DNA of 54,598 bases from an uncultured Clostridia bacterium (GTDB taxonomy: Bacteria; Bacillota; Clostridia; TANB77; CAG-508): the NCBI GenBank assembly GCA_947631185.1, contig CANRKJ010000011.1:1-54598 (forward strand). The letters are read 5' to 3'. This document shows positions 1-54,598 of this stretch, piece after piece. The translations under genes were made by a program, and so were the position numbers. Each line of letters starts with the position of its first letter. The first letter of the stretch is position 1. The notes under the pieces were generated by a model. It did not search any database. It was not told where the DNA came from and saw only the letters and a program-made list of their open reading frames with translations.

Positions 1-36
1 TTTTTATTTTTTATGAAAGAAAATAAAATATGAAGA

Positions 37-62
37 AAACCCTAGAAAAATTTCTAGGGTTT
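37..62. terminator. Perfect short hairpin, probable terminator
   Basis: A perfect inverted repeat (AAACCCTAGAAA / TTTCTAGGGTTT) lies at the window edge. It reads as a terminator stem in either direction, but no gene end next to it is visible in the window, so its strand is not assigned. Confidence 0.5.
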
Positions 63-74
63 GTCAACATTCTG

Positions 75-106
75 AAAAGCCAAATAGCTAAAGCTATTTG
101 GCTTTT
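75..106. terminator. Strong hairpin, intrinsic terminator type
   Basis: A 15-16 bp inverted repeat with arms AAAAGCCAAATAGCT and AGCTATTTGGCTTTT and almost no loop. Flanking A and T runs allow it to work in either direction. A near-identical hairpin, with ACC/GGT in place of GCC/GGC, occurs at 3225-3254, so this stem is a repeated terminator type in this genome. Confidence 0.6.
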
Positions 107-226
107 GGGTGCAGACGACGTAGATATTTACAACTCGTTATTGGCCCTACTATGATTGATTCAAACATCAAGCAATTTAATAAAATATATCACATTTTTT
201 ATAAATTGCAACATAATTTCAAAAAT

Positions 227-263
227 TAAAAAAAAACGTGCCTCTCGATTGGAGAAGCACGTT
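227..263 (-). terminator. Terminator of the 67-aa membrane protein gene
   Basis: The stem AACGTGC / GCACGTT with an inner GAG/CTC pairing is followed on the minus strand by a run of seven T. It starts six bases after the stop codon of the small gene that ends at 269. Confidence 0.75.
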
Positions 264-268
264 TGCAC

Positions 269-472
269 TTACTTTTTGGAGTTTTTTATATCTTGTACAA
301 TCTGCCATGTGACAGTTATACCAATGAATACCGTAATAACCCAATATTCAGGTTGCCGAAATAAAGTATTCACCTCTTCTTCGGTTCTGAACAATATTGT
401 AGGCAATATACTTGCACTCATTGCAACTACAAAAATAATGATGTTCCGACATATTTCTTTTGCTTTTTTCAT
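269..472 (-). CDS. Small two-helix membrane protein, function unknown
   Basis: The predicted 67-residue protein is not one I recognise. It has two hydrophobic segments, at about residues 10-28 and 43-60, joined by a polar stretch containing RTEEEVN, and a short basic tail (DIKNSKK), so it is probably a small inner-membrane protein. The start is supported by AAGGAG ten bases upstream. The gene is a self-contained unit with its own promoter (522-550) and terminator (227-263). Its codons use more G and C than the neighbours, as do the small genes at 37874, 42062 and 49233. The size resembles small phage or mobile-element membrane proteins such as holins, but nothing nearby supports a lysis function. 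Confidence 0.65.
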   Translation of the reverse strand: MKKAKEICRNIIIFVVAMSASILPTILFRTEEEVNTLFRQPEYWVITVFIGITVTWQIVQDIKNSKK

Positions 473-521
473 AGTTTAGCACTCCTTTTTATGCATTTTT
501 CAAGTGTTGCGAACATATAAT

Positions 522-550
522 ATTGTACCAAGTTTTCTACTATAAATCAA
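522..550 (-). promoter_or_regulatory. Sigma-A-type promoter for the 67-aa gene
   Basis: On the minus strand TTGATT and TACAAT are separated by 17 bases, about 50 bases upstream of the start codon at 472. The 480-745 stretch holds nothing else I can identify. Confidence 0.55.
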
Positions 551-745
551 TACTTTACTAAAATTTATGTGATAAAAATATAGAATATTATGTATTTTTT
601 TATTTATGGACATCCTCATTTGAAATAACATACTATAATACTTATGGATTGAACTTTAAGTAAACATATTGTAAATAATGATATACCAGCTAAAAAAGGA
701 TTTATATACTCTTTCTGTTTTTAGTCTCATAATAAGTATATTTAC

Positions 746-1615
746 CTATTGCATTTCATATGGTTCATCTATTGTTCCTTTTCCAGAAACTATTTTTACA
801 TCTGGTTTTAAGTTTAATACAATTCGTATTGGATCTTCTCCATATTCTAAACCTGTTAAATATCCCCAAGATTGACTATGTAAAACTCTATTTCCTCTTC
901 TGTCTTTATTAGTTACAGCATTTATATAATATGCATATCCATTTTCTAATAAATCAGCTACTCTACTATTTTCATCTAATTTTAATACTCTATTTGATAA
1001 TGTTGCAGAAGAATAAAATAGTTCTTCAATTGTAGTTTCTTTTCCAGTAATTTTTTCGTAAGTATTAATTAATTCTTCTCCTGTCATAGCATGAATTGAA
1101 GATGTATCTTCTAATCCTGTATTAAATACTTGTGTCATATCAAAAGTATTACCATCAAAGCCAGAATCTAGAAAGTATGAGTATGAAGAATCAACTACTG
1201 TTGAATCTGTATTTAATACTTTATATAAATTACTTAAATCATTATTTATTCTCTCTTCATCGCAGTTTTGACAATATTTTATTGGTACTCCTGCTGATAT
1301 TAATGTTATAGTATTATCATCATTTATACTTAAAATTCTCCAACCTTTCACTTGATCATTTACAGTTTGACCAGAATGATAATCTCCAACATTTGTATAA
1401 TTTACTTTATAATTAATGAAGTCTCCCATTTGAAGGTCAGAGTTTTCTATTTTTTCACTTTCTTCTTTGTTCTCTTTTGTTTCACTTGTCTGTTTATCTT
1501 CTTGAGATTTTGCATCATTACCTACAAAATTTTTATATCCCAAAAGTCCGGCTGCTCCTAAAAGAGCAATAATGATTATAACCAGTATAATAATTAATGA
1601 TTTTTTATTTTTCAT
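746..1615 (-). CDS. Membrane-anchored extracellular protein, unknown function
   Basis: The 289-residue protein has a short basic N-terminus, one strongly hydrophobic helix (about residues 7-27), a highly charged Lys/Glu/Ser linker (about 33-57) and a globular domain thought to lie outside the cell. The domain opens with a GDFINYKVNYTNVGDY stretch followed by GWRILSI and TITLISAG. This arrangement is common in secreted or anchored proteins of gut Firmicutes, but I know no assigned activity. Two cysteines (CQNC, near residue 114) could form a disulfide. GTGAGG lies eight bases before the ATG. The gene stands alone, and no clear terminator follows it. Confidence 0.7.
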   Translation of the reverse strand: MKNKKSLIIILVIIIIALLGAAGLLGYKNFVGNDAKSQEDKQTSETKENKEESEKIENSDLQMGDFINYKVNYTNVGDYHSGQTVNDQVKGWRILSINDDNTITLISAGVPIKYCQNCDEERINNDLSNLYKVLNTDSTVVDSSYSYFLDSGFDGNTFDMTQVFNTGLEDTSSIHAMTGEELINTYEKITGKETTIEELFYSSATLSNRVLKLDENSRVADLLENGYAYYINAVTNKDRRGNRVLHSQSWGYLTGLEYGEDPIRIVLNLKPDVKIVSGKGTIDEPYEMQ

Positions 1616-1720
1616 AAATATTTCCTCACTTTCTTTTTTATTATATCGTTTTCTTGAATGATTTTTAATCTATCTGTTATTAGTTCAAACAGATACGTCA
1701 TTGGTGCGTAATTTAGTATT

Positions 1721-2051
1721 CTATATATATTCTTTAATTTGTATTTCATTGTTTTTCAAATAATTTTCTGTTTTTTTCAAATAAATTGCTGATATAATCA
1801 AGAAAAACATTAATATTGAAACCGATATTGCTAGTATATTTACATCATAGAAATAATTATATAATATGTATATTAGACTATAACTAATTATCTGTCCTAT
1901 TGCCATATAAATATTATATGTTCTTTCTTATATTCTATTAAATCTTTTGTTCTTATTGCTGAATATACTATACTACATGATTCTGATTCAATTATTATTC
2001 CTAAAGAGTTCATTAAAATATTGCTATGTATCTTCTATTTTCTTGTTCCAT
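1721..2051 (-). pseudogene. Decayed membrane-protein gene, transporter C-terminus-like
   Basis: Three successive reading frames make one plausible membrane protein. Frame one starts at 2051 (MEQENRRYIAI) with a GGAG site five bases upstream. Frame two runs through MNSLGIIIESES and IRTKDLIEYKKEH. Frame three gives two helices from MAIGQIISYSL to about LKKTENYL. The frames join near 2016 and 1908. The composite of about 110 residues looks like the last part of an MFS-type transporter, although the family call is weak. No intact ORF covers the stretch, and the two frame changes argue for decay or indel errors. The segment 2052-2205 between this and the deaminase gene holds nothing I recognise. 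Confidence 0.4.
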
Positions 2052-2205
2052 TTTTTCTCCTATTCTTATTGCTTAAGAAATGTATTATTTGTTTAAATTT
2101 CAAGAAATTTTATAGCAAAATTATAACAATAATTTTGACATATTACAATAAACATGGTAAAAGTTCTTTATTTTCCAAAATTAATAAGTGTAGTTCCTGT
2201 ATTCT

Positions 2206-2694
2206 TCATCTATACTTCTTTCTTGCATTTTCTATTTGTAATTGACATTCTTCCTTCAATATTCCTGTCTCAATATTTAAGTCTAGAATACTTTTTTCTT
2301 TAATATCAAATATGTTTATATTAGGATTCATATTTGATTCGCTAGGTGCTCCATATATAAAATTACTTATTTTAGCTTTAATACATGCTGACATACACAT
2401 ACTACAACTCCAAGCATTTGACATTATAATATATTTTGATAAATCTCTTGTATTAAGCTTTTTACATGCTTTTGAAATTAAATTTATTTCTGCATGTAAT
2501 ATAGGATTACACATTGATCTTGCAGTATTATGTGCTTTTTCAATTATATTACCTTTTGTGTCAATTAATATGGCTGCAAACGGTGAATTTCCTTCTTTTA
2601 TTGCAATATCAACCTCTTCCATTACTATTTTCATCAAATTTTCTTTTTCCTCTATATTAATATTTCTATCTTGCTTATCAAAAACCTCACCCAT
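2206..2694 (-). CDS. Zinc nucleoside/nucleobase deaminase (cytidine/deoxycytidylate deaminase superfamily)
   Basis: The 162-residue protein belongs to the CMP/dCMP and guanine deaminase superfamily, which removes an amino group from a base using a zinc-bound water. It contains HAE (H, a zinc ligand, and E, the proton shuttle) near residue 69 and the second zinc site SCSMCMSAC near residue 97. The usual PC of PCxxC is SC here. The segment SPFAAILIDTKGNII is the typical first strand of the fold. The length matches guanine deaminase or a generic nucleoside deaminase better than TadA, and the substrate cannot be told from sequence. AGGAGG lies nine bases upstream of the ATG. It lies in the accessory zone and has no pathway neighbours. 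Confidence 0.85.
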   Translation of the reverse strand: MGEVFDKQDRNINIEEKENLMKIVMEEVDIAIKEGNSPFAAILIDTKGNIIEKAHNTARSMCNPILHAEINLISKACKKLNTRDLSKYIIMSNAWSCSMCMSACIKAKISNFIYGAPSESNMNPNINIFDIKEKSILDLNIETGILKEECQLQIENARKKYR

Positions 2695-2733
2695 TATTCA
2701 AATTCCTCCTTTAATTAACAAATAAAACACTTA

Positions 2734-2906
2734 TTATATTTTATCCTTTAATAGTTCTCTAATTTTTGGACTTAATTTATTGTAATCTCTTTCTATTTTT
2801 TTCTTATATATTTTATATGTTCATTCAAAAAGTCGTATACATCTTTTTGTTTTGACATTTCACATCTAATTAACAATTTTCTTATTTTTTCAGTAATTAC
2901 ACTCAT
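2734..2906 (-). pseudogene. Small helical protein interrupted at a homopolymer run
   Basis: A start at 2906 with GGAGG six bases upstream opens a 37-residue ORF that begins MSVITEKIRKLL and stops at 2793. The stop follows an A7 run, seen as T7 on the plus strand near 2796-2802. Adding or skipping a base there continues the protein as ERDYNKLSPKIRELLKDKI to a stop at 2734, about 57 residues of amphipathic helix. This is either a real frameshift, a sequencing error in the homopolymer, or slippage used by the cell. No function is recognised. Confidence 0.4.
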
Positions 2907-3053
2907 TATTTTCCTCCAAGCAATTTAAAGATAACAATATTATGTGTTGATTATATCAAAACTATTGATGCTATTCAATTAAAAATTTGTATTTCCTTGA
3001 TATTTGCAAAAAATAAATGTGTTTATAATACAAATACATACTGAAAATAAAAC

Positions 3054-3087
3054 TAAAAAAATATCATCCTTTTTCAGAATGATATTT
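3054..3087 (-). terminator. Minus-strand intrinsic terminator
   Basis: The stem AAATATCAT / ATGATATTT is followed on the minus strand by a T7 run. It lies about 300 bases beyond the end of the membrane-protein gene at 3382, so it could be a back-up terminator for that unit. Confidence 0.5.
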
Positions 3088-3224
3088 ATATCTAACCGAC
3101 TAAAAATTAAAATTTTGATTTAAATTTTTTAAATATCATAATATATACCAGGTAACATTTTTAACATAAGTTAAAAAAAAATAAAGTAGTTGTTGGTGTA
3201 TGTAATATCAAGACATTAATATAA

Positions 3225-3278
3225 AAACCAAATAGCTTCAGCTATTTGGTTTTCTGGTCGGAGTGTTCTTATAGGAAC
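3225..3278. repeat. Two adjacent hairpins in a gene-free stretch
   Basis: The first hairpin (3225-3254) has arms AAAACCAAATAGCT and AGCTATTTGGTTTT and is a sequence sibling of the hairpin at 75-106. The second (3265-3278, GTTCTTATAGGAAC) sits in a 16-bp match, in inverted orientation, to the 3' flank of tRNA-Leu at 4845-4860. The rest of 2911-3381 has no ORF I can support. Confidence 0.5.
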
Positions 3279-3381
3279 TTTTAGCAAATGCTGATAAAAT
3301 CTATAATTACACTGCACCCCCAAAAGCATATTTACATTTTTTATTTATAAAAATAGGAACTAAATTAATAGTTCCTATTTC

Positions 3382-3984
3382 TTAGTCATTCATTGCTTTA
3401 TCAATTTGTTCTTGCATATAATCATCACTACCGTCCGTTTTCATTTCTAAAATAGGATTATTAGATGTAGATAAACTTAATGTAAAATTTGCATCTCCTA
3501 TTTTTGTAGTAGCTTCTTTTCCGATATTTTCAGTTAACCAATTTGTAAGTTCTGCATCATTTTCAGTTTTGTAATTCATTCTATTAAAAGCCATAAAAAC
3601 ATTAGTAGGGTCTTCTTTTGTTAAGCAAATAATTCTTGCATAATATATTTCCTTTTTATCTTTATCAGCGTCTATGCTTATTGAGTATTTTTCATTACTT
3701 TTTGCATAAGTAATTGAATCTCCCATTACAACACCATTCGTTCCACTAATTTCTGTAACACTTTCTAGTATAGAAGCAAAGTCATCAGAGTTTGTGCCTT
3801 CTAAAAATATAATCTTTGTAGTTCCTTGAACAATTTGATTATTTGTATTATTAACAACATTATTATTTGTATTTGTTTGATTAGTATTACTGCTAGAGAA
3901 CCCAATTATAACTATAATTCCAATAATTACCCAAAACCACCATTTTTTATAGATAGGCTTTTTATTATTTTCAATATTTGACAT
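3382..3984 (-). CDS. Membrane-anchored protein with Asn/Thr-rich linker, unknown function
   Basis: The start is the ATG at 3984, ten bases after AAGGAG. An in-frame GTG at 3993 is too close to that site. The resulting 200-residue protein begins MSNIENN, has a KKWWFWVIIGIIVIIGF transmembrane helix (about residues 12-32), a low-complexity Asn/Thr linker (about 33-55) and an extracytoplasmic domain of about 140 residues. The same N-terminal plan occurs in many Firmicute anchored proteins (DUF4352 and DUF5067 types), but the C-terminal domain is not one I can name. It lies 18 bases downstream of the broken zinc-ribbon/SHOCT gene and is probably co-transcribed with it. Confidence 0.7.
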   Translation of the reverse strand: MSNIENNKKPIYKKWWFWVIIGIIVIIGFSSSNTNQTNTNNNVVNNTNNQIVQGTTKIIFLEGTNSDDFASILESVTEISGTNGVVMGDSITYAKSNEKYSISIDADKDKKEIYYARIICLTKEDPTNVFMAFNRMNYKTENDAELTNWLTENIGKEATTKIGDANFTLSLSTSNNPILEMKTDGSDDYMQEQIDKAMND

Positions 3985-4002
3985 AAAAATCACACTCCTT
4001 TT

Positions 4003-4514
4003 TTATATATTTAATAATTCTTTTTTCTTTTTATCAAATTCTTCTTGTGTAATTGCTCCCATATCTAATAATTCCTTAAATTTTTTAACTTCATCAGCAA
4101 CAGAAATATTGGATGAAATTTTTTGACTTTGTATACCTTTTTCTTGTTCTAAACTATCAACAATAATTTGAAATTTTGATAAAATATCTTGAACACTTTT
4201 TGAGGCAGTTTTATATACAAAACTACTTTTCTTAAATTCGGTATTTATCAGATTTAGATATATTACAGGTCTGTCTTGATTTCTTGTTGTAACTTTAATT
4301 TCTAATTTATTACATATTTCTTTTGTTTTCTTTGATGTTCCTCCGGCTATGGCTCCAGCTAATCCTTTTAATGTATTTAAAGTAAATCCTTGACTTAAAC
4401 CAGTCTTAGCAACACAATTAGAACATAAAAAAGTCCCATTGTTTAATTAATTCTACTCATTGCTCCTGCTTCATTACCACATATAATGCAATTTTCCTTT
4501 GAAAACAATCCCAT
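4003..4514 (-). pseudogene. Zinc-ribbon plus SHOCT-domain protein, frameshifted
   Basis: The reading starts at 4514 after GGAGG with MGLFSKENCIICGNEAG, the first CxxC knuckle, and hits a stop after SRIN. One frame over, the protein resumes as NNGTFLCSNCVAK, the second CxxC, and continues for about 145 residues. It ends with FKELLDMGAITQEEFDKKK, a clear SHOCT motif. Restoring one A near 4449, so that the codons read ATT AAA TTA, joins the halves into a protein of about 170 residues. Proteins of this type have a zinc ribbon, a variable middle and SHOCT, and their role is not established. A single-base deletion or an assembly error explains the break. Confidence 0.7.
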
Positions 4515-4581
4515 TTTTTACCTCCAATAATAAAATTTTTATTAATTATACCATATTATAATTTTTTTTTATATTTTTACA

Positions 4582-4773
4582 TTATTTTCTATTTTTATTT
4601 TTCTTTCTTATTGTATAGTCAAATAATGCTATAGCAATCATAATTAGTAAGGTACTGCCTACAAGTATTAAAAAATTCTTATATTCTTGTGATGACATTT
4701 CAGCCCATTTCTGTAATACGGGAGTAACTATAATAGATAGAACTAGATAATGTAGATATATCAACAAATACAT
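4582..4773 (-). CDS. Small membrane protein, possible
   Basis: The ORF encodes 63 residues with a hydrophobic N-terminus, the segment LQKWAEMSSQEYKNF, a second helix (LILVGSTLLIMIAIALF) and a basic tail (TIRKKNKNRK). No ribosome-binding site precedes the ATG at 4773, and none is obvious before the internal Met, so the start is unsure. It lies just upstream of the broken SHOCT gene on the same strand. It may be a fragment. Confidence 0.35.
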   Translation of the reverse strand: MYLLIYLHYLVLSIIVTPVLQKWAEMSSQEYKNFLILVGSTLLIMIAIALFDYTIRKKNKNRK

Positions 4774-4817
4774 AAAAAATATAAGTATAAAATATTTTTA
4801 TGAATTATCAGTAAAAA

Positions 4818-4856
4818 TAAAAAAGTTCTTACAGAACTATGAAATCCTATAAGAAC
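4818..4856 (-). terminator. Terminator of tRNA-Leu
   Basis: The stem GTTCTTA / TAAGAAC with extra inner pairing is followed on the minus strand by T6. It begins nine bases after the tRNA CCA end. Confidence 0.75.
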
Positions 4857-4864
4857 ACTCAGAC

Positions 4865-4950
4865 TGGTGCCGATGGTGGGACTCGAACCCACATGAATGT
4901 TATTCGCATCATTTTGAGTGATGTGCGTATACCAATTTCGCCACATCGGC
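4865..4950 (-). tRNA. tRNA-Leu (anticodon CAA)
   Basis: This is an 86-nt class II tRNA including an encoded CCA. The acceptor GCCGATG pairs with CATCGGC, the T-arm has GTGGG TTCGAGT CCCAC, and there is a long variable arm. The anticodon stem CATCA/TGATG encloses the loop CTCAAAA, so the anticodon is CAA and reads UUG. The promoter lies at 4988-5016 and the terminator follows the CCA. Confidence 0.95.
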
Positions 4951-4987
4951 ATTTAATAATTCAATTAGTAATTTTTAATTCCTGTAT

Positions 4988-5016
4988 ATCTTAACATATC
5001 TATATATTTTTGTCTA
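4988..5016 (-). promoter_or_regulatory. Promoter of tRNA-Leu
   Basis: On the minus strand TAGACA and TAAGAT are separated by 17 bases, about 40 bases before the tRNA 5' end. Confidence 0.5.
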
Positions 5017-5080
5017 GTTATTTTTTCATTTTTATAAATATTTTAAGTAAATTTACTTATACTATAATTGAGGTGTTTCT

Positions 5081-5227
5081 ATGAGTGATAAAAATAAGCA
5101 TAAACAAACTGAATCAGGAGAATTCATCCCTACTTACTTTACTTGGCAAACTTTAGAAGGTCAAAAAGAAAGAGCAAATGAATTAAGTAAAAAAACTAAA
5201 AAGAAAAGCAAAAAAGAAGATGAATAA
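5081..5227 (+). CDS. Small basic hypothetical protein
   Basis: A 48-residue protein with GAGGTG six bases before the ATG. Its N-terminal half has GEFIPTYFTWQTLEGQ and the C-terminus is a Lys-rich tail (SKKTKKKSKKEDE). I know no domain. The last codons form part of a strong bidirectional terminator, which supports a real gene end here. It is a single plus-strand gene between tRNA-Leu and the glycan operon. Confidence 0.6.
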   Translation: MSDKNKHKQTESGEFIPTYFTWQTLEGQKERANELSKKTKKKSKKEDE

Positions 5228-5242
5228 TAGCATCTTCTTTTT
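5211..5242. terminator. Bidirectional terminator
   Basis: The arms AAAAAGAAGATG and CATCTTCTTTTT have A and T runs on both sides. It ends the 48-aa plus-strand gene and the minus-strand glycan operon whose last ORF stops at 5241. It overlaps the 3' ends of both genes. Confidence 0.8.
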
Positions 5243-6014
5243 ATTTTTTTTCATCAAGCATATAAATCAAATAATTACTAGTTGATCCAATTTTTTTGAA
5301 ATTAAAATCTTCCAAATTAGCATCATACGTAACATTTCTTAATAAAACTATAAAATTACATTTATGGTATCGAAAAAGCGTTTCCATATTCCAATATATT
5401 CTACCAGCATCTATTTCTCTTCCCATAAATACTATTATTGATGGATTCCTTCCATAAACTAATTTAATATTTCCATCATATTGTCTAACCCATTCTACCA
5501 TATTAGAAGGTGCATAAATTACTTTATTATCTATATCTTGAGATTGAATAATTTGCATAACTTCTAAAACTTCTTCTGGCATTTTATACCAATTATTTGC
5601 TATTTGATAATTTTCTTCTGAATATGCTAATTTTCCAGATAATACAATAACTATAATACACATTACCGACAAAAATGTCATTATAAATTTATTTTTACTT
5701 GAACTAGCAAAACTTGTAAATGCATATGCTATTGTTGGAGCTATAGGCATAAGCCAAAACATTCTCCAATAAGTATTTCCCTCTCCATCTCCCAAAAAAG
5801 GATCTAATAATTTAAAAACTATAGGATTAAATACTAATATCATAATAATTATAGGTAATAATACTAATAAAATTTTTTCATTTTTGTTTGATTTTTTTAC
5901 TATTAAAAAATTAAATACTATTGCTATTAAAAAAATTAAAAAATATTTTGAATCTGAAAAATATAAATCAAAATCATATTTTATATTATCGAAATTTGAA
6001 ACTAAAAAATCCAT
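5241..6014 (-). CDS. Membrane protein, C-terminal half of a split glycan-locus protein
   Basis: The 257-residue ORF has several hydrophobic helices in its first 130 residues and a soluble C-terminal domain (about 135-257) containing YAPSNMVEWVRQYDG and NFIVLLRNV. Its ATG shares one base with the TAA of the ORF upstream (TAATG), and no separate ribosome-binding site is obvious, so the two ORFs are either translationally coupled or parts of one broken gene. Together they resemble the large multi-pass DUF6077-type membrane proteins of Firmicute surface-polysaccharide loci, although I infer this from architecture only. It is the last gene of the operon with the DUF4422 transferase and glf. Confidence 0.65.
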   Translation of the reverse strand: MDFLVSNFDNIKYDFDLYFSDSKYFLIFLIAIVFNFLIVKKSNKNEKILLVLLPIIIMILVFNPIVFKLLDPFLGDGEGNTYWRMFWLMPIAPTIAYAFTSFASSSKNKFIMTFLSVMCIIVIVLSGKLAYSEENYQIANNWYKMPEEVLEVMQIIQSQDIDNKVIYAPSNMVEWVRQYDGNIKLVYGRNPSIIVFMGREIDAGRIYWNMETLFRYHKCNFIVLLRNVTYDANLEDFNFKKIGSTSNYLIYMLDEKK

Positions 6015-7108
6015 TAATTAGCATCTCCTTTCAATATTATATAAGCAACTGCTAATAAAATATTGGGAAAACAACATATAGCAGACTTTACTCCTAATTT
6101 AAAAATAGAATTTATTGATTGTTTAAAATTCTTTAAGTCTAATCTTGATATACTATATGAAATCGTTAAAGATACTAATAATATTGGTGCTAAAGCAAGT
6201 CCCATAGTCGAAACTAAACAAGAAGCAACCATTCCCAATAATAAAGCAATCCAATATGAAAATTTATCTTTTTCTTTTATATACATGAGATAAAAAGTAA
6301 TGATTGAAGGTAAAATCAAATTTCCTAAAACAGCTTTACCTTGCCATAGCCTAATTAACATAAAAGTAAAATTGCTACGTGTTGAAAAATTACCGAAAAT
6401 GTATATTATATTAATAAAAATTAGAAATAATAAAGATTTTTTCTTATCATTATTAAATAATTTTTGAGCTAATATATAGTAATTTGTATAAATTAATAAA
6501 GTTAATATCACAGGTAAAATAGTATGAGCCATTATCATAGGATGAAACCCTGTAAATTTAGATATTAAAGCTATATAAACTGGAAATGGAGACAAAACAT
6601 ATCTAGCAGGGAAATTATCATATTTTAATCCGTCATCATTATATACATATAAAGTATTAGTATCTATACTAATTGAGGCTTTTGCAACAAAATTCGAATC
6701 ATCTGAATCAATATGCATAAATGAGAAAACAAAAAAACATTGTATAAAAATTAACAATAAAGAAACAATACCTAATATTTTGGTCTCATTTTTTTTTCCT
6801 CTTTTTATAATATTAGGTATTTGTAAAAAATTATTAAAATTTATTATAACAGATATAATAGATATAAAAACCGAGATTCCACACCATGTAAAAAATAAAC
6901 TATTAAAACTTTTTCCTAAAAAAGTAAAAATAATTGTTGTTATTTCTGTAATTGTAAACTGTACAAAAAATCCAATTAACCATGATAATAATATATTTTC
7001 ATTATCTTTTTTCATAAAATGTGTTATTAAGCTTCCAAGTAAATATGGAATTATTAAAAAAAGTATAATACTCAAACCTAATTTTATCATAAATTTCTTC
7101 CTTTGCAC
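6014..7108 (-). CDS. Multi-pass membrane protein, N-terminal half (DUF6077-like)
   Basis: The 364-residue protein has about nine or ten hydrophobic segments. A cytoplasmic basic start (MQRKKF) is followed by helices from residue 7 onward. A non-membrane loop near residues 128-165 (HIDSDDSNFVAKASISID, then FPARYVLSPFPVY) resembles the outward loop of GT-C-type or DUF6077 proteins, including an acidic DSDDS cluster. It ends abruptly in LKGDAN just where the next ORF begins. The family normally has a longer C-terminus, which the following ORF would supply. It lies three bases downstream of glf. A role in export or assembly of a galactofuranose-containing glycan is inferred from the neighbours. 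Confidence 0.7.
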   Translation of the reverse strand: MQRKKFMIKLGLSIILFLIIPYLLGSLITHFMKKDNENILLSWLIGFFVQFTITEITTIIFTFLGKSFNSLFFTWCGISVFISIISVIINFNNFLQIPNIIKRGKKNETKILGIVSLLLIFIQCFFVFSFMHIDSDDSNFVAKASISIDTNTLYVYNDDGLKYDNFPARYVLSPFPVYIALISKFTGFHPMIMAHTILPVILTLLIYTNYYILAQKLFNNDKKKSLLFLIFINIIYIFGNFSTRSNFTFMLIRLWQGKAVLGNLILPSIITFYLMYIKEKDKFSYWIALLLGMVASCLVSTMGLALAPILLVSLTISYSISRLDLKNFKQSINSIFKLGVKSAICCFPNILLAVAYIILKGDAN

Positions 7109-7110
7109 CT

Positions 7111-8208
7111 TTAATATAGCAATTTTCTAGCACATTTTAATGCCTCTTCAACAACTATATTCATATCATAATATTTATATTCGCCTAATCTTCCACCGAA
7201 AACTACCTTATAATCCTTATTAGCTAATTCTTTATATTTTTCATAAAGCTTATTATTTTTTTCATTATTTATTGGATAATAAGGTTCTTTATTTCTATTC
7301 CATGTATCTGAAAATTCTTTAGATATAACAGTTTTTGCTTGGTTTCCAAATTCAAAATGTTTATGTTCTATTATTCTAGTATATGGTACTTCATATTCAG
7401 TATAATTTACTACTGCATTTCCTTGATAATTATTTGTATCCAATACTTCTGTTTCAAACCTTAAACTTCTGTATTGTAATTCTCCAAAACAATAATCATA
7501 ATATCTATCAATTGGACCTGTAAAAATTGTTTTTTCGGCTATTTTATCTAGCTTTTCTCTATTAGCAAAATAATCACAATTTAAAATAACATCACTTCCT
7601 CTAAGCATTTTCTCAATAATTTGAGTATATCCACCTTTAGGAACCCCTTGATATATGTCATTAAAATAATTATTATTATATGTAAAACGTACTGGAATAC
7701 GTTTAATTATAAAATCAGGCAATTCTGTTGCCTTCATTCCCCATTGTTTTTCAGTATAACCTTTAACCAATTTTTGATAGACTGTTGTGCCAACTGATTT
7801 TATTGCTTGCTCTTCTAAATTCTTAGGTTTTCCTATATTTACAGACTGTATTTCAGAATAAATCTTTGCCTTAGCTTCTTCTGGCGTTCTTACTCCCCAC
7901 AACTGATTAAATGTATTCATATTGAAAGGTAAATTAAAAACTTCATCTTTATATTTTGCAATTGGAGAATTTATGTAACCATTAAACTCAGCAAATTGAT
8001 TCATATATTGCCATATTTCTTTATTATTAGTATGAAAAATATGTGCACCATATTTATGTACATTTATCCCTTCTACATTTTCAGTATAAATATTTCCACC
8101 TATATGATTTCTTTTTTCAACTACTAAACATGTTTTTCCAATTTTATTTGCTTCATATGCAAATACCGAACCAAATAATCCAGATCCAACAATCAAAAAA
8201 TTATACAT
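7111..8208 (-). CDS. glf: UDP-galactopyranose mutase
   Basis: This FAD enzyme interconverts UDP-galactopyranose and UDP-galactofuranose, the sugar donor for galactofuranose-containing surface glycans. The 365-residue length is typical. The N-terminal dinucleotide-binding fold has GSGLFG (residues 8-13), the ribose-binding acid at the end of the second strand (E31) and RNHIGGN. Later family blocks include KYGAHIFHTNN, QWGM, the arginine-containing IPVRFTYNNNYF and GRLGEYKYYDM. AGAGGA precedes the ATG. It is the second gene of an operon between a DUF4422 glycosyltransferase and a membrane protein, a setting consistent with capsule or wall-polysaccharide synthesis. Confidence 0.97.
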   Translation of the reverse strand: MYNFLIVGSGLFGSVFAYEANKIGKTCLVVEKRNHIGGNIYTENVEGINVHKYGAHIFHTNNKEIWQYMNQFAEFNGYINSPIAKYKDEVFNLPFNMNTFNQLWGVRTPEEAKAKIYSEIQSVNIGKPKNLEEQAIKSVGTTVYQKLVKGYTEKQWGMKATELPDFIIKRIPVRFTYNNNYFNDIYQGVPKGGYTQIIEKMLRGSDVILNCDYFANREKLDKIAEKTIFTGPIDRYYDYCFGELQYRSLRFETEVLDTNNYQGNAVVNYTEYEVPYTRIIEHKHFEFGNQAKTVISKEFSDTWNRNKEPYYPINNEKNNKLYEKYKELANKDYKVVFGGRLGEYKYYDMNIVVEEALKCARKLLY

Positions 8209-8244
8209 TTTTTTCCTCTTTCTTAATAATTATCAAGCTAATTT

Positions 8245-9030
8245 TTAAAAACTAGCATTATATTTTTTACCTGTAATTTTTGCTAACAAAAAACTCTTTA
8301 TTTTATTAAACCAATTTATATTTTGAATATCCATTATTTTAACTTCTTCGAATTTTATATTATTTGTATATAACCATACATCAAATAATCTTTCACTAAT
8401 TCTTCCAAAAAATCTAGCATGAAATGAATTATATTTTTCAACATCAATTCTCTTTTCTAATTCAAATAATATATCAAATACCCACTCACAATATTGACTT
8501 ATAATTTCTTTTTTTGCTATAAACATATTAAACATATGTCCAGAGGTTCTAGATTTTAATCTATCAAATTCTTTCAAGTATTTTGGACATTTTTCTTCTA
8601 TAATCTTTCTTGTTTCGTCTAACGGCTCTATATACATAGTATGTTTGTAATGAGAATATATTGTTTCAATATAATAATTTCTTTTTTGTGGAAGAATTAC
8701 ATCAACATTTTTTAATTTTTCTTCCAATTCTTCTCTATGTAAAACACTTTTAAACTTATTTGATTCATCTTTAGGGATTTTTTTACTTTGTGTAAAATAT
8801 CTTCTATAGTGGACTAACCCTAAATAATCTACATCCAAGTTTTTCCATGCCCAATATAATCCAGTTAATTCACAATAATATGGATTTTTCTCTGATATAT
8901 TATCACCATTATCATCTCTTAAATATCCTATATCGTTTTTCCCTTTAGAACCCACATATAAAGGTAAATATATATCATCAGTTGGCATTTGATATTTTTT
9001 ATGTGTTGCTACGATTATTTTTATATCCAT
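8245..9030 (-). CDS. DUF4422 glycosyltransferase
   Basis: The 261-residue protein matches the DUF4422 family of bacterial surface-glycan transferases. It starts with DIKIIVATHKKYQMP and has the hallmark blocks ELTGLYWAWKN (residues 54-64) and GLVHYRRYF (about 71-79). Further family blocks include HMFNMFIAKKEI and GRISERLFDVWLY. These enzymes transfer galactose or galactofuranose-type residues, and glf 37 bases downstream agrees with a galactofuranose transferase, but the acceptor cannot be read from sequence. GGAAGGAAG precedes the ATG. It is the first gene of the operon ending at 5241. Confidence 0.9.
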   Translation of the reverse strand: MDIKIIVATHKKYQMPTDDIYLPLYVGSKGKNDIGYLRDDNGDNISEKNPYYCELTGLYWAWKNLDVDYLGLVHYRRYFTQSKKIPKDESNKFKSVLHREELEEKLKNVDVILPQKRNYYIETIYSHYKHTMYIEPLDETRKIIEEKCPKYLKEFDRLKSRTSGHMFNMFIAKKEIISQYCEWVFDILFELEKRIDVEKYNSFHARFFGRISERLFDVWLYTNNIKFEEVKIMDIQNINWFNKIKSFLLAKITGKKYNASF

Positions 9031-9138
9031 TTATCTTCCTTCCAGATTTTTTCTGTAATAATTTTATAATATTATTAAACTTTACATATTGTATTATTTT
9101 TTCATATAAATTTCAATATATTTATTATAAATAAAAAT

Positions 9139-9236
9139 AAAAGCGGACTTTATTTAATATAAAAATTTTAAAATTTATTGCAAAATCCGCACTCGTTGTT
9201 TATGCACGAAAATTTCGTAAAAATATTCTGTGCAAA
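9139..9236 (-). repeat. Intergenic double-hairpin element, copy A
   Basis: Read on the minus strand, a GCAC...GTGC hairpin is followed by the core ACAACGAGTGCGG, an AT-rich middle and a returning arm AAAGTCCGC that pairs with GCGGATTT. It is related to copies at 14440, 19128 and 49701. It lies between the RNase P RNA and the glycan operon, about 110 bases upstream of the DUF4422 start. The remainder of 9031-9291 shows nothing else I recognise. Confidence 0.65.
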
Positions 9237-9291
9237 TATTGGTGAATTTTTTATACTAGGAATTTAAAAAAATATCCTTGTATTATAAAAA

Positions 9292-9638
9292 GAGTAAATC
9301 TATAAGCCGGGTTCTGTCGTGAATAGTCATTTATCTAGGATATATATTACTATATACCTCAAGCCACTCAAATCGAGAAGTTGGCGAGCAGCCTTAGCCT
9401 CCTCTACAAGGTGTTGCTCCAGGTAGGGTTTACACTGTCGGCGTATATCACTATACTCCCGGTGAGCTCTTACCTCACCTTTTCACCTTAACTATTTATT
9501 AAAAATAGCTGTTATTTTCTGTTGCACTTTCCCTAGGGTTACCCCCGCTTGACGTTATCAAGTACCATTGCTCTATGGAGCCCGGACTTTCCTCTCCTAA
9601 CACTTTTCAGTAATCAGCAGCGACTATTTAATTTACTC
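9292..9638 (-). ncRNA. rnpB: RNase P RNA
   Basis: The minus strand carries the bacterial RNase P RNA signatures: GAGAGGAAAGTCCGGGCTCC near the 5' end and ACAGAACCCGGCTTATAGA near the 3' end. It also has GGTAACCC and GGTGAAAAGGTGAGG. The ends were set by the P1 helix, where GAGTAAAT pairs with ATTTACTC. The length of about 347 nt is normal. It forms the catalytic core that trims tRNA 5' leaders. A promoter lies at 9647-9675. Confidence 0.95.
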
Positions 9639-9646
9639 CATAATCT

Positions 9647-9675
9647 ATTTTACTATCTTATTCCATTTTAGTCAA
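9647..9675 (-). promoter_or_regulatory. Promoter of rnpB
   Basis: On the minus strand TTGACT and TAAAAT are exactly 17 bases apart, with the -10 box ending nine bases before the predicted RNA start. Confidence 0.75.
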
Positions 9676-9707
9676 GTAAGTTCTAACTAATAAACATTTC
9701 TATTTAT

Positions 9708-11798
9708 CTATGGAGTGCCATGAACATTACACTCTTCGGGAATATTATCATTAGACAATACTTCTGTATATGTTTTTGGGCAATTATGCGTAGCTACCTT
9801 TCCAGTTTCTTCACATATTGCTAATTCTATAATTCCTTTTGGCTTTTCAAATTTAGACCCAGCTAAATTAGCATGTATATTTTTCATTATTTGAGCCCAT
9901 ATTACACCAGCTGGATTATTTCCTTTATATTTTATAGTTTCATTCAAATCATATCCATACCATACAACACCTGTATAGTAATTTGTAAAGCCACAAAGCC
10001 ATCTATCATAATTATCATTTGTAGTTCCAGTTTTAGCAGCAACATCAATATCGTTTATTTTACAATATCTTGCTGTTCCATATTCTCCCTCAACTGGTTG
10101 CTTTAAAAGTGATTTCAACAAATAAGAAACTTGTACAGAAAAAGCTCTCCTTTTAATTTGTGATGTTTTTAAAACTATATTACCATCTCTATCTTCAATC
10201 TTTATATAAAATGTAGGTTCAATATATTTACCATCATTAGAAATAGTATTATAAGCACCTGCCATTTCTAAAGGACTTATACCTTTATCTAATCCTCCAA
10301 GTGCTAGATTTATGTTATCATCAACCTCAGTTAAAGTAGATATTCCAATTTTTCTCATAAATCTTATTGATTCACTAGGAGTTAACTGTTCCATTATTTT
10401 TACAAAAGGTATATTTTGAGAAGATTCTACAGCTCTTCTAACAGTCATATTTCCCTGAAATCCATTATAATCTGTAGGTGTATAACCGTCTTCACCATCT
10501 TCAAATGTTGTTTCTTCATCAACATATACTGTTGCAGGTGTAATTATTTTTTTTGCTAGGGCTGGTGCCAAAACTGCAATTGGTTTTCCAGCAGAACCAG
10601 TTTGTCTAACTGTTTGAGTAGCTCTATTTAATCCTCTAGCTGTCTTTTTCTCACCTAAGCCTCCATTACATCCAACTACATATCCTGTTTTAGGTTCAAT
10701 TATTACAACAGCAGATTGTGTAGTAGCTCCTTCATTTTTTGTAGAGTTCAAAATATATTTATCCTTTTTGCACTCATCATCTATAATTTGCTGAATATTA
10801 GTATTTTGAGTACTATATATCTTAAACCCTGATAGATATATGTAATTTTTTGCATAATCTTTTGATATTGAATATTTTTTTGATATATCATCTATAAGTT
10901 CATTAATCATAGCATCTGTATGATAAGAATAAATTCCGTTACCACTTGCCACTACCTCACCTTTTTCAAATTTTAAGCCATTATCTACTTCCAAAATAGC
11001 AGAATTATATTCATCATCTGTAATCATATTCTGGTCTTTCATAGCAGTTAAAACTGTTTTGGTTCTTTTTTTTATCAATTCTCCATTATCCTTATCAGAA
11101 AAAGGATTATAAGAATTTGGTGAATTATTTAAACCAGCTAAAAAACAACATTCTGCTAAACTTAAATCAGACAATTCTTTATTAAAATAATATTTTGAAC
11201 CAAGCTTTACTCCATAAATATTAGGTCCTACATAAATGACATTAAAATAAGCTTCTAAAATTTCATCTTTGTCCATAAATATTTCAAGCTGACATGCCCT
11301 ACACCATTCTAAAACTTTTCTTTTTATACTACTTTCATTATCACCTGAAATATTTTTTACTAATTGTTGAGTTATAGAACTTCCTCCAAAAGACGAAGAA
11401 CCTTTATGAATTACATAAGTTAAAATTGCTCCTCCCGTCCTTTTTAAATCAATTCCATGATGTGAATAAAATCTTTTATCTTCAATAGATATATATGCAT
11501 TTTTCAAATTGGTTGGAATTTCATTTATTTGAACTTTTTCTTGATTTCTTTCACTTCCCAATATTGCAATAACATTTCCACCACTATCTAATACAGTGGA
11601 TCTTTCAAAATTTATTATACTAGTAACTAACTTTTCTGTTTTTAATGTTTGATAAACAAAAACTAATATCAAAATTATTATAAAAACCAATAAAATCAAC
11701 CAAAATTTTTTATGAAATCTTTTTTTCTCAGGAGTTTCTTTTTCTATTTTATCAATTTTGCTTTTTAATCTTGTACTTTTTTTGCTTTTTTTACTCAA
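9708..11798 (-). CDS. Class A penicillin-binding protein (peptidoglycan glycosyltransferase/transpeptidase)
   Basis: This bifunctional enzyme polymerises lipid II and cross-links peptidoglycan at the outer face of the membrane. It has a Lys-rich cytoplasmic tail and one transmembrane helix at about residues 32-50. The GT51 domain shows EDKRFYSHHG (catalytic Glu) and GGSSITQQLVKN. The transpeptidase domain shows SAGK (SxxK), SQN (SxN) and KTGTTNDNYD. I chose the TTG at 11798 because AGGATGG lies just upstream, giving 696 residues. ATGs at 11819 and 11849 are in frame but lack a ribosome-binding site. The C-terminus has CEETGKVATHNCP. It is a single gene upstream of rnpB. Confidence 0.93.
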   Translation of the reverse strand: MSKKSKKSTRLKSKIDKIEKETPEKKRFHKKFWLILLVFIIILILVFVYQTLKTEKLVTSIINFERSTVLDSGGNVIAILGSERNQEKVQINEIPTNLKNAYISIEDKRFYSHHGIDLKRTGGAILTYVIHKGSSSFGGSSITQQLVKNISGDNESSIKRKVLEWCRACQLEIFMDKDEILEAYFNVIYVGPNIYGVKLGSKYYFNKELSDLSLAECCFLAGLNNSPNSYNPFSDKDNGELIKKRTKTVLTAMKDQNMITDDEYNSAILEVDNGLKFEKGEVVASGNGIYSYHTDAMINELIDDISKKYSISKDYAKNYIYLSGFKIYSTQNTNIQQIIDDECKKDKYILNSTKNEGATTQSAVVIIEPKTGYVVGCNGGLGEKKTARGLNRATQTVRQTGSAGKPIAVLAPALAKKIITPATVYVDEETTFEDGEDGYTPTDYNGFQGNMTVRRAVESSQNIPFVKIMEQLTPSESIRFMRKIGISTLTEVDDNINLALGGLDKGISPLEMAGAYNTISNDGKYIEPTFYIKIEDRDGNIVLKTSQIKRRAFSVQVSYLLKSLLKQPVEGEYGTARYCKINDIDVAAKTGTTNDNYDRWLCGFTNYYTGVVWYGYDLNETIKYKGNNPAGVIWAQIMKNIHANLAGSKFEKPKGIIELAICEETGKVATHNCPKTYTEVLSNDNIPEECNVHGTP

Positions 11799-11958
11799 AT
11801 AAAAACCATCCTTTCTCATTGGTAATTTATTATTTTTATATAATATCATACTATAATAATTTTAACAATAATTATAAAGATATTTTATATAATTAATATC
11901 TAAATTTTCTATATTATAAATTACGAAAGTATATAAGAATTAACATTATAAACATAAA

Positions 11959-11993
11959 TAAAAGCCCTCCATGTTTTTTACATTTTGGGCTTA
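11959..11993 (-). terminator. Terminator of leuS
   Basis: AAGCCC...GGGCTT with an inner AAATGT/ACAT pairing is followed on the minus strand by TTTTA, eleven bases after the leuS stop. The remainder of 11799-12003 shows nothing else. Confidence 0.7.
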
Positions 11994-12003
11994 TATTATT
12001 TAA

Positions 12004-14418
12004 TTATTTAATAACTATATTAACTAGCTTTCTAGGTACAACTATTTCTTTTATAATAGTTTTACCTTCTAACTTATCCTTTATGCTATCTAATTTCTTT
12101 GCTGTTGACTTCATTTCTTCTTCTGTATATGAAATTGGAACTTCTATTTTTCCTTTTATTTTTCCATTTATTTGTACAACCATTTCGTACGTATCTGCTA
12201 TAATTTTTGATTCATCATATGTTGGCCATGTTTCATAACTAATTGTTTCTGTATTGTTAAACACTTCACTCCATATTTCTTCAGCAATATGAGGAACTAT
12301 TGGACTCAATAATTTAACAAAGTTTTTTGCATATTCTAAATTCCAAGAATTCTCTTTGTATACTGCATTTACAAATATCATCATTTGAGATATTGCTGTA
12401 TTGAAATTTAATGTTTCATAATCTTCAGTTACTTTCTTTACTGTTTGATTATATATTTTATCTAGATTTGGATTATCTTTAAATTCTCTTTTTTCTTCAC
12501 AATATAATCTCCATACACGATCTAGAAATTTTTTTATTCCTCTAACTGCTTCATCATTCCATGGCTTATCAGCTTCAAGTGGTCCCATAAACATTTCATA
12601 CATTCTAAGTGTATCTGCACCATATTGCTTAACAATATCATCAGGGTTTACCACATATTTAGGGAAACGTTTACCCATTTTTACACCATTTGAACCTAAT
12701 ATCATTCCTTGATGCACCAATTTCTTAAATGGCTCTTTAACACTAACTAAACCTTTATCATATAAATAATTATTCCACATTCTAGAATATAATAAATGTC
12801 CAACTGCATGCTCTGGTCCACCTACATATAAATCTACTGGCATCCAATGTTCAATTAACTTAGAATCAGCAAAAACTTCATCATTAGTTGGATCTATGTA
12901 TCTTAAGAAATACCAACTTGAACCTGCTGAACCTGGCATTGTAGCTGTTTCTCTAACACCTTTTACTCCATTAACTTCAACTTTTTTCCATTGAGTAGCA
13001 TTTTCTAATGGTGCTTTACCATTTTCTCCTTTATAATTATCCATTTCTGGTAATACTAAAGGTAAATCTTTATCTTCTAATACAATATCTCTTCCATCTT
13101 CTAAATGAATAATTGGTATTGGTTCTCCCCAATATCTTTGACGTGCAAAAATCCATTCTCTAATATGATAATTATTTTTCTTTTTTCCACATCCCATTTT
13201 TACCAGTTTCTCTGTAATAGCAATTTTTGCATCTTCAACTGTTAAACCTGTAAATTCTTCACTATTAATTAATTTACAATCCTTACCTAAGTAATCTTGT
13301 TTTTCAAAAGCACATTCAGAGGTATCTCGTCCATCTATTACCTGAATCATAGATATATTGTGTTCTTTTGCATATTCAAAATCTCTTTGATCATGACTTG
13401 GGACTGCCATTACAGCTCCTGTTCCATAACTTGCTAAAACAAAGTCTCCCAAAAATATAGGTACTTCCTTACCGTTAACAGGATTAATTGCAAGCACTCC
13501 TTCTAATTTTACACCACTTTTTGTTTTATTAAGTTCAGTTCTATCAATATCTGATTTCTGTGCTGTTTCTTCTCTATATTTAATTACTTCATCCCAGTTT
13601 TTAATTCTATCTTTTAATTCATCTACGAGTTTGTTTTCAGGTGCCAAAACCATAAAAGTAATACCATATATTGTTTCTATACATGTAGTAAAAATTGAAA
13701 ATTTTCCACCATCTTTGATTTTAAATTCTACTTCTACACCTTCAGATTTTCCAATCCAATTTCTTTGAATTTCTTTAGTTGATTCTGGCCAATCAAGTTC
13801 ATCTAATCCACTTAAAAGTTTTTCAGCAAAAGCAGGTATATCAATAATCCATTGTTTCATATATTTACGTATTACAGGATATCCTCCTCTTTCACTTTTT
13901 CCATCTATTACTTCATCATTTGCCAAAACAGTACCTAACTCTTCACACCAATTAACTGGCATATTTATTTGCTTAGCAAATCCATCTTCATATAATTTTT
14001 TAAATATCCATTGAGTCCATTTATAGTAGCTAGGATCACTTGTAGATATTACTCTGTCCCAATCATATGAAAGCCCCAATCTTTTTAATTGTCCTTCAAA
14101 TGTTTTTATATTTTCTTCTGTAAATTTAGCAGGGTGATTACCTGTTTGTATCGCATATTGTTCTGCAGGAAGTCCAAAAGAATCATATCCCATTGGATGA
14201 AGTACATTATAACCTTGCATTCTCTTCATACGTGATACTATGTCTGTTGCAGTATATCCTTCTGGATGTCCAGCATGAAGCCCTACACCAGATGGATATG
14301 GAAACATATCAAGTGCATAGTATTTAGGTTTAGAAAAATCCCATGCATCTGTCTTAAATGTTTTATTCTTTTCCCAATAATCCTGCCATTTTTTTTCTAT
14401 TTCTTTAAAATTATACAT
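12004..14418 (-). CDS. leuS: Leucyl-tRNA synthetase
   Basis: This enzyme charges tRNA-Leu. The start is the ATG at 14418 (MYNFKEIEKKWQ) with AAAAGGAGAG upstream. An in-frame ATG at 14466 lies inside repeat copy B and has no ribosome-binding site. The protein has 804 residues, normal for a bacterial LeuRS. The class I HIGH motif is HAGH in PSGVGLHAGHPEGYT. The KMSKS loop reads KMGKR. The CP1 editing domain has TTCIETIYG where most LeuRS have TTRPDTLFG, while GTGAVMAVPSHDQRD, with the key Asp, is intact. WYFLRYIDP, the anticodon-binding region and the C-terminal domain are present. The tRNA-Leu gene at 4865 is one substrate. Confidence 0.96.
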   Translation of the reverse strand: MYNFKEIEKKWQDYWEKNKTFKTDAWDFSKPKYYALDMFPYPSGVGLHAGHPEGYTATDIVSRMKRMQGYNVLHPMGYDSFGLPAEQYAIQTGNHPAKFTEENIKTFEGQLKRLGLSYDWDRVISTSDPSYYKWTQWIFKKLYEDGFAKQINMPVNWCEELGTVLANDEVIDGKSERGGYPVIRKYMKQWIIDIPAFAEKLLSGLDELDWPESTKEIQRNWIGKSEGVEVEFKIKDGGKFSIFTTCIETIYGITFMVLAPENKLVDELKDRIKNWDEVIKYREETAQKSDIDRTELNKTKSGVKLEGVLAINPVNGKEVPIFLGDFVLASYGTGAVMAVPSHDQRDFEYAKEHNISMIQVIDGRDTSECAFEKQDYLGKDCKLINSEEFTGLTVEDAKIAITEKLVKMGCGKKKNNYHIREWIFARQRYWGEPIPIIHLEDGRDIVLEDKDLPLVLPEMDNYKGENGKAPLENATQWKKVEVNGVKGVRETATMPGSAGSSWYFLRYIDPTNDEVFADSKLIEHWMPVDLYVGGPEHAVGHLLYSRMWNNYLYDKGLVSVKEPFKKLVHQGMILGSNGVKMGKRFPKYVVNPDDIVKQYGADTLRMYEMFMGPLEADKPWNDEAVRGIKKFLDRVWRLYCEEKREFKDNPNLDKIYNQTVKKVTEDYETLNFNTAISQMMIFVNAVYKENSWNLEYAKNFVKLLSPIVPHIAEEIWSEVFNNTETISYETWPTYDESKIIADTYEMVVQINGKIKGKIEVPISYTEEEMKSTAKKLDSIKDKLEGKTIIKEIVVPRKLVNIVIK

Positions 14419-14439
14419 TTTAATCTCTCCTTTTATATA

Positions 14440-14540
14440 AGAACAATAGTGGGCTTTGCAATACATTTAATATTTTAATATAAAAAAGTCCACACTCGTT
14501 GTCCATCCACAAAAAATTATATAGTTATTTTTCTGTGGAA
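14440..14540 (-). repeat. Double-hairpin element, copy B, in the leuS 5' UTR
   Basis: On the minus strand a CCACA...TGTGG hairpin is followed by GGACAACGAGTG and a stem GTGTGGACTTT pairing with AAAGCCCAC, ending ACTATTGTTCTT directly before the leuS ribosome-binding site. A promoter at 14551-14579 would place the whole element at the start of the leuS transcript, so it can act as an mRNA leader. It shares its core with copies A, C and D. No T-box motif (TGGNACC) is present. Confidence 0.7.
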
Positions 14541-14550
14541 TTTATTGTAA

Positions 14551-14579
14551 ATAATATCATAAAATACATATATTATCAA
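14551..14579 (-). promoter_or_regulatory. Promoter of leuS
   Basis: On the minus strand TTGATA and TATTAT are 17 bases apart. The predicted start point falls just before the first arm of element B. Confidence 0.6.
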
Positions 14580-14612
14580 GCATTTAATCAAAAAGTTTCT
14601 TTATGTAATACT

Positions 14613-16043
14613 TTATTTTTTTATACTTAATTTATTTATTAGTTCAAGTAATGTATTTAAAAAATTTTTACATGATTTCAAATATAAGATTTCTTTAGTA
14701 GTGTGGACATTTTTAATATCTGGTCCAATTGATATCATTTCCAAATTTGGCATTTTTTTATATATCATTCCACATTCCACTCCTGCGTGAATAGCACAAA
14801 TTATTGGTTTCTCCATATTATGTACCTCCATATATGCCTCTATGTACGCTTTTTCCAAATTTGAATTTGGTTTATATTTCCACCCTGGATAAGAAGAATT
14901 TTCACTAATTGAAAAACCATATTTTTTAGCTAAACTATTATTAATTTCTTTTATCTGTTCTTTTTTAATATCATCACTTGATCTTATGAGTTGCGTTATA
15001 TTTATCTTTCCATAATTAACATCAACAACCCCTATATTACCAGAAACTTCTACTAAACCTTCTACATCTTTACTATATTCAATTACTCCTTGCTTTAAGT
15101 TAAGTATAAAATTAATTAATTCTTTTGAATTCTCTATATTTAACCCCTTTATCGAATTATTATTTATTTTCGAAATTTCAACTTTTAACTTTTTATCTTC
15201 ATCAGTCAGTTCTGTTATTTTCAAAACATCATCTATTTCCTTTTTTATATTTTCAGAAGTAGTTCCAAATACTACTTTAGTACTATTAGGAATTGCATTA
15301 TCCTTATTTCCTCCAACAAAAGAAACTATTTTTACATTATCCAATTTATTTAAAATTTGAGAAGCTAAAAAATTTGAATTAATACGTCCTTTGTCTATGT
15401 CTATACCTGAATGTCCACCATATAATCCAGTTATATCTAAAGAATATATACATTCATTTATTTCAGTCTGTTTTACTTCTTTTTCATAACAAAGTCTTAC
15501 ACCACCTGCACAACCAACAATAGCAGTATTTTCTTCTTCTCCATCTACGTTAATTAAATATTCAGCATGTATTCCAGAATAATCAAAATATTTAGCACCA
15601 TCCATACCAATTTCTTCTTGAGTTGTAAATAAACAATAAATATCAGGATGCTTAATTTCTTCGTCATCCAACAATAACAATAAAGTTGCAACACCTATAC
15701 CGTCGTCCGCACCCAGAGTTGTGTCTTTAGCTGTATATGTATCTTCATCTTCTATAATTTCAATCGGATCAGTGTTAAAATCATGAGAACTATATTCAGT
15801 TTTCTCACATACCATATCTGTGTGTGCTTGAAAAATTATTGCATCTTTATCCTCATAACCTTGTGTTGCTGTTTTTTTTATTAAAACATTATAATAATTA
15901 TCAATTCTATATTCTAATTCTCTTTTCTTAGCAAAATCACAAATATACTCTGCTATTTTTTGTTCTTTGCATGAATTTCTGGGGATTTTACAAATTTCCT
16001 TAAACCAATACAATAGTTTTTCATATTTTTTTTCTATATCCAT
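14613..16043 (-). CDS. pepD: Aminoacyl-histidine dipeptidase (M20 metallopeptidase)
   Basis: The 476-residue cytosolic dipeptidase hydrolyses Xaa-His and other dipeptides using two metal ions. Family landmarks are QAHTDMVCEKT (metal His and Asp), TTLGADDGIGVA (bridging Asp), TTQEEIGMDGA (catalytic base Glu), NVDGEEENTAIVGCAGG and, near the C-terminus, CAIHAGVECG with the last metal His. The lid or dimerisation domain lies between about residues 190 and 390. AAAGGAG is eight bases before the ATG. It is a single gene, probably for peptide scavenging. Confidence 0.95.
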   Translation of the reverse strand: MDIEKKYEKLLYWFKEICKIPRNSCKEQKIAEYICDFAKKRELEYRIDNYYNVLIKKTATQGYEDKDAIIFQAHTDMVCEKTEYSSHDFNTDPIEIIEDEDTYTAKDTTLGADDGIGVATLLLLLDDEEIKHPDIYCLFTTQEEIGMDGAKYFDYSGIHAEYLINVDGEEENTAIVGCAGGVRLCYEKEVKQTEINECIYSLDITGLYGGHSGIDIDKGRINSNFLASQILNKLDNVKIVSFVGGNKDNAIPNSTKVVFGTTSENIKKEIDDVLKITELTDEDKKLKVEISKINNNSIKGLNIENSKELINFILNLKQGVIEYSKDVEGLVEVSGNIGVVDVNYGKINITQLIRSSDDIKKEQIKEINNSLAKKYGFSISENSSYPGWKYKPNSNLEKAYIEAYMEVHNMEKPIICAIHAGVECGMIYKKMPNLEMISIGPDIKNVHTTKEILYLKSCKNFLNTLLELINKLSIKK

Positions 16044-16126
16044 AGCTTTACTCCTTTTATTTTAAAATGTTTTTATTCTTCTGGTTATATCACATAATCA
16101 TTTTAATTAAAATTCATTCTATAATA

Positions 16127-16249
16127 AATACAAATATTAATCAATTATATTTATTATAATCATTATTTTTTTAATACAATAAGATCATTAAAATTTACAA
16201 AAAGTTACATCTTTCAACATTATTGTAGTAAATAATTAATATTTGTATT
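16127..16249. repeat. Inverted repeat in the region upstream of the MATE gene
   Basis: AATACAAATATTAAT at 16127-16141 returns as its exact reverse complement at 16235-16249, about 90 bases apart, within the 288-base AT-rich stretch between the divergent pepD and MATE genes. It could be paired operator half-sites or simple AT-rich structure. No clear promoter was placed. Confidence 0.35.
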
Positions 16250-16331
16250 ATAATGATTACTATAATAATATTATATATATTTTATAAAAAAAAATAATAA
16301 TATAATTTTAAAACTTGTAAGGAAGTAACAT

Positions 16332-17594
16332 ATGAACACAAAAATACCTTTTAAAGAAATACTGAAAACATTTATATTTGTATTACCATACATATTTGTA
16401 GAATTTACAAATACTTTATTATTAACAATTGATAAATCTATATCAAATTCAATTGGAAAAACTGCTATTATTGTGTTTTCTTCATTTATAACATTAAATT
16501 GGGCTATAAATACAATTCAAACTTGTATAGGAAATGCACATACAATTGTATTAGCAAGAGATAAGGGAAATTCAAAACAAATCAATAATTCAGCTATGTT
16601 TATAGAAATAGTCAGTTCTGTAACAATTTCAATAATACTTTTTAGCTTTTCAAGACAAATCACATATGTATATAATTTAGAAAACAACGCTCGCGAAATA
16701 TTGTCAATAATATTAAAATTAAAAGCTATTCAATTACCCATTCATTCAATTGGATTAGTTCCTAAAAATATATTAAAAGTTAATACCAAAACAAATAAAA
16801 TATGGTTTTCGACAGTAATTTCATCTATAATAAATATATTAGGAGACCTTTTAAGTGTAAAACTCGGATATAATGAAATTGGAATATATGTTGCAACTAT
16901 TGTTTCATCTTTAGTAAATACTGTATTATTATTGATTTTTTCTAAATATAAATTATTTAAAATTTCTTTTAATTATATAAAGCTAATGTTATATTTAGGT
17001 AAAGATTTAATATTTAATAAAATTATACAAAGAATTGTAAATATATATTACACACATGTAGCTAGTTCATTTGGAACAAATATTTATGCAATACATTGTG
17101 TATGTGGAACAATTATTGATACACTATGTGAAATAATTGAAGGATATTATTCTGGGTTATTAGTTGAATATTCAAATGATATAGAACAAAAGAAAGAACA
17201 TCTATTAAAGAAAGTAGATAGTATCGAAATTTATGGGAATATTTTTGCTATATTATTTATTCCAATATTTCTATATCCTTTATGGCTAGCTTTAGGCAAT
17301 TCCATTTCTTGGAGCGAGTGTAATCCATATATATGGATATATTCTATTGAATTTGTAGCCACAGTAGCAGGATGTAATTATAGAGCTTACCTTTCAGCTA
17401 ATAAAAATACAAAATCAATTAGTATGATGGCTTTTATAGGTGGAATATGTGTAAGAGTTCCACTGTGTTATATAATATATAAATATAAAATTGGAATAAT
17501 AGGTTTATCCATGGTATGCGGTATTGATAGAATTGTAAGAGCAACATATTTAAGATTATATATAAAATTCAAAAAGGAAACACTCATTACATAA
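16332..17594 (+). CDS. MATE-family efflux transporter
   Basis: The 420-residue integral membrane protein has about twelve predicted helices in two similar halves, the plan of the MATE/MOP superfamily of Na+- or H+-driven drug and metabolite exporters. It opens with EILKTFIFVLPYIFVEFTNT and carries the loop IGNAHTIVLARDKGNSKQINN, similar to the MATE loop after helix 2. AAGGAAG precedes the ATG. The substrate is unknown. It is first in a plus-strand island with a truncated Nudix ORF and a TIM-barrel protein. The downstream Nudix remnant is in the same frame immediately after its stop codon, so the 3' border may be a recombination joint. Confidence 0.8.
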   Translation: MNTKIPFKEILKTFIFVLPYIFVEFTNTLLLTIDKSISNSIGKTAIIVFSSFITLNWAINTIQTCIGNAHTIVLARDKGNSKQINNSAMFIEIVSSVTISIILFSFSRQITYVYNLENNAREILSIILKLKAIQLPIHSIGLVPKNILKVNTKTNKIWFSTVISSIINILGDLLSVKLGYNEIGIYVATIVSSLVNTVLLLIFSKYKLFKISFNYIKLMLYLGKDLIFNKIIQRIVNIYYTHVASSFGTNIYAIHCVCGTIIDTLCEIIEGYYSGLLVEYSNDIEQKKEHLLKKVDSIEIYGNIFAILFIPIFLYPLWLALGNSISWSECNPYIWIYSIEFVATVAGCNYRAYLSANKNTKSISMMAFIGGICVRVPLCYIIYKYKIGIIGLSMVCGIDRIVRATYLRLYIKFKKETLIT

Positions 17595-17942
17595 TTTAAT
17601 ATAGTTATTTATTTCTTTTTAGGCGGTGGACTTGAAAAAAATGAGTCAATAGAAGAAACTCTTAAAAGAGAAATAATTGAAGAAACAGGATATTCTTTAA
17701 AAAATGTGAAATTATTTGATAGAATTAATGCTTGGTGCTATAGCGATAAATATGGTTATCTAGATGTGGAGGCAACAATATATATTGCAAAATTTGATAA
17801 AAAAATTATAGAACCTATAGAAAAAGATCATAGAGTGCTTTGGGTTTCGCCACTAGAGTATAAGGATAAACTATATCACGAGTACCAAAGATATATATTA
17901 AATAAATTTATATTAAAAAAGGAGAAGAATAATGAAAGATAA
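17595..17942 (+). pseudogene. 5'-truncated Nudix hydrolase
   Basis: Directly after the MATE stop codon, and in the same frame, the reading gives YFFLGGGLEKNESIEETLK and then REIIEETGY. This is a complete Nudix box (GX5EX7REUXEEXGU), followed by the rest of a Nudix fold to the stop at 17942. The first 40-50 residues of a normal Nudix domain are missing, and there is no ATG, GTG or TTG before the box. The first ATG is at 17706, beyond the box, so a product started there would lack the catalytic motif. It overlaps the next gene by 11 bases. I read this as a deletion that fused the end of one gene to the inside of another. Confidence 0.75.
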
Positions 17943-18819
17943 TATTATATATTCACAAACAACAAGAACTGTAGGAGAAAAAAATAATGTTAATAATTTT
18001 AAATTAGGAATAAAAAGATTAGAAGATTCTAAATTTAATTATGCTAACTTGAATTTTTTTGAAATACAAGAATTACTTGATAAAGATTGTTATGAAGAAA
18101 TATTTAGAGATTTAATTAATTTTTTAAAAGATTCACCTTTAACGTTTAATATAGCACATGCACCAATTCATTATCCATTTTTCTTTAATACTTATTATAA
18201 AAGAGATGATATAGATAAGTTGAAAAACAGAATACTAAAATCTCTTGATATATCTAAAGAAATTGGAGTTAAAGGGATAGTCATTCATATAGGTACATAT
18301 TTAGGTAAAGACTATAATTATGATATGAAAAAATCTATAGAACATAACATAAAATATTTAAAACCATTTGTAGAAAAAGCCATTAAAAATAATATTATAA
18401 TAGCAATTGAAAATGGAACTCAAATGGAAAAAGATGATCCTCTATTTAAAAATACAGCTCCTTATATAGATGAACTTATAAGTATAGTTGATTACTATAA
18501 TAGTAAGTATAAAAAAGAAGTATTGGGAATTTGTTTTGACTTTGGACACGCTAATGTTGGAAAATTAGATATGTATAATGAGATTTTAAAAATTGGTAGT
18601 AAACTAAAAATTACTCATATCCATGATAACTATGGAACAGATTCTCATAATCAACCATTTGATGGAACAGTTAATTGGGATTCTGTTAGAAAGGCATTAA
18701 CAGACATTAATTTTAATGGCGAACTAACATCAGAAGTAAGATATAAAAAGGAAGAACTATCTGATTCATCTAATATTAATAAAACTTATGATTTAATAAA
18801 AAAAATACATTTAGGTTAA
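17932..18819 (+). CDS. Sugar phosphate isomerase/epimerase family protein (AP endonuclease 2-like TIM barrel)
   Basis: The 295-residue protein has the xylose-isomerase-like TIM-barrel plan with metal-binding residues at strand ends: HAPIHYP near 75-81, GVKGIVIHIGTY, IAIENGTQ (Glu ligand), CFDFGHANVG (Asp and His ligands), ITHIHDNYG (His, Asp) and GELTSEVR (Glu). Such enzymes isomerise or epimerise sugars or cut abasic DNA, and the substrate is not evident here. The ATG follows AAAGGAG and overlaps the Nudix remnant by 11 bases, so it was probably translationally coupled to that gene. A strong terminator follows. Confidence 0.85.
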   Translation: MKDNIIYSQTTRTVGEKNNVNNFKLGIKRLEDSKFNYANLNFFEIQELLDKDCYEEIFRDLINFLKDSPLTFNIAHAPIHYPFFFNTYYKRDDIDKLKNRILKSLDISKEIGVKGIVIHIGTYLGKDYNYDMKKSIEHNIKYLKPFVEKAIKNNIIIAIENGTQMEKDDPLFKNTAPYIDELISIVDYYNSKYKKEVLGICFDFGHANVGKLDMYNEILKIGSKLKITHIHDNYGTDSHNQPFDGTVNWDSVRKALTDINFNGELTSEVRYKKEELSDSSNINKTYDLIKKIHLG

Positions 18820-18857
18820 TAATATAAAATTTTTGTAACTTTATTAAGACTACCAAA

Positions 18858-18905
18858 TTATTATAGGAGTGACTTTTTATTCACTTCTATAATAATAACT
18901 TTTTG
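18858..18905 (+). terminator. Terminator of the MATE-Nudix-epimerase unit
   Basis: TTATTATAGGAGTGA pairs with TCACTTCTATAATAA, followed by CTTTTT on the plus strand, 39 bases after the stop. Confidence 0.75.
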
Positions 18906-18972
18906 CTATCTATATTTTCAATTGATTTAATAGAACATTTTTTATAAAGATTTATTTTTCTTTTCTTAAAAA

Positions 18973-19005
18973 GAAAAAACTTACGAAACCTTTACAGTTC
19001 GTAAG
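18973..19005 (-). terminator. Terminator of tRNA-Thr
   Basis: CTTACGAA / TTCGTAAG followed on the minus strand by GTTTTTT, twelve bases after the CCA end. Confidence 0.75.
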
Positions 19006-19016
19006 CTGTCTTAAAT

Positions 19017-19092
19017 TGGAGCTTCCAGCCAGAATCGAACTGGCGACCTGCAGGTTACGAATCTGCTGCTCTACCAACTGAGCTATAGAAGC
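19017..19092 (-). tRNA. tRNA-Thr (anticodon CGU)
   Basis: 76 nt including encoded CCA. The acceptor GCTTCTA pairs with TGGAAGC, the discriminator is U, the T-arm is GCCAG TTCGATT CTGGC, and the anticodon loop TTCGTAA gives CGT, reading ACG. The bottom anticodon-stem pair 31-39 is A-C rather than Watson-Crick. The U discriminator agrees with the TGGA of the thrS T-box. Confidence 0.95.
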
Positions 19093-19127
19093 ATTTTTTA
19101 TATTTTACTATTATATTTATTATTATG

Positions 19128-19231
19128 CAAGAACAATAGCAAACTTTTTTATATAAAAATATTAAAATTAATTACAAAGTCTGTACTCGTTGTTCGTCCG
19201 CGATAATTTCGTAGAAATTTTATGTGCAAAC
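19128..19231 (-). repeat. Double-hairpin element, copy C
   Basis: On the minus strand a GCAC-starting AT-rich hairpin is followed by GGACGAACAACGAGTAC, an AT-rich middle and the return arm AAGTTTGCTATTGTTC, which pairs with GAACAACGAGTACAGACTTT. It lies between the gerW terminator and tRNA-Thr, about 35 bases upstream of the tRNA. A TATAAT lies between the element and the tRNA. Confidence 0.65.
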
Positions 19232-19265
19232 GTTAGAGAAGCCTTTATATACCTAGTATATAAAA

Positions 19266-19305
19266 AAAATTATTATAAGAATATAAAAATTCTTATAATA
19301 ATTTT
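19266..19305 (-). terminator. Terminator of the ytfJ (gerW) gene
   Basis: A 16-17 bp stem (AAAATTATTATAAGAAT and its complement) with T runs on both sides begins two bases after the gerW stop. Confidence 0.8.
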
Positions 19306-19307
19306 TT

Positions 19308-19808
19308 CTAATCTTCATGCCTTATTTCTTTATGTGTAATAACTTTTTCAGTATCATCAATTTCGTCATTATCTATATCATCATTACAATTGTCTGAACC
19401 CAAATTATTCTTTTCTATAATTTTTTCAAACATTTTATCTACTTTTTCAATTAAATCTGGAACATAATCTAATAATTTGTCTATTGCATCATAATGTTCT
19501 ACTGTAATAAATTTTGGTGCACCTAAATTTTCAGAATCAATAATAATAAATCCAATTGGATTTATTTTCACGGCTGCTCCACTTCCTCCACCAAAAGGAT
19601 ATTCTTCTTCATCTTCTTTATTACATTTTGTTTTCGGAGAAAAGTCAGTACCTCCTGCAGCAAATCCAAAACATACTTTTGAAACAGGAATTATACACAT
19701 TCCTGTTTGTGTAGAAATTGGATTTCCTATAATTGTATTCACATCTACCATTTCCTTTATACTATTCATAGCAGTTTTCATCAAATTTTCTATTGGATGT
19801 TCTCTCAT
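19308..19808 (-). CDS. ytfJ: GerW/YtfJ family sporulation protein
   Basis: The 166-residue protein carries the whole GerW core: HPIENLMKTAMNSIKEMVDVN, TIIGNPI, IPVSKVCFGFAAGG, FGGGSGAAVKINPIGFI and a C-terminal helix (IDKLLDYVPDLIEKVDKMF). In Bacillus the protein is needed for normal spore germination and is made in the forespore, so this gene supports a spore-forming host. A charged Asp-rich tail follows the domain. GAGGTG precedes the ATG, which overlaps the DUF2953 stop by four bases (ATGA). The same gene pair (ytfI-ytfJ) is known in Bacillus. Confidence 0.95.
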   Translation of the reverse strand: MREHPIENLMKTAMNSIKEMVDVNTIIGNPISTQTGMCIIPVSKVCFGFAAGGTDFSPKTKCNKEDEEEYPFGGGSGAAVKINPIGFIIIDSENLGAPKFITVEHYDAIDKLLDYVPDLIEKVDKMFEKIIEKNNLGSDNCNDDIDNDEIDDTEKVITHKEIRHED

Positions 19809-20374
19809 TTTATCACCTCATAATTATATTTTAAACATTCTATAATATTAGTTAGTTTTATATTAAATATAGCATTCAGTTGTAAATAGACTTTGGTTTT
19901 ATCTTCAAATTCTGGTTTAATTATATATCTGTATTTCTTCTCATCAAATTTTTTTATTGTTTTTTTTATAAAAAAACTAAGTATAGTTGAAATAAATGGT
20001 ACTAAAAAACTCGTTATAAATATGCTTCCTGTTCCTAAACTTAGTTTCAGATTTATATTTTCAATATTGGGCTTTAAATATTTAATACTAGATAATTTAA
20101 AATTATTTTTTGCTTTTAGTATTCTATTTTTCATATTAAATATTTCTTTAAATTTTTTAATATCTATCTTTATTCCCATAATATTTGCTTTGTCATTTTT
20201 TAAACTTATACTAAATACTGGAATAATATTGTATAATTTAAGTTTAATTTTTATAGAATATTTGGCGTCAAAATCTCCAGAAAAATTTTTTAAATTAAAA
20301 TTTTCAATATTTATAGTAATTAGTGAATTTATTAAACCAATAAAAATAAATAAAAAAATAAAAACTAATATCAT
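19805..20374 (-). CDS. DUF2953 protein (YtfI-like)
   Basis: The 189-residue protein starts with a hydrophobic helix (MILVFIFLFIFIGLINSLITI) and has beta-rich segments such as FDAKYSIKIKLKLYNIIPVFSISL. Another hydrophobic segment lies at about residues 110-135 (SLGTGSIFITSFLVPFISTILSFFI). This is the DUF2953 pattern. In Bacillus and many Clostridia it sits directly before ytfJ, as here with a four-base overlap, which suggests a joint sporulation role. No biochemical activity is known to me. Confidence 0.85.
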   Translation of the reverse strand: MILVFIFLFIFIGLINSLITINIENFNLKNFSGDFDAKYSIKIKLKLYNIIPVFSISLKNDKANIMGIKIDIKKFKEIFNMKNRILKAKNNFKLSSIKYLKPNIENINLKLSLGTGSIFITSFLVPFISTILSFFIKKTIKKFDEKKYRYIIKPEFEDKTKVYLQLNAIFNIKLTNIIECLKYNYEVIK

Positions 20375-20419
20375 AAAAAAACCTTCTTTATAATATTAGT
20401 TTCTTCATTTTATAGAATT

Positions 20420-23221
20420 CTATTCAACACTTTTTAATGAATCTATCATATTTATTTTCTTTATCCTTGGATTCATAGTATAATTAGTAATTAATGTAAA
20501 CACTAAAGTAAGCAATGACGCATATTCAAAAGATTTTATACTAATCTCATTAGGAAGCATTATTGTATCTACTTCCGCACTTTGAATTATAATGCCTAAA
20601 GCAAAATGTCCTAGAATCATTCCTAATATAATTCCTAGTATAGTCAAAATTATATTCTCCCTAAAAATATAACTAGAAACTTCTTTATCATAAAATCCTA
20701 ATACTTTCAAAGTAGCTAATTCTCTTTTTCTTTCTGATATATTTATAATATTTAAATTTACCAGAACTATAAAAGCTAAAAGACTAGCACAACCTATACA
20801 TAAAATTACTATACTTGATAAACTAGTTAAACTTTTCTGATATTCTTTATCTATCATTGATGTAAGAATTACACCAGAAATATTTTCATTTTCTTTTAAT
20901 TTACTTATTAAATCATCATAATCTTCATCATCTAATTCATTAGTATTAGAGAAAAATTGATTATATTTTAACTCTTCATCATATACTTTTTCATATAGCT
21001 CAGGTGTCATATAAATAAAGTTATATAAATAATTTTCAGTTATTCCAATTACTTTTACTTCATTTGATTTTGTATCGTCACCTATATAAACCTTATCTCC
21101 TACTTTTATACCTAAAGACTTTGCAATTTTTTCAGTTATTATAATTCCTTTGTTTGTTAAATTAATTTTTTCTTTATTTATTCTTTCCCTAATATCGATA
21201 TATTTTTTTATTTCATTCTTATCTATAACAACATAATATAAATCTTTTGATTTATCATTAAAATATATAGTAGTTGATTGTTGCCTTACTGGTGTAACTT
21301 CATTTATATCATCTAATTCCTGTATATATTTTAAAGTATTTTGAACTTTACTTTTTGGAAGTTCATTTTTTAAATTTATTTCCATATCATATGTTTTAAT
21401 TTCAGAGAATTGTCTTATAGCAATACTATCTATAGATGATTTTAAAGCAAAACCTGTATAAATCAATGCTGTGCATCCTGCTATTCCAACTATTGCCATA
21501 ATAAGTCTTCTTTTATATCTAAATATATTCCTAAAACTACTTTTATAAAAGAAATTAAAATGTTTCCACAAGAAATTAACTTTTTCTAAATATATTTGTT
21601 TTCCTTCTTTTATTGATTTAGGTCTCATAAGTTCAGATGCTTTTTCTCTTAATGACCTAACAACAATAAATATTGTAACTCCAATAATACAAACAGCCGA
21701 AATTACTATAACTAAAATTAAATATGTAATATTAGTTTTCTTTACTAAGTCTGGTAATGCATATAAACTTCCATATGATGAATATAATATTTGTAAAACA
21801 AGAGTATTACCTAAAACAATTCCTATAGTAGTTCCTATACATGTAGTTAATATTGCATAAATTACAAATTTCATTGCTATTGTAAAATTACCATATCCAA
21901 TTGCTTTTAATATTCCTATATTTTCTCTTTCTTCTTCTATCGTTCTACTAACAGTGGTAATAGTTACTAATGAAGCCACAATAAAAAACATTAAAGGGAA
22001 TACCTTTCCCATCATACCAATCTTAACAAGATCATTTTTTAATGATACAAAACTTTCATTTTTAGTTAGAACATTTTGATATAAATCAACAGAAAAATTT
22101 TCTAAATTATATTTGGCAGTATCGAGTTTTTCCTCGTTTGCAATAATCTCATTTTGATATGTTTCTTTTTTTGATTCAAAATCATTTCTTTGTTTTTCTA
22201 TTTCAGATTTTGATTTTTGGATATTATTGATCATATTATTTATTGTATCTATTGAAATTGATTGAATATTATTAGGATTTAAAATATTATTCACTTGATA
22301 TTGTAATTTTACTTCATTCCATATTTCTTCTTGTTCTTTTATATTCTTTTCCGCACTTTCAATCTGATTTTTAGTATTAGCAAAATTATTTCTTGATTCA
22401 ATAAGTTTATTTTCTGCATTAATAATTTCTTTATTCAAATCTATGTATAGAGAATTACATCTTTCCTGTAAATTAGGAGTTAATTTATCTAATACAGCTG
22501 TACCAATTTCTTCAGTTTTTATTTTATACTCTTCTTCATCATCAAAGTAATTATAATTTTCTCCAATATTTGTTTTCAAATAAATTGAAGTATAAATATT
22601 TGATTTAAATACATCTTTTTTTACCATCAAAAGAGCTTTTAGTTCACCTGTTCCTAGTTCAGTAGTACCATAGTATTGAGATAAATAAATCGGATTTCTA
22701 CCTATACCTACTACTTGAAACTCAGTAACATTAAGAACATCATCTATTTTCTCATCTGTCCCAGATTTTACTTTTATAGTATCTCCTATATTATATCCAT
22801 ACATTGTATGCATTCTAGTATCTATTACACATTCCGACATATTTTCTGGAAATCTTCCATCTGTTAAATCTAGTTTATTCATATTTTCTTCAAAAATAGA
22901 ATTTATTCTAGTAGATATGATTGTTTCTCCTGACTGAATTAATACATCTTTTATATAACTCCCCTCAGCACTTAAAACATCTGGAAAGACTTTAACAATT
23001 TGAACATCTCTTTTTTCAAATCCTATTGTTGAAATTAATTCCAAATCATATATATCATTAGTCTTAAGATAGTTAAGGGCAGTATAATTCATATTTGGAG
23101 CAATAACGTTCATTCCAACAAAAAATGCCACTCCTAAAGCTAAAATTAATATTATTGATATATATTGAAATATATTAGATTTTAACTTTCTAACACAATC
23201 TTTAAAATAAGCTGTTTTCAT
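20420..23221 (-). CDS. FtsX/MacB-type ABC transporter permease
   Basis: The 933-residue protein has an N-terminal helix (about residues 17-38, YISIILILALGVAFFVG), a MacB-like extracytoplasmic region and a long Glu/Lys/Asn-rich coiled coil (about 265-370). The first FtsX domain starts near KVFPLMFFIVASLVTITTVSRTIEEER. A second periplasmic-type domain and a second FtsX domain end in NPRIKKINMIDSLKSVE. RTIEEERENIGILKAIGYG and SERKRELATLKVLGFY are the two coupling helices. Such permeases work with a separate LolD-type ATPase, which is not encoded nearby. AGGATGG precedes the ATG. The substrate is unknown. Confidence 0.9.
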   Translation of the reverse strand: MKTAYFKDCVRKLKSNIFQYISIILILALGVAFFVGMNVIAPNMNYTALNYLKTNDIYDLELISTIGFEKRDVQIVKVFPDVLSAEGSYIKDVLIQSGETIISTRINSIFEENMNKLDLTDGRFPENMSECVIDTRMHTMYGYNIGDTIKVKSGTDEKIDDVLNVTEFQVVGIGRNPIYLSQYYGTTELGTGELKALLMVKKDVFKSNIYTSIYLKTNIGENYNYFDDEEEYKIKTEEIGTAVLDKLTPNLQERCNSLYIDLNKEIINAENKLIESRNNFANTKNQIESAEKNIKEQEEIWNEVKLQYQVNNILNPNNIQSISIDTINNMINNIQKSKSEIEKQRNDFESKKETYQNEIIANEEKLDTAKYNLENFSVDLYQNVLTKNESFVSLKNDLVKIGMMGKVFPLMFFIVASLVTITTVSRTIEEERENIGILKAIGYGNFTIAMKFVIYAILTTCIGTTIGIVLGNTLVLQILYSSYGSLYALPDLVKKTNITYLILVIVISAVCIIGVTIFIVVRSLREKASELMRPKSIKEGKQIYLEKVNFLWKHFNFFYKSSFRNIFRYKRRLIMAIVGIAGCTALIYTGFALKSSIDSIAIRQFSEIKTYDMEINLKNELPKSKVQNTLKYIQELDDINEVTPVRQQSTTIYFNDKSKDLYYVVIDKNEIKKYIDIRERINKEKINLTNKGIIITEKIAKSLGIKVGDKVYIGDDTKSNEVKVIGITENYLYNFIYMTPELYEKVYDEELKYNQFFSNTNELDDEDYDDLISKLKENENISGVILTSMIDKEYQKSLTSLSSIVILCIGCASLLAFIVLVNLNIINISERKRELATLKVLGFYDKEVSSYIFRENIILTILGIILGMILGHFALGIIIQSAEVDTIMLPNEISIKSFEYASLLTLVFTLITNYTMNPRIKKINMIDSLKSVE

Positions 23222-23309
23222 CTTAAAACCATCCTATGTATATTTTGCCAATTTTACAATTTGAAGTTATAATATCATCTTTATATTATGTTGTCAATTA
23301 AATATTATT

Positions 23310-23334
23310 AAAACTGGCGCTCATTGAGCGCCAG
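23310..23334 (-). terminator. Terminator of the recA-recX-scpA unit
   Basis: A GC-rich perfect stem CTGGCGCTC / GAGCGCCAG with a three-base loop, followed on the minus strand by TTTTAA, about 35 bases after the scpA stop. Confidence 0.85.
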
Positions 23335-23371
23335 AAAAATAAACATTTCAATTTTTATAATGTTAAAAATT

Positions 23372-24124
23372 TTATTTATCTTTATTTTTTTTATAAATAG
23401 TTATATCTCCAAAAAGTTCCTCTTGACTAGTAAACACTTTGTCTCTTCTACTAAGTTCTAATACTCCTGAAAAAGCAGTAACCACTTCTTCTTTTGGCTT
23501 TTTTTTCAATGAAAAAACTTTACCAAATACAAACTTTTTATTTTTTATAAGTATTCTAAAAATATCTTTTACCTTATCTGTTACTGTAAACTTATCATGT
23601 ATAGCTATTTTTTCTATATTTTTAGCATTTATATTTATTTTTTCTTCCTGAATTTTAAGTAAGTTTTTATATTTGTCTGATATAACATTTTTAGAAAATA
23701 CTTTTTCTATTTGTACATTAGGAACTTCTATTTTTTCTTCATTCTTAAATATTCTGTTTGAAAAAATTTGAATTTGTGTTTTAAAAAATTTACTTATTTC
23801 TTTATATTTTTTATATTCTACAATTCTTCTAATTAACTCTTCTTCTGAAAGCTCTGCCTCATCTTCAGTCTCTTTTGGGAGCAATCCCTTAGATTTTATT
23901 AAAAGTAAGGTAGAAGCCATTATTAAAAATTCACTAGTCACTTCTAAATCTTCTTGTTCTTTTATATAATCTATATATTGATTAGCAATCTCATCTATAT
24001 TAACTTTATATATATCCATTTTATTTTTATCAATTAAATAGCATAATAAATCCAATGGTCCCTCAAAATTATCCAACTGTAAAGCATATTTTTTTGACTC
24101 TAGTGTTATAATTTTATTATTCAT
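23372..24124 (-). CDS. scpA: Segregation and condensation protein A
   Basis: ScpA is the kleisin that links the heads of SMC and binds ScpB for chromosome compaction and segregation. The 250-residue protein begins its domain with LDNFEGPLDLLCYLIDKNKMDIYKV (SMC-neck-binding helices) and IANQYIDYI, has the typical EFLIMASTLLLIKSKGLLP, and ends with a winged-helix region containing VTAFSGVLELSRRDKV. AAGGAAGG precedes the ATG. It follows recX by 24 bases. The usual partner scpB, often directly downstream, is absent from the window. Confidence 0.95.
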   Translation of the reverse strand: MNNKIITLESKKYALQLDNFEGPLDLLCYLIDKNKMDIYKVNIDEIANQYIDYIKEQEDLEVTSEFLIMASTLLLIKSKGLLPKETEDEAELSEEELIRRIVEYKKYKEISKFFKTQIQIFSNRIFKNEEKIEVPNVQIEKVFSKNVISDKYKNLLKIQEEKININAKNIEKIAIHDKFTVTDKVKDIFRILIKNKKFVFGKVFSLKKKPKEEVVTAFSGVLELSRRDKVFTSQEELFGDITIYKKNKDK

Positions 24125-24148
24125 TTAGCTTCCTTCCTTTTTATTATC

Positions 24149-24592
24149 CTATTTTTCTTCTAACATTTGGGTAATAGATTCAACTGCATAACCTTTTTTA
24201 TACAAAAAACCTTTTACTTCATTTTCTTCCATAGTATTTATTTTTTTGTTATAAATTTTTCTTGCTGATTTTACTTCATAACAAAATAGACTTTCATAAT
24301 TTTCATTAAAAAAATCCTCTATTAAATTATTATCTATTCCTTTTTGGAGTAATTTATATTTCATTTCTTTCATAGATAAGTCTTTTAGAGCCATAAATTC
24401 ATTCACACTTCTAATAATATAATCTTTGTCATCAATATATTTTTGCTCTTTAAGAAATTCTATCATATCTTCCAACATATAACTATCTATATCTTTAAAT
24501 TTAGCTCTAATTTCTTTTTCTGTTCTTTTTTTATAAATAACATATTTTAATACTTTTTGTTTAAAATCATCGAATTCTTCTACTGTATACAT
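24149..24592 (-). CDS. recX: Regulatory protein RecX
   Basis: The 147-residue protein fits RecX, which binds RecA filaments and limits their growth. It has the three tandem three-helix repeats typical of the family: KVLKYVIYKKRTEKEIRAKF, then DYIIRSVNEFMALKDLSMKEMKYKL, then the C-terminal repeat ending KGFLYKKGYAVESITQMLEE. The ATG overlaps the recA stop by one base (TAATG), the usual coupled recA-recX arrangement. Confidence 0.9.
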   Translation of the reverse strand: MYTVEEFDDFKQKVLKYVIYKKRTEKEIRAKFKDIDSYMLEDMIEFLKEQKYIDDKDYIIRSVNEFMALKDLSMKEMKYKLLQKGIDNNLIEDFFNENYESLFCYEVKSARKIYNKKINTMEENEVKGFLYKKGYAVESITQMLEEK

Positions 24593-25662
24593 TATGTCTC
24601 ATCCTCATCTAATTCTTCTGTTTCTTCATTAAGATTTTTGGTTTCATCCTCTGCTAATGCATTTTCAAAAGCTTGATTAAAATTATCCCTGATTTTCTTT
24701 TCAATTTCATCCATCATCTTTGGATTAGATTCTAATAATTTTTTAATATTTTCTCTACCTTGACCAATTCTCTCTCCATTATAGCTAAACCAAGAACCAC
24801 TTTTTACTATTATATCTAAATCAACAGCTAAATCTAATATATTTCCTGATTTTGAAATTCCTTTTCCATATATTATATCAAACTCTGCCTCTCTAAATGG
24901 AGGAGCCACCTTATTTTTTACAATTTTAACTCTTGTTCTACTTCCAACAACTGCTCCATCTTGTTTTATATTCTCTACCCTTCTAATATCTAGTCTAACT
25001 GATGAGAAGAATTTTAGCGCTCTTCCTCCAGGAGTCGTTTCTGGATTTCCAAACATAATCCCAACTTTTTCTCTTAATTGATTTATAAATAATATTATAC
25101 AATTTGTTTTATTTATTGCTCCAGCAAGTTTTCTTAAACCTTGTGACATTAATCTAGCTTGAAGACCAACATGAGCATCTCCCATATCTCCATCAATTTC
25201 TGCTTTTGGAACTAATGCAGCAACTGAATCTACTACAATTATATCTATCGCTCCACTTCTAACTAAAGCTTCAGCAATTTCTAGAGCTTGTTCTCCTGTA
25301 TCTGGCTGAGATACTATTAAATTATCAATATCTACACCTAGGTTTTTAGCATATACTGGGTCTAATGCATGTTCTGCATCAATAAATGCTGCTTCTCCTC
25401 CTGCTTTTTGTGCCTCAGCTATCGCATGAAGAGCTAAAGTTGTTTTACCAGAAGATTCTGGTCCAAACACTTCTATTATCCTTCCTTTTGGTATTCCTCC
25501 AATTCCTAATGCTATATCTAATGTAAGTGCTCCAGTAGATATAGACTCTACATTCATTGATTTACAATCCCCTAATTTCATTACAGAACCTTTTCCAAAT
25601 TGTTTTTCTATTTGGTTCATTGCAACCTCTAAAGCTTTTCTTTTTTCTGAATTATCTTCCAT
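24592..25662 (-). CDS. recA: Recombinase RecA
   Basis: RecA forms the ATP-dependent strand-exchange filament and triggers LexA self-cleavage. The 356-residue protein has Walker A GPESSGKT (residues 67-74), Walker [11 protein letters not shown], loop L1 and loop L2 ([23 protein letters not shown]), and an acidic C-terminal tail rich in Glu and Asp. AGGAGG lies directly before the ATG. The promoter (25713-25740) and a LexA-like site (25694-25707) precede it, consistent with SOS control. It is first in the recA-recX-scpA unit. Confidence 0.99.
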
Positions 25663-25693
25663 TTTTTCCTCCTATTATAGTTCATATGTTCTA

Positions 25694-25707
25694 AGAACTT
25701 TTGTTTG
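25694..25707. promoter_or_regulatory. Candidate LexA (SOS) box
   Basis: AGAACTTTTGTTTG resembles the Firmicute SOS box CGAACRNRYGTTYG, with GAAC and GTTTG conserved at the right spacing. It sits just downstream of the recA -10 element, where a repressor would block initiation. GTTCTAAGAAC and GTTCATATGTTC next to it are partial related motifs. Confidence 0.45.
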
Positions 25708-25712
25708 TTTAT

Positions 25713-25740
25713 ATTATATCTTTAATTTTTGATTTGTCAA
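25713..25740 (-). promoter_or_regulatory. Promoter of recA
   Basis: A consensus TTGACA and TATAAT on the minus strand, 16 bases apart, about 50 bases upstream of the recA ATG. Confidence 0.8.
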
Positions 25741-25756
25741 TACCTAATTTAGAATT

Positions 25757-27352
25757 TTATTGACGATACCATTTCTCTATATTTTGATATATATTGAAAA
25801 CATTTGGCTTAAGATTACCAACCAAACTTTGATTGTATACTATATAATCTGTTTCTCTATATAATCCAAAATATGGAGATTCTTCAATATAGATTTCAAA
25901 AATTCTTTTGTATTTTTCAATCAAAGTATTTTCATCAGTAGTATTTGAAACTTCTACTAATAAATTGTTCATTTCTTCATTTGAATAATTTGCTAAATTA
26001 TTTTCTCCAAAAAATGTTTCTACATTTGGACTTAAACCGCACTCCAAACCAGCTATTATTACATCATAATCTTTTTTATTTAATATCTCATTATATTTTT
26101 CTTCACTAACTTCTTTAATAGTTACAGGTACTCCAAAATTAGCATATTGCCCTACAATATTATCTGCAACTGATTTTCTCTGTTCATTATTACTATTAAC
26201 TATTATTGTAAATTCTAATTTTTGATTTTTTCCATCTATGTTCTTTATCCACTCATTATTCTGATATTTCCATCCATCATTTTCCAATATTTGTTTTGCT
26301 TCATCTAAATTAGTAGCTACATTTAAAATATCTGAATATAAAAAACTTCCCATATCTAAACTAAAATTAGATGGTATATATCCTTGCCCTAATGAAGTAG
26401 CGACTAATGAATTTTTGTCTATTACTAAACTAAGGGCCTTTCTAACATTAGCATCAGAAAAAATAGCATTTTGATTATTAAAACTTATAAAATCATAATG
26501 TCTAGTCTTGTATTCAACTTTTGTATGGCCTAATGTTCCAATATAATTATCTATGTCTGTTGTAGAAACATTAATAACATCTATATCACCATTTTTAAAT
26601 GCATCATACACCTCACCAATATTAGCATATAAATTTACATACACTTCCTTTACCATCGGAATCTTATCTTTATCCCAATAATTTTCATTTCTAACTAACT
26701 TTATTACATTATTATCTATTGATTCAATTGAAAATTTGCCTGTTCCAACTGCCATTGGTGTTTTGGATGATAATGTAAAATCTTCATTTTCAAAATATTT
26801 CTCGCTCATAATTGGAAATGTTAAATAATACTCAAAAAAAGGAATTTTTTTATCTATAGAAATTGAAATTGTATAATCATCTATAACGTTTAAAGCAGAT
26901 ACTGAAGCTATATTCGAATAATATTTTGATTTTCCTCCTAGATTAAATATAATTGTATCCATAGTATACTTTACATCTTTTGCTGTAAATTTTGTTCCAT
27001 CTTGAAAATATACTTCATCCCTTAATTTTATTATATAAGTATTATCATCTTTTTTAGCAATTTCTTTTGCTAAACAATATTGAAGTTTTAAATTAGAATC
27101 TAAAGTAACTAAAGGTTCATATATAATTTTTGAAATTTCTTGAATATTTTTATTATTACTTACAAGAGGATTCATTGTATCATATTCTGCTATAGCTAAT
27201 CTCAAATCCGTTTGTATAATAGTTGATTTAGATGTTTGATCTACTATTTCATTTGAATTTTCATCATTTGATTTAAAAAATTTAATACATGTTATTATTA
27301 TTAAAATAATAACAAAAATTACAAATATATATTTAACAATACTGTTTTTCAT
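25757..27352 (-). CDS. Extracellular solute-binding protein, family 5 (peptide type)
   Basis: The 531-residue protein has an N-terminal membrane anchor (about residues 7-25), a polar linker, and the family 5 fold. LRLAIAEYDTMNPLVSNNKNIQEI is the usual start of the mature domain, followed by LKLQYCLAKEI, YIIKLRDEVYFQDGTKFTAKDV (the signature region) and VRKALSLVIDKNSLV. A Cys follows the anchor (IITC), but Thr before it does not fit a strict lipobox. Family members deliver oligopeptides or nickel to an ABC permease, but no permease or ATPase gene is adjacent. AAAGGTG precedes the ATG. It forms its own unit between spoVS and recA. Confidence 0.88.
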   Translation of the reverse strand: MKNSIVKYIFVIFVIILIIITCIKFFKSNDENSNEIVDQTSKSTIIQTDLRLAIAEYDTMNPLVSNNKNIQEISKIIYEPLVTLDSNLKLQYCLAKEIAKKDDNTYIIKLRDEVYFQDGTKFTAKDVKYTMDTIIFNLGGKSKYYSNIASVSALNVIDDYTISISIDKKIPFFEYYLTFPIMSEKYFENEDFTLSSKTPMAVGTGKFSIESIDNNVIKLVRNENYWDKDKIPMVKEVYVNLYANIGEVYDAFKNGDIDVINVSTTDIDNYIGTLGHTKVEYKTRHYDFISFNNQNAIFSDANVRKALSLVIDKNSLVATSLGQGYIPSNFSLDMGSFLYSDILNVATNLDEAKQILENDGWKYQNNEWIKNIDGKNQKLEFTIIVNSNNEQRKSVADNIVGQYANFGVPVTIKEVSEEKYNEILNKKDYDVIIAGLECGLSPNVETFFGENNLANYSNEEMNNLLVEVSNTTDENTLIEKYKRIFEIYIEESPYFGLYRETDYIVYNQSLVGNLKPNVFNIYQNIEKWYRQ

Positions 27353-27440
27353 TACATCACCTTTCCGATGATATAATATATTATTTTTAATTAACTTTCA
27401 AGAGAAAAAATAAATTTATTAAAAACAAATATTAACAAAA

Positions 27441-27468
27441 AAAATAATCGGAATATTTCCGATTACTT
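27441..27468 (-). terminator. Terminator of spoVS
   Basis: TAATCGGAA / TTCCGATTA with a minus-strand T run (TATTTTTTTT) directly after the spoVS stop. Confidence 0.75.
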
Positions 27469-27469
27469 T

Positions 27470-27733
27470 TTATTTTCTTGATTCTATAATAAGTTTTATA
27501 CCTGTTCTATCTTCACCTTCAACTTGAACTTCTGCAAATGCAGGTATACAAACTAAATCGACTCCTGATGGTGCAACAAAACCTCTTGCAATCGCAACAG
27601 CTTTTATTGCCTGATTTAAAGCTCCAGCTCCTATTGCTTGCATTTCTGCTCTTGTAGTTTCTTTTACCAATCCTGCAATTGCTCCTGCTACAGAATTTGG
27701 GTTTGATTTTGATGAAATTTTTAAAACTTCCAT
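27470..27733 (-). CDS. spoVS: Stage V sporulation protein S
   Basis: The 87-residue protein is a full-length SpoVS with the family core KISSKSNPNSVAGAIAG, GAGALNQAIKAVAIARG and VDLVCIPAFAEV, ending near KLIIESRK. In Bacillus it affects spore coat formation and the commitment to septation, and it has an Alba-like nucleic-acid-binding fold. AGGAGG precedes the ATG. A 15-bp palindrome lies in its upstream region. Its base composition is slightly richer than the surroundings because of Ala/Gly codons, as expected for this conserved protein. Confidence 0.97.
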   Translation of the reverse strand: MEVLKISSKSNPNSVAGAIAGLVKETTRAEMQAIGAGALNQAIKAVAIARGFVAPSGVDLVCIPAFAEVQVEGEDRTGIKLIIESRK

Positions 27734-27763
27734 TTCTTTTCCTCCTATTATTTTTTTATCTTG

Positions 27764-27778
27764 TGTTTCAATGAAACA
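27764..27778. promoter_or_regulatory. Palindrome upstream of spoVS
   Basis: TGTTTCAATGAAACA is a perfect 15-base inverted repeat about 30-45 bases before the spoVS start. It could be an operator. The 27734-28070 stretch is otherwise AT-rich without an ORF I can support. Confidence 0.35.
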
Positions 27779-28070
27779 ATTCTACTACTAAAATATATGC
27801 AATGTCCAGTTAATTTAGGCATTTTATTTGACTTTCGTATTTCATATTTTGACATTATTTTAATTTTATTTGTCGAATTTTTTACAATAAAAAAATAATT
27901 TGTAAAAAAATTTAATATATCTTCTTTTTTCGATTTATTTAATTAAGAACAAATAAAAACACAAAAAATTTTTATAATTTATTTTTTTCTCGCTGTAGAA
28001 AATTTTCTATTATGATAACTTCTGTACATATTTGCTCATATAGTTCTTATATATTATTTTCTTAATATAT

Positions 28071-28108
28071 AAAAACAGAAGATTTTATAAAAAATCTTCT
28101 GTTTTTAT
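28071..28108 (-). terminator. Terminator of the HNH endonuclease gene
   Basis: AAAAACAGAAGATTTT pairs with AAATCTTCTGTTTTT, placed eleven bases after the HNH stop, with flanking runs that allow termination in both directions. Confidence 0.75.
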
Positions 28109-28118
28109 AGTCAGAGCC

Positions 28119-28772
28119 TTATTTACCTTTCAGAATTACATTCTCTAAAATTATTTGAATATAATCAGACCTATTCTCCTCCTTACCTATAAATAGAATG
28201 TTAAAGCCGTCAAATAAAAATCCATCTTTTGAAAGAATAACACATCCTTTTTGATTCTTATATTTTTTATAGAAAGCTCTTAACCGTTTGTATTTTGTTC
28301 CTAATGGTTCATTAATGTAAACCGGTGTAATAATAACATGCCTTCTTTCATTTGGTTTCGCAATCCATTCTTCTGGAATTGAAGGAATTGTGCCATATCT
28401 ACGTTCTTCTTGTTTCACTTTCAGATTTTTAAAAAACAGTTTCTTTTCTTCTTTACTTTTTAATGACAAGAATTCATAAAACTCTTCTTCCATCATATTA
28501 GTCTTTAAACTATTACAACTCTTGCATGTTGGATAAAGATTATTAGTAATAGTAGGCCCTCCAAAATCTTGTGGAATTCTATGATCTATCGAATTTGCTA
28601 CATTTTCTCCACAATAGATACATTTATTCCCATAAATTCTGTATGTTAATTCATACATAACTTTTTTAAATGCCGTAAACCGATATAGATAAAGTTTATT
28701 GTCCTTAACCTCAGCTTCAAGAACTCCATCTTTATCATAACATTTAAATTTTTGTGGAAGCAAAATATTCAT
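28119..28772 (-). CDS. HNH endonuclease-domain protein
   Basis: The 217-residue protein has an HNH nuclease domain with a structural zinc site: CIYC (C51, C54), SIDHRIPQDFGG (catalytic D63-H64), the HNH Asn (ITNNLYPTC, near N77) and CKSC (C83, C86). The N-terminal 45 residues and the C-terminal 110 residues match nothing I know; the latter include KPNERRHVIITPVYINEP. Such single-gene HNH proteins can be host nucleases, homing-type enzymes or defence proteins, and the neighbours (spoVS, a carboxypeptidase) give no hint. GAGGTG precedes the ATG. It is an isolated unit and a candidate for recent acquisition. Confidence 0.85.
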   Translation of the reverse strand: MNILLPQKFKCYDKDGVLEAEVKDNKLYLYRFTAFKKVMYELTYRIYGNKCIYCGENVANSIDHRIPQDFGGPTITNNLYPTCKSCNSLKTNMMEEEFYEFLSLKSKEEKKLFFKNLKVKQEERRYGTIPSIPEEWIAKPNERRHVIITPVYINEPLGTKYKRLRAFYKKYKNQKGCVILSKDGFLFDGFNILFIGKEENRSDYIQIILENVILKGK

Positions 28773-28862
28773 TTTATCACCTCAATAATGTAATTATATA
28801 GTTTATTGCTTACATTTGAATTCTATAACACTTTTGCCTATTTGTCAATTTTAAATTTTCTT

Positions 28863-30062
28863 TTATCTTAAAACTCTTAACCATCTACCAAATAAATTAT
28901 AAAATGTATTAGCTAAATTCTGTTTTTCTATATTTTCCTGTGCTACTAAATTTACTTCCGAAATTATTTCCGAATCTAATTTTATTTGAACTTTCCCTAA
29001 TATCTGTCCTTCATGAATAGGAACTGATATATTTTCTTCTAAAGAAACTTCTTGCACTATATCTTTTGATTTACCTTTTGAAATAACTGCTCCAATATCA
29101 TTTTCTAATACTAAATTAGTATTTGATTTAGTTGCTTTCTCTAATTCAATAGATTGAATAATGTCTCCTTTTTTTCCTAAATTTACACATTCGTAATTAC
29201 TGAACCCATAATCCAATAGTTGCTTTGCTTCGCCAAACCTCAATTTAGTAGTAGGAGCTCTCAAAATAACTGCAATTAATTTTAAATTATTTCTCGTTGC
29301 GGAAGCAGATAAATTATATAATGCCAAACTAGTTGAACCAGTTTTCAAACCAGTACACCCTTCATATGTCCTAACTAACTTATTAGTATTTGTAAGCTCT
29401 GATTTTCCATCCCTTAACGAATCTGTCCATATTTTCGTAAATTTTATAATATCAGGGTGTTTTTCTAAAAGTTCTCTAGACATAATTGAAATATCATAAC
29501 TTGATGTAACATGACCATCTTCATCTATACCATGACAATTTTTAAATACAGTATCATTCATTCCAAGTTCTTTTGCTCTTTCATTCATTTTCTGAACAAA
29601 AGCTTCTTCACTTCCAGCTAAATTTTCTGCAAATGCCACTACAACGTCGTTGGCCGAAACAACACATACAGCTTTAAGTGCATCTTCTACAGAAAGTTGC
29701 TCACCTGGTTCAAACCAAATTTGAGATCCTCCCATAGACGACGCCTTATCAGAACAAGTTATCATATCTGTATATGACAATTTGCCAGAATCTATTGCTT
29801 CCATAATAAGTAAAATACTCATTATTTTAGTAACACTAGCAGGTCTTAATTTTGCATGAGAATTTTTTTCATATAATACTTTACCTGTACTCTGTTCAAT
29901 TAAAATTGCACTCTCAGACTCCAGTTTCATAAAATCGCCATCAGCTGAAACTTCTTTCGTAGCAGAATTATCTGACCAAACATATTGAGTTTCAGTACAA
30001 AATATAATATTTGAAAATATCATTAAAAATAAAATAAATAAAATCTCTATTTTCCTAAGCAT
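28863..30062 (-). CDS. D-alanyl-D-alanine carboxypeptidase (DacF/PBP5 type)
   Basis: This secreted serine D,D-carboxypeptidase trims the terminal D-Ala of peptidoglycan stem peptides. I start it at the ATG at 30062 because GGAGG lies five bases upstream and a signal peptide begins there (MLRKIEILFILFLMIFSN). The upstream in-frame ATG at 30125 lies in the preceding terminator. The protein has 399 residues. It shows ASVTKIMSI (SxxK), SANDVV (SxN) and GLKTGSTS (KTG), then a beta-rich C-terminal domain and an amphipathic tail (NLFGRWLRVLR) that can sit on the membrane, as in PBP5. In spore formers this family includes DacF, which tunes cortex cross-linking. Confidence 0.93.
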   Translation of the reverse strand: MLRKIEILFILFLMIFSNIIFCTETQYVWSDNSATKEVSADGDFMKLESESAILIEQSTGKVLYEKNSHAKLRPASVTKIMSILLIMEAIDSGKLSYTDMITCSDKASSMGGSQIWFEPGEQLSVEDALKAVCVVSANDVVVAFAENLAGSEEAFVQKMNERAKELGMNDTVFKNCHGIDEDGHVTSSYDISIMSRELLEKHPDIIKFTKIWTDSLRDGKSELTNTNKLVRTYEGCTGLKTGSTSLALYNLSASATRNNLKLIAVILRAPTTKLRFGEAKQLLDYGFSNYECVNLGKKGDIIQSIELEKATKSNTNLVLENDIGAVISKGKSKDIVQEVSLEENISVPIHEGQILGKVQIKLDSEIISEVNLVAQENIEKQNLANTFYNLFGRWLRVLR

Positions 30063-30102
30063 ATTTACCTCCATTTTTAACAATATATTCACATATATAT
30101 AT

Positions 30103-30150
30103 AATAATACCTTAAAATTGCTCATTAATGAGTAATTTTAAGGTATTATT
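30103..30150 (-). terminator. Terminator between patatin and carboxypeptidase genes
   Basis: A long stem, AATAATACCTTAAAATT with its complement and inner GCTCATT/AATGAGT pairing, begins at the patatin stop codon. It separates the two minus-strand genes. Confidence 0.75.
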
Positions 30151-31322
30151 CATTTCAATAAATAATTTTCTAGTTCTAATAAAGAATCCATTGAATCAAA
30201 ATATTCTTGTAAAAATTTTTTTAAATATGATATTTTTTTAGAAACTGGTTGATTCATATATATGTCTGTCGCAAAACAAATCCCCAATCCTCCATCAAAA
30301 ATTTTTAAAATATTTCGTTTTACACTTGGTATAGATTTAGTATGTATTGCATTCTTTAATGTTTCATATTCTTTTTTTGCATTTTCGTGCTTTGTATATA
30401 ATTCTTCTATAAATTCATTAAAATTATATAATTTATATTTATTCATTTTATAAATCCTTGCAGAATTTTCTAGGCCATATATTGTTTGAAGATTAAACAC
30501 TTCTAGCATTTTGTTAAATTCTTCTGATGAAAAATAAAAAATATGTCCTTGAGCTTTATTAAAAACCCTTAAAGTATCTAAATATCCAAGAATAATATTA
30601 TTTTTAATCTTTTCATGATTAAATTCGAAAATTCCACCCAAATCTTCTTTTGGAGAAATTACTTTTAAATACACATCTTTTTTAACCATTTTTTTACCAA
30701 AGCCTATTCCTGAAATATTTGCAACAATTATATTTTTATATCCTTCTTCTAATAACATATTTATTGGAATATTATCGTAAAGTCCACCATCCATAAACTC
30801 TTTATCACCAATTTTTTGTGCTTTAAAAATTGGAAAACACGAACTTGCCAATAGATAATTAACCATTTCTTCTTTTGGAATATCTCTTTTGAATATTTTC
30901 ATTGGTTCTTTATTTTTCGGAGAATATGTTATAAGTCCAAAATCTATATTAGAGTTATAAATCTTATCTATATCTATATATTTATTTATAGTTTCTTTTA
31001 GTGGAGTATTAGCAATACCTTTATTTTCAATAAAATCAATTGCCAAACTTCTTATATTTCTTATATTAAATAAATCTTTATTTTCGTCAAAATTACCATT
31101 TAATTCCATTATGTCTTTTAATTCAATGTTTTCATATAATTTTTCCATTAAATTTATATCATTTTGAAGCATCAAAGCTCCGTTTATTGAACCAATTGAT
31201 GCACCTGCAATGGCTTTTACATTTATTTTTAACTCTTTTAAAGCTTTCCAAACTCCAACTTGATAAGCTCCTCTAGTTCCACCGCCTTCTAGCACCAATG
31301 CATATTCTCTATTATCTTTCAT
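30150..31322 (-). CDS. Patatin-like phospholipase
   Basis: The 390-residue protein belongs to the patatin serine-hydrolase family, which cleaves acyl chains from lipids with a Ser-Asp dyad. It has the oxyanion-hole GGGTRGAY (residues 13-20), the nucleophile elbow GASIGS (S42) and DGG in FMDGGLYDNIP. The C-terminal 150 residues are charged and helical and differ from short YchK-type members. There is no signal peptide, so it is probably cytoplasmic or membrane-peripheral. It lies just downstream of the 31358-37641 operon on the same strand, with a 35-base gap, and could be transcribed with it. Confidence 0.9.
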   Translation of the reverse strand: MKDNREYALVLEGGGTRGAYQVGVWKALKELKINVKAIAGASIGSINGALMLQNDINLMEKLYENIELKDIMELNGNFDENKDLFNIRNIRSLAIDFIENKGIANTPLKETINKYIDIDKIYNSNIDFGLITYSPKNKEPMKIFKRDIPKEEMVNYLLASSCFPIFKAQKIGDKEFMDGGLYDNIPINMLLEEGYKNIIVANISGIGFGKKMVKKDVYLKVISPKEDLGGIFEFNHEKIKNNIILGYLDTLRVFNKAQGHIFYFSSEEFNKMLEVFNLQTIYGLENSARIYKMNKYKLYNFNEFIEELYTKHENAKKEYETLKNAIHTKSIPSVKRNILKIFDGGLGICFATDIYMNQPVSKKISYLKKFLQEYFDSMDSLLELENYLLK

Positions 31323-31357
31323 ATATAACTCCTAATATATTATTTTTTAATAGATTT

Positions 31358-31846
31358 TTATTTTTTTACTATTTTATTAATAAAATTAAAAAATTTCTTT
31401 AATATTTTCTTAAAAATATTTTCTTTTAAAATTAAACTAGTTTCATCAACTTGCTCTTGTTCATTATTCAATTCTATTTTTTCACTGTGTAATTCTATAT
31501 TTTCATTATTTAATACTTTTTTCTCATTATTGTTTGAAATTGCATTTACTTTTTCTAAATATCTTTTTTTATCATTTATCATTACATAATAATCTATTTT
31601 TAATTTTTCCTCATTACTTGCAAAATAATTTTTGTATAAACTTAATATAATAGCCTTTGCTTCTTTTGAAATATTCTGTCCCATTAAATCTTTTGAATAA
31701 TCAATTTCGTATTTATATTCTGGATCTGATTTTTTTCTAATATATTCAATTTGTTCTTTTGGAATTTTATTTAACTCCTCTATAGAAAGAAAATTATCAA
31801 ATAAAGTCAAAACTTCACTACATGCATTTGCATAGTTATTGGCCAT
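31358..31846 (-). CDS. Unrecognised helical protein with N-terminal ACSE domain
   Basis: The 162-residue protein has an N-terminal domain of about 90 residues (NNYANACSEVLTLF ... EAKAIILSLYKNYFASNEEKLKI) that visibly matches the 105-aa protein at 37324. Both have ACSE near the start, an acidic helix, a KSD motif in the middle and an EA/ET-I-L-x-x-Y-K helix at the end. A Lys/Asn/Glu-rich linker (about 105-140) and a strongly basic C-terminal helix (KKILKKFFNFINKIVKK) follow, which might touch membrane or nucleic acid. The function is unknown. Its ATG directly abuts the stop of the preceding ORF, and GAAGGAGG lies inside that ORF. It is the last gene of the operon. Confidence 0.7.
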   Translation of the reverse strand: MANNYANACSEVLTLFDNFLSIEELNKIPKEQIEYIRKKSDPEYKYEIDYSKDLMGQNISKEAKAIILSLYKNYFASNEEKLKIDYYVMINDKKRYLEKVNAISNNNEKKVLNNENIELHSEKIELNNEQEQVDETSLILKENIFKKILKKFFNFINKIVKK

Positions 31847-32338
31847 TTAACTTCTACCTCCTTCTATAGTTTCTTTTTCCTTTTCTTTATATCCCAAAAA
31901 CTTTGTAGCATTTCTTATATCAGTTTCACTTGGGACATTATCACCACTTAAAGCTAATTTTGCAAAAGCTTTCATTTTTTTATTTTTTATAATTCTATCA
32001 TTGTTTTTTTCTGCAATACTACTAATTAAAGATTCTTTTACAGATTCTGACATTTCTGCATTTTTAATTATAGAAATATTTTCATAAGCCACTTCTGCTT
32101 CTTTAGAATCAAATTTTGGAGTTAATTTACTTTTTTTAATAATTTCATCAGATTCTCTAATACTTTTATCCATTATATCTAAATATTCTATTTCTTTTTC
32201 TCTTATTTCTTCTGTATTAAGGGGCTCTCCGTTTAAAACAACTCTACATACTGCATTTTTAATATCATCTTCTAAATCATCTAATCTATCTTCATTATTT
32301 TCATTTGCTCTTCTTGAATAGCCATAATAGTATCCGTA
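31847..32338 (-). pseudogene. C-terminal segment of the metallopeptidase protein, in a shifted frame
   Basis: An open frame runs from about 32338 to the stop at 31847, but its only ATG is internal, at 32173. Codons upstream of that ATG clearly look coding (RRANENNEDRLDDLEDDIKN, then LNGEPLNTEEIREKEIEYLD) and have no ATG, GTG or TTG. The simplest reading is that the 856-aa ORF originally continued into this frame near 32339 (RVMNTAL then YGYYYGYSRRAN), giving a protein of about 1,000 residues. It has one base too many, either by mutation, by assembly error or corrected by programmed frameshifting. The segment is about 160 residues, helical and charged (KAFAKLALSGDNVPSETDI). If it starts at 32173 it is a free 108-aa protein. 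Confidence 0.6.
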
Positions 32339-34871
32339 AAGCTGTATTCATAACTCTAGTTAAATAATCTTTTCTATCACTTTCAGGAATTTCTTCTATT
32401 TCATCTTTTAACAAATCACATAATTTTTGATAATCTACTTCTCTAGCTTTACCAGACTCATATTTTTCTTTATAAACCACCTTCTTTTCCTGATATTCAA
32501 TTCCTTCAAGAAAAATGTAATTATTGTTAGATTTTGGTTGATATTCAACTCCTTCAAGAAAAATATAATTATTGTCAAATTTTCTATTATCATCAGATTG
32601 AACTATACATTCATCAAAATGAGTTATTTGGAAATATCTAACATTTCTATTAATTTCATCATTTCTTTCCATTCTTTTAATATCAACATTATATTTGTCT
32701 ACTTTTTTTTGATCATCTTCATTTTGTATAAAAAACCCTATTGCACCATTCTTTAAAGAACGTTTATGCTTATTTATTCTTTCAGTAAATTGTAGAGCCC
32801 TTTTTATCCATTTCTCACTTGGCTCATCTTTAGAAGAATCTTTATCTTTTATAATATCAATAATTTCAGGGAAATCATCAAGATTTGCACCATAAACTGA
32901 TTTTAAAATTTCTGATAGAGAAAAATATAATATCGAATCTCTATAATTTTCAGGTAAATTTTGCATTATTTTTTCTATATCATCTCTAACTTTTCTGAAA
33001 TTTAAAATGGCAGTATTCTTTTTACCAAAATATATATCACTACTACTGCTACACCACATAAGAACATTTGGAAGAGCAAGTGATTTATCATCATTTAATT
33101 CTATACTATATTTTTTTGGATCATCTAAAAATTCTTTTATTGCTTCTGAAACAACAAAACTCTCCATTAATCTAGAATATCCATCCATAACAATTACTGG
33201 CCTATTATCTACTTCTACTTTACTAAAATCTGGATTACAAATAATTGAATGTTGATTTTTTGAAATATAATTTCTTTCTATTTTATAGCACTTTTTTCTT
33301 TCTTGATTTTCTACAGTATTAAGGAGCTTCTCTGTTCTCCAATATCTTTCTATACCACCTACATTTATAACATCTTGTTTTTTTTCATCAATATGTATTA
33401 AACTTGTTCTATTATCTCTTTTTTGTACAAATAAATCATTTGAAATTTTAAAAATATGAGTTTCAACAACTCCTTTAATATCATCATTATTCATTTGAGA
33501 AAATTTTGAAATTAAACTAGAATATTTATTGATTATATTACGTACAAATTCTTCATTAATATTATCCGGTAAATTTAATGCTATGCCAATATCAATAGCG
33601 GATTTTTTAGTTTTTTCATCAAAATTAAATTTTTCTATAATAAGAGACATATCCATTAAAAAAGAGGTCAAATCAAATTTACCATTAATACTATAACCTG
33701 ATGATTTTTCTTTTCTATTTGTTATTATTGAATTAAATAAATTCATTTCATTTAAATTATTTGTTATATTTCTTAATTTTGAAACATCTATATGACTATA
33801 TGTTACATTCCTACTAGGAATAATCCAACTATCCACATTTTGATTTTCAATCTTATCTATAGAAAGTTCTTGAAAAATTGCATTAATAGCATTATTCATA
33901 ATTTTATTTTGAAAATCCAGAAATTCTTGACTTCCAAAATCTAAACCAAAACAATTTTTTTTACCCCTAAAAAAATTAAAAATCTTTTCATCAATATTTT
34001 CAATATCTTTTATTATTCTTTCTGGATTTACTTTTCCATTTTCTATATATTCTAAATTATGTGCTTTTTTTCTAAAATAATTTACTGTTATATTATTAAT
34101 ATATTTTCTTATTTCAGGATATACATTTTTTTCCAAATCATTTTTTTTGTCAGTATACTCTTTTTCTTCTTCAGGAGTTTTATTACTTTTAAGAGATTTG
34201 TCTGAATGCAAGAATATATGAGTTTGGTCTAATAATTTATTAAAATCTAGAAATAAATCTTTATTTGGCTTTCCATCTTCTGACAAATATGTAGAAAATC
34301 CCTCATCAGATTTTTCAGTTCTTCCTTTTAAAAAAGATTTTATTAAAAAGTCTCCCATTATATTATGTAAAATTTCTACAAAATCAACATTTGTCACATA
34401 AGAATAAGCTACATTAACATTACCTGTTTTTATTTTTTCTAATTCTCTATTTAAATATTCTGTAAGCCCTTCATTTAGGAATGTACCATATCTTTGGTTA
34501 ATCAAATTTAAAAAATTTATTTCATCTGATTTTGAAAAAGAAAAATCTGTAATAAAATGTATAGTTTCATGGCGATTAACGTTTTCATCAATATATTCTG
34601 GGTGAAGTTTAATTTTATTTGTTCCAGACGTATAAAATCCAGCCGCATTAGGATGATCTATTTTATCTTGTTCTGAAAAAACCTCCACAACTAATTGTTT
34701 TAATCTATCAGATAAATAGTTTTTATCAATCCATCTTAAAAAATTTTTTTCTCCTAATCCCTCATAAATTCCATTTAATGTTTCAAAAACTAAATTATTA
34801 AATTCTGGATTAATTTTTTGATTTTCTTTTACAGCATTAGAAAAAGTATCATCATACTTTGAATTAGCCAT
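32301..34871 (-). CDS. Large protein with N-terminal HExxH (gluzincin-like) metallopeptidase signature
   Basis: The 856-residue protein is not one I can name. Residues 101-105 are HETIH, and 29 residues later comes NEGLTEYL (133-140), the pattern of a zinc metallopeptidase with a downstream Glu ligand as in gluzincins. The preceding TNKIKLHPEYIDENVNR also looks like the strand and loop before an HExxH helix. The remaining 700 residues are charged and mixed alpha/beta, with no membrane segment. Near residue 790 two near-identical units (NNYIFLEGVEYQPKS and NNYIFLEGIEYQEKK) are in tandem. There is no signal peptide, so it is presumably cytoplasmic. The last 12 residues (RILLWLFKKSK) appear to be out of frame. 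It lies 36 bases downstream of folA. Confidence 0.75.
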   Translation of the reverse strand: MANSKYDDTFSNAVKENQKINPEFNNLVFETLNGIYEGLGEKNFLRWIDKNYLSDRLKQLVVEVFSEQDKIDHPNAAGFYTSGTNKIKLHPEYIDENVNRHETIHFITDFSFSKSDEINFLNLINQRYGTFLNEGLTEYLNRELEKIKTGNVNVAYSYVTNVDFVEILHNIMGDFLIKSFLKGRTEKSDEGFSTYLSEDGKPNKDLFLDFNKLLDQTHIFLHSDKSLKSNKTPEEEKEYTDKKNDLEKNVYPEIRKYINNITVNYFRKKAHNLEYIENGKVNPERIIKDIENIDEKIFNFFRGKKNCFGLDFGSQEFLDFQNKIMNNAINAIFQELSIDKIENQNVDSWIIPSRNVTYSHIDVSKLRNITNNLNEMNLFNSIITNRKEKSSGYSINGKFDLTSFLMDMSLIIEKFNFDEKTKKSAIDIGIALNLPDNINEEFVRNIINKYSSLISKFSQMNNDDIKGVVETHIFKISNDLFVQKRDNRTSLIHIDEKKQDVINVGGIERYWRTEKLLNTVENQERKKCYKIERNYISKNQHSIICNPDFSKVEVDNRPVIVMDGYSRLMESFVVSEAIKEFLDDPKKYSIELNDDKSLALPNVLMWCSSSSDIYFGKKNTAILNFRKVRDDIEKIMQNLPENYRDSILYFSLSEILKSVYGANLDDFPEIIDIIKDKDSSKDEPSEKWIKRALQFTERINKHKRSLKNGAIGFFIQNEDDQKKVDKYNVDIKRMERNDEINRNVRYFQITHFDECIVQSDDNRKFDNNYIFLEGVEYQPKSNNNYIFLEGIEYQEKKVVYKEKYESGKAREVDYQKLCDLLKDEIEEIPESDRKDYLTRVMNTALRILLWLFKKSK

Positions 34872-34907
34872 TTTTTCTCCTTTGTATCTTAATTAAATTC
34901 ATTAGTT

Positions 34908-35396
34908 TTATCTTAATTCATAATTTATGTATTCATAATCTAAATCGTTTTCTTCTTCTTTTTTTCCTTTTTCTCTATATACTTCTATCCATTTATTTTC
35001 ATCAATTTTTGGGAAAAATGCATCTCCATCAAAAACCTTATTAATTCTTGTAATATACATTTTTTTGGCTTTAGGCATAAGTAAATTATAAATTAAAGCA
35101 CCACCTATTACAAAACATTCCTCATCACTATCTATATATTTCTGAATATCTAAAATAGAATGTACAATTACAACATTAGGATTGTTTACTGTATAATCTG
35201 GATTATTAGTAAAAATAACATGTTTTCTATTTGGTAAAACTCTCCCCAATGATTCAAATGTTTTTCTTCCCATAATTATTGTATGATTTGTAGTTAATTC
35301 TTTAAATCTTTTTAAGTCATCTGGTATATGCCAAAGTAATTTATTATCTTTTCCTATTGCATTGTTTTGTGCCACAGCAACAATAATACTCAACAT
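34908..35396 (-). CDS. folA: Dihydrofolate reductase
   Basis: DHFR reduces dihydrofolate to tetrahydrofolate with NADPH, and it is needed next to ThyA, which oxidises the folate cofactor. The 162-residue length is standard. Motifs: IIVAVAQNNAIGKDNKLLWHIPDDLKRF in the substrate region (with the catalytic Asp of PDD), TIIMGRKTFESLG (NADPH phosphate site) and CFVIGGALIYNLLMP. It lies 13 bases downstream of thyA. Its embedding in an operon of uncharacterised genes is notable. Confidence 0.97.
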   Translation of the reverse strand: MLSIIVAVAQNNAIGKDNKLLWHIPDDLKRFKELTTNHTIIMGRKTFESLGRVLPNRKHVIFTNNPDYTVNNPNVVIVHSILDIQKYIDSDEECFVIGGALIYNLLMPKAKKMYITRINKVFDGDAFFPKIDENKWIEVYREKGKKEEENDLDYEYINYELR

Positions 35397-35409
35397 TTCT
35401 TTAAACCTC

Positions 35410-36267
35410 CTACTCTGCTACTGGTATCTTTCCTAGCTTAACTGATTTATTATATTCATATCCCTCTATCTCAAAATCATCTACTCTAAAATCATAGAAA
35501 TTTTTTGTATTATTTTTTATTACTAATTTTGGTGAGCAGTCCATACTTTCAGCTTCTAACAATTTTTTTACTAAAGGAATATGTCTATCATAAATATGAC
35601 AGTCTCCAATATTATGTGTTAGTGTTCCAACTTTTAATCCTGATACTTGTGCAAACATACATTGTAAAGCTGCATATTGCATTACATTCCATCCATTTGC
35701 TGCAAGCATATCTTGAGAACGTTGATTTAAAATTAGATGTAATTTTCCTTCTTTAACTAACCATTGTGTACCATATACGCATGGTTCTAATGCCATATCT
35801 TTTAATTCTGAATGATTAAAAATATTAGTCATTATTCTTCTACTTGACGAATCATTTTTTAGTAAATATAAAACAAAATCAACTTGATCCATCTCTTTAA
35901 TATTATCTTTTGTTTTAAAATTATATTTTTTTCCCATTTGATAACCATATGCTTTTCCAATAGAGCCATTTTCATCAGCCCATTGATCCCATATGTGTGA
36001 ATTCAAATCTTTTATATTATTAGATTTTTTTTGCCATATCCATAATACTTCATCTATGGATCTTAAAACTGTTTTAGAATTATTTCTAAGAGTAATCATA
36101 GGAAATTCTTTTCCCACATCGTATTTATTACATACTCCCAAAATTGAAAAATAGTTTGCTTCTGAACCGTCTTCCCATCTTGTTCTAACATTTGTTCCCT
36201 CTGATGAATATCCATGTTCAATTATTTCTTTACATGTTTCAATAAAATTTTTATCAGCTTGTGTCAT
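35410..36267 (-). CDS. thyA: Thymidylate synthase
   Basis: ThyA methylates dUMP to dTMP with methylene-tetrahydrofolate. The 285-residue protein has the N-terminal Arg loop (VRTRWEDGSE), RRIMTNIF (phosphate-binding Arg), the catalytic Cys in LEPCVYGTQW (about C163), RSQDMLAANGWNVMQYAALQCMFA and LTHNIGDCHIYDRHI (dUMP-binding Asn and His). The Cys context (PCVYGTQW) is the Firmicute variant rather than PCHxxFQ. It lies 20 bases downstream of the DUF6483-like gene and 13 bases upstream of folA. Confidence 0.96.
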   Translation of the reverse strand: MTQADKNFIETCKEIIEHGYSSEGTNVRTRWEDGSEANYFSILGVCNKYDVGKEFPMITLRNNSKTVLRSIDEVLWIWQKKSNNIKDLNSHIWDQWADENGSIGKAYGYQMGKKYNFKTKDNIKEMDQVDFVLYLLKNDSSSRRIMTNIFNHSELKDMALEPCVYGTQWLVKEGKLHLILNQRSQDMLAANGWNVMQYAALQCMFAQVSGLKVGTLTHNIGDCHIYDRHIPLVKKLLEAESMDCSPKLVIKNNTKNFYDFRVDDFEIEGYEYNKSVKLGKIPVAE

Positions 36268-36287
36268 TTTTTTTAATCCTTTCTTTA

Positions 36288-36671
36288 TTACATTAAATAT
36301 ATTGATATCATATTATCATATCCAAACTTTTTTGATGCATCAACTATTCCATCTTTTATTTCTTCTCTTGAAAAATCATTATTCTCTAAAAATTCATCTG
36401 TTTTCGAATTTAAATAATCATAAAAGAGTACAGCTAATTTAAAATCATCTAAATTAGCTGTTCTAATAATTTCAAATAAATAGTTTTCTGCTTCATTTAT
36501 TTTTCCATCATCAACTAAATTTTTTAGTTTTTCATAATCATTACTTGATTTTTCAAAATTAGAGAAACTTTCCGAAACTTCTTGTTTATCAGTTAAACCT
36601 AAAATTGTTTCTTTTAAAGCAACGATAAGTTCATCTATCAATTTCATTATATAATCTTGTTTTATACTCAT
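36288..36671 (-). CDS. Small helical protein, DUF6483-like
   Basis: The 127-residue all-helical protein begins SIKQDYIMKLIDELIVALKE, which resembles the DUF6483 family of Clostridia; I judge this by eye only. The middle (VDDGKINEAENYLFEII) looks like one TPR-like helical hairpin, followed by FKLAVLFYDYLNSK. No catalytic motif, membrane segment or signal is seen. It sits 18-20 bases from each neighbour (the 204-aa gene and thyA), which supports a single transcript. The function is unknown. Confidence 0.7.
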   Translation of the reverse strand: MSIKQDYIMKLIDELIVALKETILGLTDKQEVSESFSNFEKSSNDYEKLKNLVDDGKINEAENYLFEIIRTANLDDFKLAVLFYDYLNSKTDEFLENNDFSREEIKDGIVDASKKFGYDNMISIYLM

Positions 36672-36688
36672 TTTTTAACTCCTATAAA

Positions 36689-37303
36689 TTAAAGTTTTCC
36701 ATTTCTTACACTCTCCATAGAAGAAACAATATCATTTATATCGAATTCTCGATTATTTCCTCCTACCATAAAAAACTCATATGGATAAAACTCTTTTTTT
36801 TGTATTTTACTAGATTTATTTTTGTTTTGCAATCTTTTTTTGTCATTTTGTACAACATCTTTTACATATCCTCTGCAAAGAACGTTTACTAAGCCTAAAC
36901 TACTATATTGATTAATTTTTGAAACATCAACACCAATTTCTTCAAAGATTGTTATATCAGAGTTTTCAATAAATTTTATCAAACTTTCTTTTCCTATTTC
37001 TAGTCCTTTATGGTTTATTGTTTCCTTTATAATTCTTTTTAAATAATCTTGAATCTCTTCTTCATCTAGATTATTAATATCTTTTACATATCTATCTACT
37101 ATTAATTCTAAAATATTAGATTTTGATATATTTAAATCATTTTGATATTCAAAAAGAAACCCTTTTTTATCACCATATAAATACAAATACATTAAACTTT
37201 GAATAATCCATTCCTCAATAGAAGATATTTCCAACAGTTTATTTTTTTTAAATTCCTCATAACTAGCTAATATGGCATTATCTAAACAATTTTTATTATT
37301 CAT
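36689..37303 (-). CDS. Unrecognised 204-aa helical protein
   Basis: The protein is rich in charged helices (NCLDNAILASYEEFKKNK, EEEIQDYLKRIIKETINHKG), has no membrane segment, and ends with a basic stretch (KRLQNKNKSSKIQKK) followed by FYPYEFFMVGGNNREF. No family is recognised. It is the second gene of the operon starting at 37641, with a 20-base gap upstream. A short AGGAG-like site (TAAAGAG) precedes the ATG, so coupling to the first gene is likely. Confidence 0.6.
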   Translation of the reverse strand: MNNKNCLDNAILASYEEFKKNKLLEISSIEEWIIQSLMYLYLYGDKKGFLFEYQNDLNISKSNILELIVDRYVKDINNLDEEEIQDYLKRIIKETINHKGLEIGKESLIKFIENSDITIFEEIGVDVSKINQYSSLGLVNVLCRGYVKDVVQNDKKRLQNKNKSSKIQKKEFYPYEFFMVGGNNREFDINDIVSSMESVRNGKL

Positions 37304-37323
37304 TTTACTCTTTAATTATCTCC

Positions 37324-37641
37324 TTACGTTCTTTCATATGTTTTTTTATGTTTTTTTATATTTTCTTGTACAAACATTCTTCTAGATTTGGCTATATATT
37401 CTTCTTTTTCTTTGGGTGGTGCAATAAAAAGTTTATATGCTATTTGAAGATATATCTCTGTTTCTTCTAGCAACTTTTGCTGATAAAGTGGTTTGTCAAC
37501 TTTTAAATTAACAACATAATCATCTGATTTGTTATCTAAAAAGAAACGTTTAAATTTATCAGAAATTTTATTAGAAAAATTTTGATCCATGTTATTAAGT
37601 ATAAAATTCATTTCACTACATGCCTTACTAAAATTTTTCAT
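37324..37641 (-). CDS. Unrecognised 105-aa protein, ACSE family
   Basis: The first gene of the operon, with GGAGG eight bases before the ATG and a promoter 30 bases further up. The protein aligns over its first 85 residues with the N-terminal domain of the 31358 protein. Shared features are ACSE at residues 7-10, NKI.(D/E) about 20 residues later, a KSD motif and an EETEIYLQIAYKLFIAP helix that lines up with EAKAIILSLYKNYFAS. It lacks the linker and basic tail of its partner. A pair of paralogues at the two ends of one operon suggests parts of a complex, but no function is known to me. Confidence 0.7.
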   Translation of the reverse strand: MKNFSKACSEMNFILNNMDQNFSNKISDKFKRFFLDNKSDDYVVNLKVDKPLYQQKLLEETEIYLQIAYKLFIAPPKEKEEYIAKSRRMFVQENIKKHKKTYERT

Positions 37642-37671
37642 AATTCGTCCTCCATTTTATATTTGCTTTTT

Positions 37672-37699
37672 ATTATATCATAGTATTTTAATACATCAA
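37672..37699 (-). promoter_or_regulatory. Promoter of the 31358-37641 operon
   Basis: On the minus strand TTGATG and TATAAT are 16 bases apart, 31 bases upstream of the first start codon. Confidence 0.6.
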
Positions 37700-37776
37700 C
37701 AAATGTAACAAAGATGTATTTTATTTGTAATATTATAGTCTCAAATCAAAAATTTATACTCGCAATCCCTCAAGAC

Positions 37777-37805
37777 TTTACAAAATTGCAAAAAAATGAT
37801 ATAAT
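37777..37805 (+). promoter_or_regulatory. Promoter of the 78-aa gene
   Basis: TTTACA and TATAAT are 17 bases apart, with about 65 bases of leader before the ATG. Confidence 0.6.
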
Positions 37806-37873
37806 AAATTAGTTGAATGTTTCAACTTTAAATCGTTTTAGCAGAAGGCCATAACATAAAGGAGGAACCCAAA

Positions 37874-38110
37874 ATGATGAGTCAGGTCTTTCAAGCTCGG
37901 TTTTTAACCGAAAAATGTGCTGAAAAATTCACAAGATTTATGTACCAGTTCGAATCTAATCAGAACTCAGCACCACTTAATATTCAAAAAGTGGTATGTA
38001 ACAAAGGAATAGTTAAAGTTACTTTAAAAGAACCTGTTCCTTTAGTTTACATGAGTGAATTAAATAAGCTCGGAGAAAAAGCAGGCGGACTTCTGATCTG
38101 TGAATTTTAA
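37874..38110 (+). CDS. Small 78-aa protein, function unknown, atypical composition
   Basis: The protein (MMSQVFQARFLTEKC...) is a small soluble alpha/beta protein with no recognised family; LNIQKVVCNKGIVKVTLKE looks like two strands. It has a strong AAAGGAGG site, its own promoter and a GC-rich terminator just after the stop. Codons such as CGG, GTC, ACC, TCG-type choices and GGC are more frequent than in the flanking genes, which suggests transfer or a special expression class. The small genes at 269, 42062 and 49233 share these features. Confidence 0.65.
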   Translation: MMSQVFQARFLTEKCAEKFTRFMYQFESNQNSAPLNIQKVVCNKGIVKVTLKEPVPLVYMSELNKLGEKAGGLLICEF

Positions 38111-38117
38111 CGGTTTT

Positions 38118-38149
38118 CCCTCTAAAGGATACTCCTTTAGAGGGCTTTT
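38118..38149 (+). terminator. Terminator of the 78-aa gene
   Basis: CCCTCTAAAGGA pairs with TCCTTTAGAGGG, followed by CTTTTC, eight bases after the stop. Confidence 0.85.
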
Positions 38150-38240
38150 CTATTTAAATATTGATTTTTTTGTACTATAAAGATATAATTATTTTATTTA
38201 ATCTTTGTTATTATTATATATTTAAGGAGTTTATTTTTAT

Positions 38241-40671
38241 ATGAAAAAACCTGAACTACTTGCTCCTGTTGGAGATTTTGAATGTTTAAAATCAGCTGTC
38301 CAAAACGGTGCTGACAGTATTTATCTTGGTGCTAATTCTTTTAATGCAAGAAATAGAGCATCTAATTTTGATTTAGAGAATTTAAAAAAAGCAATTATAT
38401 ATGCAAAACTAAGAAATGTTAAAGTTCATTTAACATTAAATATTCTAATAAAAAATAATGAATTTAAAGATGCTGTAGACCTTGCACTAGATGCATATAA
38501 TTTAGGTGTTGATGCTATAATTATTCAAGATTTAGGACTAGCTAAGTACTTAATAAAAAATTATCCTAATATTCCTATTCATGCAAGTACACAACTTACA
38601 GTTCATAATTTAGAAGGAGTTAAACAATTAGAAAAACTAGGATTCTCTAGAGTAGTCTTAGCTCGTGAATTATCTATTTCTGAAATAAAAAACATTTGTC
38701 AAAATTCTAATATTGAAATAGAAACTTTTATACATGGAGCATTATGTATTTCTTATTCAGGTCAATGTCTATTTTCAAGTATTGTTGGAAATCGTTCACG
38801 GAAATCGTGGTCTTTGTGCACAACCATGTAGATTACCTTATGATTTATATGAAGAATCTGAAAATAAAATTATTGACAAAGGTTATTTACTTAGTCCTAG
38901 AGATTTAAATGGTACCATGTATCTTTCTAAACTTATAAAAGCTGGTGTCAGCTCATTTAAAATTGAAGGTAGACTAAAAAATCCTGAATATGTTGCAGAA
39001 GTAACAAGATATTATAGGAAATACATAGATTTAGCATATGAAAATATATCTTTAGATGATAATCAAATAAATTCTATTATACACTCAGAATTAAACAAAA
39101 ATAACAAAACTACTAATATTACTGATACAGAAGAAATAACTCAGGTCTTTAATAGAGGTGGATTTTCTAGTGGGCATCTTGATAATCGAGAAAATATAAA
39201 TTTAATTTTTAAAAACAAACCTAGTAATATGGGAATTTTCATTGGTAAAATAAAAAACATAAACTTTAATAAAGGGCATATTTTTTTAAATTTAAAACAT
39301 GATATTTCTATTGGTGATAGAATTTCAATAAATGATAATACTTACACAATTTCTGAACTTATAAATAACGGGAAAAATATAAAAGAAGCTTCTTCAGATA
39401 TGTTTGTAGAGCTTGGTAGAATGCGTGGAAATTTAAAAATAAATGATTCTGTTTATAAAATTCAAAATAAAAAATTATCAGAAGAACTTTCCAAATCATA
39501 TTGCTTAGATAAAGAAATCAAAAAAATACCACTAACAGCCACTATAAATATTTTAGAAAATAAATTTATAAGTATTGAAATTTCAGGAAATAAAAATACA
39601 ATTTACGAAAACATAACTCTTTCGCTTAATTCTGCAGAAAAACCTCAGAAAGCAATAAATCACCCTATTACAAAAGAACGTATAAAAGAACAGTTTTCAA
39701 AAACCGGAAATACAGAATTTCAATTTTCTAATATAATTATAAATTTAGACGATAATTTATTTATTCCTAAAATCAGTATTTTGAATGATTTAAGAAGGAA
39801 AGCTTTAAGTGAACTAGAAAATATGGCAATTCAAAAATTTACTAGAACATTAAAAAAAGAAAATATTTCTATTCCAAAATATTCATCTAATACATCTAGT
39901 CCAAAGATAAGTATTCTATTAAATAAAATAAATATAAATAACAATTACTTAAATATTAAAAACATTGATAAATTATATATACCTCTTCATTTTTTTATAC
40001 AAAAAGAATATGATAAAATAATTAAACAGCTATGCAATAATTATGATACTTATATTTATATGCCCATAATTCTTAGAGACAACAAAAATTTTAATCTATT
40101 AAATATACAAAACAATTTTAAAATTAAAGGTGCAGTAATTTCTAATATTTCACAAATAAAATATTTTGATTGTTTAGAACTGATAGGAAATTATACACTA
40201 AATACATTTAATAAATTTACAATAGAAGAAATTAAAGAATTAGGAATAAAAACTTTTACCATTTCTCCAGAACTCACTAAGTCAGAAGTTATCAGTTTAT
40301 TACAGACCACTACCATTCCTTCAGAATTAATTGTTTATGGTAAATTACCTCTTATGACTAACAATTATTGCTATTTAGGGAAATCTAATATGTGTTATAA
40401 AGATTGTAAAAAATTATGCGATAACAATAAAAATTATTATTTAAAAGACCGTTTAGGCTATACATTTAGAATATTACCAAATAAAATATATAATTTAAGC
40501 ACTATTTATAATAGTAAAATTACTTCAATTAACTATGATGAGATACCTGTAAATAATATTAGAATTGATATATTAGATGAAAATATTAATGATATAAATA
40601 ATATCATTAGTACAGTAAAAGATAAAAAGCGTTTTGAAGGAAATATCTATACTAATGGTAAATTGAAATAA
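38241..40671 (+). pseudogene. Peptidase U32 family protein (RlhA/DUF3656 type), frameshifted
   Basis: Two overlapping ORFs form one protein of about 809 residues. The first runs from 38241 (KPELLAPVGDFECLKSAVQNGAD, the U32 start) through HASTQLTVHNLEG and HGALCISYSGQCLFSS. At 38799 an extra C shifts the frame. Removing it gives the family motif SGNRGLCAQPCRLPYDLY and the reading continues to 40671. After SFKIEGRLKNPEYVAEVT follows a long DUF3656-type C-terminal region with a late CYKDCKKLC cysteine cluster. The family takes part in RNA modification (RlhA hydroxylates 23S rRNA C2501 in E. coli) and binds Fe-S through Cys residues such as those in the broken region. AAGGAG precedes the ATG. Either a disrupted gene or a one-base sequence error. 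Confidence 0.85.
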
Positions 40672-40703
40672 TCCACCTATCTACTGATAAATTTCATAAT
40701 TAT

Positions 40704-40736
40704 ATAATAGTAAAGTCTTAAAAACTTTACTATTAT
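40704..40736. terminator. Bidirectional terminator
   Basis: ATAATAGTAAAGT pairs with ACTTTACTATTAT between the convergent U32 and cyclo-ligase genes, with T runs on both sides. Confidence 0.8.
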
Positions 40737-41293
40737 ATTTTTTGTTTATCTGTAATTACAACATCCATTTTTACATCTGTTTTTTCTGCCTTAATATAAT
40801 CCGATAGTATCTGTTCATCAAAACATATTCCTATTTTAAGGGAGTTAGTATTAACCAAATATTTATCATAATATCCTTTTCCAAAACCAACCCTATTTCT
40901 TTTTTTATCAAAACATATTCCTGGAACTATAAATAAATCTATATTTTCTTTTGAAATTAAATCAACATTTATTCCATTTGGTTCTTTAATTCCATAATTA
41001 TTTTTTACTAAATTATTAAAATCTGTTATCCTATAAAAAAGCATAGTGTTATCCAAAAATACTTTTGGAATAGCAATTATTTTTCCTAATTCTAAAGATT
41101 TTTTTATAATAGTGGAAGTATCTACTTCATCCCCAAAACTATTATATATTGCTATTATATTTGAATTTTTATATGATTGATCACCAATAATTTTTTTAGA
41201 AATAATTTCAGATTTAATTTTCTTATCTAAAACATTCCTTCGTATTTCTTTATACTTACTTCTTAACTTTTTCTTATCAATAAATATTTCCAT
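40733..41293 (-). CDS. 5-formyltetrahydrofolate cyclo-ligase
   Basis: The 186-residue enzyme converts 5-formyl-THF to 5,10-methenyl-THF with ATP, recovering folate for one-carbon metabolism. Motifs: DKKKLRSKYKEIRRNVL (basic N-terminal helix), IAIYNSFGDEVDTS, KVFLDNTMLFYRI, YGIKEPNG, LFIVPGICFDKKRNRVGFGKGYYDKYL (the ATP-binding glycine loop and the most conserved block) and a final VVITDKQKI. Length and all blocks are normal. The stop overlaps the bidirectional terminator. Confidence 0.95.
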   Translation of the reverse strand: MEIFIDKKKLRSKYKEIRRNVLDKKIKSEIISKKIIGDQSYKNSNIIAIYNSFGDEVDTSTIIKKSLELGKIIAIPKVFLDNTMLFYRITDFNNLVKNNYGIKEPNGINVDLISKENIDLFIVPGICFDKKRNRVGFGKGYYDKYLVNTNSLKIGICFDEQILSDYIKAEKTDVKMDVVITDKQKI

Positions 41294-41379
41294 ATTAATT
41301 CACACCAATCAGAATAATTAGAAATTATATGCTTTTTGGCAAAATTCTAAATATCTTTTAATATTATTTTTATCTTGTA

Positions 41380-41772
41380 CTAAGTATCTACATTTAAAGA
41401 CCACAATTCTGGTAATAATTCTCTAAGTTTAACAATTTTCTTTCCTTCTATCATAACATCACAATCTAAATTATCATAATTCATTTGATATAAAAATTCT
41501 CTACACCTTCCACATGGTGAAATAATTCTTCCACTTTCATGTACTGCTATTATCTGTTTAAGTTGTGTCTCATCATTTAAAATCATTTGAGCCATCATAG
41601 CAGTTTCAGCACAAAATCCCATTGCACAAGGAAGTACTGCACACTTTCCTTTATACACATTTCCACTAGAAGTAACTCCTATACAGGCTACCGTTCCCAT
41701 TGTTGAATATTTATTTAATACTTTCATTTTTGCCATTTTTCTGGCTTCATAATACATCTCTTCAAAATTCAT
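41380..41772 (-). CDS. Cytidine deaminase-like zinc protein
   Basis: The 130-residue protein has the homotetrameric cytidine deaminase layout: FCAETAMMAQM (zinc Cys and catalytic Glu of CAE) and SPCGRCREFLYQM (PCxxC zinc ligands), plus a C-terminal VKLRELLPELW block typical of Cdd and blasticidin-S deaminases. The NVENA substrate-binding segment of classical Cdd is not obvious, so cytidine is probable but not certain, and a blasticidin-S or nucleoside-analogue deaminase is an alternative. AGGAGG lies upstream. It probably acts in pyrimidine salvage in the cytosol. Confidence 0.85.
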   Translation of the reverse strand: MNFEEMYYEARKMAKMKVLNKYSTMGTVACIGVTSSGNVYKGKCAVLPCAMGFCAETAMMAQMILNDETQLKQIIAVHESGRIISPCGRCREFLYQMNYDNLDCDVMIEGKKIVKLRELLPELWSLNVDT

Positions 41773-41919
41773 AATTTCCTCCTAAAATCTAAAAATATAT
41801 TTATTGCATTTATATTATCATACCAAATACTTAATATCAATAAATAATTATTTTAAAATAAAATGAAAAAAATTTGTACTTTTTGTCAATAATAAAAGTA
41901 CAATTCAATCATAAACTCC

Positions 41920-41948
41920 TTGATTTAATATGAAAATTGTGTTATAAT
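41920..41948 (+). promoter_or_regulatory. Promoter of the 112-aa gene
   Basis: TTGATT and TATAAT are exactly 17 bases apart, about 110 bases upstream of the ATG. The long leader up to 42061 holds the AAAGGAGG site but no other feature I recognise. Confidence 0.6.
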
Positions 41949-42061
41949 TATTTTTACCATGATTTTTTGTTATAACTAAATTTTATATTACTATTTAGTT
42001 TAAAACAAAAAACTTCAATATCATTCACCCAAAGACCCGAGACCTAAAGGAGGTTTTTAAA

Positions 42062-42400
42062 ATGGGATTCAAAAAAGACAAAAGTACAATCATCAAAGAA
42101 CTGGTTTCGTCTACAGACGAAATCTTCAACCACATCGGCTGTGAAAACATACTTCATAATGTGAAGTTAGTTTTTGCTGGAACACCAGAATCAAACAATG
42201 CTACTGTAGGAATACAGTATTACATCGATGATTCAGAGTATTTTCACTTGATTTCTGATGCAGACGACTTCGAGTTTGCTCAGAATCTTTACGAAACTTT
42301 TATCGAATCTTATTCGATAGGATCCCAGGATAACTTGACGGACATGTATGTTACCGACAAGTTTGGAAATGTAACCGGAAAAGTAAAACTGGTTGCGTAA
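42062..42400 (+). CDS. Small acidic 112-aa protein, function unknown, atypical composition
   Basis: The protein begins GFKKDKSTIIKELVSSTDEIF and has an alternating polar pattern (NVKLVFAGTPE, ATVGIQYYIDDSEYF) typical of a small alpha/beta fold, ending GKVKLVA. No family is recognised and there is no signal or membrane segment. Codons end in C or G far more often than in the neighbours (ATC, GAC, AAC, TCG, CTG). An AAAGGAGG site, its own promoter and a strong terminator make it a self-contained cassette of the same kind as those at 269, 37874 and 49233. Confidence 0.65.
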   Translation: MGFKKDKSTIIKELVSSTDEIFNHIGCENILHNVKLVFAGTPESNNATVGIQYYIDDSEYFHLISDADDFEFAQNLYETFIESYSIGSQDNLTDMYVTDKFGNVTGKVKLVA

Positions 42401-42404
42401 AATT

Positions 42405-42446
42405 ATTCCCCTTTGATTATTTAATAATCTGAGGGGAATTTTTTTA
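42405..42446 (+). terminator. Terminator of the 112-aa gene
   Basis: ATTCCCC pairs with GGGGAAT and encloses a further ATTATTTAATAAT stem, followed by T7. Confidence 0.85.
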
Positions 42447-42482
42447 ATTAACCAAAATTAATATTTATATTTAAAAAAGGAA

Positions 42483-43097
42483 TTAATTATCAAATAATTT
42501 TATATTTTTATTTAATAATTTTAGAAATTCACCAATATGATAGCCATCAGCAAATCCGTGATGAACCATTATTGTTAAATGGATATAATATTTTTTATCT
42601 ACCTCTTCATATTTATCCCATAAAAATTGAGGTATTGTAATATCCTTACTAAAAACAGGAACAAATCCTGTATAAGAAAACCATGGTTGAGAAGAAAGCC
42701 ATATATCTGCCATATTTTTCTCTGCAGAATATTTTTTATCTTTAAGAAACTTATCTTGAATTCTAACAAAGTTTTCAATATATTCATAATAACTGTTAGC
42801 AGATGGTAAAGAAAAATATCCAATTGTATGATCATCATACATTTGAGTATAATTTGAAAAGACTTCATCACAATAATATATTTTTCCATCTTTTGCCCTA
42901 TATTTAAAACAATCTATTTGATTTGCTGTTTTAGTGATTAAATATCCTAATGTTGCATAAAAATGTCTATGAATTTTACAATAATTAACTAAATTAGTTA
43001 CTTCAATTTTTGTCGTAATATACATAAACGGATTATCAAAACTGTTATAGTGATTAAATAAAGCTTGTCTACTAAAATTTTCTACTTCTTTTATCAT
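42483..43097 (-). CDS. Chloramphenicol acetyltransferase-like acyltransferase
   Basis: The 204-residue protein matches the CatA fold: an N-terminal FSRQALFNHYNSF (the CAT FxHF-type start), FKYRAKDGKIYYCDEVFSNYT in the middle, WFSYTGFVPV, and the active-site block MVHHGFADGYHIGEFL with the catalytic His of HHxxxDG (about H180). Residues that bind chloramphenicol in classical CAT are not all recognisable, and such chromosomal CatA-like proteins often act on other hydroxyl substrates, so resistance is not implied. GGGGAAAA precedes the ATG. It is a single gene. Confidence 0.88.
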   Translation of the reverse strand: MIKEVENFSRQALFNHYNSFDNPFMYITTKIEVTNLVNYCKIHRHFYATLGYLITKTANQIDCFKYRAKDGKIYYCDEVFSNYTQMYDDHTIGYFSLPSANSYYEYIENFVRIQDKFLKDKKYSAEKNMADIWLSSQPWFSYTGFVPVFSKDITIPQFLWDKYEEVDKKYYIHLTIMVHHGFADGYHIGEFLKLLNKNIKLFDN

Positions 43098-43178
43098 AGA
43101 TTTTCCCCTTTATAAATTTTTAATATTTTACATAATATATTATCACAATTTAATCGCTTTATCAACACTTTCTTTATA

Positions 43179-44246
43179 TTATAAATTTTTTAAAACATAA
43201 TCTAATTTTTCAAAATGTTTTTCAGATTCTCTTTTATATTGTTCAATATCTAATTTGTAGTTTAAGTCTTCATTATTTAATTTTGATACATCAAATTCAT
43301 CCATTTTTCTTATATCCATTATTTTTCCTTTAAAATTTATATCTTTTAAAGCATTTATAGTTTTATCACTATATGCAATTGGAATTATTGTTTTATTCAT
43401 TACTAACCCCAATATGTTTGCGTGAAATCTACTTCCAATAATAATATTAGAATTTGCTAAAGTTTTTAATGCTGTATCTATATTTCCATTATAATTATAA
43501 ATTTCTACATCATCTTTTAAATTTTGATTATCTAATTTTTTAACAATAGACTTTATAGCCTCTTCATCTCCTTCGCCTTTACAAAAAGACATCAATGTTA
43601 TTTTATATTCTCGAGCATAAAAATACTTAATAAATTCAATAATTTTTTTTTCATAATTCTCTTTATATTTTAAACCTACTTTTTTTGAACAATCTATACA
43701 TGAAATTACCACTCTCTTTTCTTTATAAATTTCTGGTAAATCATATTGCAAGCTAAAAACAATATCTGGAGCTATTCTAACTGAATTTAAATTGCTAAAT
43801 AAATCATAAGAATTTTTATCTCTAAAACAAACATCATCTGCTTTTTCAAAAATTTTATAAAATCTATTATAATATTCTTTTGTTTTATATGGGCCAAAAT
43901 TTGTTCCAATTATATAATACTTTTTTCCACCACCTATATAATATTTTTGTTTTAAGCTATCATCTTGTTCTATAAACATGCTACCTCCAATTAAACATGT
44001 AAAATCACATTTTTTCATATATTCATTTTCTAAATTAGTATGATTAAATGACAAAATTTTAATTATTTTATTTACTAATTTGGCAGTATTTTTAAATTTT
44101 AAAGAAAAATTGTCTCCAAATTTACTTGTAGAATTATATAATGTAACAGTTTCAAAATTACAATTTTTGTATCTATTTGTAATAATATGAACAAATAAAT
44201 CATCACCTAAATTATTGTTTAAATAAGTTTGCAAAAAGACTCTCAT
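43179..44246 (-). CDS. Polysaccharide pyruvyl transferase family protein
   Basis: The 355-residue protein has the family frame: LQTYLNNNLGDDLFV at the N-terminus (nucleotide-sugar-like GD motif), LIGGSMFIEQ, GTNFGPYKTKEYYNRF, FEKADDVCFRDKNSY, APDIVFSLQ and the C-terminal NIIIGSRFHANILGLVMNKTIIPIAYSDK (the conserved S-R-x-H motif). These enzymes add pyruvate ketals to surface sugars from phosphoenolpyruvate, or act on teichoic-acid-like glycans. No other glycan gene is adjacent, so the acceptor is unknown. A small ORF precedes it closely. Confidence 0.9.
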   Translation of the reverse strand: MRVFLQTYLNNNLGDDLFVHIITNRYKNCNFETVTLYNSTSKFGDNFSLKFKNTAKLVNKIIKILSFNHTNLENEYMKKCDFTCLIGGSMFIEQDDSLKQKYYIGGGKKYYIIGTNFGPYKTKEYYNRFYKIFEKADDVCFRDKNSYDLFSNLNSVRIAPDIVFSLQYDLPEIYKEKRVVISCIDCSKKVGLKYKENYEKKIIEFIKYFYAREYKITLMSFCKGEGDEEAIKSIVKKLDNQNLKDDVEIYNYNGNIDTALKTLANSNIIIGSRFHANILGLVMNKTIIPIAYSDKTINALKDINFKGKIMDIRKMDEFDVSKLNNEDLNYKLDIEQYKRESEKHFEKLDYVLKNL

Positions 44247-44248
44247 TT

Positions 44249-44332
44249 TTATTCCCCCAAATTTTCCTCTATTTCTTTTGTGTTCTTATACTTTTCAATA
44301 TAATAACATAAATCAAAAACCATATCAACCAT
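44249..44332 (-). CDS. Short ORF upstream of the pyruvyl transferase gene
   Basis: A 27-codon ORF (MVDMVFDLCYYIEKYKNT...) starts three bases after AGGTGAT and stops three bases before the pyruvyl transferase ATG. It may be a leader that couples translation or the remnant tail of a lost gene. No match is recognised. Confidence 0.35.
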   Translation of the reverse strand: MVDMVFDLCYYIEKYKNTKEIEENLGE

Positions 44333-44377
44333 AATCACCTGTCCGTATATTTAATTAAATTTGTTGAACATTACTAA

Positions 44378-44412
44378 ACCCTCCTTGTTAATTTTTTTAT
44401 AACAAGGAGGGT
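44378..44412. terminator. Strong hairpin between nrdG and the pyruvyl transferase unit
   Basis: AAACCCTCCTTGTTA pairs with TAACAAGGAGGGT around a T-rich loop. No clear U tract follows on either strand, so it may be a structured terminator or an mRNA stability element. It lies about 75 bases after the nrdG stop. Confidence 0.55.
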
Positions 44413-44488
44413 CAATTTCATTTTGCCCTTTTCATATACTTTGAAAGTTCTTAGATCTTTCTAGATAAAAACTTTGCCAACATTATAT

Positions 44489-44980
44489 TTATTCATAAAT
44501 AACAATCTGATTTTCCTTTATTGATTTCTTAACATCTATTACTCTTTGATTTGAAGATCCTTTCCATTTAAGAGTAGGATCAAATAAATCATTTACAAAT
44601 TGTCCATCTACCAAAACATCTATATAATCTAAAACTTCTTTATCTTTTAAATCTTTATCAAATAAATATCCTGTCCATACCCATATATCCTTATTAGGAT
44701 ACTTTTCTTTAAACTTTTTTGCAAGTTTTGTAGTTCCTTTTATATTTACTGGATGCATAGGTTCTCCACCTAAAATTGATAATCCTCTGATATGTTCTTG
44801 TCCACATAAATCAATTATTTTATCTATAACACTATCATTAAATTCTTTACCATTTTCAAAGTTCCATGTTTCAGGATTAAAACAATTATTACAATGGAAT
44901 TCACATCCTTGCATAAATACTGACACTCTAACTCCTGGTCCATTTGCTATATCCATTTTCCTAATTAAATTATATCTCAT
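44489..44980 (-). CDS. nrdG: Anaerobic ribonucleotide reductase activating protein
   Basis: This radical SAM enzyme generates the glycyl radical on NrdD. The 163-residue protein has GVRVSVFMQGCEFHCNNCFN with the CxxxCxxC cluster (C26, C30, C33) that holds the 4Fe-4S centre, GGEPM after LSIL, and PNKDIWVWTGYLFD typical of NrdG. Its ATG overlaps the nrdD stop by four bases (ATGA), so the two are translationally coupled. Confidence 0.97.
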   Translation of the reverse strand: MRYNLIRKMDIANGPGVRVSVFMQGCEFHCNNCFNPETWNFENGKEFNDSVIDKIIDLCGQEHIRGLSILGGEPMHPVNIKGTTKLAKKFKEKYPNKDIWVWTGYLFDKDLKDKEVLDYIDVLVDGQFVNDLFDPTLKWKGSSNQRVIDVKKSIKENQIVIYE

Positions 44981-47172
44981 ATCTGTGCCACCTTATTATC
45001 AATATGTAAAACCCTTTCTTTTATTTCTTGAGTTCTACCTTTGTTCCAGAAATTTGTTCCTATATATCCACATGTACGTCTTGCAACATTTAACTTATTG
45101 TGGTCTCTATTTCCACATGATGGGCAATACCATTCTAAATTTTCATCTATTAAAATTTCTCCTGTATATCCACAATTTTGACAATAATCACTCTTCGTAT
45201 TTAGCTCAGCATACATAATATTATCATAAATAAATCTAATAACATCTAATACAGCCCCTATATTGTTTTGAAGATTTGGAGTTTCAACATAAGATATAGC
45301 TCCACCAGGACTTAATTTTTGGAATTCGCTTTCTACTGCTAATTTTGTAAATGCATCTATTTCTTCAAATACTGGAACATGATAAGAATTAGTTATATAA
45401 TTTCTGTCTGTAATACCTTTAATATTGCCAAATCTTTCTTTTAAACATTTAGCAAATTTGTATGTTGTAGATTCAATTGGAGTTCCATAAACAGAATAAT
45501 CAATATCCTCTTCTGCTTTCCATTTTTTAGTTGCATCATTTAAGTGGTTCATTATTTTAATTCCAAGTTCTTTACCTATTCCATTATCAGTATGAGAATG
45601 ACCAGTCATGTATTTTACACATTCATATAATCCAGCATATCCTAGAGAAATAGTTGAATATCCATGGCGCATAAGCTCATGTATTGATTCACCTTTATCT
45701 AATCTAGCCAAAGCTCCATGTTGCCACAATATTGGTGCCACATCACTTGTTACATTACTTAATCTATTATGTCTCAATTGAAGTGCTTTATGACATAATT
45801 CTAATCTTTCATCAAATATTTTCCAAAATTTATCTATATCCTTACCTGATGACAAAGCTATATCTGGTAAATTAATTGTTACCACGCCTTGATTAAATCT
45901 ACCATAATATTTGCCTTTTCCTTCTTTATAATTTTTAGCTTTTGCAATATTTCCAATGCTCATTGTTCTATCTGGTGTAAGAAATGATCTACATCCCATA
46001 CAAGGATAACAGTCTCCTTCACCATTTTCATTTATTTTAAGTTCCTTCATTACTTTTTCTGATATATAATCTGGAACCATTCTTTTTGCTGTACATTTAG
46101 CTGCAAGTTCTGTTAAATAATAATATTTACTATCTTCATGAATATTATCCTCTTCAAGAACATATAAAAGTTTTGGAAATGCAGGAGTAATGTATACTCC
46201 TTGTTCATTTTTAAAACCTAAAATTCTTTGGTTTAAAAATTCTTCAATTATCATTGCTAATTCATCTTTATATTCGTCTGTTTCTCCCAAATACATATTT
46301 ACTGATAAAAATGGAGCTTGGCCATTTGTATTAGTCATTGAATTAACTTGATAATTGAAAGTTTGAACACCATCTGCAACTTCTTTTCTTGTATCTTCCA
46401 TTGCAAAATTTTTACAATCTTCTTCTTTAAGTTTTCTATCTTTATATTTCTTATAGTATTTGTCATAACTAGCTCTAACAAAAGGTGCTAAATGTGAAAG
46501 AGAAATTGTAGCACCACCATAACTTGATGATGTAACAGCTAAAATGATTTGAGTAGCAATTGTAGCAGCTGTAATAAATCTATGTGGTTTTTCAATCATT
46601 ACACCATTTATAACAGTTCCGTTTTGAAGCATATCATCTAAATTTATAAGTTCGCAATTATGAAGTGCGTTCTGTGCAAAATAGTCAGCATCATGAAAAT
46701 GTATTATTCCTTCATCATGTGCTTTTACTATATCTTCAGGTAGCAAAAATCTTCTAGTGATATCTGTACTTGTAATTCCAGCCAAATAGTCTCTTTGTGT
46801 AGTTACAACTGTAGCATTTTTGTTTGAATTCTCGTTATTCCAATATTCATTTTCACCTTCAATAAGTTCTTTGATACTTTGATCTGTAGTATTAGCTTTT
46901 CTTACTAATTGTCTAATATAACGATAAGTAATATATTTTTTTGCAAGTTGATATTTATTGAATTCCATAAGTTTTTCTTCTATAATATCTTGAATATCTT
47001 CAACTAATATTCTTTTTTTATTTAAATCTTCTATATACTCAATAATAGCTTTAATTTCATCATTAGAAGCCTTTTCTTTTCCTCTTACTTCCTTATTAGC
47101 TTTTTCAATTGCAATTCTTATCTTTTCTGGATCATAATCTACAATATGTCCATCCCTTTTTACTATTTTCAT
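44977..47172 (-). CDS. nrdD: Anaerobic ribonucleoside-triphosphate reductase
   Basis: The class III reductase makes dNTPs under anoxia using a glycyl radical and formate. The 731-residue protein has an N-terminal ATP-cone (MKIVKRDGHIVDYDPEKIR, about residues 1-95), the barrel with FHDADYFAQNALHNCELINL and CYPCMGCRSFLTP, the C-terminal zinc site (CQNCGYTG and YCPSCGN) and the radical Gly in RRTCGYIGTNFWN. GAAGGAG precedes the ATG. A palindrome lies 76-91 bases upstream, between it and the divergent Crp/Fnr gene. It is strong evidence for an anaerobic host. Confidence 0.98.
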   Translation of the reverse strand: MKIVKRDGHIVDYDPEKIRIAIEKANKEVRGKEKASNDEIKAIIEYIEDLNKKRILVEDIQDIIEEKLMEFNKYQLAKKYITYRYIRQLVRKANTTDQSIKELIEGENEYWNNENSNKNATVVTTQRDYLAGITSTDITRRFLLPEDIVKAHDEGIIHFHDADYFAQNALHNCELINLDDMLQNGTVINGVMIEKPHRFITAATIATQIILAVTSSSYGGATISLSHLAPFVRASYDKYYKKYKDRKLKEEDCKNFAMEDTRKEVADGVQTFNYQVNSMTNTNGQAPFLSVNMYLGETDEYKDELAMIIEEFLNQRILGFKNEQGVYITPAFPKLLYVLEEDNIHEDSKYYYLTELAAKCTAKRMVPDYISEKVMKELKINENGEGDCYPCMGCRSFLTPDRTMSIGNIAKAKNYKEGKGKYYGRFNQGVVTINLPDIALSSGKDIDKFWKIFDERLELCHKALQLRHNRLSNVTSDVAPILWQHGALARLDKGESIHELMRHGYSTISLGYAGLYECVKYMTGHSHTDNGIGKELGIKIMNHLNDATKKWKAEEDIDYSVYGTPIESTTYKFAKCLKERFGNIKGITDRNYITNSYHVPVFEEIDAFTKLAVESEFQKLSPGGAISYVETPNLQNNIGAVLDVIRFIYDNIMYAELNTKSDYCQNCGYTGEILIDENLEWYCPSCGNRDHNKLNVARRTCGYIGTNFWNKGRTQEIKERVLHIDNKVAQI

Positions 47173-47247
47173 TTCTTTGGTTCTCCTTCGAATATTTTAT
47201 CTTAATTAGATTTGTATAAATTTTATTAATAAAAGCAATAATATACA

Positions 47248-47263
47248 AGTTGCACTTGCAACT
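47248..47263. promoter_or_regulatory. Palindromic operator between nrdD and the Crp/Fnr gene
   Basis: AGTTGCACTTGCAACT is an inverted repeat with perfect 7-base arms and a two-base centre, the shape of a Crp/Fnr dimer site. On the minus strand a TAAAAT -10 (47220-47225) would place its centre at about -42 for nrdDG, the position for class II activation. On the plus strand it contains the -35 of the regulator gene, which fits autorepression. Confidence 0.55.
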
Positions 47264-47284
47264 TTTTAAAATTTTTATTATAAT
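47256..47284 (+). promoter_or_regulatory. Promoter of the Crp/Fnr regulator gene
   Basis: TTGCAA and TATAAT are 17 bases apart on the plus strand; the -35 element lies inside the palindrome at 47248-47263. Confidence 0.55.
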
Positions 47285-47401
47285 TTTAAAAGCAAGTAAT
47301 TATAAAGCTTTTAAAACTTTTTCATTTTTTCTATAAAATGTAAACTTTGAAATTTACTTATTATTTCAATATAAAAATTACTTTGAAAGGATTTTTTTAT
47401 T

Positions 47402-48034
47402 ATGTTTAATCCATTTGAAAATTTATCCAAATCTCAAATAAAAAAATTATATGAATTGTTAGATGCACACATATATAAATATAGCAAAGATCAAGAAATA
47501 CTTCCAACAATTAAAATGGGAAATATTATAGGTATTATATTATCGGGAAAAGCTCAAATAATTCAAACTGAATATAATGGAAATGAAATTTTATTACAAG
47601 AATTAAAAGAAAATAGTATTTTTGGATCTAATATATCAAATACCAATAGTGAAAACAATCAAATTCTAGCTAAAGAAAATACAGAAGTTTTAGTTATAGA
47701 TTATAATAAAATAATTAATCCTAGAAATATAAAATACAACTATTTTAACATATTTTTTAGAAATCTTTTTGATATTATTAATGAAAAATTCAAAGAAACA
47801 AATGATAGGATAAAAGTTTTAGAAAAAAAACAAATACGTAATAAACTTCTAGAATATTTTGAAATTGAATATAGAAAAACATATTCTAAAAGAATTTACC
47901 TACAATATTCTTTAAAAGAACTAGCAGATTATTTATCAGTAAACAGATCTGCTATGTTTAGAGAACTAAAAAATCTAAAAAATGAAAATTTTATTGAAAT
48001 AAAAAACAGAAGAATTACTTTATTATATAAATAA
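47402..48034 (+). CDS. Crp/Fnr family transcriptional regulator
   Basis: The 210-residue protein has an N-terminal cupin-like sensor (about residues 15-110, with MGNIIGIILSGKAQIIQTEYNGNEI), a long dimer helix (RNLFDIINEKFKETNDRIKVLEKKQ) and a C-terminal winged helix with LKELADYLSVNRSAMFRELKNLK as recognition HTH. It contains no Cys at all, so it cannot hold an Fnr Fe-S cluster, and the cAMP-contact residues are not evident. The signal is unknown. GAAAGGA precedes the ATG. It is transcribed divergently from nrdDG with a palindrome in between, which points to nrdDG as target. Confidence 0.88.
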   Translation: MFNPFENLSKSQIKKLYELLDAHIYKYSKDQEILPTIKMGNIIGIILSGKAQIIQTEYNGNEILLQELKENSIFGSNISNTNSENNQILAKENTEVLVIDYNKIINPRNIKYNYFNIFFRNLFDIINEKFKETNDRIKVLEKKQIRNKLLEYFEIEYRKTYSKRIYLQYSLKELADYLSVNRSAMFRELKNLKNENFIEIKNRRITLLYK

Positions 48035-48059
48035 AACTGTACTTCAATTTGTACAGTTT
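48033..48059. terminator. Bidirectional terminator
   Basis: AAACTGTAC pairs with GTACAGTTT between the convergent regulator and MmcQ-MGMT genes, overlapping both ends. Confidence 0.7.
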
Positions 48060-49054
48060 TGTTTCCACTGATATTTTTTTAAATCCACTCTATTATTTTC
48101 TACTTTTATTCCGTCTCGTTCTAATTTTTCCTTTTGTTTGTTCTTTCCCCCAAAAACAAAAGCTTCTGATAATTTTCCTTGGCTATTTAAAACTTTATAA
48201 CAAGGATATTTATTTTCATCAGGATTTTTATGTAATATATTTCCTACTACTCTAGATAGTCCTGCATTTCCCAAATATTCTGCAACTTGCTTATATGTAA
48301 CTACTTTACCTCTTGGAATAGTAGTCAAATAATTAAAAACTTTAGTTGATAGTTCACTTTCTTTATTTTTTTCACCAAATGATAAATTGTAACTATTATC
48401 AATGTAATCATATATTTCATCAATAGGTAATGTATTATCTAATTTTATCGTTATCCAACTCTTTTTATTCATATGATAACCAGGAAATATATTTTTATTA
48501 TTAATAACGCTTTCAGCATTATTTTTTTGAAATCTTAAATCAATAATTTCAACTTTTTCTCTTGAATCTATACCCAATTTATTTTCTGAAATTGTAAGAA
48601 TTATTGCATACCACTTATTATTTTTTTTATTTCTTAATATAGCATTATTATCATATTTTTCCCATAGAAATTCTAATTCATCATCATACTTATTTTTAAC
48701 ATATTCAATAACCATTTTTGTTTGACTATTTTTAAAAATGTTAGATATTGTACAACTATTTATAATTTCTTTTATTTTTTGTTCATATTCATCTCTGACA
48801 CTACCTACAAACTCACCTGTTGAATCTAAAATATCAACTAATATATATTCTTCATCACTTACTAAATCAATTAATTTTGAATACATTTTTTCTTCTGATA
48901 AATTAACTACAATTTTAAATTTATTATTACAAATATTCTCTAAATATGTATAAACATTATTATTTTTCTTAAAACCATACTTTAACAATTTGTTATAATC
49001 AATTTTTTTGTTTTCTATATATTTTTCTAAATCCCTCATTATATTCTCCACCAT
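48044..49054 (-). CDS. MmcQ/YjbR-like and MGMT-domain fusion protein
   Basis: The 336-residue protein joins three parts: about 120 N-terminal residues of unclear type, an MmcQ/YjbR-like domain (about 130-235, with IIDLRFQ and FPGYHMNKKSWITIKL), and a C-terminal methylated-DNA methyltransferase domain (about 245-330: IPRGKVVTYKQVAEYLGNAG, LSRVVGNILHKNP, YPCYKVLNSQGKL, FVFGGKNKQKEKLERDGI). The alkyl-acceptor motif PCHRV is PCYKV: the Cys is kept but His is Tyr, so either alkyl transfer or lesion recognition (ATL-like) is possible. The combination is common in Firmicutes. Confidence 0.88.
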   Translation of the reverse strand: MVENIMRDLEKYIENKKIDYNKLLKYGFKKNNNVYTYLENICNNKFKIVVNLSEEKMYSKLIDLVSDEEYILVDILDSTGEFVGSVRDEYEQKIKEIINSCTISNIFKNSQTKMVIEYVKNKYDDELEFLWEKYDNNAILRNKKNNKWYAIILTISENKLGIDSREKVEIIDLRFQKNNAESVINNKNIFPGYHMNKKSWITIKLDNTLPIDEIYDYIDNSYNLSFGEKNKESELSTKVFNYLTTIPRGKVVTYKQVAEYLGNAGLSRVVGNILHKNPDENKYPCYKVLNSQGKLSEAFVFGGKNKQKEKLERDGIKVENNRVDLKKYQWKQNCTN

Positions 49055-49151
49055 ATTTTTAGTTGTCTAAATTAAAAAAATTATATCACAAAAAAGAACT
49101 ATTGTATAGAACAATAATATCCCCTTCAGTTTTTCTAATAAAACAGAACAA

Positions 49152-49207
49152 ATAGGAAAGGATTACTTTCCTATTATATAAAAAAATCCTGCGGATTACT
49201 CCGCAGG
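49152..49207 (-). terminator. Tandem terminators of the 107-aa gene
   Basis: CCTGCGGA / TCCGCAGG (49188-49207) is followed on the minus strand by T7. A second hairpin, ATAGGAAAG / CTTTCCTAT (49152-49174), lies directly behind it. Confidence 0.85.
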
Positions 49208-49232
49208 TCTCAGGAAAAATCTATGTCAAGAC

Positions 49233-49556
49233 TCAGATGATAGCAATTACCACCAGAGCCAGTATTGTAGACGCCCAATTGGGCAAAAATGGAACCAATG
49301 CACTCTTGACTTTTTTGTAAAATTTAACAATCCATTTAAATACTTTGGGAATCCCTTTCATAACTACATCAAATACATTTAAAAGGACTGTTCCAAAAAA
49401 GTTTCCCATTGTGCTACCCAGTTTTCCGATGCTAACTCCCAATGTCGCCAAAATCGTAATCAGTATGATTGCAGGCAACAAGATATGAATTCCGAGGATG
49501 TAACTAAACCCCAGAATTACCCGTAAAAGGTAACGAAGTAAAAAATATACAGCCAT
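49233..49556 (-). CDS. Small membrane protein, 107 aa, atypical composition
   Basis: A hydrophobic protein with helices at about residues 4-45 (LLRYLLRVILGFSYILGIHI then LLPAIILITILATLGVSIG) and a last one at 90-107 (WASTILALVVIAII). Between them is a basic segment (KVFKWIVKFYKKVKSALVP). It resembles small amphipathic or pore-type membrane proteins, but no family is recognised. GGAGGAG precedes the ATG, and two GC-rich terminators follow. Codons such as CTC, ATC, CGG, GCG and GGG are frequent, unlike the AT-rich neighbours, in line with the cassettes at 269, 37874 and 42062. Confidence 0.65.
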   Translation of the reverse strand: MAVYFLLRYLLRVILGFSYILGIHILLPAIILITILATLGVSIGKLGSTMGNFFGTVLLNVFDVVMKGIPKVFKWIVKFYKKVKSALVPFLPNWASTILALVVIAII

Positions 49557-49700
49557 ACACTATCTCCTCCATTTACAAATCTCTCTATATATAACCAGCC
49601 TGAGAACTGGATTGAAAAAAATAATATATATTTAAATTCCAATATACAAAATTTTGTACATTAGAAATTGTAAAGTATTATATAATTATTATATCAAATA

Positions 49701-49780
49701 ATTAACAATATGTCAATTTTATGTAAACGCACATTGACCGTTGTTAGTCCACAAAAAATTGTATAATAATTTTTCTGACA
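49701..49780 (-). repeat. Double-hairpin element, copy D
   Basis: On the minus strand CAGAAAAATTATTATACAATTTTTTG closely matches the first hairpin of copy B, followed by GGACTAACAACGG. The second stem is different in sequence (GTCAAT pairing with ATTGAC) but in the same place, which indicates selection for pairing. It lies upstream of the 107-aa membrane protein gene. Confidence 0.6.
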
Positions 49781-49794
49781 TAATAAAATTGCTC

Positions 49795-50101
49795 CTAACT
49801 TAATAATTTTGAAAAATTCTTCATAGCATCTGATATTTTTAGCTGTTGTGGGCAAACATCTTGCATTTGCTCCATATTACTCATTCCTGAAAGAACCATA
49901 GTAACTTCTGGGAAGGTTTGTAAAAATCTAAATGCCCAAGAAGGAATACTCTCATCTGGCCTAATTGCTTTTAATTTTTGCTCTTGTGTTTCTGATAATT
50001 TTGCCAATTTTCCACCTCTTACTGGCTCCATTACCCAAATTGGAATATTCCATTCCAGTTTTTTGTAATTGTTCTTCAAATATTTTTTCTACCTTATCCA
50101 T
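49795..50101 (-). pseudogene. Aldo/keto reductase relic with internal deletion
   Basis: From 50101 the frame reads MDKVEKIFEEQLQKTGMEY, the helix that precedes YFDYYLLH in ferredoxin-type aldo/keto reductases. One frame over, the sequence continues NIPIWVMEPVRGGKLAKL ... SWAFRFLQTFPEVTMVLSGMSNMEQM, the usual C-terminal third. The segment between them, and everything before with the catalytic Asp, Tyr, Lys and His, is missing. The C-terminal cysteine ferredoxin domain is replaced by a short tail ending SKLLS. This is a decayed gene. The intervening 50102-50187 holds no further homology I can see. Confidence 0.8.
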
Positions 50102-50187
50102 ATTTGAACTATGAATTTTCAGTTTGATAAATTATCTTATCCTTAATCATTTCTCTATTTTAATTTTCCTTCCTTTTGGCTAGTTGA

Positions 50188-52119
50188 CTAGTTTTTGTTA
50201 GATATCTCTTTTTTTATGTTTTCTATAAACTCATCTACTTTATAAACACCAATATCACCATTATCTCTTGAACGCACACTAACACTATTAGCTTCTACTT
50301 CCTTATCACCAACTACAAGCATATATGGGATTTTTTGCATTTGAGCCTCACGTATTTTATAACCTGTCTTTTCTTGCCTGTCATCTAATTCTACTCTAAT
50401 ATCTTCACTTTCTATTGCTTTCTTTATTTTATTTGCATATTCAAGATGATTATCTGATATAGGCAATATTTTTACTTGTACTGGAGATAACCATGTTGGT
50501 AATGCTCCTTTGAATTGCTCTAAAATTAATGCTATAAATCTTTCATAAGAACCAAGTATTGCTCTGTGTACCATAACTGGTGTTTGTTTTTCTCCATTTT
50601 GATCAATATAATATAATCCAAATCTTTTTGGTGTTGAGAAATCAACTTGAACTGTAGGAATTTGTACTTCTCTTCCTAGTGCATCAGTAAACATAAAATC
50701 TAATTTTGGGCCATATAAAGCAGCCTCTCCTTCACATCTTTTTGCATCTAATTTTAGTTCATCAGATATCTCTTGTAGCATTTTTTCGCATAAATCCCAA
50801 TCTTCTTTGTTACCTATATATTTTTCTGGATGATCATAATCTCTTACAGATAATGAAACCCAATGATTTTCCCACAATCCCATTCTTGTATAAAAATCTC
50901 TTATAATATTACACATATTAATTATTTCATCTTTTACTTGGTCTATTCTACAGAATGAATGTCCATCTTCAATTGTTATTGCATAAACTCTAGATAAACC
51001 TCCTACAGAGCCCTGTAACTCTGCTCTATATTGTTTATCTGATTCCATATATCTTATTGGTAAATCTTTATAACTTCTCATTTTTGAAGCATATATTTGA
51101 GTATGATGTGGACATTGAACAGGTTTTAATACAAATTCATGTCCCTTAGGTGAATTAACTCTAAATAATTCATCATTAAATTTTTGGGCATGTCCTGATG
51201 TCTCAAATAAACTTATATTAGCAAGAGATGGACAACTTACTTTTTGAAATCCATAACTTCTACAAATTTTTTCTATTTCTTTTTGTAATGTATCTTTAAC
51301 TATTGTTCCTTTAGGTGTATATAAAGGTAATCCACCACCAACATAATCAGAAAAGCAAAATAAATCTAATTCTTTTCCTATTTTTCTATGATCTCTTTCC
51401 TTAGCTTCTTCTAAAAATTTTAAATGCTCCTCTAGCATAGAGGCTTTTGGAAAAGATATTCCATAAATTCTTTGTAAAACTTCTCTATTTTCGTCACCTC
51501 TCCAATATGCACTTGAAGATGAAAGGATTTTTACTGCCTTAACTTTTCCTGTACTTAGTAAATGAGGACCAGCACAAAGATCTATGAACTCACCTTGTTT
51601 ATAAAATGAAATTTCAACATCATCAGATAAATTTTCAATTAATTCAACTTTATATTTTTCTTCTTTTTCTTGCATAATTTTTATTGCTTCAGCTTTAGAT
51701 AAAACAAATTTTTCAATTGGTAAATCTTCTTTTATTATTTTTTTCATTTCATTTTCAATTTTCTCTTTATCTTCATCTGAAAAAGCTTTAACTATATCAA
51801 AATCATAATAGAACCCATTATCTATTGCAGGACCAATTGCAAGTTTTACTTTAGGAAACAACCTTTTTATTGCTTGAGCCATAATGTGAGAAGTTGTGTG
51901 CCAATAAGCTTTCTTTCCATCTAAGCTACTGTCAAATGTTTCGATTGTTAATTTGCAATCTTTATTTAATTCATATCTTAAATCTTTAACCTCAGAATCA
52001 ACAGTTGCACAACAAGCATTTCTTGCTAAACCTTCACTAATTTTTTTTGCAACATCTATTATAGCAGTACCTTTTTCTACCTCCATAACAGAATCATCTT
52101 TTAAAACAATTTTAATCAT
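50188..52119 (-). CDS. thrS: Threonyl-tRNA synthetase
   Basis: ThrRS charges tRNA-Thr and edits mischarged Ser. The 643-residue protein has an N-terminal TGS domain (about 1-62), the editing domain with HTTSHIMAQAIKRLFP and FIDLCAGPHL, the class II catalytic core with the zinc site (C in KPVQCPHH, H in IEDGHSFC, H in VMVHRAILGSYERF), and an anticodon-binding domain ending near EFIENIKKEIS. AAGGAGG precedes the ATG. A Thr-specific T-box leader and a consensus promoter control it. No strong terminator is seen after the stop; a small CTAGT/ACTAG stem lies nearby. Confidence 0.98.
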   Translation of the reverse strand: MIKIVLKDDSVMEVEKGTAIIDVAKKISEGLARNACCATVDSEVKDLRYELNKDCKLTIETFDSSLDGKKAYWHTTSHIMAQAIKRLFPKVKLAIGPAIDNGFYYDFDIVKAFSDEDKEKIENEMKKIIKEDLPIEKFVLSKAEAIKIMQEKEEKYKVELIENLSDDVEISFYKQGEFIDLCAGPHLLSTGKVKAVKILSSSSAYWRGDENREVLQRIYGISFPKASMLEEHLKFLEEAKERDHRKIGKELDLFCFSDYVGGGLPLYTPKGTIVKDTLQKEIEKICRSYGFQKVSCPSLANISLFETSGHAQKFNDELFRVNSPKGHEFVLKPVQCPHHTQIYASKMRSYKDLPIRYMESDKQYRAELQGSVGGLSRVYAITIEDGHSFCRIDQVKDEIINMCNIIRDFYTRMGLWENHWVSLSVRDYDHPEKYIGNKEDWDLCEKMLQEISDELKLDAKRCEGEAALYGPKLDFMFTDALGREVQIPTVQVDFSTPKRFGLYYIDQNGEKQTPVMVHRAILGSYERFIALILEQFKGALPTWLSPVQVKILPISDNHLEYANKIKKAIESEDIRVELDDRQEKTGYKIREAQMQKIPYMLVVGDKEVEANSVSVRSRDNGDIGVYKVDEFIENIKKEISNKN

Positions 52120-52152
52120 ATTTTTAAACCTCCTTTTCTTAATATATTGTTA

Positions 52153-52356
52153 AAAGCACTCCTAAAAGTACTAGTAACAATACTTTTAGGAGTGCTTTCA
52201 GCACGGTTCCATCCTAAATTTAACTTAATTTTAGAATATAATAAAATTTACCAATAAAATTTCGGAGAGCTAGTTTTTCAAATACATTTACTTAAATTGG
52301 ATTCCAGCCACGTCCAATTCTCTCTGTAAGAACTCTTATTTTACTTTGTCTCTCAA
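52153..52356 (-). ncRNA. T-box leader of thrS
   Basis: On the minus strand, stem I is closed by GAGAG/CTCTC and contains GAATTGG...CCAATT as its distal arm. The right-hand specifier region AAAAACTAG places the codon ACU (Thr). The antiterminator has the T-box core GATGGAACCGTG, whose TGGA pairs with the UCCA end of tRNA-Thr. The terminator AAAGCACTCCTAAAAGTA and its complement (52153-52199) overlaps the 3' part. Uncharged tRNA-Thr binding would favour thrS expression. Confidence 0.9.
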
Positions 52357-52391
52357 TTATTATAAACTAATGCATGATTAAATTTGATAAT

Positions 52392-52420
52392 ATTTTATAT
52401 CTTTTTATTTTACTTGTCAA
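52392..52420 (-). promoter_or_regulatory. Promoter of thrS
   Basis: On the minus strand TTGACA and TAAAAT are 17 bases apart, directly upstream of the T-box stem I. Confidence 0.75.
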
Positions 52421-52437
52421 CAATTTTTTAGCCAAGG

Positions 52438-52839
52438 CTATTTTAATACATTATTCATTATTTCTTCAAATTTTAGTGCATCATTTTTCTTAAAGTAAAA
52501 ATGAAATCCTGTCATTTTTTCTTTTCCATCATTAAATACTATTTCTTTATTCATATTAACAGCAAAATATGTACTTTTAAAAATAAATACTCCACTTTGA
52601 ACTTTAGAACAATCAGTAATATCCTCTTCAATATCTACCGTCCAAATACCAGCACCATTGTCTGCAATCATTTTTTTATTAGTTAAAGTAAGTTTTGAAT
52701 CATCTCCACCAAGCATCCTATCTTTTTCTGTTCCAAATACATTTAATTTTGCCGTAAAAACCACTTTTTCTCCATCTTCTAATTCAACATTAAATTTATT
52801 TTTTACTTCTGATAATGTGTTAAGATATTCTATATTCAT
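52438..52839 (-). CDS. PH/GRAM-like hypothetical protein
   Basis: The 133-residue protein is mostly beta strands with one C-terminal helix: ELEDGEKVVFTAKLNVFG, SKLTLTNKKMIADNG, IWTVDIEEDITDC, KSTYFAVNMNKEIVF, and KKNDALKFEEIMNNVL. This is the layout of bacterial PH-like/GRAM domains, where TLTNKKMIA is the typical L(T)xxR/K strand. There is no signal or membrane segment. Its role is unknown. It is an isolated gene. Confidence 0.75.
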   Translation of the reverse strand: MNIEYLNTLSEVKNKFNVELEDGEKVVFTAKLNVFGTEKDRMLGGDDSKLTLTNKKMIADNGAGIWTVDIEEDITDCSKVQSGVFIFKSTYFAVNMNKEIVFNDGKEKMTGFHFYFKKNDALKFEEIMNNVLK

Positions 52840-52947
52840 TTTTACCCCCTATAAATTCCAAAAATAATTTGTACTATATTATAATATAATTTTAAAATTT
52901 AGTCAATTTTTTTATTATTTCTAATTAAAAAAGTGGACCAATAATGG

Positions 52948-54028
52948 TCAAAAAATTTTCACATTATTTATAGTTTTAATTATTTTCTTATAATTTCTAT
53001 TTATTCTAACTCTTGAATAATTTTGATCTAAATTAAAAAAACATTTTCCACTTTCTGTTATAATATCCTTTTTTTGTAATTCTTGTGTTAAATTTATATT
53101 CTTTTTTGCTTTTAAAGTAAATATTGGTGTTTCTATATTAGTATATAAATATTGATTAGAATTTAATTTTGAATAAATTTTTTTATTTATTTCTATTACT
53201 TTATTTTTTGTACTTTCTATTTTTTTATAATCCTTTAAAATATTTAAAAAAATATTGGCAGATAAATCAGAAAAAGGAAATGGTAATGTTACTTCATTAT
53301 ATACTTTTATAAATTCTTTATCAGCAAAAAGATATCCTATTCTATGGTTTGGCAATCCATAGAATTTTGAAGCACTCTTCATTACAACAACATTATCATA
53401 TTTTTCTATTAAATTGATACTAGAATTAGAAGGATCCATATAATCACCATATGCTTCATCTATCATAACTATAATTCCATACATTTTTGCTTTTTTTACA
53501 ATCTCTTCTATATCATTAACATCAATAATTTGACCTGTAGGATTATTTGGATTATCAATATATATTAAGCTATCATCTTTTGTGATTTCATTTAAAAAAT
53601 GTTTTAAAATAAATCTATAATTATATTTTGGCTCTAATTTATAATAGTGATAAATTCCTTTTCTTAATTCTACTTCTGATATAAATCTTGTAAATTGAGG
53701 AGCTATACCTAATACTTTGGTATTTTCATTAATTAAGAATGTACTTAAATTTCTAATTATTCCCATTGTGCCAGGAACCAAATGCAATATTTTCAAGTTC
53801 AACCTTTGGGTTAAATTGATAAATATCTACTAATTTTTGTTTTAATAATTCATATTCATTTAATGGATATCTATTAATTACTGACTTTGATTTATTTATA
53901 CATTTTTTTATTGTTCCTTTATTTATAAAAGGATTTGTTCCAAGAGAACAATCTAAACTTTTTTTACTTATTTTTATTTCTTCCATATAATCTTTAACTT
54001 TAAATTTTTTATAATATTCACTTATCAT
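52948..54028 (-). pseudogene. PLP-dependent aminotransferase (class I/II, HisC/CobD-like), frameshifted
   Basis: Two overlapping ORFs form one enzyme of about 359 residues. The first starts at 54028 and carries DCSLGTNPF and NRYPLNEYELLKQKL, the usual N-terminal blocks, but leaves frame after NIAFGS. The second frame continues GTMGIIRNLSTF (cofactor phosphate site), IDNPNNPTGQ, MIDEAYGDYMD, and the PLP lysine in MKSASKFYGLPNHRIGYLFA, to 52948. One extra base near 53774 explains the break; a TCT-GGC reading restores FGSGTMG. The family uses pyridoxal phosphate to transaminate histidinol-phosphate-like substrates or decarboxylate threonine phosphate, and the substrate is not clear. It has a structured upstream region. 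Confidence 0.85.
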
Positions 54029-54100
54029 AACAAAAACTCCTTTACTTTTTATTTTATATAATAATTCTTTAGTTAATTAACTAACTTAAAATATCTTTAT

Positions 54101-54136
54101 TCACGTTTTTTCTCTTTTTTTTAAATAAATCTTCAT
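54101..54136 (-). CDS. Possible leader peptide, 11 aa
   Basis: An ATG at 54136 with GGAGG seven bases upstream encodes MKIYLKKREKT and a stop. It lies between a terminator-like hairpin and the aminotransferase gene. It is basic, with no run of a single amino acid that would mark a classical attenuation peptide. Confidence 0.3.
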   Translation of the reverse strand: MKIYLKKREKT

Positions 54137-54152
54137 TTCCAACCTCCTATCA

Positions 54153-54278
54153 AAAAAGAGATGTATCAAAGTGATTTTTTTATTTTTATCACTCATACAT
54201 CTCTTTTAGTCATATTAGTTATTTATATTATGCATTTTTACATGACTAATACGTATGGGTGATTTACACACCATACGT
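54153..54278 (-). promoter_or_regulatory. Structured region of three consecutive hairpins, possible cis-regulatory RNA
   Basis: In minus-strand order: ACGTATGG with CCATACGT (54251-54278), TAGTCAT with ATGACTA (54207-54248), then a long stem AAAAGAGATGTAT with ATACATCTCTTTT (54153-54207) followed by T6, a terminator. It precedes an 11-codon ORF and the aminotransferase. I recognise no known riboswitch core. It could equally be the 3' end of an unseen upstream transcript. The rest of 54279-54598 has no ORF I support. Confidence 0.45.
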
Positions 54279-54487
54279 TTTGATTTTTATTTATTTTATT
54301 TAAATCAAATAAAAAATCCATAATATTATCTCTCTATTTTTTTACGTTATACGCATTTCTATTAACTTAATATTTTTCATAGTAACTTAATTAAATTATA
54401 TATTATTTTATCATTAAAATCATATATCCGTCAAGCACCAATCATATAATTGCATCTAAGCTGAAAAAAGTTACTTCTCTTGAAACA

Positions 54488-54535
54488 TATATATTCAAAA
54501 AATTTTGCGGGCGCCCAATGAGGAGGCTGTTGAAA
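54488..54535. other. GC-rich islet at the window edge, possible insertion-sequence end
   Basis: GCGGGCGCCC followed by GAGGCTGTTGAAAAACA stands out from AT-rich surroundings. The latter resembles terminal repeats of some insertion sequences (GGCTGTTGAAAA type), but no transposase or second end is visible. Confidence 0.25.
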
Positions 54536-54598
54536 AACAAGCATTATTTAATTAATAAAATTTTTAAAATAATATATTTTTTATAAAAAAATATCTAA

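Follow-up and report, generated by a model that had tools for sequence, protein, structure and literature searches.

Among described small repeats, the closest kind to the element analysed here is, by description, EFAR/Efa-1 of Enterococcus faecalis, whose EFAR repeats Venditti et al. in 2007 are said to have described as miniature insertion sequences, built of variable modules and targeting short hairpin-forming sequences. According to the part of PMC2267715 drawn on here, EFAR/Efa-1 is about 163 nt long, intergenic, present in dozens of copies and made up of two adjacent hairpins. BOX, RUP and SPRITE of Streptococcus pneumoniae are also small interspersed structured repeats; BOX is modular and SPRITE lies near gene 3′ ends, and the portion of PMC3049150 used for this comparison gives no rule of insertion behind terminators. 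Group IIC introns, as presented in part of PMC3898094, recognise a DNA hairpin, for example that of a terminator.

We analysed a window of 54,598 nucleotides (the whole of the stretch presented here) from an uncultured Clostridia bacterium, in which an original prediction, made from the sequence alone, had proposed a four-copy, double-hairpin intergenic element. We rate this element as a mobile repeat, small and structured, that occupies a place specific to terminators; the general kind is already known. It resembles EFAR/Efa-1 in size, intergenic place and adjacent hairpins, as far as the partial source for the latter extends. Hairpin targets (reportedly a trait of EFAR; here found for 39 of 52 copies, against 2 of 86 control T-runs) and a modular make-up (again reported for EFAR; here an extra module of ~50 nt in one relative, G022) are further points of likeness. 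The two are nevertheless set apart by description: the host belongs to another phylum-level group, the sequence is a different one as far as is known, there are three hairpins here, and the target found here is a terminator hairpin followed by a T-tract. BOX and RUP differ in their terminal inverted repeats and target duplications, and SPRITE differs in being itself terminator-like, according to the same portion of PMC3049150. Compared with group IIC introns, the element is far shorter and non-coding; in Rfam searches over five loci from relatives no family matched, group II introns included, and the maturase is absent from 24 of 25 genomes of the genus. Like REP and REPIN sequences, finally, it is an intergenic palindrome in a genus with RAYT-like genes, but those genes are flanked by other repeats, and the present element is longer and multi-hairpin.

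Copies of the element in the window

Aligned across the genome that contains the window, the full element measures about 130-170 nt and comprises three hairpins, H1, H2 and H3. The typical order is a terminator T-tract, H1 (in one example with arms ATATAATAGGAAAGTTC and GAACTTCCTATTATAT around a loop), a short GGCTTCGCC-like turn, H2 and H3. H2 carries a conserved unpaired A within its 5′ arm; H3 has an outer stem GAACAA/TTGTTC and an inner stem that is the most variable part of the element. Several copies in G022 (L255-L263) hold an extra hairpin module of ~50 nt between the H3 outer stem (GAACA) and H3 proper, which indicates that the element is modular. The double hairpin of the original prediction corresponds to H2 and H3; the third hairpin, H1, was overlooked, as were the many copies outside the window. 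Within the window H1 is degenerate in copy A, shortened in copy C and absent from copy B.

The window was scored with R3, a covariance model built from 48 copies from the same genome and its relatives, with no window copy in training; since A8, the alignment used for training, had been fitted to an earlier model, R1, that included A, B and C, the test is not fully independent. The features are as follows.

9133..9286, minus strand: copy A (R3 match 9133-9240, 92.7 bits, E 3e-13), with degenerate H1 at about 9250-9286, H2 at 9204-9233 and H3 arms at 9182-9201 and 9133-9151
9287..9639, minus strand: RNase P RNA gene (RF00010, 284.7 bits)
14439..14545, minus strand: copy B (R3 63.2 bits, E 3e-8), with H2 at 14507-14538 and H3 arms at 14485-14504 and 14439-14457, without H1
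19129..19261, minus strand: copy C (R3 match 19129-19234, 78.5 bits, E 8e-11), with shortened H1 at 19242-19261, H2 at 19198-19227 and H3 arms at 19176-19195 and 19129-19147
19262..19305, minus strand: A/T-rich hairpin and T-tract before copy C (-17.2 kcal/mol beside an 8-T run; row L082)
19308-19808, minus strand: GerW-family gene upstream of copy C (TIGR02874)
49701..49785, minus strand: possible degenerate copy D (R3 27.9 bits, E 0.03; R1 E 0.74 in the same genome)

Three of the four proposed copies, A, B and C, are thus recovered by R3 on the minus strand (E 3e-13 to 3e-8), and the fourth, D, is a possible, borderline copy. The stems proposed for A, B and D, and the changes in their sequence, read as they had been described. 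Copy A starts right at the 3′ end of the RNase P RNA, behind five consecutive T, and the best hairpin before it reaches -3.3 kcal/mol, short of the threshold of -8 kcal/mol. Copy B has lost its left part and sits immediately upstream of leuS (TIGR00396), as predicted; a plus-strand R3 match at 14414-14503 (E 0.011) is its antisense shadow. The predicted tRNA-Thr downstream of copy C was likewise found, and the hairpin before this copy is read here as the intrinsic terminator of the GerW-family gene; it is missing from a consensus terminator scan, which requires three G-C pairs. Among the window copies, only C has a clear terminator before the element.

In most of 14 genus mates displayed (L174-L193) the RNase P RNA is followed by a hairpin terminator; in the window it is followed by a T-run alone, and then by copy A.

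Copy A as sole blastn query finds 15 other places in its own genome at E <= 4e-4, and B and C are not among the matches listed. Rfam recovers RNase P and two tRNAs in the window and nothing else above the gathering score; for copies A and B, lax thresholds yield only matches far under the gathering scores.

Distribution and movement

The covariance-model search that had been proposed as a check was run on the genome itself, on genus mates and on the order, and yielded many further copies. In the genome of the window (2.05 Mb, 78 contigs), 21 matches reach E <= 0.01 with R1, one of them an antisense shadow. Six of 24 genus mates are positive (G002, 7 matches; G007, 12; G008, 2; G015, 12; G017, 5; G022, 14), and the remaining 18, together with 13 genomes from other families, have none. 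Across the order, a further model (R2) matches at E <= 1e-4 in at least 105 of 385 genomes; all 105 belong to a single family (f1), and they represent at least 21 of 48 genera. These counts are lower bounds, with ten candidates per genome scored. A DNA pattern scan of genome contigs returned 37 records that proved to be chance matches, the sole R2 match among them having an E of 0.99. One G015 copy had no blastn match among plasmid and phage records.

Four G015 copies (L115, L121, L126 and L131) are identical at 162-167 of 170 bases, and their flanks agree at 25-45 of 94 bases before and after the element. In G002, some contigs terminate within the element, as is expected where repeats cause such breaks. 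In G022, the end of what we take from its sequence to be a clpB-like gene is followed by a terminator, then the element, then a second, decayed copy. By eye, the same gene end in seven genus mates (G001, G012, G013, G015, G016, G017 and G019) shows a hairpin and T-run and no element; the downstream gene was matched at 61-220 nt in six of these (all except G015), against 416 nt in G022. The site does not represent one clean insertion, given the second copy in G022 and an H1-like remnant in G008 and perhaps G018. Terminal inverted repeats and a target duplication, as in a classical MITE of a DDE transposon, were not seen in the flank tables, which offered no clean same-species empty site for comparison. 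The copies in the genome of the window are old and diverged; the recent movement of the family is in G015, G002 and G022.

Copies L080 (G000) and L132 (G022) lie behind the same gene, presumably, from its sequence, one for a glycosyl-phosphate transferase-like membrane protein; the two may go back to one old insertion in a common ancestor, or the place may be a hot spot. The genus also harbors a distinct repeat system: RAYT-like Y1 genes (L202, at G000:C19:248-589, and L203, L204, L205, L206, L212, L213, L214 and L218) have flanking repeats of their own, many of them of a GGGACGG...CCGTCCC type.

Insertion place and direction

Left ends were assigned by hand for 52 of 77 copies, and a copy was counted as lying behind a terminator where a hairpin at least as stable as -8 kcal/mol ended within the T-tract directly before the element. 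This holds for 39 of the 52. The same test is passed by 1 of 52 when the right side of these copies is read on the other strand, by 1 of 52 when the upstream letters are shuffled, and by 2 of 86 T-runs elsewhere in the loci, a control that includes coding sequence. Most of the T-runs that precede the element have a length of 6-8. Of the 13 copies with no detected hairpin of this strength, copy A among them, L144 and L148 appear to have inserted behind an older copy. Among 26 copies fetched from other genomes, ten, from more distant lineages or contig ends, are without H1 by our rule, and 11 of the 16 with H1 pass the same target test. L276 and L282 pass because the preceding hairpin is H3 of the adjacent copy, so that one copy can serve as the target for another.

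Over 28 copies examined, the element shares its strand with the upstream gene in 24 of 27 cases and with the downstream gene in 16 of 26, which moves attention from the downstream gene, on which the original prediction had placed its emphasis, to the end of the upstream gene.

Compensating changes

In alignment A7 (51 distinct copies; fitted to the structure, as were A6 and A8), 90.6 percent of cells are paired, and 20 of 28 pairs show changes on both sides; in the wider A6, four of whose members are antisense matches, the figure is 26 of 28. A7 has 202 cells with double changes; shuffles give 67.2 (0 of 500 as high), and versions slid out of register give 18-38. The predicted change of stem sequence with pairing kept is therefore borne out on a larger set of copies, and a covariation test by shuffling places double changes far above the shuffles.

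H1 allows a check that is fitted to no model, since copies were selected on GG...CC and four inner pairs only (52 of 112 pass). With four evident misfits dropped, 280 of the 288 cells of H1 pairs 5-10 are paired, against a mean of 232.7 when shuffled and 269.9 when shuffled within genomes; in neither case do any of 2000 shuffles reach the observed count. Before the misfits are dropped, pairs 5-14 are formed in 408 of 520 cells, against 346.4 and 387.6 respectively. The two differences inside the element between L126 and L131 are both bases of one H1 pair (A-T in one copy, C-G in the other), and may reflect either mixed donors or the copying of one arm from the other. At H1 pair 8, C meets G in 8 of 10 cases, and the right-side G occurs once without the left-side C. 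The idea that this C derives from the target is weakened, as A at this position also follows GTT in tandem copies. The joint changes of the H1 arms hint that, as the element moves, one arm is templated by its partner or fitted afresh to the target.

A fold selected as RNA on a given strand is expected to tolerate G-U clearly more than A-C. With one constantly mismatched pair excluded, there are 57 G-U cells and 41 A-C cells, and the covariation, lacking a clear G-U preference, fits a DNA fold used for movement as well as it fits RNA. The hairpins of the element need not function as RNA. A new structured RNA class had been among the natures first considered: the compensating pairs on which it drew are present, but with G-U and A-C in these proportions such a class is not needed to account for them.

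Discussion

To judge from the sequences compared here, the element is very probably a non-autonomous, non-coding mobile DNA repeat whose preferred place is the end of a terminator T-tract, in the direction of the terminated gene. The suggestion of a mobile palindromic element, one of several made originally, is upheld by near-identical copies with unrelated flanks, by an orthologous gene end lacking the element, and by the preferred insertion place. An enzyme acting in trans may recognise the folded single strand and, as its target, a hairpin followed by T's; each lineage would then have to keep its stems pairable, since it is the fold that would be read. Insertion behind a terminator would presumably do little harm, such that copies would persist and decay. 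More tentatively, the H1 3′ arm might pair with the terminator T-tract, and a novel mobilising system might read the fold and not the sequence; this is possible, and we hold it with some doubt.

Strong covariation and a direction fixed relative to the upstream gene would also suit a structured regulatory RNA, formed when a leader or read-through transcript adopts the three-hairpin fold, that affects expression or RNA decay; copy B, with a promoter-like match just upstream, would fall in the leuS leader. We regard this as very improbable, however, because copies differ among near genomes and follow unrelated genes, and because most lie past a terminator, where RNA would be scarce. Promoter-like matches, at 79, are no more frequent than in shuffles (81.3), the 57 G-U and 41 A-C cells give no clear RNA signature, and neither the window copies nor the five relative loci matched an Rfam family. 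An attenuator, as also proposed, sits poorly with the constant presence, next to the element, of the upstream gene's terminator and with downstream genes that are variably oriented. The element is probably not a gene-control switch. Movement as an IS200/IS605- or REP/RAYT-type element, with a Y1 tyrosine transposase that works on hairpins in single-stranded DNA, is doubtful in our estimation, even though the hairpin ends, the fixed strand, the conserved unpaired A in the H2 5′ arm and the lack of a visible target duplication are all in its favor. Y1 genes occur in 5 of 7 element-bearing genomes of the genus, but also in 9 of the 18 without an element match (14 of 25 overall), and none was matched in the copy-rich G002 and G007, which are 89 and 86 percent complete, so that the gene may be missing from the assemblies. 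The IS200/605-type relic of the original prediction is not supported by these absences, nor by the search for a transposase with matching ends: ten Y1 loci were read, none with the element's ends, and their flanks, including the ends of the RAYT-like genes examined, carry other repeats.

The kind of target is shared with group IIC introns (PMC3898094, in part), and RNA-mediated insertion by a reverse transcriptase, as in those introns, would account for it. RVT_1 was found in 6 of 7 element-bearing genomes against 8 of 18 others in the genus, and in G015 a reverse transcriptase gene lies 8 nt from the end of one copy. The other 17 of 18 reverse-transcriptase loci, on the other hand, lack the element at E <= 0.1; the group II maturase domain (GIIM) occurs in 1 of 25 genomes, that of G002; and the genome of the window, where all copies are old, is without RVT_1. 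Several of the enzymes, moreover, appear from their motifs to resemble those of diversity-generating retroelements: this applies to the reverse transcriptases of L301 1710-2681 (G015), L299 (G017), L295 (G007) and L302-L304 (G022), some of them adjoining what is presumably a small Avd-like gene. Insertion by such an enzyme appears unlikely. None of the mobilising genes tried (Y1 transposase, group II maturase, reverse transcriptase) matches all element-bearing genomes; the genomes of the genus are incomplete, and gene absences are therefore weak evidence.

The mobile-repeat reading carries a caution, in that covariation in repeated intergenic elements need not imply a regulatory RNA. Small structured repeats are common in bacteria, and their mode of movement is mostly not understood. 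This family offers many young copies, a sharp target rule and folds that are kept pairable despite sequence change, which makes it possible to test what enzyme moves it and how DNA hairpins contribute to the choice of target.
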